Assembly (NCBI GenBank): GCA_016788525.1
Contig: JAEUPD010000143.1
Location: 1-37,311, forward strand
Origin: Rubrivivax sp.
GTDB lineage: Bacteria > Pseudomonadota > Gammaproteobacteria > Burkholderiales > Burkholderiaceae_C
Length of the DNA: 37,311 nucleotides
Direction: 5' to 3'
Made by a program: the position numbers and the translations under genes. Positions 1-37,311 of this stretch are shown here, piece after piece (the first letter of the stretch is position 1; each line of letters opens with the position of its first letter). The notes beneath the pieces are model-generated. The model ran no database searches. It saw only the letters and a program-made list of their open reading frames with translations, and had not been told where the DNA came from.

Positions 1-1
1 G

Positions 2-373
2 CCGGGCTTCCACGCCGGGGGGCTGCGCTACCACGGCATGGCGCCGCTGGTGTCGCACCTGCACGAGCTGAAGCTGATCGAGGCCACGGCGTACCACCAG
101 AACGCGTGCTTCGAGGCCGGGGTGATGTTCGCGCGCGCCGAGGGCATCGTGCCGGCGCCGGAGGCCAATCACGCGGTCAAGGGCGCCATCGTCGAGGCGC
201 TGCGCTGCAAGCGCGAGGGCAAGAGCGAGGTGATCCTGTTCAACCTGTGCGGGCACGGGCATTTCGACATGAGTGCGTACAGCAACTACGCCGCCGGCAA
301 GCTCACCGACCAGGCCTACGACGAGAAGGAGCTGGCCATGGCGCTGGCGGGGCTGCCGGCCGTGGCGGCCTGA
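2..373 (+). CDS. trpB: TrpB2-type tryptophan synthase beta chain, C-terminal part
   Basis: The reading frame is open from the left edge, so only the last 123 residues are present. They begin with a segment containing HAGGLRYHGMAPLVSHL, typical of the TrpB2 branch of PLP-dependent tryptophan synthase beta chains. Later come the IVPAPEANHAVKGAI segment and the Gly-rich NLCGHGHFDM stretch near the C-terminus. TrpB2 enzymes condense indole with serine (or phosphoserine) and often act without a TrpA partner. The stop codon TGA is also the first triplet of a 24-bp motif that recurs elsewhere in the window. The next gene starts 61 bases downstream on the same strand. The family call is firm; the exact physiological substrate is not shown. 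Confidence 0.85.
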   Translation, partial: PGFHAGGLRYHGMAPLVSHLHELKLIEATAYHQNACFEAGVMFARAEGIVPAPEANHAVKGAIVEALRCKREGKSEVILFNLCGHGHFDMSAYSNYAAGKLTDQAYDEKELAMALAGLPAVAA

Positions 374-394
374 AGCGGCGGCCTGATGTGGTGA
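371..394 (+). promoter_or_regulatory. Recurrent 24-bp motif, copy A
   Basis: This copy reads TGAAGCGGC-N6-ATGTGGTGA and lies 40 bases before the ATG of the dehydrogenase/hydratase gene. The same arrangement occurs at 8056-8079 and 13653-13676, each on the minus strand and each pointing toward a gene start. It matches no operator or sigma-factor consensus that I know. The function is inferred from position and recurrence only. Confidence 0.4.
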
Positions 395-434
395 CCCGCG
401 GGCAGGACCACCCCGAGACTCGAGGAAGCAGCCG

Positions 435-2507
435 ATGAAGGCGCCGGCCAACCCGCTGCTCGACCGCAGCTGCTGGAGCACGCTCGACCCCGCGCCGCGG
501 CGCGTCGCGGTGATCGGTGCCGGCACCATCGGGCCGGACATCGGCTACTACCTCAAGAGCGCGCTGCCGGGTCTGCGGCTGACGCTGCTCGACCTGCGGC
601 AGGAGGCGGTGGACGCCGCGCTCGCGCGGCTGCACGGCTACGCCGACAAGGCCGTCGCGCGCGGCAAGCTGAAGGCCGACGAGGCGCGGGCGGTGATGGA
701 GGGCATCGGTGGCGGCACCGACTACGCGCTGCTCGACGGCTGCGATTGGGTGATCGAGGCCGCGACCGAAGACCTTGCGCTCAAGCGCCGCATCTTTGCG
801 GCGGTGGAGGCGCGCGTCAGCCGCGACGCCATCATCACCTCCAACACCAGCTCGCTGCCCGCCGGGCGGCTGTTCGCCGAGCTCAAGCACCCTGAACGCG
901 CGACGGTCACGCATTTCTTCGCGCCTGCCTGGCGCAACCCCATCGTCGAGGTGATCGACTGGCCGCGTGCCGACCGCCGCCTGCTGGGGACGTTGCGGCG
1001 CCTCTTCGCGCTGACCGGCAAGGTGCCGCTGACCACGGCCGATGTGCCCTGCTTCATGCTCGATCGCATCTTCGACAACTGGTGCAACGACGCCGCGCTG
1101 CTTCTGCCCCAGGCCAGTGCCGCGCAGATCGACGCCGTGGCCGAGGCGTTCGTGCACGCCGGGCCGTTCTTCGTGCTCAACCTCGCGCACGGCAACCCGA
1201 TCATTGTCGAGACGAACACGCTGCAGGCCGACGAGGAAGGCGAGCACTACCGGCCGGCAGCCATCTTCGGCTCGGTCGAGCGCTGGCTCACTGGCCCGCC
1301 GGGTGCGCCGCCACCGGGCTCGCGCGCCATCGGCGATGCGGGTGCGGCGGCGGTGCGCGACCGCCTGCTTGGCGTGCTGTGGTCGCAGGCCGGCGACATC
1401 CTGGACCGCGGCATCGGCGACGCTGCCGACCTCGACCTCGGCTGCCGCCTGGCGCTGGGCTTCAAGCACGGGCCCATCGAACTGGCCGAGCAGGCCGGCG
1501 TGGACGAAGTGGCCCGCGTGCTGAAGCGCTTCGGGCGCGAGCGCCCCGGCATGCCCGGCACGACGCGTCCGCTGGCCGGGCGCGCCGACCTCGCCGGCGG
1601 CATGCGGCACACCGTGGTGGACCGCGTCGGCGACATCATTGTCATCACGCTGCGGCGGCCCGAGGCGCTCAATGCATTGCATGACGCGATGACCGACGAG
1701 ATTCTGGGCACCATCGGCCGCCATGAGCACGACCCCGCGGTGCTCGGCTTCGTCATCACCGGCTACGGCACGAAGGCGTTCTGCACCGGGGCGGACATCG
1801 GGCGCTTCCCGGCGCTGCTGGGCGACGCCGCTGCCGCGGCGCAGTACGCGCGCGACTGCTCGCGACTGCTCGTGCACCTGGACCGCTGCATCAAGCCGGT
1901 GGTCGCCGCGGTGCAAGGTATGGCGCTGGGCGGCGGTTTTGAACTCGTGATGCGCTGCCACGGCATCGTGGCCGAGCGGCGCGCCTGGTTCCAGATGCCC
2001 GAGATCACTCTGGGCATCGTGCCGGGCATCGGTGCGCTGGCCGTGCCACAGCGGCGCTGGCCCGCGGCGGCGCCGGTCTTGCAGCGCATGCTCCTCCACG
2101 CCGAGCGCCTGCCGGCGATGCAGGCGCACGAACTGGGCATCGTCGACGCGCTGGCCGACGACCCGGCTTCACTGTTCGAGTGCGCCTTCGAGCGCGTGCG
2201 CGCGCTGGCCGCCGCGGGCGGCGCGCGGCGGCATGTGCGTGACGAGCCGGTGGCACTGCCTCCGCTGGACGGCGCCGCGGCCGCCGAGACCTCGCGCGGC
2301 GCCGCCGGCGGTGGCAAGGTCTTCAGTCCCACGGTGGCCGGCCTGGTCGAGCGCGCGGTGCGCGACGCTGCGCGCGCCCCCTCGTGGGACGCCGCGCTCG
2401 AGGTCGGCTACCACGCGTTCGGCCAGGCCGCCTGCACCGCCGCGGCGCGCGAGGGCATCGAAGCCTTCGTGCAGCGGCGCGCGCCGGATTTCTCGCGCAC
2501 GGGTTGA
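435..2507 (+). CDS. 3-hydroxyacyl-CoA dehydrogenase / enoyl-CoA hydratase fusion
   Basis: This 690-residue bifunctional beta-oxidation enzyme has the dehydrogenase half first and the hydratase half second, opposite to FadB. The N-terminal half has the NAD-binding GAGTIG loop (residues 28-33), an IEAATED segment, SNTSSLPAG, and the catalytic-type His160 in THFFAP. The crotonase half begins near residue 389 and keeps both catalytic glutamates, E503 in GGGFEL and E523 in MPEITLG. Both active sites therefore look intact. The ATG is preceded by GAGGAA at good spacing. The gene lies between trpB2 and the 2-oxoacid oxidoreductase and is probably cotranscribed with the latter (28-base gap). HAD-ECH order is seen in archaeal crotonyl-CoA hydratase/3-hydroxybutyryl-CoA dehydrogenases. 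The substrate here is unknown; a ring-cleavage or side-chain acyl-CoA is plausible from the context. Confidence 0.88.
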   Translation: MKAPANPLLDRSCWSTLDPAPRRVAVIGAGTIGPDIGYYLKSALPGLRLTLLDLRQEAVDAALARLHGYADKAVARGKLKADEARAVMEGIGGGTDYALLDGCDWVIEAATEDLALKRRIFAAVEARVSRDAIITSNTSSLPAGRLFAELKHPERATVTHFFAPAWRNPIVEVIDWPRADRRLLGTLRRLFALTGKVPLTTADVPCFMLDRIFDNWCNDAALLLPQASAAQIDAVAEAFVHAGPFFVLNLAHGNPIIVETNTLQADEEGEHYRPAAIFGSVERWLTGPPGAPPPGSRAIGDAGAAAVRDRLLGVLWSQAGDILDRGIGDAADLDLGCRLALGFKHGPIELAEQAGVDEVARVLKRFGRERPGMPGTTRPLAGRADLAGGMRHTVVDRVGDIIVITLRRPEALNALHDAMTDEILGTIGRHEHDPAVLGFVITGYGTKAFCTGADIGRFPALLGDAAAAAQYARDCSRLLVHLDRCIKPVVAAVQGMALGGGFELVMRCHGIVAERRAWFQMPEITLGIVPGIGALAVPQRRWPAAAPVLQRMLLHAERLPAMQAHELGIVDALADDPASLFECAFERVRALAAAGGARRHVRDEPVALPPLDGAAAAETSRGAAGGGKVFSPTVAGLVERAVRDAARAPSWDAALEVGYHAFGQAACTAAAREGIEAFVQRRAPDFSRTG

Positions 2508-2535
2508 TCGGCCCGCGTCGTTCGAAGCCCCTCCG

Positions 2536-5500
2536 ATGGCTGCCGTGCCTGCAGACCTGCAAGACCGCTGGCGCGTCACGCAGGGCCGCGTCTGGCTCAC
2601 CGGCGTGCAGGCGCTGGCGCGCCTGCCGATGCTGCAGCGCGAGCGCGACCGCGCCGCCGGGCTGAACACGGCCGGCTTCGTCAGCGGCTACCGCGGCTCG
2701 CCGCTGGCCGGGCTGGATGCCACGTTGCACGAGGCCGGGCGCTACCTCGCCGAACACGACGTGCGCTTTCAGCCGGCGGTGAACGAGGAACTCGCCGCCA
2801 CCGCGGTGTGGGGCACGCAGCAGCTGGGGCTGTTCGGGCGGGCGCGGCGCGACGGCATCTTTGCGATGTGCTACGCCAAAGGCCCGGGCATCGACCGCTG
2901 TGTCGATGTCTTCAAGCACGCCAACCACGCCGGCACGGCACCCGCTGGCGGCGTGCTCGTGATCGCCGGCGACGACCACGCGGCGCGCTCGTCGGCGGTG
3001 GCGCACCAGAGCGAGCATGTGTTCTCGGCCTGCGCGATGGCGGTGCTGGCGCCTTCGAACGTGCAGGAGATCGTCGACTACGGCCTGGCCGGCTGGGCGC
3101 TGTCGCGGCACGCCGGGCTGTGGGTGGCGCTGAAGCTTGCCGCCGATGTCGTCGAGAGCAGCGCGGTGGTCACGCTGCCCGGTGCGGCCGCGTGGGCCGC
3201 GGTGGCGGACCTGGCGCAACCTGCCGACGGGCTGCACATCCGCTGGCCCGACCCGCAGGCGGCGCAGGAACACCGCATGCAGGCGTGGAAGATCTACGCC
3301 GCGCTCGCCTGGGTGCGCGCCAACGGCCTCAACCGCGTGGTGATCGAACCACGCGCACCGAGGCTCGGGCTGATCGCCTGCGGCAAGGCCTGGGCCGACC
3401 TGCGCGAGGCGATGGTCGCCCTCGGCCTTGGCGACGAGCACGCCGCCGCACTCGGACTGCGGCTCATGAAGGTCGCGATGCCCTGGCCGCTGGAGGCTGA
3501 AGCCGTGCGGCGTTTCGCCACCGGGCTGCAGGAGATCCTGGTGGTCGAGGAGAAGCGCCAGATCATCGAGTACCAGCTCAAGGAGATGCTGTACGACTGG
3601 CGCGACGACGTGCGCCCGCGTGTGCTGGGCAAGTTCGACGAAGGCGGGGAGTGGTCGCTGGCGCGGCCGGCGCCGCAGGCGCCGTGGCTGCTGCCGCCCA
3701 CGGGCGAGCTGAGTCCGCTCGTGGTGGCGCGCGCCCTCGCGCAGCGCCTGGCCCGCATCGACCCCGCAGGCGGCTGGCCCGAGCGCGCCGCGGCGCTGGT
3801 GCCGCCGGCTGCCACCGCGAAGCTGCCGCTGCAGCGCGTGCCCTACTTCTGCCCCGGCTGCCCGCACAGCCGCTCGACGCAGGTGCCCGAAGACAGCTGC
3901 GCGCTGGCCGGCGTGGGTTGCCACCTGATGGCGGTGGGCATGGAACGGCGCACGCTGACCATCAGCCAGATGGGCGGCGAGGGCGCCACCTGGATCGGCA
4001 TGGCGCCGCACGCCGGCATGCGCCACGTCTTCGCCAACATGGGCGACGGCACGTACTTCCACTCCGGGCTGCTGGCCATCCGCGCCGCGGTGGCCGCCGG
4101 CGTCGACATCACCTACAAGATCCTCTACAACGACGCGGTGGCGATGACCGGCGGGCAGCCGGTGGACGGGCCCCTCACGGTGCCGCAGCTCACGCGCCAA
4201 CTCGCCGCTGAAGGTGTGGCGCGCATCGTCGTGATCGCAGACGAACCCTGGAAGTACGGCCGCGATGTGCGCTTTGCCGACGGTGTGCAGGTGCTCGGCC
4301 GCGAGCGTTTCGACGCCGTGCAGCGCGAGTTGCGAGAGGCGCGCGGCACGACCGTCATCGTCTACGACCAGCTGTGTGCCACCGAGGCGCGCCGCCGCCG
4401 CCGCCGCGGCGTGCTGCCGGCGCCGCCGAGGCAGGTGGTGATCCACGAAGCGCTGTGCGAGGGCTGCGGCGACTGCAGCGTGAAGAGCAACTGCCTGGCC
4501 GTCGTGCCTGTGGCCACCGAATCCGGCACCAAGCGAGCAGTCGACCCCTTCACCTGCAACGCCGACTACAGCTGCCTGGACGGCGAATGCCCGGCGCTGG
4601 TGACGGTGGAAGGCGCGGTGCCGCGGCGTGGCAGCGGCCTCACGGCTGGCGAGAGCGACCTGCCGGTGCCCACACCGCTGACCCTGCAGGGGCCATGGTC
4701 GGTGCTGGTTGCCGGTGTCGGGGGCACCGGCGTGGTGACGATCGGCGCACTGCTGGGCATGGCTGCGCACCTGGAGGGCCTGGACGCGACCGTGCTCGAC
4801 CAGACCGGGCTGGCGCAGAAGGGCGGCGCGGTGCTGACGCACGTGCGCTTCGCCTCCGGGTCGGGGCCAGCGCGCAATGCGCAGGCGTCGCAAGCGTGGC
4901 AGACGCCCCAGACGCTGCACGCGCCGCGCATCGTGCATGCCGACGTGCTGCTGGGCTGTGACCTGCTGGTGGCCTCGGGCAACGAAGCGCTCGTGCGGCT
5001 TCGCCCGGGGCACACGCGCGCGGTGGTCAACACGGCCGCCACGATCACCGGCGACATCGTGCGCCACCCCGAACTCGGCTTCCCGCACGAGGTGGCACTC
5101 GGCGCGCTGCGCCGGGCGCTGGGGCGCGATGCATCGGCCGCGACCGACGAGTTCGACGCCACCGGCCTGGCCGCGCGGCTGGCCGGCCACAGCATCGCTG
5201 CCAACGTGCTGCTGCTGGGGTTCGCGTGGCAGCGCGGGTGGCTGCCGCTGGCGCGCGAGTCCATCGTGCGCGCGATCGAGCTGAACGGCGCTGCGGTGCA
5301 GGACAACCTCGGCGCCTTCGCCTGGGGAAGGCGCCTGGCGCATGCGCCGCAGGAGGTGCTGCAGCGCGCGGCCGCGCTGGCGCCGGCGCGGCCGCTGTCG
5401 GCGGCGATGCCGCTGGCCGAACTCGTGGCACGGTGCGAGCTGGCGTTGCGCACGTCGCACGGTGCCGCGGCTGCCGATCGCTACCGAGCGCTCGTTGACC

Positions 5501-6126
5501 GCGTGCGCGACGCCGAGGAGCGCGTGGCCCCGGGCAGCGCGCGCCTGACACGCGCGGTGGCGCAGGTCGCGCATCGGCTGCATGCGCCGAAGGACGAGTA
5601 CGAAGCCGCACGGCAGCTGACCGACCCGGCCTTCGAAGCCTCGATCGCCGCGCGGTTCGAAGGTGCGCTGCGCATCCACTACCACCTCGCGCCGCCGTGG
5701 CAGCGTGGGGGCACGCTGCGCAAGGCCGACCTGGGACCCTGGGTGCGCCCGTGGCTGAGGCTGCTGGCCGCCGCGCGCTGGGCTCGCGGAACCTGGCTCG
5801 ACCCGTGGCGCGGCGGCGCCGAGCGGCGGCTCGACCGCGACCTGGGCGCGGCCTACGATCAGGCGCTCGAAAGGGTGCTCGGTGGCCTCGCGCCCGGGCG
5901 GCTGGACAGCGCGGTGCGCATCGCCGAGCTGCCCGCCGAGGTGCGCGGCTTCGGGCAGGTGCGCGCACGCGCGGCCGCGCGGGTGCATGCGCGGCTGGCC
6001 GACGAGCTGCGGCGTTACGAGGCCCCGCCGGCCGAGCCGTCGCGCGGTGGCGCGGACGACCGCGCGAGCAAGAGCACGGGTGACGGCACGGGTGACGGCA
6101 CGCGCGACGCGACGGTGGTCGCGTAG
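2536..6126 (+). CDS. Single-chain indolepyruvate-type 2-oxoacid:ferredoxin oxidoreductase
   Basis: This 1196-residue enzyme fuses the IorA- and IorB-like parts of indolepyruvate ferredoxin oxidoreductase, which decarboxylates aryl-pyruvates to aryl-acetyl-CoA with reduction of ferredoxin. The N-terminal pyrimidine-binding region contains VSGYRGSPLAGLD. The thiamine-diphosphate domain has CPGCPHS (C439, C442) and GDG at 503-505. A ferredoxin-like segment carries seven cysteines (641, 644, 647, 653, 674, 680, 685). The C-terminal gamma-type domain contains VAGVGGTGVVTIGALLG. The ATG at 2536 was chosen because the conserved N-terminus begins just after it. A 12-bp tandem duplication lies in the 3' end. 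With phenylacetate-CoA ligase and phenylacetyl-CoA oxidation elsewhere in the window, phenylpyruvate or arylglyoxylate are reasonable substrates, but this is inference. Confidence 0.9.
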   Translation: MAAVPADLQDRWRVTQGRVWLTGVQALARLPMLQRERDRAAGLNTAGFVSGYRGSPLAGLDATLHEAGRYLAEHDVRFQPAVNEELAATAVWGTQQLGLFGRARRDGIFAMCYAKGPGIDRCVDVFKHANHAGTAPAGGVLVIAGDDHAARSSAVAHQSEHVFSACAMAVLAPSNVQEIVDYGLAGWALSRHAGLWVALKLAADVVESSAVVTLPGAAAWAAVADLAQPADGLHIRWPDPQAAQEHRMQAWKIYAALAWVRANGLNRVVIEPRAPRLGLIACGKAWADLREAMVALGLGDEHAAALGLRLMKVAMPWPLEAEAVRRFATGLQEILVVEEKRQIIEYQLKEMLYDWRDDVRPRVLGKFDEGGEWSLARPAPQAPWLLPPTGELSPLVVARALAQRLARIDPAGGWPERAAALVPPAATAKLPLQRVPYFCPGCPHSRSTQVPEDSCALAGVGCHLMAVGMERRTLTISQMGGEGATWIGMAPHAGMRHVFANMGDGTYFHSGLLAIRAAVAAGVDITYKILYNDAVAMTGGQPVDGPLTVPQLTRQLAAEGVARIVVIADEPWKYGRDVRFADGVQVLGRERFDAVQRELREARGTTVIVYDQLCATEARRRRRRGVLPAPPRQVVIHEALCEGCGDCSVKSNCLAVVPVATESGTKRAVDPFTCNADYSCLDGECPALVTVEGAVPRRGSGLTAGESDLPVPTPLTLQGPWSVLVAGVGGTGVVTIGALLGMAAHLEGLDATVLDQTGLAQKGGAVLTHVRFASGSGPARNAQASQAWQTPQTLHAPRIVHADVLLGCDLLVASGNEALVRLRPGHTRAVVNTAATITGDIVRHPELGFPHEVALGALRRALGRDASAATDEFDATGLAARLAGHSIAANVLLLGFAWQRGWLPLARESIVRAIELNGAAVQDNLGAFAWGRRLAHAPQEVLQRAAALAPARPLSAAMPLAELVARCELALRTSHGAAAADRYRALVDRVRDAEERVAPGSARLTRAVAQVAHRLHAPKDEYEAARQLTDPAFEASIAARFEGALRIHYHLAPPWQRGGTLRKADLGPWVRPWLRLLAAARWARGTWLDPWRGGAERRLDRDLGAAYDQALERVLGGLAPGRLDSAVRIAELPAEVRGFGQVRARAAARVHARLADELRRYEAPPAEPSRGGADDRASKSTGDGTGDGTRDATVVA
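6076..6099 (+). repeat. 12-bp tandem duplication in a coding tail
   Basis: Two perfect copies of ACGGGTGACGGC (6076-6087 and 6088-6099) encode the low-complexity GDGTGDGT tail of the 2-oxoacid oxidoreductase. It looks like replication slippage in a dispensable C-terminus. Confidence 0.7.
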
Positions 6127-6165
6127 GTTCGCGTCGGGCCACGGCGGCATGGCAGCGTGGGGCGG

Positions 6166-7395
6166 ATGAACGGCCCGCCTTGGCTCGCGAGCCCGTTTCG
6201 CGTCTTCTATCTGCTGGGCGCCGGCTTCGCCGTCGTGTGGATGATCTCGACGGCGTTGTCGTTCACCCTGGGTTCACCGTGGCCGGCGGCGCATCTTCAC
6301 GCGCACGAGATGATCTTCGGCTTCGCGCTGGCGATCGTTGTCGGGACCGCGCTCACCGCGCTGCCGAGCTGGGCCGGCATGGCCGAGGTCGGGCGCGGCC
6401 CGCTCGCGGTGTTGGCCGCGGCCTGGCTCGCCGGTCGCCTGGCCTGCGCCGCTGGCGACGCGCTGCCACCGTTGTGGGTGGGCGCGATCGATCTGGCGTT
6501 GCCGGTGCTGCTGGCGGCAGGGCTGGTGCCGGCGCTGATTCGGCTTGCGCAACGGCGGTGGCTGGTGCTTCCGGTGCTGCTGGTCGGCCTCGGCGTCGCC
6601 AACCTGCTGTGGCATGTGGCGCAGGCGCGCGGCGACGCCGCGGGTGCGGCGCAGGCGCTGCGCTTGGCGCTATGGCCGGTCGTGGTGATGTTCTCGCTGG
6701 CCGGCGGCCTGCTGACGCCGGTGTTCACGGCCAATGTGCTGCGTGCGGCGGGCCTCGAACCGCCGGCACCACCGCGGCCGGCGCTGGAGGTGGCGGCGCT
6801 GGTGGCGCTGGTGGCGCTTGCGGCTTGCGATCTCGGCGGCGCCGCGGCCGGCGTGACGACGGTGGCGGCTATCGCTGCCTTCGTGCTGCAGACCTGGCGC
6901 GTGGTGCGCTGGCGCGGGTGGCGCATCGCGCGCGGCCGGACTCGCGGGCTCGCGTCGTGCGGTGGCGCGGGTGCGCGTGAAGGCGAGGGCAATGAGGTTC
7001 GCGACCTGCTCGTGCTTGCGATGCACCTGGGCTTCGCCTGGCTGCTCGTGGCGCTTGCGCTGAGGGTGGCGATCGCCTGCGGCGCACCACTGCCCGCGTC
7101 GAGCTGGGTGCATGCGTTCACCGTCGGTGCGCTCGGCGCGATGATGCTCGGCCTGATGACGCGCGTGGCGTTGCGCCATACGGGCCGGCCTGCGGTGGCA
7201 CCGCGCGGCTTCGGGTGGTGGCTCGCCCTGGCGGGTGTCGCGGCGGCACTGCGTGTCGGCGCGCCCTGGCTCGGCCCGTGGGCCCACGCGGCAGCGGCTG
7301 CCGCCTGGGCGCTGGTCTTCGCCGCCTGGCTGGCCCGGCATGGCGTGGACCTCGCCACACCCAGCCTGCCGCGAGCCCAGCACACTCCGCGTTGA
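6166..7395 (+). CDS. nnrS: NnrS-family membrane protein
   Basis: This very hydrophobic protein of about 409 residues has roughly a dozen membrane segments. The signature HAHEMIFGFALAIVVGTALT near the N-terminus is characteristic of NnrS, a haem- and copper-containing inner-membrane protein of denitrifiers linked to nitric-oxide tolerance. The ATG at 6166 was preferred over an in-frame GTG at 6157, since the protein then starts MNGPPWLASPFRVFYLL as in homologues. It follows the 2-oxoacid oxidoreductase by 39 bases on the same strand and ends 11 bases before the convergent methyltransferase. An Arg/Gly-rich cytoplasmic loop lies around residues 245-275. The family call is secure; its biochemical role in the family is only partly known. 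Confidence 0.85.
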   Translation: MNGPPWLASPFRVFYLLGAGFAVVWMISTALSFTLGSPWPAAHLHAHEMIFGFALAIVVGTALTALPSWAGMAEVGRGPLAVLAAAWLAGRLACAAGDALPPLWVGAIDLALPVLLAAGLVPALIRLAQRRWLVLPVLLVGLGVANLLWHVAQARGDAAGAAQALRLALWPVVVMFSLAGGLLTPVFTANVLRAAGLEPPAPPRPALEVAALVALVALAACDLGGAAAGVTTVAAIAAFVLQTWRVVRWRGWRIARGRTRGLASCGGAGAREGEGNEVRDLLVLAMHLGFAWLLVALALRVAIACGAPLPASSWVHAFTVGALGAMMLGLMTRVALRHTGRPAVAPRGFGWWLALAGVAAALRVGAPWLGPWAHAAAAAAWALVFAAWLARHGVDLATPSLPRAQHTPR

Positions 7396-7406
7396 CGGGC
7401 CGCGGG

Positions 7407-8024
7407 CTACGGGCCGAGCTGCAGCGGGCGCCGGGCGATCACGGTCGAGAAGCGCTTCAGGCGTCCATCCGGCGCGTCGAAGTCGTCGCGGCGCTGCTCC
7501 AGCACCTGCCAGCCTTCGAAGGCCCTCTCCAGCGCGTCGCGGCCGAACAGGCAGTAGGGGTCGCCGCCGAAGACATCGAGAAACGTCGTGCCTTCGATCA
7601 GCACATTGATGGCGGCCACGCCGCCGGGGCGCACCGCTGCCTGCAACCGCCCGAGTTGGCGGTGGGCCGTCGGGCAGTCGAAGTACATCACGAGGCCGAT
7701 TGCCACCACGGCATCAAAGGCCGCAGCGGACGGATCGAGCTCGCGCAGATCCGCCTGCTCGGCGCGTATCGGCAAGCCGTGGGCGGCGGCCAGGGCGGCG
7801 AGGTGCGCGATCGCGGCCGGGCTCGCGTCCAGCGCCCACACCGAGCAACCGGCCTGCGCCGCGGCCACCGCGAGGTTGCCCAGGCCGCACCCCGCATCGA
7901 GCACGTGCCCGCGCAGGTGAGGCAACGCCGCGCGCTCGAAGGGATTGAGCGCGAGGTCTGCGTCCCGCAGCTGACGCCGGAACTGCGCATCGAAGAAGCG
8001 CACGCTGCCCGTGATGGCTTCCAT
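7407..8024 (-). CDS. Class I SAM-dependent methyltransferase (TehB-like)
   Basis: This 205-residue protein has the Rossmann motif I VLDAGCGLGN (residues 41-50), an acidic motif II (VWALDASP), and the later stretch FDAVVAIGLVMYF, as in TehB/UbiE-type methyltransferases. It is an ordinary soluble methyltransferase of unknown substrate. An in-frame ATG at 8069 would add 15 residues, but it lies inside the recurrent 24-bp motif (8056-8079); the start at 8024 leaves that motif upstream as a possible control site. No strong Shine-Dalgarno sequence is visible for either start. The gene is convergent with the upstream nnrS and divergent from the small exported protein at 8150. Confidence 0.75.
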   Translation of the reverse strand: MEAITGSVRFFDAQFRRQLRDADLALNPFERAALPHLRGHVLDAGCGLGNLAVAAAQAGCSVWALDASPAAIAHLAALAAAHGLPIRAEQADLRELDPSAAAFDAVVAIGLVMYFDCPTAHRQLGRLQAAVRPGGVAAINVLIEGTTFLDVFGGDPYCLFGRDALERAFEGWQVLEQRRDDFDAPDGRLKRFSTVIARRPLQLGP

Positions 8025-8055
8025 GGGGCCATTCTGCTGCGGCCTTGACGAGGCT

Positions 8056-8079
8056 TCATCACATTTCATCGCCGCTTCA
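8056..8079 (-). promoter_or_regulatory. Recurrent 24-bp motif, copy B
   Basis: On the minus strand this reads TGAAGCGGC-N6-ATGTGATGA, with the same 6-base spacer as copies A and C, and it sits 31 bases before the methyltransferase ATG. It lies in the divergent intergenic region shared with the small exported protein, so it could serve either gene. Confidence 0.4.
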
Positions 8080-8149
8080 AGACCCGCGGCGCGGCGAGGG
8101 TGACGATGGCCGCCTGTCTTGTCACGACACCATCGAAAGGACCCTTGCC

Positions 8150-8455
8150 ATGAAGACGACCCGACACATCCTTCGCCGCGGCCTGTGCGCCTTGCTCGTT
8201 GCCGCGACCGCAAGCGCGGGCCTGGGCGGTTCGCCGGCCTTCGCCGACGACGGCATCGCGGCCAGTTTCACGCGCATGCTCGAGGCCCGGCCCGCAGCGG
8301 CCTGGCGCCCGGCGCCTTCGCCCGCCGCGGCGGAGACGCCTGCCGATGCGCTGCAGGCCGCGCTCGTTGAGCCGCTGCGGCGCTGGCTTTCTGCGGAGGC
8401 GGGCGAGCCCGTCGCGCTGCGTGAGCGGCGCTTGGCAGCAACCCTTCGCCAATGA
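8150..8455 (+). CDS. Small exported protein of unknown function
   Basis: This 101-residue protein begins MKTTRHILRRGLCALLVAAT and runs through an alanine-rich hydrophobic core to a likely signal-peptidase site near AFA-DDG (around residue 32). The mature part is about 70 residues, Ala/Pro/Arg-rich, ending in a predicted helix around ALVEPLRRWL and RERRLAATLRQ. A purine-rich GAAAGG lies upstream of the ATG. I recognise no family. It is convergent with the repeat-containing exported protein at 8549, and the two may be functionally linked only by proximity. Confidence 0.6.
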   Translation: MKTTRHILRRGLCALLVAATASAGLGGSPAFADDGIAASFTRMLEARPAAAWRPAPSPAAAETPADALQAALVEPLRRWLSAEAGEPVALRERRLAATLRQ

Positions 8456-8474
8456 GGCGGCCAGAGGCCCCTGC

Positions 8475-8500
8475 GCCCGGCTCCTGTGCCCGGCTCCTGT
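8475..8500. repeat. 13-bp tandem duplication
   Basis: Two perfect adjacent copies of GCCCGGCTCCTGT (8475-8487, 8488-8500) lie in the short intergenic space between two convergent small genes, and the first four bases are repeated again afterwards. Confidence 0.75.
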
Positions 8501-8518
8501 GCCCTCATCCTCGAGGGC
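8501..8518. terminator. Possible bidirectional hairpin between convergent genes
   Basis: GCCCTC at 8501-8506 pairs with GAGGGC at 8513-8518 across a 6-base loop. It lies between the stop codons of two convergent genes. There is no T-tract, so intrinsic termination is only a possibility. Confidence 0.3.
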
Positions 8519-8548
8519 GCCGGTCGGCTGCCAGGCGCTGTTCGGGCC

Positions 8549-8848
8549 TCAGCGCTTGGCAGCCACGGTACGCGTGGCCTGCTGCATCGGATCGCGGCCG
8601 GTCTTGTCGATCCACTTGGAGTAGTGCGGCAGCTCGCCCAGGCCGTCGTCCAGCGATTCGCCGGGCACACGGTAGGCCACGGGCTGGCGGCCGGTCTTGT
8701 CGACCCACTGCGAATAGTGCGGCAGTTCGCCCAGGCCACTGTCCAGCTTTTCTCCCGGCACCCGCCCGGGCTTGGAATCGGCCACGACGGAAGAAGCGGC
8801 AAAGCTCAGGCAAAGGGCCGCCAGCAGGGCGCCCGAACGCGTATTCAT
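8549..8848 (-). CDS. Small exported protein with two near-identical repeats
   Basis: This 99-residue protein has an N-terminal signal peptide (MNTRSGALLAALCLSFAASS, cleavage probably after VVA at residue 23). Almost all of the mature protein is two copies of a 27-residue unit, residues 30-56 and 61-87. They are identical at 22 of 27 positions and contain GLGELPHYS and DKTGR. Conserved Tyr, Trp, His and Asp residues suggest a surface or ligand-binding role, but nothing more can be said. There are no cysteines after the signal peptide. I do not recognise the family. It appears to be a single-gene unit preceded by about 0.6 kb without a recognised gene. Confidence 0.65.
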   Translation of the reverse strand: MNTRSGALLAALCLSFAASSVVADSKPGRVPGEKLDSGLGELPHYSQWVDKTGRQPVAYRVPGESLDDGLGELPHYSKWIDKTGRDPMQQATRTVAAKR

Positions 8849-9474
8849 GGTGTGGATCTCCGGGGCAGCGGATGTGTGGCTCGCCGACTTGTTGCCCTCA
8901 CACACAGTCGGCTCGCGCAAGGCTATGGAGGCCAGGGACCGTGCCTGTGTCGAATTCGCTCCGCGGCCGCCGATGCACGCCTGAGCCGCGGGATGCGATT
9001 CGCACGGAGATGGTGGCCGTTGGTTACCGCCCTTGCGCTGGCGAGTGCGGGCCAACCAGAAAGAACAACTGCTTCCACAAAGCCCGCACTCTGTTCGGCG
9101 CATTAGCAACTTGTGACACCCGCGTGCGACGCCCGGAGACCCCGGGGCTCTCCTGTCGCCAGCGAGACGGGCGGGCCGGACTCGACCTGGATCGGCCTGA
9201 GTCCTGCCAAGCCCTCGCCACCGCGGCGCTGCGGTTGCCGTGCCGCCCATCCCGGCATCCCGGCCGCGCCGAGCGCCCAATGTCCGTGCTGATGCGGCAA
9301 AGGGTGCCGTCGTCGCCGATTCCGCTGCGATGGCTGCTCGGGGAGCGCGGCAGATCGAGCCCCTCGAGCCCGGGCTTGGGCCTTGCGCCGCCACGGCCCG
9401 GCCGGAGCCGACCGCTGCCCTGACTTCGGCGGGCGCTGCCTCGGCCAGCGGGCGGTTCGGCGCGACGCCCGGGT
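8849..9474. other. Intergenic stretch without recognisable gene
   Basis: About 0.6 kb separates the repeat protein from the truncated carboxymuconolactone-decarboxylase-like gene. Open frames here have no recognisable domain and no convincing start. An inverted repeat GCCGAC/GTCGGC (8883-8888 and 8907-8912) lies upstream of the repeat protein and could belong to its promoter region. The part around 9010-9120 is noticeably less GC-rich than its surroundings. The stretch may be decayed sequence. Confidence 0.5.
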
Positions 9475-9636
9475 CTATGGCTTCGACAGCTGGTTGCGCA
9501 GCCCGGCGAAGGCGTCGAAGACGTCCGGCCGCCATGCCCAGGCCCTGGTGAGGTTCATCACGAAGCCCTCGGAGTCGGCGTTGGCGCCGTAGAGCCGGGC
9601 GGTCTCGGCGCTGTCTGGTGGGGTGGCGATGAACAT
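9475..9636 (-). pseudogene. Truncated carboxymuconolactone decarboxylase/AhpD-like gene
   Basis: The 53-residue product begins MFIATPPDSAETARLYGANA and continues with LTRAWAWRPDVFDAFAGLR, matching the N-terminus of peroxidase-related carboxymuconolactone-decarboxylase-fold proteins, which are usually about 180 residues long. The frame stops after LSKP, before the cysteine-containing active-site region. I could not find that region in any frame downstream. A good GAGGAC ribosome site precedes the ATG, so the gene decayed from a real start. It follows the E2 gene on the same strand by 167 bases, and may once have been last in that operon. Confidence 0.65.
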
Positions 9637-9803
9637 GGCGTCGTCCTCGGGTGGTGGCACAGGCAGCAGGCTGTGCGACGCCGGGCGTTTCACCGGCGTT
9701 CCGTGGGGGCGCCCGGCAGACTGGAACAAGCCGCGCCCGGCGTGGCGGTCCACACGGCGCACGCGGGTGAGCCCGCCCGAAAGGCAGGAACTACGCGTGG
9801 CCG

Positions 9804-11243
9804 CTACCGCTCGCCGAGGAACAGCGTCGCCGGATGTTCCAGCAACTCGCGCACGCGCTGCACGAAGCCCGCGGCCACGGCGCCGTCGACCACGCGGTGG
9901 TCGAACGAGCCGCTGAGGTTCATCATCAGCCGGCCGACCACGGCGCCGCGGCGCATCACCGGCCGTTCGACGATCTTGTTGACGCCGATGATGGCCACTT
10001 CCGGGTGGTTGATCACTGGCGTGGTCGCAATGCCGCCGAGCTTGCCCAGGCTCGTGACGGTGATCGTCGAGCCGGCCAGTTCGCCGCGCGTGGCCTTGCC
10101 GCTGCGTGCCAGCGCCGCCAGGCGCGCCGTCTCGGCGGCGATGGCGGCGAGCCCGAGAGACTGCGCGTCGCGCAGCACCGGCACCAGCAGGCCGGCGTCG
10201 GTCTGCGCCGCCACGCCCACGTGCACGGCGCTGTGCCGATGCAGCACGCCGGCCTCGTCGTCCAGCGTGCCGTTGACCTGGGGGAACTCGGGCACCGCAC
10301 GGCAGATGGCGACGATGACGAAGGCCAGCGGTGAGAGCCGAGGCGCGCCCTCGGCGCCGCCTGCGCCGCCGCGCTGATTCAGGTGCTCGCGCAGCGCTTC
10401 CAGCTCGGTGACGTCGACTTCCTCGTGGTAGCTGAAGTGCGGGATGCGGCGCGTCGACTCCTGCATCTTCTGCGCGATCTTGCGGCGCAGGCCGATGATG
10501 CGGATGGCCTCGACGGTGTCTTCGACTTCAGCGCGCGGCACCGCCGGTGCGGTGCGCGGCGCGGCGGCCGGGGGCTGTGCCTGGCGAGCCCCGCCCCGAA
10601 GCGCGACATGCGCGTCGAGGTCGGCGTGCATGACGCGCCCGCTCGGGCTGCCGGCGCGCACCTGCGCGAGGTCGATGCCCAGCTCCCAGGCGCGCGCGCG
10701 CACCGAGGGTGAAGCCAGCACGCGCGCCGGCGTGGCACGCGCCGGCGCCCCATCGGTCGTTGCCACGGCAGCCAGCGTCGTCGTGACGGCCGCCGATGGC
10801 AGGGGCGGCGCCGCCCGCACCTGCGCCGCCGCCATCGAGGACGCGGGCGTTGCCTTCTTCGCGGCTGCCGCTGCCGTCGCCGCGGGCGCTTGTGCCGATG
10901 CTTGTGCCAGCGCCTTGGCCGGCCCTCGCGCCGGCCCTCGCGCCGGCGCTGCCGCGGCGGCCGGGCTGCTGGCCGCCGATCCGCTGGCCGGCTTCACCGC
11001 CGCATCGGTCTCGATGCGGATCAGCTCGGCCCCCACCGCCAGCACCTGCCCCGGCTCGCCGCCGAGCGACTCGACCACGCCATGCACCGGCGAGGGCACT
11101 TCGACCGTGGCCTTGTCGGTCATGACGTCGGCCAGCACCTGATCTTCGATGATCCTCTCGCCTGGCTTCACATGCCAGGCCACCAGCTCCACTTCGGCCA
11201 CGCCTTCGCCGATGTCGGGCACGCGGATGACATGGATTGCCAT
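9804..11243 (-). CDS. bkdB: Branched-chain 2-oxoacid dehydrogenase E2 (dihydrolipoyl acyltransferase)
   Basis: This 479-residue E2 subunit transfers acyl groups from lipoyl-lysine to CoA. It has one N-terminal lipoyl domain with the modified lysine at K44 (MTDKATVEVP), a long Ala/Pro-rich linker (about residues 85-170), and a peripheral subunit-binding domain around 172-212 (RVLASPSVRARAWELGIDL). The catalytic domain ends with FDHRVVDG (H449, D453). The ATG lies 2 bases after the E1 beta stop codon, so translation is likely coupled. The linker contains a small DNA repeat encoding RGPARGPA. Similarity is highest to BkdB-type E2 proteins. An acetyl- or aryl-specific complex cannot be excluded. 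Confidence 0.9.
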   Translation of the reverse strand: MAIHVIRVPDIGEGVAEVELVAWHVKPGERIIEDQVLADVMTDKATVEVPSPVHGVVESLGGEPGQVLAVGAELIRIETDAAVKPASGSAASSPAAAAAPARGPARGPAKALAQASAQAPAATAAAAAKKATPASSMAAAQVRAAPPLPSAAVTTTLAAVATTDGAPARATPARVLASPSVRARAWELGIDLAQVRAGSPSGRVMHADLDAHVALRGGARQAQPPAAAPRTAPAVPRAEVEDTVEAIRIIGLRRKIAQKMQESTRRIPHFSYHEEVDVTELEALREHLNQRGGAGGAEGAPRLSPLAFVIVAICRAVPEFPQVNGTLDDEAGVLHRHSAVHVGVAAQTDAGLLVPVLRDAQSLGLAAIAAETARLAALARSGKATRGELAGSTITVTSLGKLGGIATTPVINHPEVAIIGVNKIVERPVMRRGAVVGRLMMNLSGSFDHRVVDGAVAAGFVQRVRELLEHPATLFLGER

Positions 11244-11245
11244 GG

Positions 11246-13635
<2,390 letters not shown>

Positions 13636-13652
13636 TCACGCGTGGCGCAGTG

Positions 13653-13676
13653 TCACCACATTCGGTGGCCGCTTCA
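13653..13676 (-). promoter_or_regulatory. Recurrent 24-bp motif, copy C
   Basis: On the minus strand this reads TGAAGCGGC-N6-ATGTGGTGA. Its first TGA is the stop codon of the upstream NnrS-like gene, just as copy A uses the trpB2 stop codon. It lies before the bkd operon, on the same strand. Confidence 0.4.
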
Positions 13677-14885
13677 AGACGCCGCGCGCCGCCCGCGCCA
13701 CGCCGCCTGCGCCATCGTCGCCACGAAGGCGAGCAGCGCCAGCGCAGAAAGCAACGCGCCCCAGCGCACGAGCCCGGAGGCAGCACCGCCTTCGCGCCCG
13801 AGCGCCAGCAGCGCGTCGCCGGCCAGCCGCAGCGCCACCGAGGCGTGCAGCAACGCGAGCGGCGTGTAGAACGCCGCGTGGTACGGCAGCCTCACGCGCA
13901 AGACGGCCGGAAAGATGATCGGCGCGTGGCCGAACACCATCGCGAAGACGAAGCCCAGCAGCAGCGCGTGCAGCGCGGCGTCGTAGGCCGGACCGCCGGC
14001 GCCCAGCCCGGCCCCGCCGATGACGAGGCCGCCGGCGGCCAGCCAGCCGTAGCCCGTGAGCAGGCATGCCGCGATGTAGCGCGTGAGCCCGCGCTGGCGC
14101 ACGGTGCGCCGAGCGATGTCGTTGGCCAGCAGCCAGGCCGCCAGCGCCGCGAGCGCCAGGCCGAAGGCCTGCCCGGCTGCGGCGGCGCGTGTCGCGGCCA
14201 GCGTGACCAGCGCGGCCAGCAGCGCGGCGACGATAGCGCCGAACAGGCGCCGCGCCGCCGCCGACGGCGGCATGAAGCGCGACAGCTCCAGCCGCTCGCC
14301 GGCAATGGTGAGCACCAGGAATGCCAGCCACCAGCCGACGAGATCAGGCACCGGCGTGCCCGTGGCCCACAGCCCGGTGCCCACGCTCCAGCCGGCGGCG
14401 CCCAGCGTGATGACGAGGTTGAACGCCGTGCGCTGCCGCGCCAGCACGTGCAGCGAAGCCGCCAGCAGCCCCGCCGACGCGGCGAGATACAGCCAGGGTG
14501 CCGCCGCGTCGGCGCCGTGCATGAGGGCGACCGTGCCCAGCGCCGCGGCGACCGGTGCCGCATAGGCCCAGCGGCGGCCGACCATCGCGCCGCGCGCCAC
14601 GCCCGCGGCGGCGCCCGCTGCCGAAGGCAGCACCGCGGACGCGATGGCCACCGCGCGCTCCAGCGAGATCACCACGCCGAAGAAGCCGCAGACCATCAGC
14701 GGCCCGTGCCACGCGGCGGCGCCGGCGGCAAGCGGCGGCATCGGCCACGCCAGCCGCGCGAGCCCGGCTGCGGTGCCCACGGCCAGTGCCGCGAAGCCCA
14801 GCACCAGCAACGGCAACCGCCCCCAGGCCAGGCGGGGCCCGGTGCCGGGCGGTGCCGGGCTGTCGCGCGGCGTTGCCGGGCTCAC
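13674..14885 (-). CDS. NnrS-like polytopic membrane protein
   Basis: This protein of about 403 residues has roughly twelve hydrophobic segments. Conserved-looking histidines occur in AAWHGPLMVCGFFG, in ALHALLLGFVFAMVFGHAPI and in LPYHAAFYTPLALLHAS, the pattern of membrane haem-binding proteins related to NnrS. A GTG at 14885 overlaps the preceding DUF59 stop codon (GTGA) and was chosen over an ATG at 14954 that would run 73 bases into that gene. Neighbours are a DUF59 protein, a double-GNAT protein and a hemerythrin, suggesting a shared nitric-oxide or metal-cluster stress role. The family assignment is looser than for the other two NnrS proteins in the window. Confidence 0.65.
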   Translation of the reverse strand: MSPATPRDSPAPPGTGPRLAWGRLPLLVLGFAALAVGTAAGLARLAWPMPPLAAGAAAWHGPLMVCGFFGVVISLERAVAIASAVLPSAAGAAAGVARGAMVGRRWAYAAPVAAALGTVALMHGADAAAPWLYLAASAGLLAASLHVLARQRTAFNLVITLGAAGWSVGTGLWATGTPVPDLVGWWLAFLVLTIAGERLELSRFMPPSAAARRLFGAIVAALLAALVTLAATRAAAAGQAFGLALAALAAWLLANDIARRTVRQRGLTRYIAACLLTGYGWLAAGGLVIGGAGLGAGGPAYDAALHALLLGFVFAMVFGHAPIIFPAVLRVRLPYHAAFYTPLALLHASVALRLAGDALLALGREGGAASGLVRWGALLSALALLAFVATMAQAAWRGRRAAS

Positions 14886-15199
14886 CTCGGCGCCCAGCCG
14901 AAGTGCTCGCGCGCCAGGCCGCTCATGCGCTCGGGCGTCCACGGCGGGTCCCACACCAGTTCGACGTCGACCGGGGTGCCCGCGGGCAGCGTGCGCCGAA
15001 GCACCTCTCGCACTTCGTCGACCAGCATCTCGGCCACCGGGCAGGCCGCGCTGGTCATCGTCATCTGCACCGCGACGCCGTCCTGTGCGGCGGTGACGCC
15101 GTAGATGAGACCCAGGTCGACGATGTTCATGCCGGCCTCGGGGTCCTGCACCGCCCGCAGCGCTTCGCGCACCGCGTCTTCGTCGACCGGCTCGGCCAT
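14882..15199 (-). CDS. DUF59/MIP18-family metal-sulfur cluster assembly protein
   Basis: This 105-residue protein carries the DUF59 hallmarks DPEAGMNIVDLGLIYGV and TMTSAACPVAEML with the conserved Cys53. Family members (SufT, PaaD, eukaryotic MIP18) assist Fe-S cluster maturation. The window encodes many Fe-S enzymes (oxidoreductase, PadB/PadC, Hcr), which makes this role reasonable here. It is preceded by the double-GNAT gene (27-base gap) and overlaps the NnrS-like gene by four bases, so it belongs to that operon. Confidence 0.85.
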   Translation of the reverse strand: MAEPVDEDAVREALRAVQDPEAGMNIVDLGLIYGVTAAQDGVAVQMTMTSAACPVAEMLVDEVREVLRRTLPAGTPVDVELVWDPPWTPERMSGLAREHFGWAPR

Positions 15200-15226
15200 G
15201 CCTTGCGCTCGTCAGTGAAAGCGCCG

Positions 15227-16315
15227 CTAGACCGGGCGCACGAACGACAATCGCTGCCCGGGCCCGAAGCCCGTGGCCGCGAGAAAGCCCCGCAGCGGCA
15301 GGTCTTCAAATGGCGCCACGGTCTCCACGCGCTCCACGCGCAGCGCGCCGAGGTTGGCGAACAGCTGCGACATCAGTGCGCGGCCAAGGCCGCGGTGCTC
15401 GAAGCCGGGGTCGACGCCCAGCGTGTCGATCACCGCCACCGGTTCGGTGCGGCCGTAGTCGCCGAGGTCGGCGCGCGCCATCAGGTAGCCCACCGGCTGC
15501 CCGTCGCTGCACGCCACCAGCGAGACGCGCACGCTCGACTCCGCCAGCGCCTCGTCCAGCCGCGCGGCGATGTACCCGCGCCGGTCGTGCCCGGTGAGGC
15601 GGCGGTCGATGCGCACGATGGCGTCCAGGTCGGCCGGCGTCATCGTGCGCACGTCGGCGGCATCGCGCGCATGGCGGGAATGCCGATCGTGGTCGTTGCC
15701 GCCCTCGGCTTCGAGGCGCGCATAGTCGATCTCGCGCCGCGGCTCGCCGCCGTCCTCCTCTTCGGCGGCCGGCGGCGCCGCGTCGCGGCCGGCGTGGTAG
15801 GCACCGCCCTCGACGCTGCCTTGCACGATCTGCTCGGCGGCCAGCTCGAAGCCCAGCGCGTCGAAGAAGGCGAGGATGTCGTGGTCGCGCCAATGCGCTG
15901 TGCTGCGCACCTCGGTCACGTCGTGCCGGCGCGCCCAGGCGGCCAGCGCCTCGAACAGCTGGTGCCCGGCGCCGGCGCCGCGGCGCTCGGGCCGCACCCC
16001 CATCATCTCCAGCCGCAGCGTGCGGCGCGTGCGGCCGAACTCGCCGGCCAGCACGCGCGCCAGCATGAAACCGGCCACGCCTTCGGCGCCGGTGGCGGCG
16101 AACTGCGCGTGCAGCGCCGGTTCGCGCAGCGCCGCGGCAAGCCGCCGCTCGATGTAGTTGCGGCGCGTGCGGCCCTGCACCGCGGCGTCGATGGCCACCA
16201 CGGCTTCGAGGTCCGAGGCAGCCAGGGCGCGGACGCGGAACGGGCCGGCGCCTTCCGGCGCGGCGGGGTGCGGCGCGTGGCCGGTCTGCGAAGGGGGGGT
16301 CGTCGGCGACATCAT
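15227..16315 (-). CDS. Double-GNAT-domain acetyltransferase-like protein
   Basis: This 362-residue protein has two GNAT domains in tandem. The first runs roughly over residues 25-170 (FRVRALAASDLEAVVAID ... MGVRPERRGAGAGHQLFEAL) and the second over about 220-360 (VRTMTPADLDAIVRIDRRL ... LGVDPGFEHRGLGRALMSQL). They are joined by a charged linker rich in Glu, Asp, His and Arg. Both acetyl-CoA-binding loops (RRGAGAG, HRGLGRA) look usable. The ATG at 16315 has an AGGAG upstream, and longer starts run into low-complexity sequence. The substrate is unknown. A third, related single GNAT domain is encoded at 33593-34093 beside the Rrf2 regulator. Confidence 0.82.
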   Translation of the reverse strand: MMSPTTPPSQTGHAPHPAAPEGAGPFRVRALAASDLEAVVAIDAAVQGRTRRNYIERRLAAALREPALHAQFAATGAEGVAGFMLARVLAGEFGRTRRTLRLEMMGVRPERRGAGAGHQLFEALAAWARRHDVTEVRSTAHWRDHDILAFFDALGFELAAEQIVQGSVEGGAYHAGRDAAPPAAEEEDGGEPRREIDYARLEAEGGNDHDRHSRHARDAADVRTMTPADLDAIVRIDRRLTGHDRRGYIAARLDEALAESSVRVSLVACSDGQPVGYLMARADLGDYGRTEPVAVIDTLGVDPGFEHRGLGRALMSQLFANLGALRVERVETVAPFEDLPLRGFLAATGFGPGQRLSFVRPV

Positions 16316-16361
16316 CGGCCGGGCTCCTCGGGGTTGGCGACGGCTCGCGCCGGCGCGTGGC

Positions 16362-16841
16362 TCACTGTGCCGCGTAGGCCATCGCCAGCTCGCCGTCGCT
16401 CGACTCGTCGAGCAGGTTGTCGAGCTCCGGCAGCAGCGCCTGCGTTTCCTTGTGGACATGGGCTTCGAGCCGCTCGGCCCACTCGAGCGCCGTGCGGCGC
16501 ATCACGGCCATCTCGTCGGGGCCGGGCGCCGCGCCCGCGGCCAGCCGGCGCGCCGGTGGCAGCAGTTCGGCGGCCACGGCACGCAAGGTGTGGTGCTCCT
16601 CCAGCAGCAGGGTGGCGAGGTCGCCGGCGCCGCCTTCGTGCAGGCGCGGGAACAGCTGCTGCTCCTCGAAGTCGAAGTGGCGCCCGATCTCGTGGGTCAG
16701 CGCGCGCGCCAGGCCCGGGGCGATGGCGGCCAGCGCGGCCGGGTCTTCATCGGCGGCGGCGCGGCGCACGCGGGCCAGCAGTTCGAGCGTTGCGCGGTGC
16801 TCCTCGTCGAGCACCTGGCACACGTGGCGGGTGGCAGGCAT
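16362..16841 (-). CDS. Hemerythrin-like HHE-domain protein
   Basis: This 159-residue, all-helical protein has the spaced His/Glu ligands of hemerythrin-like proteins: H15 (DEEHRATLELL), H50 and H55-FDFEE, EEH83H84, and H128/H130 with E132. Such di-iron proteins bind oxygen or nitric oxide or help repair Fe-S clusters. The GC-rich leader has no strong ribosome site. A GGTAT-N4-ATACC inverted repeat lies 18 bases upstream, and an FNR/Dnr-like box (TTGAC-N4-GACAA on this strand) lies 60 bases upstream. Both fit control by oxygen or nitric-oxide regulators. The double-GNAT, DUF59 and NnrS-like genes follow in the same direction. Confidence 0.85.
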   Translation of the reverse strand: MPATRHVCQVLDEEHRATLELLARVRRAAADEDPAALAAIAPGLARALTHEIGRHFDFEEQQLFPRLHEGGAGDLATLLLEEHHTLRAVAAELLPPARRLAAGAAPGPDEMAVMRRTALEWAERLEAHVHKETQALLPELDNLLDESSDGELAMAYAAQ

Positions 16842-16859
16842 GGGGGGTGTTCCAAAATC

Positions 16860-16873
16860 GGTATGACGATACC
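16860..16873. promoter_or_regulatory. Inverted repeat before the hemerythrin gene
   Basis: GGTAT-GACG-ATACC is a perfect 5-bp inverted repeat placed just before the start codon. On the minus strand it is extended by ATTCTGGTA, a 9-mer that also occurs at 33518-33526 in front of the GNAT-Rrf2 genes. It is a candidate repressor operator; the regulator is not identified. Confidence 0.45.
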
Positions 16874-16901
16874 AGAATAGGTGCCGCCCGACGGTTTGCC
16901 C

Positions 16902-16915
16902 TTGTCCCAGGTCAA
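16902..16915 (-). promoter_or_regulatory. FNR/Dnr-like box before the hemerythrin gene
   Basis: On the minus strand the site reads TTGAC-CTGG-GACAA, matching the FNR/Dnr pattern TTGAT-N4-ATCAA at 8 of 10 positions. It is 60 bases before the hemerythrin ATG and lies in the gap after the CoA-ligase stop codon. Activation under low oxygen or nitric oxide is inferred. Confidence 0.5.
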
Positions 16916-16934
16916 GTGCCCCGGGGCCTGCCGG

Positions 16935-18512
16935 TCAGCGGCCGGCGTCCTGTGCGCCGTGCAGCGGCTCGCCCGTGGCGGCGGGGGCGGCGGGGCGCAG
17001 CGTGACCTCGGGGCTGGCGGTCAGCGCGCGGCGCAGCAGCTTGCCGGTGGCTGTGCGCGGCAGCGCCTCGAGCGCCACCAGCCGTGCCGGGCGCTGGTGG
17101 GGCGGCAGCGCCATCGCGCGCGCGCCGAGTGCCGAGCGCACCGCGGCCATGTCGGCGCCGTCAGCCACGAAGAACAGCTGCAGCTCGCTCAGGCCGTCGG
17201 CGTCGTCACTGCATGCCAGCGCCGCCTCGCGCAGGCCGCGCACTCCGGCGGTCAGCTGTTCCTCGAGCAGCGCCAGGTCGACCCAGCGGCCGCGCTGCTT
17301 GACCAGCGAGTCCTCGCGGCCGGCGAAGCGCCAGCCGGTTCCTTCCTGCACGAAGAGGTCGGCCGGGCAGAAGCGGCCGTCGCGGAAGCTCTCGGCGTCG
17401 GCGGCCGGCCGCCGGTGGTAGCCGAGCGCGAGCGTCGGGCAGCGCAGCGCGAGCCGCGTTGGTTCGCCCGAGGCGGCAGCGCGCTCATCGGCGGGCCGCA
17501 CCTCTACGCCCGGCGACGGCGACAGCTGCGCTTCGTCGGGCGCCGCGGTCAACGCCAGGACCAGCGTTTCCGAGGTGCCCCAGCCGTCCCACAGCGGCAC
17601 GCCGGTGGCGGCGCGCCACTGCTCGCGCAGCCGCGCGGGCAAGGCCTCGCCGGCCGACACCGCCAGGCGCAGTGACGAGCCGCGCAGCGTGCCGGCGTGC
17701 CCGTCGTGCAGTAGGCCACGGTACAGCGCCGGGACCGAGAACAGCACGCTCGGCCGGTGCGGGCCGACGAAGGCGGCCACCCCGGCCGTCGTGGGCCAGC
17801 GCGGGTCGATCAGCAGCGTGGCGCCCAGGCGCAGGCCGGCCAGCAGGCCGTTGACCAGCGGGTAGGTGAAGAACAGGCGCGAGCTGGCGAAGAGCCGATC
17901 GTCACCCGTCACGCCCAGCCGCTCGGTCGAGATGCGCGCGATGTGGCTCGCCGCGCGGTGAGCGTGCACCACCGCCTTCGGCCGGCCAGAGGTGCCCGAC
18001 GAGTGCACCCACAGCATCGGATCACCATCGCCCCGGGGCACGGGCTCGACGGGTGCGCCGGCGACCGCGCGAAGCAGCGGCAGGTCGAGGGCGACTGCGC
18101 GCGTCGCTGCAGGGGCGACGGCCGCGGTGGCATCGGCAGCGTCCGCGGCGCGGCCCGTGCCGGTCGCGTTGCCCGGTGCGCCCGTGTCGGCCGCGTCGCC
18201 GATCACGAACGAAAAGCCCGACTCCTCGCAGGCGGCACGCCACTCGTCGGCCGGCAGCCGCGGGTTCACGCCCACGGCCACGCCGCCCGCCCAGATCACC
18301 GACAGCCAGGCTTCGACCCAGCCGATGCCGTCGGTGAGCCGCACGGCCACCACGCCGCCGGGCTGCAGCCCGAGCCGGCGCCAGGCCCCGGCCAGGCGCG
18401 CGACACGATCGCGCAGCTCGCCGCGCGACACACTCTGCCCTTCACAGTCGATCGCGATGCCGGCGTCGCCGCGCGGGCCCGCGGGCCGCAGCAGCAGCTC
18501 GGCGCCGTTCAT
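16935..18512 (-). CDS. Benzoate/4-hydroxybenzoate-type CoA ligase
   Basis: This 525-residue acyl-adenylate-forming enzyme has the AMP-binding loop WVHSSGTSGRPKAVVH (about 168-183), WDGWGTSETL further on, and the C-terminal PRTATGKLLRR with the adenylation lysine K491. Its length and the segment FASSRLFFTYPLVNGL resemble benzoate-CoA and 4-hydroxybenzoate-CoA ligases. It activates an aromatic acid to its CoA thioester at the cost of ATP to AMP. An Ala-rich insertion occupies residues about 108-140. Its ATG overlaps the hcrB stop codon (ATGA), which points to 4-hydroxybenzoate as substrate so that the Hcr reductase can remove the hydroxyl group. Benzoate or 3-hydroxybenzoate remain possible. 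Confidence 0.82.
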   Translation of the reverse strand: MNGAELLLRPAGPRGDAGIAIDCEGQSVSRGELRDRVARLAGAWRRLGLQPGGVVAVRLTDGIGWVEAWLSVIWAGGVAVGVNPRLPADEWRAACEESGFSFVIGDAADTGAPGNATGTGRAADAADATAAVAPAATRAVALDLPLLRAVAGAPVEPVPRGDGDPMLWVHSSGTSGRPKAVVHAHRAASHIARISTERLGVTGDDRLFASSRLFFTYPLVNGLLAGLRLGATLLIDPRWPTTAGVAAFVGPHRPSVLFSVPALYRGLLHDGHAGTLRGSSLRLAVSAGEALPARLREQWRAATGVPLWDGWGTSETLVLALTAAPDEAQLSPSPGVEVRPADERAAASGEPTRLALRCPTLALGYHRRPAADAESFRDGRFCPADLFVQEGTGWRFAGREDSLVKQRGRWVDLALLEEQLTAGVRGLREAALACSDDADGLSELQLFFVADGADMAAVRSALGARAMALPPHQRPARLVALEALPRTATGKLLRRALTASPEVTLRPAAPAATGEPLHGAQDAGR

Positions 18513-19492
18513 CGCGCGGCCAGCTCCAGCAGCAGGCGCTCGGCCGCTGTGGCCGCCACCAGGCGGCGGTAATGCGCCGCGGTCACGGTGCTGCGCATGG
18601 GGCTTGCCTGCCTGGCGACCAGCTTGCCCAGCGCGCGCGCGGCCTCGTCACCTGGTGCCTGCCCGAGCAGGGCCTCGGTGCCCTGCAGCCGCACGGGGTG
18701 CGAGTTGGTGCCGCTCACGCCCACCGCCAGCTCGGCGATGGTGCCCTGCTGCAGCCGCAGCACCATGGCCACGCCGGCCAGCGCGAAGTCCATCGCCGCG
18801 CGTGAGCGCATCTTGCGATAGGCGCTCGCGCTGCCGGCGGCCGGGCGGGGCAGCCAGACACTGGCCAGCAGCTCATGGGGAGCCAGCGTCAGGTGCGCCG
18901 CGCCGTCGTCGCGGTAGAGGTCGGCCAGCGGCAGCGTGCGCCGGCCCTCCAGGCTCGCGAGCTCCACCGTCGCGCCGTAGGCGATGAGCGCCGGCGCCAG
19001 GTCGCCGGCGTAGGCGGCATGGCAGCGCTGGCCTTGCGGCGCCACGTGGCAGGTGGTGCCTTCGTGCTTCAGGCAATGGCCGTTGGCCTGCCGCCACCAC
19101 GCGCTCTGGTTGTAGTAGATGCAGCGCGTGTCCTGGCACAGGTTGCCGCCCACCGTGGCCGCGCTGCGGTGGCCGGGGCCGGCCACCTGCGAGGCGGCCA
19201 TCACCAGCGCCGGCCAGACCTCGGCCAGGTCGGTGGCCTGCGCGCGGCGGATCAACGCCGCCAGCGTGAGGCCGGCGCCCAGGCGCAGGCCCTCGCCGTC
19301 TTCGCGCACCGCGTCAAAACCCTCGATCGCCCCGAGGTCCACCAGCCACCTCGGCGTGCCGATGCCGCGGCGCAGGTTGGGCAGCAGGTCGGTGCCGCCG
19401 GCCACCAGGCGCGCGCGCGGGCGCAGCAGCAGCGCGGCGGCGTCCTCGAGGGTGGTGGGGCGCAGCAGTTCCAGTTCGCCGGCGGGCAGCAT
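18509..19492 (-). CDS. hcrB: 4-hydroxybenzoyl-CoA reductase, FAD/[4Fe-4S] subunit
   Basis: This 327-residue FAD-binding subunit belongs to the xanthine-oxidase family (VAGGTDLLPNLRRGI and ATVGGNLCQDTRC). It has the extra loop unique to 4-hydroxybenzoyl-CoA reductase, with Cys124, Cys140, Cys148 and Cys157. Their spacing of 16, 8 and 9 residues equals that reported for the [4Fe-4S] ligands of the Thauera enzyme (122, 138, 146, 155). This makes the functional assignment specific rather than general to molybdenum hydroxylases. The subunit passes electrons toward the molybdenum site for reductive dehydroxylation. It overlaps hcrA by one base and the CoA ligase by four. Confidence 0.93.
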   Translation of the reverse strand: MLPAGELELLRPTTLEDAAALLLRPRARLVAGGTDLLPNLRRGIGTPRWLVDLGAIEGFDAVREDGEGLRLGAGLTLAALIRRAQATDLAEVWPALVMAASQVAGPGHRSAATVGGNLCQDTRCIYYNQSAWWRQANGHCLKHEGTTCHVAPQGQRCHAAYAGDLAPALIAYGATVELASLEGRRTLPLADLYRDDGAAHLTLAPHELLASVWLPRPAAGSASAYRKMRSRAAMDFALAGVAMVLRLQQGTIAELAVGVSGTNSHPVRLQGTEALLGQAPGDEAARALGKLVARQASPMRSTVTAAHYRRLVAATAAERLLLELAAR

Positions 19493-21990
19493 CAGCGCAC
19501 CTCCGCGGTGGGGGTGGCAGCGGAGGCGGCGCTGCCCGTCGCGGGCGCTTGTCCGCCACCCCGGCGCGCGGCACGCTGCCGCTCGCGCTGCTCTTCGCGC
19601 CGCTTCTCGACGAGCGCTTCGAGCAGCCGGTCGGGCGTGATCGGCAGTGCGCGAACGCGCAGGCCGACCGCGTCGTGGATCGCCGCGGCCACCGCAGGCG
19701 GCACGCTGTGGATGCCGCCCTCGCTCGCCTCCTTCGCGCCGAAAGGTCCTAGCGGGTCGTGGCTCTCGATGAGCGTGACGTCGATCGGCGGCGAGTCCAG
19801 CGCCGTGGGCATCCGGTAGTCGAGGAGGTTGGCGCGCAGCGGCAGCCCCTCGTGATAGGTGTTCTCCTCGCTGAGCGCCTGGCCGATGCCCATCCACACC
19901 GCGCCTTGCACCTGGCCTTGCACGGCCAGCGGGTTGATCGCACGGCCGCAGTCGTGTGCGGTCCAGCAGTGCAGCACGCGAACGCTGCCGGTGTCCTCGT
20001 CGACCTCGACTTCCACCACCTGCGCGGCGTACGAGAAGCCGGCGGTCGAACCGACCGCGGCGCCGCGGAAACGGCCCCCCTGCGTCTCGGGCGGCGTCGA
20101 CCAGGTGCCCTTGGTGGTGAGCGTGCCGGTGTCGGCCAGCGCCGCCTGCACCACGTCGGCGAAGTGCAGGCCGCGGTCGGTGCCGGCGACGACGCAGCTT
20201 TCGCCCAGCCACTCGACGTCGTCGGCGGCGGCTTGCAGCTTCTTCGCCGCGGCTTCGACGAGCACGCGCTTCAACGCCTCGGCGGCGCGCAGCGCGGCGT
20301 TGCCGACCATGAACGACACGCGCGAAGAGTACGAGCCGTTGTCCTTGGGCGTCAGCGCGCTGTCGCCGGCGACGACGCGGATGCGCGCCATCGGCAGCAG
20401 CAGCACCTCGGCCACCACCTGCGCCAGCAGCGTCGACGAGCCCTGGCCGATGTCGGCCGCCCCGGTGAGCACGGTGATGCTGCCGTCGAAGTCGAGCTTC
20501 AGGTTGACGACGGCGTGCGGCTCGCCGCTCCAGTGCACGGGCTTGGCCGAGCCCGAGACGTAGTGCGAGCAGGCCATGCCCAGGCCGCGGCGGACCGGGC
20601 CGGCCTGCGCGAGGCGTCCGTGCCGCTCTTTCCAGCCGCTGGCAAGTTCCACCGCTTCCAGACACTGCGGCAGCCCGTACGAGTTGACCTGCAGGTCGTT
20701 GAGCGTGCGGTGCGGCGGCGCGATGAGGTTGGCGCGGCGCAGTGCAAACGGGTCGAGCCCGAGCTGCCCGGCCATCTCGTCCAGCAGCGACTCGAACGCG
20801 AAGCGCACGTTGACCGCGCCATGCCCGCGCATCGCGCCGCAGGGGGGCAGATTGGTGTAGACCCGGTAGCCGCGGTAGCGCGCCGCGCCCATGCGGTACA
20901 GCGCGTGCAGCAGCGCGCCGGCGTAGAGGATGGTGACGAGGCCGTAGCCGGCATAGGCGCCGCCGCGCTGCACCACCTCGGCGTCCACCGCGGTGATCTC
21001 GCCGCTGTTCTTCAACCCGAGCTTCAGCCGGATGCGGCTGGCCGGCCGCGCGCGGTGGGTGAGAAACGAGTCCTCGCGCGTGCACTGCAGCTTCACGGTG
21101 CCCCCGGCGGCGCGTGCCAGCGCGGCGGTGACCATCTCGAAGTTCAGCGGCTCGACGCGGTGCCCGAAGCCGCCGCCGACAAACGGCTTGACGACGCGGA
21201 TCGCATCGGTCGGCAGCGCGAGCGTGCGCGCCAGCGTCAGGTGCAGGTAATACGGCACCTGCGTTACCGAGTGCACCGTGAGCTGAGAAGTCTCGGCGTT
21301 CCACTCGGCGATGGTGGCGTTGAGTTCGATCTGGCCGTGCGACACCTCGGCGCAGTCGTATTCGCGCTCGAGCACGAGATCGGCAGCGGCCAGGCCGGCC
21401 TCGACATCGCCGAAGTCCTGTTCGACGCGGCGCTCGATGTTGCCTGGCTTGTCATCGTGCAGCTGCACCGCATCGGGTGCGCGCGCGGCGTCGACCTCGA
21501 AGAGGGCGGGCAGCTCGTCGATCTCCACGCGCACCGCGGCCAGCGCGGCGGCAGCGCTCGCTTCGTCGTCGGCGGCCACCGCGAACAGCGGCTCTCCGCG
21601 GTAGCGCACCTTGCCGCGCGCCAGCGGCCACTCGTTCTGCGCGATCGGGATCACGCCGTAGGGCGCGGCGAAGTCCTCGCCGGTGATCACCGCGCGCACG
21701 CCGGGCAACGCCAGCGCGGCGGTGGGGTCGATGCGGCGGATGACGCCATGCGCCACCGCGCTGCGGCCGATGCGGCCGACGAGCGCGCCGGCGAAGGGCA
21801 GGTCGGCGGTGTAGCGCGCGCGGCCGCTGACCTTCTCGATGCCGTCCACCAGCGGCTGCGCGCGGCCCACCGAGTGCGTGGGCGGCGCCGGCTCGCGCAG
21901 CGGGGTTGCGTCGTGTCTACTCTTCATTGAATCACCTTCGCCCTTGAACGGCTTCGGCATGAGCGCTTGGGAGCGGCCCGGCGCGCTCAT
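19492..21990 (-). CDS. hcrA: 4-hydroxybenzoyl-CoA reductase, molybdopterin catalytic subunit
   Basis: This subunit of about 832 residues belongs to the xanthine-oxidase family of molybdenum enzymes. It has FVGGGFGHRVEPLNFE, PPCGAMRGHGAVNVRFAFE and DIGQGSSTLLAQVVAE, and the catalytic-type Glu754 in GPFGAKEASEGG. It removes the ring hydroxyl of 4-hydroxybenzoyl-CoA to give benzoyl-CoA. The ATG at 21990 overlaps the hcrC stop codon (ATGA) and has GGGAG upstream. An ATG at 21927 with AAGG nearby would give 811 residues and is a real alternative. An Arg/Ala-rich tail of about 35 residues extends past the family's usual end. The C-A-B order here differs from the textbook A-B-C naming. Confidence 0.92.
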   Translation of the reverse strand: MSAPGRSQALMPKPFKGEGDSMKSRHDATPLREPAPPTHSVGRAQPLVDGIEKVSGRARYTADLPFAGALVGRIGRSAVAHGVIRRIDPTAALALPGVRAVITGEDFAAPYGVIPIAQNEWPLARGKVRYRGEPLFAVAADDEASAAAALAAVRVEIDELPALFEVDAARAPDAVQLHDDKPGNIERRVEQDFGDVEAGLAAADLVLEREYDCAEVSHGQIELNATIAEWNAETSQLTVHSVTQVPYYLHLTLARTLALPTDAIRVVKPFVGGGFGHRVEPLNFEMVTAALARAAGGTVKLQCTREDSFLTHRARPASRIRLKLGLKNSGEITAVDAEVVQRGGAYAGYGLVTILYAGALLHALYRMGAARYRGYRVYTNLPPCGAMRGHGAVNVRFAFESLLDEMAGQLGLDPFALRRANLIAPPHRTLNDLQVNSYGLPQCLEAVELASGWKERHGRLAQAGPVRRGLGMACSHYVSGSAKPVHWSGEPHAVVNLKLDFDGSITVLTGAADIGQGSSTLLAQVVAEVLLLPMARIRVVAGDSALTPKDNGSYSSRVSFMVGNAALRAAEALKRVLVEAAAKKLQAAADDVEWLGESCVVAGTDRGLHFADVVQAALADTGTLTTKGTWSTPPETQGGRFRGAAVGSTAGFSYAAQVVEVEVDEDTGSVRVLHCWTAHDCGRAINPLAVQGQVQGAVWMGIGQALSEENTYHEGLPLRANLLDYRMPTALDSPPIDVTLIESHDPLGPFGAKEASEGGIHSVPPAVAAAIHDAVGLRVRALPITPDRLLEALVEKRREEQRERQRAARRGGGQAPATGSAASAATPTAEVR

Positions 21991-22457
21991 GCCCGCGCTC
22001 CCGCGGCAGCCTGCACCGCCTCGACGATCTTCACGTAGCCGGTGCACCGGCACAGATTCCCGGCCAGCGCCTCGCGCACCTGCGCCTCGGTGGGCCTCGG
22101 CACCTCGCGCAGCAGCGCTTCGGCCGCCATCACCATGCCCGGCGTGCAGAAACCGCACTGCGCGCCGAGCTTCTCGTGGAAGGCGCGCTGCAGCGCGGCG
22201 AGGCGCCCCTGCGTGGCCAGCGACTCGATGGTCTCGATGGCGCGGCCCTGCACGCTGGCGGCCAGCGTGATGCAGGCCAGACGCGGCTCGCCATCGACCA
22301 GCACGGTGCAGGCACCGCACTCGCCGCCGTCGCAGCCCTGCTTGGTGCCGGTCAGGCGCAGCGTCTCGCGCAGCACGTCCAGCAGCAGCACGCCCTCGGG
22401 GGCGGCCACTGCGTGCGGGCGGCCATTGACTTGCAGTTCGATCAGCTTGGCGCGCAT
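21987..22457 (-). CDS. hcrC: 4-hydroxybenzoyl-CoA reductase, [2Fe-2S] subunit
   Basis: This 156-residue protein carries two [2Fe-2S] clusters. The plant-ferredoxin-type set is C42, C47, C50 and C62 (GCDGGECGACTVLVDG), and the second set is C101, C104, C136 and C138 (CGFCTPGM, NLCRCTGY). This is the standard small subunit of molybdenum hydroxylases. Its assignment to Hcr rests on the specific HcrB next door. It starts 20 bases after the phenylacetate-CoA ligase stop codon and overlaps hcrA, so it is probably part of the same transcript. Confidence 0.92.
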   Translation of the reverse strand: MRAKLIELQVNGRPHAVAAPEGVLLLDVLRETLRLTGTKQGCDGGECGACTVLVDGEPRLACITLAASVQGRAIETIESLATQGRLAALQRAFHEKLGAQCGFCTPGMVMAAEALLREVPRPTEAQVREALAGNLCRCTGYVKIVEAVQAAAGARA

Positions 22458-22477
22458 CGGCGTTCCTCGTTCGGTGT

Positions 22478-23896
22478 TCAGGCGGCAGCGGGGCCGGCGC
22501 CGCTGCCGTGTTCGCGGGGTGAGCCGGCGTTCCCTGGCCGCAGGTCGCGCACGCGCTGTGCCTTGCCTTGCGAGCGCGGCAGCGTGCCGGGGGCCCGCAC
22601 CACCACGTCGGCGGTCAGCCCGATGAGCGACTTGACGTGGTGGCGGGTGTCTTGCGCCGCGGCGGGGTAGGCGTCTTGCGGCCAGCCGGGCAGCGCCTCG
22701 ACCTCGATGCGCAGGTGGTCGAGCGCGCCCACGCGCTCGATCACCAGCTGGTAGTGCGGTGCCAGCCCGGGCCGGCCGACGAGCACGGCCTCGATCTGCG
22801 ACGGGTAGACGTTGACGCCGCGCACGATGAGCATGTCGTCGTTGCGCCCGGCCACGCGCAGGATGCGCAGGTGCGTGCGGCCGCAGGCGCAGCGCCGGGT
22901 GGTCAGGCGCGTGATGTCGCGCGTGCGGTAGCGCAGCATCGGAAGCGCTTCCTTGGTGAGCGTGGTGATCACGAGTTCACCGGCACTCCCCTCGGCCACC
23001 GGCGCGCCGCTGTCGGGGTCCACCAGTTCGAAAAGGAAGTGGTCCTCCCAGCCGTGCAGGCCCTCGCGCGCCTCGCACTCGCAGGCCACGCCGGGGCCCA
23101 TGATCTCCGACAGGCCGTAGACATCGTGGGCGCGCAGGCCCAGGCGCGCCTCGATCTCGTGGCGCATCGCCGCGCTCCACGGCTCGGCGCCGAACATGCC
23201 GATGGCGAGCCGGCTTGCGTGCAGGTCGACGCCCTGCTGCTCGGCGACCTCGGCGATGGCCAGCGCATACGAAGGGGTGGCGCACAGCACGCGCGGCCCG
23301 AAGTCCATGATCAGCGCCACCTGGCGCTCCGTGCCGCCGCCGCTCACCGGCACCACCGGGCAGCCGAGGTGTTCGGCGCCGGCATGCGCACCGAGCCCGC
23401 CGGTGAACAGGCCGTAGCCGTAGGCGTTGTGCACCAGGTCGCCCGGGCGCACGCCGGCACCGGCCATCGAGCGCGCCATCAATGCCGCCCAGCGCGCGAG
23501 GTCGCCGCGCGTGTAGCCCACGACGGTGGGCTTGCCGGTGGTGCCCGACGAGGCGTGGATGCGCGCCAGCTGCTCCACCGGCCGTGCGAAGAGGCCGAAC
23601 GGATAGTGCTCGCGCAGATCGCCCTTCACCATGAAAGGCAGCCGGCGCAGGTCGTCGGGCGAGCGCAGCGCATCGGGGTGCAGGCCGGCGGCCTCGAGCC
23701 GCGCGCGCTGCCACGGCACATGGCTCCAGGCGTTGCGCAGCGTCTCGCGCAGGCGCTCCAACTGCAGCGCGGCGAGCGCGTCGCGCGAACAGCACTCGAC
23801 CTCCGAGGGTGCGTTCGTGGTGTTCGGCATGGTCCAGGGCGCGGCGGGTGCGGCGCCGCCAGCAGGGAAACGTGCAGGCTCGGCCGGCATGCCCAT
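22478..23896 (-). CDS. paaK: Phenylacetate-CoA ligase
   Basis: This 472-residue PaaK-family ligase has SSGTTGKPTVVGYT (116-129), GAEPWSAAMR, VYGLSEIMGPGVACEC and RVAGRNDDMLIVRGVNVYPSQIE. It activates phenylacetate (or a hydroxylated relative) to the CoA thioester. The ATG at 23896 has AAGGAGAG upstream and gives about 30 extra residues before the family core. An internal ATG at 23830 is a less likely start. It lies between the pad-like membrane subunit (13-base gap) and hcrC. In Thauera and Aromatoleum the anaerobic ligase (padJ) likewise sits with padBCD. 4-hydroxyphenylacetate is an equally plausible substrate. Confidence 0.92.
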   Translation of the reverse strand: MGMPAEPARFPAGGAAPAAPWTMPNTTNAPSEVECCSRDALAALQLERLRETLRNAWSHVPWQRARLEAAGLHPDALRSPDDLRRLPFMVKGDLREHYPFGLFARPVEQLARIHASSGTTGKPTVVGYTRGDLARWAALMARSMAGAGVRPGDLVHNAYGYGLFTGGLGAHAGAEHLGCPVVPVSGGGTERQVALIMDFGPRVLCATPSYALAIAEVAEQQGVDLHASRLAIGMFGAEPWSAAMRHEIEARLGLRAHDVYGLSEIMGPGVACECEAREGLHGWEDHFLFELVDPDSGAPVAEGSAGELVITTLTKEALPMLRYRTRDITRLTTRRCACGRTHLRILRVAGRNDDMLIVRGVNVYPSQIEAVLVGRPGLAPHYQLVIERVGALDHLRIEVEALPGWPQDAYPAAAQDTRHHVKSLIGLTADVVVRAPGTLPRSQGKAQRVRDLRPGNAGSPREHGSGAGPAAA

Positions 23897-23909
23897 GGCA
23901 AGCTCTCCT

Positions 23910-24767
23910 TCAACCGCGGCGCACGCCGCGCACCGGCAGGTGCGGCAGCGTGAAGCCCTGCGTGTACGCGGCCCGTACCACCAGCGTGGCCTTGAACCAA
24001 AGCCCGCCGGCCAGCGCCAGCGCGCCGGCCAGCGGCCACAGCCACGCCACCGCGGGCGCGGTGGGCAGCGGCGGCGACAGCGCGGCCACCACGCACGCGG
24101 CCAGCGCCAGCAAGCTGGTGCCGTTGAAGACATGGCCGGCGCGGTCCACCTCGGCCAGCGCCCTTTCGGGTGCCGAGCCGCGCAGGCGCTGGCGCCAGCC
24201 TGTCCAGGCCGCGATACGCACCGCGAGAGCGGCAGCCAGCAGGCCCGCGGCCACCCAGCGCGGCGAGCCGCTGACGAGCACGTACAGGCCCGCGCCATCG
24301 GCCAGCGACGTGGCCAGCAGCAGCGGCACCACCCGCGGCTCGCGCCAGGTGGCAATGCCACGCGCGCCGAGCACCATGCGCGCCTGGCAGTAGGCGAACA
24401 CCGCCGCGGCGAGGCCTGCGCCCCACGCCGCACCCGGCGTGCCCACCAGCGCCAGCGCCAGCAGCGCGAACAGCACCGACGCGGCGATCGCCTCGCGCGT
24501 CATCCACGAGCGCCCGGGGTGGCGGAAGACGTTCATCGCGCGCAGCGGCCGGCCGATCTCCAACCACACCGCAAAGAGCCCAAGCCCGATGAGTGCGCCA
24601 CCCACGAGCCACGGCCACAAGGCCGCGCCGCCCGCGAACGCGTGCGTGAAGATCAACCCGCTGCCTGCGCCGCCGGCCATGAAGTTCGTCGCGGCGCGCA
24701 CGTCCCAGCTGCCCTGCTGGCGCGGGTGCGGGCCGAAGCCAGCGTGCTGGCCGGAGCCGCTGCTCAT
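23910..24767 (-). CDS. padD: PadD-like membrane anchor subunit (NrfD/DmsC type)
   Basis: This 285-residue protein has about eight hydrophobic segments and begins with a cytoplasmic-type tail (MSSGSGQHAGFGPHPRQQG), then NFMAGGAGSGLIFTHAFAGG. It is the quinone-binding membrane anchor expected for a DMSO-reductase-family complex. Its ATG overlaps the iron-sulfur subunit stop codon by four bases. Assigned as PadD because of the gene order catalytic-FeS-anchor and the aromatic context, not by a motif unique to PadD. Confidence 0.8.
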   Translation of the reverse strand: MSSGSGQHAGFGPHPRQQGSWDVRAATNFMAGGAGSGLIFTHAFAGGAALWPWLVGGALIGLGLFAVWLEIGRPLRAMNVFRHPGRSWMTREAIAASVLFALLALALVGTPGAAWGAGLAAAVFAYCQARMVLGARGIATWREPRVVPLLLATSLADGAGLYVLVSGSPRWVAAGLLAAALAVRIAAWTGWRQRLRGSAPERALAEVDRAGHVFNGTSLLALAACVVAALSPPLPTAPAVAWLWPLAGALALAGGLWFKATLVVRAAYTQGFTLPHLPVRGVRRG

Positions 24768-25420
24768 GGGGTCACCTCGGTCTTGTCCCAGAGGTAGAAG
24801 AAGCCCGGCCCCGTGCCCAGCTGCTCGTGCATGCGGAAGTGCTGGTTCTCGGCGAGCAGGCGGTTGACGTTGCTTTGCGGGTCGTCGAGGTCGCCGAAGG
24901 CCAGCGCGTCGGCGATGCAGGCATTCACGCAGGCCGGCGTGGCCGCCGGGTCGACGCCCGGGGTCAGGCCGGCCGCGGTGCCGGCGTCGATGCGTTCGAC
25001 GCAGAAGGTGCACTTGGTGGAAACCGCGAGCCGCTTTGCGTCGTGCCGCCGGGCCTCGTGCTCGCTCGGCTGGCCGTAGGCGAAGCGGGCGCGGTCGGTC
25101 TTGGTGCGCGCCTGGTAGGGGCAGGCCACGGCGCAGTATGCGCAGCCGATGCACAGCTCGTAGTCGATGGTGACGATGCCGTCGGCGCGCTTCCTGGTCG
25201 CGGTGCTCGGGCAGACGTCCAGGCACGGCGGCTCGTCGCAATGCTGGCAGCCCACCGGAAGGAAGGTGCGGCGCACGTCGGGGTACTCGCCGGTCTCGAT
25301 GTCGAGCACGCGGCGCCACTGCACGCCTGGCGGCGTGGCGTTGGCGTGCTTGCACGCCGCGGTGCAGGTCTGGCAACCGACGCAGCGGCGCAGGTCGGCG
25401 ACCATCGCCCAGCGCGTCAT
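24764..25420 (-). CDS. padC: PadC-like iron-sulfur electron-transfer subunit
   Basis: This 218-residue polyferredoxin carries 16 cysteines in four clusters: C13/16/19/23, C58/61/66/70, C90/93/96/100, and C137/140/164/168. That is the four [4Fe-4S] layout of the beta subunit in DMSO-reductase-family complexes. It would carry electrons from PadB to the membrane anchor and quinone pool. It overlaps both neighbours by four bases (ATGA). Assignment to the phenylacetyl-CoA system follows from the adjacent PadB-like gene and the phenylacetate-CoA ligase. Confidence 0.87.
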   Translation of the reverse strand: MTRWAMVADLRRCVGCQTCTAACKHANATPPGVQWRRVLDIETGEYPDVRRTFLPVGCQHCDEPPCLDVCPSTATRKRADGIVTIDYELCIGCAYCAVACPYQARTKTDRARFAYGQPSEHEARRHDAKRLAVSTKCTFCVERIDAGTAAGLTPGVDPAATPACVNACIADALAFGDLDDPQSNVNRLLAENQHFRMHEQLGTGPGFFYLWDKTEVTP

Positions 25421-28200
25421 GCGGCGGCTCCTTCGTGCCGCGCCGGCGAGCGCGCCTTGGCCAACTTGACGCGCACGACGTCGGCGCCCGAGCCTGTGGC
25501 ATCGGTGAGTTCCATCGACATCGTCGTCAGCGAGTTCATGCTCGCCATGCCGAAGTCCTTGGCGTGCGGCGTCGCCCAGTGGTCGAACTGGCCGATCAAC
25601 AGCAGCGTGTCGGGCCGGATGCCCTGGCGCAGCACGGCACGCGCGCGCACCTTGCGCCGTGGGGTGGCGATCTCGACCGCATCGCCTTCGGCGATGCCGA
25701 GCCGGCCGGCCGCGCCGGTGTTCAGGATCACACCCTGGTGGCCGGCGATGTTCTGCGACACCTCGCGCATCAGCTGCATGCCGGCGTTGGCCCCCCACGC
25801 GTACTGCATGCTGCGCGCGGTGAGCAGCCAGAACGGGTAGTCCTCGGCGCGGCCGCCGACCTGGGCGACGCTCGCCTCCCACAGGCCCGGGAAGTCCTTC
25901 CACGCCGGCAGGCCCTGGTATTCCTTCAGCTGCGTGTCCCACCAGTGCATGTCGTGCTCGTGCAGCCGGCGGCCGAGCTCGCGGCCCACGCGCAGCAGCC
26001 GCTCCTGGTAGGGCAGTTCGAAGCGCAGGCCCTGCTTCATCATCGTGGGCAGCAGGTACCACTCGCGGCGCGGGAAGGGTCTGGTCGCCAGGCCATGCTC
26101 CTTCCACCACTCCAGGCCATGCGCATGCGCGCCATCGCTGACCTCGGCGCTGGCGGCGCGGCACACGGCGTCCCAGATCTGCTCGCGGTCGTGGCGCGCG
26201 CCGGTGTCCAGCGAGAAGTCGCCGAACTCGCTCTTGAGGGGCACGCCGCCGGCACCCTTGTTGATGGCGGCGTAGTACTTCTGGGCGATGCCGACGCGGT
26301 GCGCCAGCTCGGTGCTGATGTCGGTGAAGTCGCGTGCCTGGCCATGCGGCGCCACCACCGGCTGGCGCAGCGCGAAGCCCTGGTGGTCCCAGAACGACTC
26401 CTGGTACTTGGTGCCGCCCACGCGCCACAGCTGCAGGCTCTCCAGGTCCATCGCGTCGGGCAGCAGCACGTCGGCGAAGTGGTTCGTCTCGTCGTGCGTG
26501 TAGGCGAACGCCACCGTGAACGGGAAGCGCGCCATCTTCTCGCCGAGCGCAGCCGTATCCCAGAACGACACGCCGGGGTTGGTGCGGTAGACGAACCAGG
26601 CCTCGGGCAGCGTGACGCGCGGCAGGCCCTTGGGCGTTTCGTCGAGAAAGAGCCACGAGAAGTGCGTGGGCCCCAGCGCCTGGCTCCACGGCCCGTCGGC
26701 GGCCAGCGGCACCATGGTGCGGTAGGCGTTGCGGATGTTCGGGTTCGGCGACCAGTGCTCCTTGCTCGTCGGGTTCAGCGGGTAATGCATGAAGCCGTCG
26801 GGCCCGGGCTTGACGCTCTCGTGGCGGTGCGACATCGGCCGCGTCAGCCGGATGGTGGTGCCGATCGTGCCGCCGGGCACCTCCAGCGCGCCGGCCAGCG
26901 TGGCCATCAGCGTGCGCGCCCAGCAGCACTCGAAGCCGCCCCAGCCGTTGTTGACCGTCTTGCCCAGCGTCACCGCCACCGGGCGGTAGGGGAAGGTCGA
27001 GCCCTCGATCTCGATCGTCCGGCCGACGCAGGCGTGGTCGATCCACTCGTGGGCGATGCGGCGCATCGTCGCCGCCGGCACGTCGCACACCTGCTCGGCC
27101 CACTCGGGGCTGTAGGGCCGCATGTGCTCGACCAGGCGGGTGAACGCGGTGGTGCCTGGCAGCAGGCCGTCACGCCCGCTGTCGGCGAGCAGGTCGCCGT
27201 CGGGGCCGATCTCGACCGCGTCGACTTCGTAGCGGCCCTCGAGTGCCTCGTGCAGCGCGGCGGCGTCGTGTTCGCGCGCGGCGCCGCGCAGGGCGTCCCA
27301 CACCAGTGGCTTGCGACTCGTGCGCTCGCGCAGGTAGTAGCCGTTGGGCCCGACGAGATAGGGCGACGCAGTGCGCGTGGCGAGGAAGGGCAGGTCGAGC
27401 TGCTCGCGCGCCACCTCGTGCAGCAGCACGTGGATGAGCGCGAACAGGAACGCGGCGTCGGTCTTGGGCTTGATCGGCACCCACTCGGCCGAGCAGGCGC
27501 CGGTGATGGAAAGGTGCGGCTCGACCTGCACGCGCTTCATGCCGCGCACGCGGGCCTGCGCGTGGCGGGCCACACCGGTGACGCCGCCCGAGGCCTCGAT
27601 GTTGGAGCCGCAGGAGATGAGGTAGTTGGTGAGCGGCGTGTCCGGCGTGACGATGAAGGCGCGGTGCCAGAACTCGCCGTACAGGTGCTCGGAGTGGTAG
27701 CACTTGACGCCCTGGCCCGAGCCGAAGCCCATGTCCACCGGGCCCCAGGCCGCGAGGAACGCCGGGAACGTGCCCATGTACGACTGCGGCGTGCCCGCGC
27801 CGCCGAAGCTGGCCGCCACGCGCGGGTAGCCCGACTCGTCGACCAGGCCGCGGGCGCGGATGCCCTGCAGCCTGTCGGTGATGAGCGCAAACGCCTCGTC
27901 CCACGAGATCTCGACGAAGCCCGGGTCTTCGGCGCGGCCCTTCTTCGGGTTGGTGCGCTTCATCGGGGCCAGGATGCGGTGCGGGTTGTTCGTCTTCTGG
28001 ATCAGCCCGTAGGCCTTGACGCACACCTTGCCGCCGGCCGGGTGGATGCCGGCGGCGCAGAAGTTGGGCTCGACCTCGGTGGCCACGCCCGCTTCCACCT
28101 TGACCGTCAGCAGGTCGGGGCCGGCCACGCATTGGTAGCAGTAGGTGGGCACCTGGCGCACGCCAGGTGCTGCACGCTGGGCGGTGGGGGTGGCGGGCAT
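25417..28200 (-). CDS. padB: PadB-like phenylacetyl-CoA:acceptor oxidoreductase, molybdopterin subunit
   Basis: This 927-residue molybdenum enzyme of the DMSO-reductase superfamily has an N-terminal [4Fe-4S] site (C21, C24, C48, C60), HRILAPMKRTNPKKG, a possible molybdenum-ligand region around GVKCYHSEHLYGE (C167), and a C-terminal molydopterin-binding domain (FWLLTARSMQYAWG, GDAVEIATPRRKVRARA). Together with the FeS and membrane subunits next to it, and phenylacetate-CoA ligase, it matches Thauera PadBCD. PadBCD oxidises phenylacetyl-CoA to phenylglyoxylate with quinone as acceptor. No twin-arginine signal peptide is seen, consistent with a cytoplasmic active site. The ATG at 28200 has AAGGGGAG upstream. 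A related 4-hydroxyphenylacetyl-CoA or other arylacetyl-CoA substrate is possible. Confidence 0.86.
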   Translation of the reverse strand: MPATPTAQRAAPGVRQVPTYCYQCVAGPDLLTVKVEAGVATEVEPNFCAAGIHPAGGKVCVKAYGLIQKTNNPHRILAPMKRTNPKKGRAEDPGFVEISWDEAFALITDRLQGIRARGLVDESGYPRVAASFGGAGTPQSYMGTFPAFLAAWGPVDMGFGSGQGVKCYHSEHLYGEFWHRAFIVTPDTPLTNYLISCGSNIEASGGVTGVARHAQARVRGMKRVQVEPHLSITGACSAEWVPIKPKTDAAFLFALIHVLLHEVAREQLDLPFLATRTASPYLVGPNGYYLRERTSRKPLVWDALRGAAREHDAAALHEALEGRYEVDAVEIGPDGDLLADSGRDGLLPGTTAFTRLVEHMRPYSPEWAEQVCDVPAATMRRIAHEWIDHACVGRTIEIEGSTFPYRPVAVTLGKTVNNGWGGFECCWARTLMATLAGALEVPGGTIGTTIRLTRPMSHRHESVKPGPDGFMHYPLNPTSKEHWSPNPNIRNAYRTMVPLAADGPWSQALGPTHFSWLFLDETPKGLPRVTLPEAWFVYRTNPGVSFWDTAALGEKMARFPFTVAFAYTHDETNHFADVLLPDAMDLESLQLWRVGGTKYQESFWDHQGFALRQPVVAPHGQARDFTDISTELAHRVGIAQKYYAAINKGAGGVPLKSEFGDFSLDTGARHDREQIWDAVCRAASAEVSDGAHAHGLEWWKEHGLATRPFPRREWYLLPTMMKQGLRFELPYQERLLRVGRELGRRLHEHDMHWWDTQLKEYQGLPAWKDFPGLWEASVAQVGGRAEDYPFWLLTARSMQYAWGANAGMQLMREVSQNIAGHQGVILNTGAAGRLGIAEGDAVEIATPRRKVRARAVLRQGIRPDTLLLIGQFDHWATPHAKDFGMASMNSLTTMSMELTDATGSGADVVRVKLAKARSPARHEGAAA

Positions 28201-28244
28201 GGTGCTCCCCTTGGAGTCGCTGTGGGAGACGTCCTCGCGGGTGA

Positions 28245-28670
28245 TCAGCCCTGCGCGGACTGGGCGGCGGCCTTGGCCTTCTCGGCCTTGGCCGCCAGGC
28301 GCTGCGCGGTCTTGTTCACGTCGACGATGAACCGCGCATGCCTGCCGCGCACGATGGGTTCGACCGTGTCGCGGCCTTCGACCTCGAACACCACGGCGCG
28401 ACCATTGACCTCGGCCACGCGCACCGTGAGCGTGACCGGCATGCCCAGCAGCGTGGCACCGATGTGGTCGATCTCCACGCGGGTGCCCACCGAGTCTTCG
28501 CCGGCATCCAGGTGCGCCAGCAGCAGGTTGCGGCAGGTCATCTCGATGTCGCGCACCAGCATCGGCGTGGCGTAGACGCGCGCGGCTTCTCCCATGAAGT
28601 CGATGGTGCGCTCGCGGTCGATATCGAACGACGCAACGGCTGCGAGGCCGGGTTGCAGCGTGGGCTTCAT
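28245..28670 (-). CDS. FlK-type acyl-CoA thioesterase
   Basis: This 141-residue hot-dog-fold thioesterase resembles fluoroacetyl-CoA thioesterase FlK. By alignment from memory, the FlK triad Thr42-Glu50-His76 maps to Thr35 (VYATP), Glu43 (DIEM) and His69 (DHIGATLLG), with the same 8- and 26-residue spacing. LDAGEDSVGT is also shared. It lies 44 bases before padB in the same direction, so the substrate is probably an aryl-CoA of this pathway, not fluoroacetyl-CoA. It may discharge a stalled thioester or release the arylglyoxylate from CoA. A Lys/Ala-rich tail ends the protein. AAGGAC precedes the ATG. Confidence 0.82.
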   Translation of the reverse strand: MKPTLQPGLAAVASFDIDRERTIDFMGEAARVYATPMLVRDIEMTCRNLLLAHLDAGEDSVGTRVEIDHIGATLLGMPVTLTVRVAEVNGRAVVFEVEGRDTVEPIVRGRHARFIVDVNKTAQRLAAKAEKAKAAAQSAQG

Positions 28671-28772
28671 GGGTCGTGTCCTTGGGCTGTGAGTCGCAAG
28701 TGGGTTGCGGGTTGTCGCGGGTGGGGCGCTCGTGAATCGCTCGTCGATGGCTTGTTGCTGTGCGGTGCCGGC

Positions 28773-29480
28773 TCAGTGCCCGAGGTAGGCCTTCCGGACG
28801 GTGGCATCGCGCAGCAACTCGGCGGCGGTGCCTTCGACGGCCAGGCGCCCTGTTTCCATCACGTAGCCGCGGTCGGCGATCGCCAGCGCGGCGCGCGCGT
28901 TCTGGTCGACGAGCAGGATCGTCGTGCCGCGCGCCTTCAGCGCCTTGACGTGGTGGAAGATCTCGGCCACCAGCTTGGGCGCCAGGCCCATGCTCGGCTC
29001 GTCGAGCAGCAACAGGCGCGGGTCGGCCATCAACGCGCGGCCGATGGCCAGCATCTGCTGCTGGCCGCCCGAGAGCGTGCCCGCGGCCTCGGCGCGCTTG
29101 TCGGCCAGCGCCGGGAACATGGCCCACACCTTGTCGACGGTGGCGGCGGTGCCGCGCGCGAAGGCGCCCAGCCGCAGGTTGTCTTCGACGCTGAGCGCGC
29201 CGAACACCTGCCGGCCCTCGGGCACCTGCACCATGCCGCGCCGCACGCGCTGGCGTGGCGTCTCGCGGCCGATGTCGGCGCCGTCGAAGCGGATGGTGCC
29301 GGCGGCCAGCGGCTGCACGCCCGACAGCGTGCGCAAGAGAGTGGTCTTGCCGGCGCCGTTGGCACCGACGATGGCCACCAGTTCACCGGCCGCCACCTGC
29401 AGCGAGATGCCGTCCAGCGCCGGAATGCGCCCGTAGCGGCTGGCCAGGCCCTGCACCTGCAACAGCGGCTCGCTACGCAT
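28773..29480 (-). CDS. livF: ABC transporter ATP-binding protein (LivF type)
   Basis: This 235-residue ATPase has Walker A GANGAGKTT (39-47), the LSGGQQQML signature and Walker B LLLLDEPSMGLAP, the last with the second LivF hallmark PSMGLAPKLV. It energises the importer together with LivG. Its ATG lies 8 bases inside the 3' end of livG, so the two are translationally coupled. A gap of about 100 bases follows before the thioesterase gene. Confidence 0.92.
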   Translation of the reverse strand: MRSEPLLQVQGLASRYGRIPALDGISLQVAAGELVAIVGANGAGKTTLLRTLSGVQPLAAGTIRFDGADIGRETPRQRVRRGMVQVPEGRQVFGALSVEDNLRLGAFARGTAATVDKVWAMFPALADKRAEAAGTLSGGQQQMLAIGRALMADPRLLLLDEPSMGLAPKLVAEIFHHVKALKARGTTILLVDQNARAALAIADRGYVMETGRLAVEGTAAELLRDATVRKAYLGH

Positions 29481-30246
29481 CGGCCGGCTCCTCGGCGCCG
29501 AGATAGGCCTCGATGACGAGCGGGTCGCGGCTCACCTCGGCCGGCGTGCCTTCGGCCAGCTTCGCGCCACGGTCGAGTACCAGCACGCGGTCGGACACCT
29601 CCATCACGAGCGCCATGTTGTGCTCCACCAGCAGCACCGTCATGCCCTCGGCGGCCAGGCCGCGGATCAGCGCGTCGATCTCGTGCGCCTCGGTGGGGTT
29701 GAGCCCGGCGGCGGGCTCGTCCAGCAGCAGCAGCTTCGGCTCGGTGGCCAGCGCGCGCGCGATCTCCAGCCGCTTCAGCGCACCGTAGGGCATCGCGTCG
29801 GCGCGCGCGCCGAGCCAGGGCGCGAGGCCCACGCGCTGCATCAGCGCCGCGGCGCGCTCGCGGCTGGCGTGCTCGGCCCACACCGCGGGCTCCAGGCGCA
29901 TGAGCGCCGTGAGCAGCGAGCGGTTCTCGTGCAGGTGGCGCCCGGTCATCACGTTCTCGAGCGCGGTCATGTTGAAGAAGACCTGCAGGTTCTGGAACGT
30001 GCGTGCCAGCCCGGCCGCGGCGAAGCGGTGCGTCGGCTGGCCGGTGAGGTCGCGGCCGCCGAGCACGACGCGCCCGGCATCGGGCGTGTAGACGCCCGTC
30101 AGCAGGTTGAGCAGCGTCGTCTTGCCCGCGCCGTTGGGGCCGATGATCGCGTGCACCGTGCCGGGCTGCACCTCGAAGGAGAGGTCGTCGATGGCCTGCA
30201 GGCCGCCGAAGCGCTTGCCCAGGCCGGTGACTTGCAGCAGCGCCAT
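29473..30246 (-). CDS. livG: ABC transporter ATP-binding protein (LivG type)
   Basis: This 257-residue ATPase has Walker A GPNGAGKTT (36-44), the LivG-specific GLARTFQNLQVFFNMTALENVM segment, and Walker B LLLLDEPAAGLNP. It is the second nucleotide-binding subunit of the branched-chain-amino-acid-type importer. It follows livM by 22 bases and overlaps livF by 8. Confidence 0.93.
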   Translation of the reverse strand: MALLQVTGLGKRFGGLQAIDDLSFEVQPGTVHAIIGPNGAGKTTLLNLLTGVYTPDAGRVVLGGRDLTGQPTHRFAAAGLARTFQNLQVFFNMTALENVMTGRHLHENRSLLTALMRLEPAVWAEHASRERAAALMQRVGLAPWLGARADAMPYGALKRLEIARALATEPKLLLLDEPAAGLNPTEAHEIDALIRGLAAEGMTVLLVEHNMALVMEVSDRVLVLDRGAKLAEGTPAEVSRDPLVIEAYLGAEEPADA

Positions 30247-30268
30247 CGCGACCTCGCCGCCTCGCCCT

Positions 30269-31285
30269 TCAGCGCCGGCCGATGAGCCGTGCCAGCGTCG
30301 GCACGATGCCGCGCGGCATGCCCACCATGGTGGCGATGAGCACCGCGCCGAAGACCATCATCTCGTAGTCCTTCAGCACGGTGAGGAACTGCGGCAGCAG
30401 TGTCAGCACCGCGGCGCCGACCACCGCGCCCCAGACGGAAGCCATGCCGCCGAAGACGACCATGATGACGAGTTCCACCGAATGCAGGAACGACGCCTTG
30501 GCCGGCGTGATGAAGCCGGCGTAGTGCGCGGCCAGCGCCCCGGCGGTGGCGGCAATCAATGCCGATTGCACGAACACCATCAGCTTGAAGCGTGCCGCGT
30601 CGATGCCCAGCGTCCCTGCGGCCACCTCGGAGCCGTGCAGCGCGCGCAGCGAGCGGCCGATGGGCGAATCGATCAGGTTCAGCGCCAGCAGCACCGTCAG
30701 CCACAGCGCCGCGGCGACGATGGCGTACCACAGCGGCTCGCCTTGCACCGGCTGGCCGAACAGCACCAGCGGCGGCACGCTCATGCCGTCGGGGCCGCCG
30801 GTGAGGCGGTCTTCGTTGGTGAGCACGATGGAGGCGATGACGCCCAGGCCCAGCGTGGCCATCGCCAGGTAGTGGCCCTTCAGCCTGAGCGTCGGGCGCC
30901 CCACCGCCCAGGCCAGCGCACCGACCGCGGCCACCGCCGCCGGCAGCGACACCCACACCGGCCAGCCCCAGCGCGCCGCGAGGATGGCGCTGCCGTAGCC
31001 GCCGAGCGCGTAGAACGCCGCGTGACCGAGGCTGATCTGGCCGGCATAGCCGATCAACAGATTCAGCCCGACGCAGACGATGGCGTTGATGGCCACCAGG
31101 ATCGCCACCTCGAAGAAGAAGTTGTTGGGGAAGAACGGCGGCAAAGCGACCAGCAGCGCGGCGAAGGCAGCCAGCGACAGCGTGCGCGGCGAGCGCCAGC
31201 GTGCCCGGCCAGCGCCGGGCACGCCCGCAGGCGGGTGCGCGCTGCCGATCGGTGCGCGCTCAGACACGCTCACTGCCGCGCGCAC
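30269..31285 (-). CDS. livM: ABC transporter permease (LivM type)
   Basis: This permease of about 338 residues has the LivM signatures NAIVCVGLNLLIGYAGQISLGHAAFYALGGYGSAIL-type region, LKGHYLAMATLGLG and DSPIGRSLRALHGSEVAAGTLGID. A GTG at 31285 was chosen because GGAGG lies 8 bases upstream; a TTG six bases earlier has the ribosome site too close. Other GTG starts at 31273 and 31267 are possible. The gene overlaps the end of livH. Confidence 0.85.
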   Translation of the reverse strand: MRAAVSVSERAPIGSAHPPAGVPGAGRARWRSPRTLSLAAFAALLVALPPFFPNNFFFEVAILVAINAIVCVGLNLLIGYAGQISLGHAAFYALGGYGSAILAARWGWPVWVSLPAAVAAVGALAWAVGRPTLRLKGHYLAMATLGLGVIASIVLTNEDRLTGGPDGMSVPPLVLFGQPVQGEPLWYAIVAAALWLTVLLALNLIDSPIGRSLRALHGSEVAAGTLGIDAARFKLMVFVQSALIAATAGALAAHYAGFITPAKASFLHSVELVIMVVFGGMASVWGAVVGAAVLTLLPQFLTVLKDYEMMVFGAVLIATMVGMPRGIVPTLARLIGRR

Positions 31286-32153
31286 CGGCAATCCCTCCGG
31301 GCAGGAAGAACAGCACGCCGAGGATGACGATGAAGGCGAGCGCGTCCTTGTACGCCGAGGACACGAAGCCCGCGCTCAGGCCCTCGAGCAGCCCGAGCAG
31401 CAGCCCGCCGGCCACCGCGCCGCCGAAGCTGCCGAGGCCGCCGAGGATGGCGGCGGCGAAACCCTTCAGCCCCAGCATCACGCCCACGTCGTACGAGGTG
31501 AAGGTGATGGGTGCGGTGAGCACGCCGCCCAGGGCGCCCAGCGCGGCGGCGAGCGCGAAGCTCACGCGCATCACGCCGCGGGTGGAGATGCCCATCAGCC
31601 GCGCGGCCAGCGGGTTGATGGCGGTTGCGCGCATCGCCTTGCCGTACAGCGTGCGGCCGAAAAACCCGCCGAGCGCCACGACCGCCAGCGCGCTGCCCAC
31701 CAGCACCCACAGGCTTTGCGGCAGCACGCTGGCGCCACCGGGGCCGCCGATCGAGAGGGGAGTGTTGCCGCTGAAGGCCGGCAGCGCGTGGATGCGCTTG
31801 TCCCACACCACCTGCGCGGCCCCGCGCAGAAAGAGCGCCACGCCGATGGTGATGATGATCAGCGTCACCACGTCGGCCTGGCCGCCGGCCTGTGCGCGTT
31901 CCAGCGCCAGGCGCTGCACCAGCACGCCGACGATCGCCGCGCCGGCCACCGCCAGCGGCACCGCCAGCCAAAGCGGCAGGCCCAGCGCCACCAGCGACAC
32001 CGCGCCCATGCCGCCCAGCATCACGAACTCGCCCTGCGCGAAGTTGATGGCGTGACTGGCGTTGTAGACGATGGAAAAGCCCAGCGCGACCAGCGCGTAG
32101 ATGGCGCCGGCAGTCAAGCCGCCGGCGACGAACTGCAGCCAGGAGCCGGACAT
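31260..32153 (-). CDS. livH: ABC transporter permease (LivH type)
   Basis: This 297-residue permease has the typical LivH start GGLTAGAIYALVALGFSIVYNASHAINFAQGE and the later motif GLKGFAAAILGGLGSFGGAVAGGLLLGLLEG. With LivM it forms the membrane channel. It starts 49 bases after livK in the same operon. Confidence 0.93.
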   Translation of the reverse strand: MSGSWLQFVAGGLTAGAIYALVALGFSIVYNASHAINFAQGEFVMLGGMGAVSLVALGLPLWLAVPLAVAGAAIVGVLVQRLALERAQAGGQADVVTLIIITIGVALFLRGAAQVVWDKRIHALPAFSGNTPLSIGGPGGASVLPQSLWVLVGSALAVVALGGFFGRTLYGKAMRATAINPLAARLMGISTRGVMRVSFALAAALGALGGVLTAPITFTSYDVGVMLGLKGFAAAILGGLGSFGGAVAGGLLLGLLEGLSAGFVSSAYKDALAFIVILGVLFFLPGGIAGARGSERV

Positions 32154-32202
32154 CGTGTGCTCGCGCTGCTCATGCCTGTGGCAGTGAAGGCGCGGCGCGC
32201 CC

Positions 32203-33429
32203 CTACTTGACGAGAGACCAGGTGCCGCCCTTCACCTCGAGCATGCGGAAGGCGCTCAGGTCCAGCCCCATGTGGTCGGTGGCGCTCATGTTCACCACGC
32301 CGCCGGTACCGACATAGCCCTTGGTGGCTTCGATGGCGTCGCGCACCCTGGCCTTGTCGGTGCTGCCGGCGGCCTTGATGGCGTTCACGGCGATCATCAG
32401 GCCATCGAGCGCGTGGCCGCCGAAGGTGGAGACCTCGCTCTTGAACTTGCCCTCGAAGGCGTTGCGGTAGGCGGTGACGACGGGCTTCTGCGGGTCGCCG
32501 GCGGCCAGCAGGTCGGCCACCAGCAACGCCGCGGCGGGCAGGCGCACACCCTCTGCGGCGTCGCCGGCGAGCTTGATGTACTCCTTGGAGGCCACGCCGT
32601 GCGACTGGTACAGCGGCAGGCCGACACCCACCTGCTTGTGGTTGCGCGTGACGATCGCCGGCCCCTGGCCGAAGCCGGCGTTGAGCACCGCCTGCGCCCC
32701 GCTGCCCTTGATCTTGGTGAGCTGCGCGGTCATGTCGGTGTCGGCGGCGCCGTAGGTCTCGTCGGCGACGACCTGCACGCCGTGGTTGGGTGCCACCTTC
32801 AGGCACTCGCCGCGCATGCTCTTGTCGAAGCCGCCGCTGCCCGAGATGAGCGCGGCCTTGGTGAAGCCGCGCGCCTTCATGTCCACGAAGATCTTGTCGC
32901 AGGCCATGCGGTCGGTGTGCGGCGTCTTGAACACCCACTTCTTGGCCGGCTCGACGATCACCACCGCGCCGGCCAGCGAGATGAACGGCACGCCCGCGCC
33001 CTCCACCAGCGGCACCGCGGCCATCGTCGTGCCGGTGGTCGAGCCGCCGACGATGACGTCGACCTTGTCCTGCTCGAGCAGGCGCTTGGCGAAGGTGCGC
33101 GCCTTCTCGGCGTCGCCGGCGTCGTCGTAGCTGACGAGCTGCAGCTTGCGGCCGAGCACGCCGCCGGCGGCGTTGATCGCCGCGATCTGCATCTCGAGCG
33201 TCTTCAGCTCGGGGTCGCCGAGGAACGATGCCGGGCCGGTGACGGACAGGAAGGTGCCGACGCGGATGGGTTCCTGGGCCTGCACCGCGGGCGCGAATGC
33301 CGCCCATGGCAGCAGCGCGGCGGCGAGGGCGCCGCCGCGGACGCAGCGCGCCATGCGGCCGGTCATGCGGCGAGTCGTGAGGCTGGTAACGCCTCGGGCC
33401 ACGCCCAGAGCCAGGCGACGGATGCTCAT
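32203..33429 (-). CDS. livK: ABC transporter substrate-binding protein (LivK type)
   Basis: This 408-residue periplasmic binding protein has a long signal peptide with an Arg-rich start (MSIRRLALGVARG) and cleavage near AVQA-QEP (about residue 51). The type I periplasmic fold follows (VGTFLSVTGPASFLGDPELK, VDVIVGGSTTGTTMAAVP, FLAVSG-like PFISLAG). AAGGAG sits 7 bases before the ATG. It is first in the importer operon, divergent from the GNAT-Rrf2 pair. Members near aromatic genes often bind aromatic acids rather than leucine. That ligand assignment is inference. Confidence 0.9.
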   Translation of the reverse strand: MSIRRLALGVARGVTSLTTRRMTGRMARCVRGGALAAALLPWAAFAPAVQAQEPIRVGTFLSVTGPASFLGDPELKTLEMQIAAINAAGGVLGRKLQLVSYDDAGDAEKARTFAKRLLEQDKVDVIVGGSTTGTTMAAVPLVEGAGVPFISLAGAVVIVEPAKKWVFKTPHTDRMACDKIFVDMKARGFTKAALISGSGGFDKSMRGECLKVAPNHGVQVVADETYGAADTDMTAQLTKIKGSGAQAVLNAGFGQGPAIVTRNHKQVGVGLPLYQSHGVASKEYIKLAGDAAEGVRLPAAALLVADLLAAGDPQKPVVTAYRNAFEGKFKSEVSTFGGHALDGLMIAVNAIKAAGSTDKARVRDAIEATKGYVGTGGVVNMSATDHMGLDLSAFRMLEVKGGTWSLVK

Positions 33430-33592
33430 CGGGAATCTCCTTGCCGCGGGCGCGGCCGTGAACCCCCAAGGCCGAGAGGGGATAGGGGGCAGGGTGGCTA
33501 GAATGAGCTTCAGGGCCATTCTGGTACTGGAATGCAGGTTTTGACTTGATCTGGATCGTCCCTGTCCCGTGAGCCACCGAGGGAAAACACGG
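33430..33592. promoter_or_regulatory. Divergent control region between livK and the GNAT/Rrf2 pair
   Basis: About 160 bases carry three candidate sites. The near-palindrome CATTC-TG-GTAC-TG-GAATG is at 33517-33534 and includes the 9-mer ATTCTGGTA shared with the hemerythrin upstream region. An FNR-like half-conserved site TTGAT-CTGG-ATCGT is at 33546-33559. A TTGACTTG stretch begins at 33541. The region should hold the promoter of the long aromatic operon and that of the Rrf2 regulator. Confidence 0.5.
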
Positions 33593-34093
33593 ATGCCCAA
33601 GCGCGCTGCCACGGGGGCCCCCGCGCCCGAGGCGCCCCTCCAGGTGCGCGCGGTGAAGGCGGGGGACCTGCCCCAGGTCATCGCGCTGGACGCCACCGTC
33701 ACCGGGCTGCACAAGGCCGACTACTGGCAACGGGTCTACCGCCGCTACGGCGTGGCCGGGCAGGGCCTGAGGCACTTCCTGGTGGCAGTCAGCCGGCAGC
33801 AGGTGTGCGGCTTCGTCATCGGCGAGGTGCGCGACTGGGAGTTCGGCTCGCCACCTTGCGGCTGGGTGTTCGCGATCGACGTCGACCCGCGGGTGCGCCA
33901 GCGCGGGGTGGGCACGGCACTGCTGGCCGCCGTGCGCGAGCGCTTCGAGCGCGTGGGCGTGGACAAGCTGCGCACGATGCTGGCGCGCGACAACACGCTC
34001 ATCCTGTCGTTCTTTCGCAGCCAGGGCCTGACCGCCGGCCGGCTGATCCCGCTGGAACTGGACATCGGCCCGACGGCCGGCGCCCGCCCGTGA
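33593..34093 (+). CDS. GNAT-family N-acetyltransferase-like protein
   Basis: This 166-residue single GNAT domain begins after MPKRAATGAPAPEAPLQVRA and contains the acetyl-CoA-binding segment DVDPRVRQRGVGTALLAAV and the terminal LSFFRSQGL. The ATG at 33593 has GAGGGA upstream and was preferred over a GTG at 33569. Its DLPQVIALDATVTGLHKADYW start resembles both domains of the double-GNAT protein at 15227-16315, so the three domains are likely paralogues. It overlaps the Rrf2 gene by four bases. The target is unknown; protein or small-molecule acetylation are both possible. Confidence 0.83.
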   Translation: MPKRAATGAPAPEAPLQVRAVKAGDLPQVIALDATVTGLHKADYWQRVYRRYGVAGQGLRHFLVAVSRQQVCGFVIGEVRDWEFGSPPCGWVFAIDVDPRVRQRGVGTALLAAVRERFERVGVDKLRTMLARDNTLILSFFRSQGLTAGRLIPLELDIGPTAGARP

Positions 34094-34554
34094 AGCTGCA
34101 GAAGAACACCTTGCTGGCGCTGTACAGCGTGCTGGAGTTCGCCGCACGCCCCAGCGAGCATGTGGCCGCGGGCGAGGTGGCCGGCAAGTTCGGTGAGTCC
34201 GCCCACCATCTGGCCAAGGTGCTGTCGGAGCTCGTGCGCGCCGGCATCGTCGAGTCGGTGCGGGGCGTGGGCGGTGGCTACCGGTTCGTGGCCAATCCGA
34301 AGCGTCTCACGCTGCTGGACGTGATCCGGCTGTTCGAATCACTGGGCGCCGAGGGCGGCAACGGGCTCGCGGCTGTGGGCAGTGGCACGAACGACGGCGC
34401 GAACAGCGGCCCGCACGCCAGCGCGAGCGCGGTCGATCGCGCACTCGGCCAGGTGCTCGAGGAAATCGATCAGACGGCGATCGCCACCTTCGGCTCGATC
34501 ACCGTCGACACGATGCTGAAGATGGTGCGTACGCAGGGCCGCCCGGGCTCGTAG
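34090..34554 (+). CDS. Rrf2-family transcriptional regulator without Fe-S cysteines
   Basis: This 154-residue regulator has the Rrf2 winged helix-turn-helix: LLALYSVLEFAARPSEHVAA, ESAHHLAKVLSELVRAGIVESVRGVGGGYRF, NPKRLTLLDVIRLFESLG. The GTG start overlaps the GNAT stop codon (GTGA). The region that carries three cysteines in IscR and NsrR is here a Gly/Asn/Ser-rich stretch (GAEGGNGLAAVGSGTNDGAN), and the protein has no cysteine at all. It therefore probably does not hold a conventional cluster and may sense through another ligand or act as a plain repressor. Divergent from livK, it is the best local candidate regulator of the aromatic operon. Confidence 0.85.
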   Translation: MKLQKNTLLALYSVLEFAARPSEHVAAGEVAGKFGESAHHLAKVLSELVRAGIVESVRGVGGGYRFVANPKRLTLLDVIRLFESLGAEGGNGLAAVGSGTNDGANSGPHASASAVDRALGQVLEEIDQTAIATFGSITVDTMLKMVRTQGRPGS

Positions 34555-34562
34555 CGTGCATC

Positions 34563-34590
34563 GGGGCGGGCGGGCGGGCGGGCGGGCGGG
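34563..34590 (+). repeat. (GGGC)n tract with quadruplex potential
   Basis: Seven runs of three or four G, each separated by one C, lie between the stop codons of the convergent rrf2 and DUF2249 genes. Single-base loops make a G-quadruplex on the plus strand plausible, and the tract is slippage-prone. Confidence 0.7.
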
Positions 34591-34602
34591 AAGCGGCGCG
34601 CC

Positions 34603-34896
34603 TCAGGCGCCGTGGCAACTGCAGGCGTGGCACCCGCTGGGCGCGCCGACGACCGGCCCGCTGGCCACGCGGTCGATGCGCACGTGCCAACGCAGCGGGC
34701 CGGTTTCGAGGTAGCGCCACACGAACTGCCCGGGGCGCGTGCGCTCGAACTGCGCGCGCAGCGGCGCCGGGTCGTGGTCGTTGACGATCTCGAAGCCCTC
34801 GCCGAGCTCCAGGGTGTCGAAGGTGCCGAAGATCAGCGGGTGCCGCCTCGGCGGCGGCACGATGCGGACGTCGATGAGTTCGGCGGCGATGGTCAC
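34603..34896 (-). CDS. DUF2249-domain protein with Cys-rich tail
   Basis: This 97-residue protein begins with a GTG and reads MTIAAELIDVRIVPPPRRHP, then FGTFDTLELGEGFEIVNDHDPAPLRAQFE, which is the DUF2249 core. The family is frequent beside denitrification and nitric-oxide genes. The last residues CHACSCHGA hold three Cys and two His, a possible metal site, which I do not recall as a standard DUF2249 element. GGGAG lies upstream and an FNR/Dnr-like box lies 67 bases before the start. Confidence 0.8.
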   Translation of the reverse strand: MTIAAELIDVRIVPPPRRHPLIFGTFDTLELGEGFEIVNDHDPAPLRAQFERTRPGQFVWRYLETGPLRWHVRIDRVASGPVVGAPSGCHACSCHGA

Positions 34897-34963
34897 GATC
34901 GGTTCTCCCTGAGTGACTGACAGCGATGAGCCTGCAGGCTAGGCCTGGCCGGCCGGGCGGACC

Positions 34964-34977
34964 TTGACGCGCTTCAA
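34964..34977 (-). promoter_or_regulatory. FNR/Dnr-like box before the DUF2249 gene
   Basis: The plus-strand sequence is TTGAC-GCGC-TTCAA, matching TTGAT-N4-ATCAA at 8 of 10 positions. It is centred about 74 bases before the GTG start, a spacing that allows an activator site at about -41.5 with a short leader. Confidence 0.5.
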
Positions 34978-35056
34978 AGAATGCGGGCGCGGACGCCCTG
35001 GCGCGAAGGCCCGCCGTGCTTCACGCCGCAGCGCGCCGCCGGCCTTTCCCGGGGGC

Positions 35057-35485
35057 TCAGTGCAGGATGAGCAGCGGCAGCCGGCTGCCTGCCAGCACCG
35101 CCTTGGTCTGCGAGCCGAACAGGAACTCGCCGAACGCCCCGCGGCCGTGCGTGACCATCACGATCAGGTCGCAACCGTGCGACTCGGCCGCCGCGATGAT
35201 CGCCCGATGCACATGTGGCAGCGGATCGACGGCGCTTTCGAACGGCACGCCGACCGCCCGGGCCGCGGCGCCGAAGCGGGCGAGCACCGGTTGGGCCTGT
35301 GCGGTGGTAAGGCGCTCGTCCTCATCGAGGCCCGGGTTGCCCGCCGCGGCGGCCTGGGCCGGCGGCCCGGCGATGAAGCCGACGATCGTGGCCCCCAGCT
35401 GCTGCGCGAGCGCGACGCTGGCCTCGATGGCGCGCGGCGTCAGCTCGCTGCCGTCCACGGGCACCAGGATGCGTCGGTAGGGCAT
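35057..35485 (-). CDS. Universal stress protein (UspA family)
   Basis: This 142-residue single-domain UspA protein begins MPYRRILVPVDGSELTPRAI, as usual, and ends with the nucleotide-binding loop VTHGRGAFGEFLFGSQTKAVL. AAGGAG sits 7 bases before the ATG. It lies between the DUF2249 gene and nnrS on the same strand. Such proteins are often induced by oxygen limitation or nitric oxide. Its own function is not shown. Confidence 0.9.
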   Translation of the reverse strand: MPYRRILVPVDGSELTPRAIEASVALAQQLGATIVGFIAGPPAQAAAAGNPGLDEDERLTTAQAQPVLARFGAAARAVGVPFESAVDPLPHVHRAIIAAAESHGCDLIVMVTHGRGAFGEFLFGSQTKAVLAGSRLPLLILH

Positions 35486-35557
35486 GGGCGGTCTCCTTGT
35501 CGACGGTGGTGGGATGAGAGGCTCGCAGCGCAGGGGTGGTCGCGGCGGCGCAGTGCC

Positions 35558-36892
35558 TCAGCCCGGGCGCCCGTCGGCCCGCGGGCGGCCAAGCCAGCGA
35601 CCGTAGCGCGCCGCCCACCCGGTGCAGGCGACGGCCCAGGCCAGCACGGCGGCCGCCAGCACGCCGGCCGGCAGCTGCGGCCCGAGCGCGGCCACCAGGC
35701 GCAGCAGCACCGCCAGCTGAAGCCCCCAGTACAGGGCCCAGGCAACGTTGTCGGCGACCAGCGGCCGGCCGCTGTGCCCGGCCACCACGCGCGTGGCCAT
35801 CGCGAACAGCGTCGCGCCCAGGTAGCCCATGGTCAGCGCGTGCAGCGGGGCCAGGCCGAGCGCGGCGCCCTCGCCGTACAGCGCGGCGCGCAGGTGCGAA
35901 GCCGCAGCCAGTGCGATGGCCACACCCAGCCACAGGAAGCCGCCGTGCAGCATGGCCAGCAGGCGGATGCGCAGGCTCTGCACCAGCCCCCAGCGCAGCG
36001 CCAGCCACAGCAGCAGCAACGCGGCCGGTGCCTGCACCGCGGCGGCCAGGCCGTGCACGACGGCGGGCAGCGGCCACCACAGCGCCTGCGCCACTTCGAC
36101 CCCGGCCGTCAACCACAACGTCGCCAGCATCACGTCCAGCAGCCAGGACGGCCGCCACGCGGTGACGGCGGGCAGCACGCTCGCGGTGAAGAACGGGATC
36201 ATGCGATGCGCGACGATCGCGAACACCGGCGCGACGAACGCCCACAATGCGCCGTACGCCGCGGCGCGAACGAGGCCCGGCTCGTCCCGCGCGAGCCCGA
36301 GGGTGGCCGCGACCATTGCCGCTCCACCCAGGCCCGCGGCGGCCACGATCCGGCGCGCGTGCATCCGGTCGGGCACGCGGCTCGTGTGCACGAGCCGTGT
36401 GAAGCGCGCCAGCGCCAGCAGCCAGCCGAGCGTCACGGTTGCCAGCCCGGCCGCCGCCCAGCCGGCACGCCAGTGAAAGCCGGGCATCGCCACGGCCCAC
36501 CCGGCGCACATCATCGCCACGGGGGCCAGCAGCGCTCGGGCCGGCTGTTCGGGTTGCCCGAGCCAGCGCGGCCCGGCCGTGAACAGGAAGCCGAGCATGA
36601 ACAGCGGCATGAAGGCCAGCGCCATCGCCAGCCCGTGCGCCGCGCCGGGCGGCACCGCCCAGGCCACCGGGAGAGCCATCTGCCTGGCCAGCAAGGCACC
36701 CGCCCACCACAGCGCGCTGAGGGCCATCAGCATCGCGCCGGCGAAGAACGCCAGCCGGTGCGGAGCGTGCAGCAGCCGGGCGGCACGCCAGGGTAGAGGT
36801 TGGCCCGCGGCGCGCGAGTCGACGACTGCGCGCACCGGCTGCGCCGCTGCCGCGTCAACCGGCCCGAGGGCGACCACTGCGCGCTTGTCCAT
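35558..36892 (-). CDS. nnrS: NnrS-family membrane protein
   Basis: This 444-residue polytopic protein has roughly twelve hydrophobic segments. It contains HRLAFFAGAMLMALSALWW, PGAAHGLAMALAFMPLFMLGFLFTAGPRWLG, and AHRMIPFFTASVLP, the NnrS arrangement with conserved histidines. NnrS is a haem-copper inner-membrane protein associated with nitric-oxide resistance in denitrifiers. No clear Shine-Dalgarno sequence precedes the ATG. An FNR/Dnr-like box lies only 38 bases upstream. It probably forms an operon with the universal stress gene 72 bases downstream. Confidence 0.92.
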   Translation of the reverse strand: MDKRAVVALGPVDAAAAQPVRAVVDSRAAGQPLPWRAARLLHAPHRLAFFAGAMLMALSALWWAGALLARQMALPVAWAVPPGAAHGLAMALAFMPLFMLGFLFTAGPRWLGQPEQPARALLAPVAMMCAGWAVAMPGFHWRAGWAAAGLATVTLGWLLALARFTRLVHTSRVPDRMHARRIVAAAGLGGAAMVAATLGLARDEPGLVRAAAYGALWAFVAPVFAIVAHRMIPFFTASVLPAVTAWRPSWLLDVMLATLWLTAGVEVAQALWWPLPAVVHGLAAAVQAPAALLLLWLALRWGLVQSLRIRLLAMLHGGFLWLGVAIALAAASHLRAALYGEGAALGLAPLHALTMGYLGATLFAMATRVVAGHSGRPLVADNVAWALYWGLQLAVLLRLVAALGPQLPAGVLAAAVLAWAVACTGWAARYGRWLGRPRADGRPG

Positions 36893-36930
36893 GAGGGGCC
36901 GACGCTAACGTCGCCCCGCCGTGGCACTCC

Positions 36931-36944
36931 TTGACTTGCGCCAA
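36931..36944 (-). promoter_or_regulatory. FNR/Dnr-like box before nnrS
   Basis: The plus-strand sequence is TTGAC-TTGC-GCCAA, close to TTGAT-N4-ATCAA. Centred about 45 bases before the nnrS ATG, it implies a transcript with almost no leader if the usual -41.5 activator distance holds, consistent with the absence of a ribosome site. Confidence 0.5.
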
Positions 36945-37254
36945 GTTCGCCTTCCTGCGTCTGGCGTCAAGAACCGGGCATCAGGCTTCGGCCCGCCGCT
37001 GAGCAGCACCCCTGAGGCATGGTCTTGCTGCGTACCCAGACTCCGTTGTGGACCGGGTTCAAGTCAACCTGGATTCGGCAGTAGGCGAGACCTCGGCCAG
37101 AAGCGAGCATCCATGCGGGTTTCCGGTCGACTCGGTGAACTGCGGCGCCAGAAAAGGTCGCACCAACGCGCTGTGGCATGCACAGACCCGGGTGCCCTGC
37201 CCTGCCGCGACCGAGGGCGAGGCCCGGCGTCCGCGCCAGGCTGCGCCTGCCGCG
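36945..37254. other. Right-hand intergenic stretch without recognisable gene
   Basis: About 0.3 kb upstream of the nnrS control site contains no frame with a recognisable domain. It has lower GC content around 37010-37100 than the coding parts and includes another TTGACTTG on the minus strand near 37065. It ends at the strong hairpin at 37255. Confidence 0.5.
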
Positions 37255-37289
37255 GATGACGGCCGACGGATACACCGTCGGCCGTCATC
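37255..37289. terminator. Perfect 15-bp hairpin
   Basis: GATGACGGCCGACGG (37255-37269) pairs perfectly with 37275-37289 across the 5-base loop ATACA. This stem is the strongest in the window's intergenic DNA. No T-run follows on the plus strand, so it may be an attenuated or bidirectional terminator for a gene beyond the right edge. Confidence 0.5.
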
Positions 37290-37311
37290 GACGGCGGGCC
37301 TCGCGTCCCGC

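Follow-up and report, generated by a model that had tools for sequence, protein, structure and literature searches.

A conserved Burkholderiales gene cassette that joins padBCD-type, paaK and hcrCAB genes

The Pad pathway of Thauera aromatica, Azoarcus evansii and Aromatoleum aromaticum EbN1 comprises PadJ, PadBCD and PadEFGHI and leads to benzoyl-CoA (PMC5109826). Gene numbers given for EbN1 set padB, padI and padJ (VIMSS816693, 816700 and 816701) apart from hcrB and hcrA (VIMSS815644 and 815645), which fits the statement, made in a sequence-only reading of the DNA described here, that Thauera-type denitrifiers generally have these genes at separate loci (PMC2907700). A phenylacetate route was predicted in 2009 for Rhodoferax ferrireducens (Rfer_3093/3094 and Rfer_2184-87; PMC2755013), and the arylglyoxylate oxidoreductase step is called unclear in Desulfococcus multivorans (PMC5109826). 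CouP was crystallized with 4-hydroxyphenylpyruvate bound (PMC3610893).

Here we analyzed a 37,311-nt stretch of a Rubrivivax genome (contig JAEUPD010000143.1; the window) in which pad- and hcr-type genes lie in one co-directional run. We read the run as a cassette conserved among Burkholderiales, a variant on known pathways that probably serves to break down arylacetates without oxygen, with 4-hydroxyphenylacetate and/or phenylacetate as the substrate.

Layout of the run

The genes livKHMGF, an FlK-type thioesterase gene, padBCD, paaK, hcrCAB and an aryl-CoA ligase gene follow one another on the minus strand from position 33429 to 16935. All fourteen of the packed genes described by the sequence-only reading were found, with its 4-base overlaps present at four of 13 junctions (padB/C, padC/D, hcrC/A and hcrB/ligase). 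Junctions range from -26 to +102 bp, and seven overlap, the remaining three by 1, 8 and 26 bp, the last of which hinges on the choice of livM start (TTG at 31291 or GTG at 31285). Five more are gaps of 13-49 bp, including padD-paaK (13 bp) and paaK-hcrC (20 bp), and the largest, 102 bp, separates livF from the thioesterase gene. Position 16935, given earlier as the end of the run, does not end the co-directional series, which extends as far as 9804 with genes for a hemerythrin, a tandem GNAT, a membrane protein and the E1alpha/E1beta/E2 set of a 2-oxoacid dehydrogenase, besides an ORF of FeS-assembly type.

The block is headed by a divergent pair on the plus strand, a GNAT acetyltransferase (33569..34093; PF00583; 52 ORFs in its cluster) and an Rrf2-family regulator of uncertain start (34096..34554; PF02082, 74 bits). 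The window copy of the Rrf2 protein lacks cysteine, and no conserved Cys column was found among 47 relatives; it may regulate the cassette. A sequence scan found no promoter-like sites, and terminator-like sites at chance level only, neither of which supports one transcript; a single transcript for the whole run is plausible.

Family assignments and predicted functions

LivK (32203..33429; 408 aa; PF13458, 194 bits) is the periplasmic substrate-binding protein of a Liv-type importer whose permeases, livH (31260..32153) and livM (30269..31291), and ATPases, livG (29473..30246) and livF (28773..29480), were named by translation and order in relatives, without a family scan. Its nearest solved chains include 3sg0, 4dqd and the 3tx6/4fb4 group. 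Aligned with CouP, window LivK keeps Thr102, a carboxylate ligand, and His309, a 4-OH ligand, has Thr in the column of the other 4-OH ligand, Gln305, and has Ala and Phe at the carboxylate ligands Arg197 and Ser222, leaving the CouP-like aromatic-acid ligand set (Thr102, Arg197, Ser222; Gln305, His309) incomplete. The latter two are likewise missing from 30 of 34 LivK-cluster members, and 3sg0 has the Arg without the Ser. Because these carboxylate ligands are missing, no substrate can be assigned to the importer, and the earlier proposal that it imports a 4-hydroxyphenylacetate-like compound is not upheld.

The FlK-type hot-dog thioesterase (28245..28670, minus strand; PF22636, 109 bits; FlK structures 3p3f and 3kv7) perhaps acts on arylglyoxylyl-CoA or mis-acylated CoA; in 43 of 73 assessable loci such a gene precedes padB by no more than 700 bp. 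PadB (25417..28200; 927 aa; Molybdopterin PF00384), PadC (24764..25420; Fer4 domains) and PadD (23910..24767; DmsC-like PF04976, E 1.2e-6) comprise a DMSO-reductase-type Mo subunit, a [4Fe-4S] electron-transfer subunit and a membrane anchor, resembling an arylacetyl-CoA:acceptor oxidoreductase. In assessable loci padC follows padB in 76 of 78 and padD follows padC in 70 of 70. The predicted PadB model (pLDDT 72.6) finds its best folds in PcrA, ArrA and ethylbenzene dehydrogenase, and Cys21, 24, 60 and 167 are invariant across 21 sequences. Window PadB shares just 27-31% identity with its counterpart in genome G132, which is encoded beside padEFGHI (31%, 29% and 27% in separate comparisons), and the two fall on opposite sides of the midpoint root in a 27-sequence tree; a comparison with G132 as the reference does not by itself decide whether the enzyme belongs to the phenylacetyl-CoA:acceptor oxidoreductases. 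The N-terminus of the window clade reads CxxCxxGPD...C, with Cys21, 24 and 60 kept, the third Cys absent and Asp29 nearly invariant; the CxxCxxxC...C cluster motif of G132 and G100 PadB is not present there.

Next comes paaK (22478..23896; phenylacetate-CoA ligase type; TIGR02155, 558 bits against a cut-off of 646; PDB 2y27, 492 bits). The sequence-only reading spoke of padJ; PadJ in the literature is the phenylacetate-CoA ligase (PMC5109826), so that here paaK takes its place.

We predict that hcrCAB encodes 4-hydroxybenzoyl-CoA reductase (HCR), an assignment that is well supported because HcrA exceeds its curated equivalog cut-off and HcrB retains the Cys-rich loop of 1rm6. The Mo subunit HcrA (19492..21990) scores 1142.4 bits with TIGR03194 (cut-off 994.55). 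The FAD/[4Fe-4S] subunit HcrB (18509..19492; 1rm6_B, 283 bits) and the [2Fe-2S] subunit HcrC (21987..22457) have their HCR models as top match just under the cut-off (TIGR03195, 387.8 against 404.55 bits; TIGR03193, 246.3 against 257.8 bits). The extra Cys-rich loop of the HCR beta subunit carries a [4Fe-4S] cluster, and every Cys of this loop in 1rm6_B (GGNLC...DRC) aligns to a Cys in window HcrB. The terminal ligase (16935..18512; PF00501; PDB 4rlf, 167 bits) is of benzoate-CoA ligase type: it scores 222.5 bits with TIGR02262 (benzoate-CoA ligase), below the cut-off of 375.25, although all six solved sequences that it matches with E values of 1e-40 or better carry the name benzoate-CoA ligase.

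These families suggest a route in which the Liv-type importer would take in an aromatic or related substrate, PaaK would form the arylacetyl-CoA, and membrane-bound Mo/FeS PadBCD would oxidize the alpha-carbon to the arylglyoxylyl level, with electrons probably passing through PadC and PadD to quinone. The thioesterase may then free arylglyoxylate, which a 2-oxoacid oxidoreductase encoded elsewhere would convert to aroyl-CoA. HcrCAB would strip the para-hydroxyl from 4-hydroxybenzoyl-CoA, and the terminal ligase would let free 4-hydroxybenzoate enter directly at this level. Benzoyl-CoA could pass to a benzoyl-CoA reductase, the Box pathway or both. Candidate genes for each are present in the genome: HGD-D-type (benzoyl-CoA-reductase-like) genes (C51 and C135), one of which shares a 7.5-kb contig with korAB, and boxB above cut-off. 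PF06050 is unspecific for benzoyl-CoA reductase, and E. coli and Methanocaldococcus controls match it too. Counting against this reading are the below-cut-off scores of HcrB, HcrC, PaaK and the ligase, and the low identity of PadB to its G132 counterpart.

Recurrence and alternative roles of the cassette

Among the best 80 of 473 PadB relatives, the most window-like, 43 loci carry enough downstream DNA for assessment, and padBCD-paaK-hcrCAB is unbroken in 24 of these. PadB is 72-79% identical to the window copy in 23 of the 24 and 94% identical in L031; because the order recurs at such divergence, it exceeds chance. Half of the 24 also have livK and livF upstream. Over 33-40 kb around ten padB loci of the genome set, the order appears in three (G102, G179 and G317), and G396 lacks only paaK. 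The interleaving of pad and hcr is therefore not peculiar to this genome. The order recurs in many relatives, and a literature search found no published description of the padBCD-paaK-hcrCAB layout. The description of the cassette as streamlined stands in one sense only: in the window, as in L031, its nearest relative, the ligase sits directly on hcrB, versus a rubrerythrin-ligase fusion, whose ligase half is homologous to it, in six relatives.

We weighed the possibility, which we hold to be unlikely, that two or three operons (liv with thioesterase, padBCD-paaK and hcrCAB-ligase) abut, each with its own promoter and co-located for a shared final product, with phenylacetate on one side and 4-hydroxybenzoate on the other instead of one linear pathway. 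Modules are indeed separable in part. The largest gap precedes the thioesterase gene, and the terminal ligase supplies hcr with its own substrate entry. Under a 450-bp gap limit, 18 of 59 assessable loci showed no paaK after padD and 14 of 39 no hcrC after paaK, and in 34 of 68 no livF was found in the 700 bp ahead of padB. Detection or the gap limit accounts for some of these misses, since L043, L082 and L101 have an unbroken chain once 600 bp is allowed. However, overlaps couple padB-C-D and hcrC-A-B-ligase, just 13 and 20 bp separate padD from paaK and paaK from hcrC, and pad and hcr share one chain in more than half of the assessable loci (24 of 43).

A role mainly in tyrosine or phenylalanine breakdown is doubtful as well. 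An indolepyruvate-type ferredoxin oxidoreductase (IOR) would convert arylpyruvates to arylacetyl-CoA and reduced ferredoxin, PadBCD and HcrCAB would act next, and the importer would take up an aromatic amino acid or 2-oxoacid. A fused IOR (2233-6126, plus strand; 1486 bits) lies on the same contig, iorA- or iorB-type matches neighbor the cassette in L086, L092, L099, L101 and L103, iorAB neighbor padEGHI in G329 and G432, and CouP, with its 4-hydroxyphenylpyruvate ligand, is among the solved relatives of LivK. Yet paaK follows padD in 41 of 59 assessable loci, implying free arylacetate, window LivK lacks Arg197 and Ser222, and the fused IOR is on the opposite strand, with ~10.8 kb between it and the run.

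The arylglyoxylate step and comparison with described systems

PadEFGHI, the textbook enzyme for arylglyoxylate to aroyl-CoA, has no genes in the run. The earlier claim of one unit from import to dehydroxylation stands for activation (PaaK), PadBCD-type oxidation and dehydroxylation (HcrCAB), whose genes form one tight co-directional block, but because the arylglyoxylate-oxidizing step is missing, the run is not a whole pathway. In the cassette's own genome (G000), which is 73% complete, so that absence there is not proof, no PadG-type subunit was found except a NifJ-type match of 140 bits, and no PadI/PorB-type match above 100 bits. The nearest relative, G399, likewise has only a NifJ-type PadG match (131 bits), and near-complete G102 and G179 have none at E <= 1e-30; G355, which carries the genus label of these two, has a Por-type PadG match. 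Elsewhere, genes resembling Por/PadEFGHI are found immediately upstream of padB (L084) or upstream beyond the GNAT/Rrf2 pair (L034 and G317), as expected if PadBCD makes arylglyoxylate.

It is distinctly unlikely, in our estimate, that the cassette in this lineage and in Zeimonas-like G102 and G179 needs neither PadEFGHI nor a Por-type enzyme and that an unrecognized route carries arylglyoxylate to aroyl-CoA. Examples would be KorAB near benzoyl-CoA-reductase-type genes, a NifJ-type oxidoreductase, or thioester-level cleavage by the divergent PadBCD clade, whose cluster motif is altered and which has a partner thioesterase. Replacement of PadEFGHI by the E1alpha/E1beta/E2 2-oxoacid dehydrogenase (13524-9804) is very improbable: the set is complete, on the same strand and ~3.4 kb downstream of the ligase, and G083 has a close one (E1alpha 82%) similarly placed ~12.6 kb downstream of padB, but this is the only such case among ten padB loci over 33-40 kb, G083 has canonical PadG and PadI too, an E1alpha homologue of at least 75% occurs in seven of 20 padB genomes, four of them also PadG-type (G083, G329, G355 and G381), and G102, without a PadG match, has only a 34% E1alpha match.

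An arylacetate cassette would suggest how facultative Burkholderiales handle 4-hydroxyphenylacetate or tyrosine-derived aromatics without oxygen, processing that would sit outside the Thauera/Aromatoleum models, and it exposes a testable gap in that several cassette genomes have no recognizable arylglyoxylate oxidoreductase.

Set against described systems, the run shares with HcrCAB of Thauera aromatica (1rm6 and 1sb3) the same three subunits, an HcrA over model cut-off and the HcrB Cys loop; as a difference, hcrCAB here stands directly behind padBCD-paaK and is coupled to an aryl-CoA ligase gene. The CouPSTU importer of Rhodopseudomonas palustris is also Liv-type, its binding protein matching at family level (E 1e-34), but window LivK has Ala and Phe in place of Arg197 and Ser222. 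The predicted Rhodoferax ferrireducens route pairs Burkholderiales PadBC-type genes with a phenylglyoxylate oxidoreductase, and the available part of that paper mentions neither hcr nor a cassette, with "4-hydroxybenzo" in 0 places (PMC2755013). With the Pad pathway the run shares an arylacetate-CoA ligase and a Mo enzyme of PadBCD type that has FeS and membrane subunits (PMC5109826); it differs in lacking padEFGHI, in a PadB clade distinct from the G132 reference with an altered N-terminal Cys motif, and in the addition of hcrCAB and a Liv importer.

Extent and content of the co-directional run

Gene models built from open reading frames, upstream purine-rich motifs and family matches confirmed the fourteen co-directional genes proposed by the sequence-only reading: all occupy the minus strand, with livK starting at 33429 and the aryl-CoA ligase ending at 16935. 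The close packing held as well: seven of the thirteen junctions overlap, four of them by 4 bp, and the other gaps measure 13-102 bp. The run does not end at 16935 as had been proposed, and same-strand genes continue with a hemerythrin (gap 93 bp) and a tandem GNAT (46 bp) and on to an E2 gene at 9804; the lower boundary is therefore a choice and not a break. The window is the entire contig C94 of a 4.43-Mb metagenome-assembled genome that is 73% complete in 268 contigs.

Directly behind the cassette (16841-13674, minus strand) lie the hemerythrin, the tandem GNAT, an FeS-assembly-type ORF and an unassigned membrane protein. Relatives share the hemerythrin and the tandem GNAT, whose clusters number 14 and 18 ORFs, respectively. 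The membrane protein had no family match, and Pfam and NCBIfam scans of membrane protein c19 gave nothing or only weak matches; a promoter and terminator scan and an inverted-repeat search likewise returned no or weak signal. At the head of the run, a GNAT gene and an Rrf2 regulator (34096-34554) are divergent. We rejected the Rrf2 protein as a Cys-ligated FeS sensor: the window copy has no Cys, any Cys occurs in 7 of 47 relatives and no Cys column is conserved, making a sensor of this usual kind unlikely. Elsewhere in the window, a fused indolepyruvate:ferredoxin oxidoreductase (2233-6126, plus strand; family match 1486 bits) is preceded by a 3-hydroxyacyl-CoA dehydrogenase/enoyl-CoA hydratase (435-2507); the match covers the given frame only from residue 108 onwards, so the oxidoreductase probably starts beyond the end of the gene before it.

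Within the cassette, HcrA scores above its curated cut-off, and HcrB and HcrC are best matches slightly below theirs; HcrB aligns to 1rm6_B with 283 bits and conserves the extra-loop Cys. PaaK aligns to solved phenylacetate-CoA ligases with 492 bits, the terminal ligase matches benzoate-CoA ligases among solved sequences, and family and structure matches identify the small protein upstream of padB as an FlK-type thioesterase. PadB belongs to the DMSO-reductase fold (predicted model, pLDDT 72.6, pTM 0.82), its nearest folds being perchlorate reductase PcrA, ArrA and ethylbenzene dehydrogenase. Its Cys167, invariant across 21 aligned sequences, is the probable Mo ligand.

Recurrence and variation of the gene order

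A collection of 84,980 species genomes held PadB relatives in 473 stretches, and we kept the best 80, counts over which lean towards close relatives of the window. Neighbouring genes were located by tblastn at identity limits of 30-55%, depending on the gene, and a distance of at most 450 bp, with loci cut by a contig end set aside. On this basis padC comes next after padB in 76 of the 78 loci that could be assessed (two set aside; the misses are L064 and L077), padD follows padC in 70 of 70 (seven set aside) and paaK follows padD in 41 of 59 (11 set aside). Further along, hcrC follows paaK in 25/39 (seven set aside), hcrA follows hcrC in 26/26 (one set aside) and hcrB follows hcrA in 24/24 (two set aside). 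The complete chain padBCD-paaK-hcrCAB, with gaps of at most 600 bp, is present in 24 of the 43 loci among the best 80 of 473 that have at least 7 kb downstream, which rules out a layout peculiar to the window's genome. The order thus recurs often, one of the outcomes that the sequence-only reading had named as counting against its proposal.

Among the 24 chain loci, 12 carry livK and livF upstream; the thioesterase is present in 19, and a ligase homologue of at least 40% identity in 8. Their PadB proteins are 72-79% identical to that of the window, except in L031 (Rubrivivax sp. MAG-215), at 94% the closest named locus among the best 80 of 473 and the only chain locus with the ligase directly on hcrB, as in the window. 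A smaller sample with weaker ties to the window came from 399 genomes of the order, taken as Burkholderiales from the names of similar loci; 20 of these have a PadB-like protein (E <= 1e-60). The chain was found in three of ten such padB loci read over 33-40 kb (genomes G102, G179 and G317), and a fourth (G396) has it only without paaK. None of the papers listed in literature searches with little coverage of subscription journals described the cassette, which falls short of showing that it is undescribed. The cassette is real and conserved.

The genes around this core vary among relatives. Eight loci have a ligase homologue near hcrB; in six of them (L053, 19442-21598; L056; L068; L073; L079; L080), an in-frame rubrerythrin-ligase fusion of 708-732 aa directly follows hcrB, with an N-terminal Zn-ribbon and rubrerythrin-like domain before the ligase. 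PF02915 scores above gathering in L053 and L056 and slightly below in L080, and a model (pLDDT 75.3) places a four-helix bundle ahead of the ligase fold; the ligases of the window and L031 have no rubrerythrin-like domain. At L101 (18540-21077), hcrB and the ligase share one 846-aa open frame without a stop, possibly an HcrB-ligase fusion or an assembly effect, and behind hcrB in L064 and L074 an N-terminal ligase piece of ~215-240 aa seems to be left, without the usual adenylation motifs. L055 instead carries an Nfn-like fused NAD(P)/ferredoxin oxidoreductase of 779 aa directly behind hcrB (19484-21820), which may supply reduced ferredoxin to HCR; a 71% homologue lies next to a NifJ-type gene on contig C114 of the window's own genome. 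L047, L103 and G329 have an ADP-forming acyl-CoA synthetase-like gene next to the thioesterase, and L099 has one behind padD. In L104 (2.1-6 kb), another padBCD set (PadB 58%), encoded on the other strand, separates livK from livH.

Ligand-contact residues of LivK and the two PadB clades

Solved relatives of LivK include the 3tx6/4f8j/4fb4 group. According to the CouP paper (PMC3610893), 4FB4 is the complex of CouP, an aromatic-acid binding protein, with caffeate, and the five contact residues named there fit the 4fb4 chain at one constant offset. At CouP Thr102, Arg197, Ser222, Gln305 and His309, window LivK has Thr, Ala, Phe, Thr and His; across 34 members of the LivK cluster, both Arg197 and Ser222 are absent in 30 and both are kept in 4, and His309 is kept in 31. 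With Arg197 and Ser222 replaced, we rejected the importer as a CouP-like binder of 4-hydroxyaryl acids. LivK may bind an aromatic ligand, but it lacks a CouP-like carboxylate clamp.

PadB falls into two clades; the second is represented here by the PadB adjoining padEGHI in genome G132, a protein 27-31% identical to window PadB. Its N-terminal motif is CxxCxxxC, versus CxxCxxGPD in the window clade, which keeps Cys21, Cys24 and Cys60. The family search around G132 toward Thauera-type genomes yielded only four genomes. Canonical padEGHI without padB within the 11-20 kb read was found in five genomes (G083, G329, G432, G434 and G435), and the PadB of G083 and G329 belongs to the window's clade; this distribution fits catalysis of the same reaction by both clades.

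The arylglyoxylate step and the fate of the product

In the described pathway (PMC5109826), PadBCD yields phenylglyoxylate and PadEFGHI converts it to benzoyl-CoA. PadI exceeds its cut-off in 3 of the 20 padB genomes, and PadG does so in 3 of the 399 genomes of the order. Counting canonical ones, a PadG-type place scores above 180 bits in 11 of the 20 padB genomes and in 30 of the 37 genomes behind selected named loci (37 of the 80). Four Por-type genes lie directly upstream of padB in L084; in L034 and G317 such genes lie upstream past the GNAT/Rrf2 pair, not adjacent to padB. The sole PadG hit in the window's genome (73% complete) and in its nearest relative, G399, was a NifJ-type place, a single long frame at 140 and 131 bits, and near-complete G102 and G179 gave no PadG match at E <= 1e-30; a Por-type PadG place is present in G355, which shares its genus label with G102 and G179.

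The remaining candidates for this step are KorAB, encoded near HGD-D genes in the window's genome, G102 and G179; the NifJ-type protein, which adjoins the Nfn-like oxidoreductase on C114 of the window's genome and C189 of G399; or an unrecognised enzyme. A TPP-enzyme inventory of nine genomes leaves several candidates. The 2-oxoacid dehydrogenase that neighbours the cassette in the window was rejected as a general PadEFGHI substitute: its presence does not track the gap across genomes, although a close set is encoded in G083 ~12.6 kb downstream of padB. The terminal ligase was likewise rejected as a general bypass of the missing step: a PadG-type place above 180 bits is absent in 6 of 27 genomes behind hcr loci (L031, L065, L071, L075, L086 and L088), of which L031 alone has a ligase homologue of at least 40% near hcrB and L086 a partial ligase-like ORF at a cut contig end.

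Downstream, HGD-D, whose members include benzoyl-CoA reductase subunits and which also matches E. coli and Methanocaldococcus controls, is present in 14 of the 20 padB genomes, boxB in 17 and HcrA above its cut-off in 8. The window's genome has HGD-D genes on C51 and C135, together with boxB (747 bits, cut by the contig end) and a second piece, and in G179 and G102 HGD-D genes lie on the strand opposite padB, within a distance of ~20 kb. The cassette is a variant of known pathways, of interest chiefly for the gap at its arylglyoxylate step and for its divergent PadB clade.
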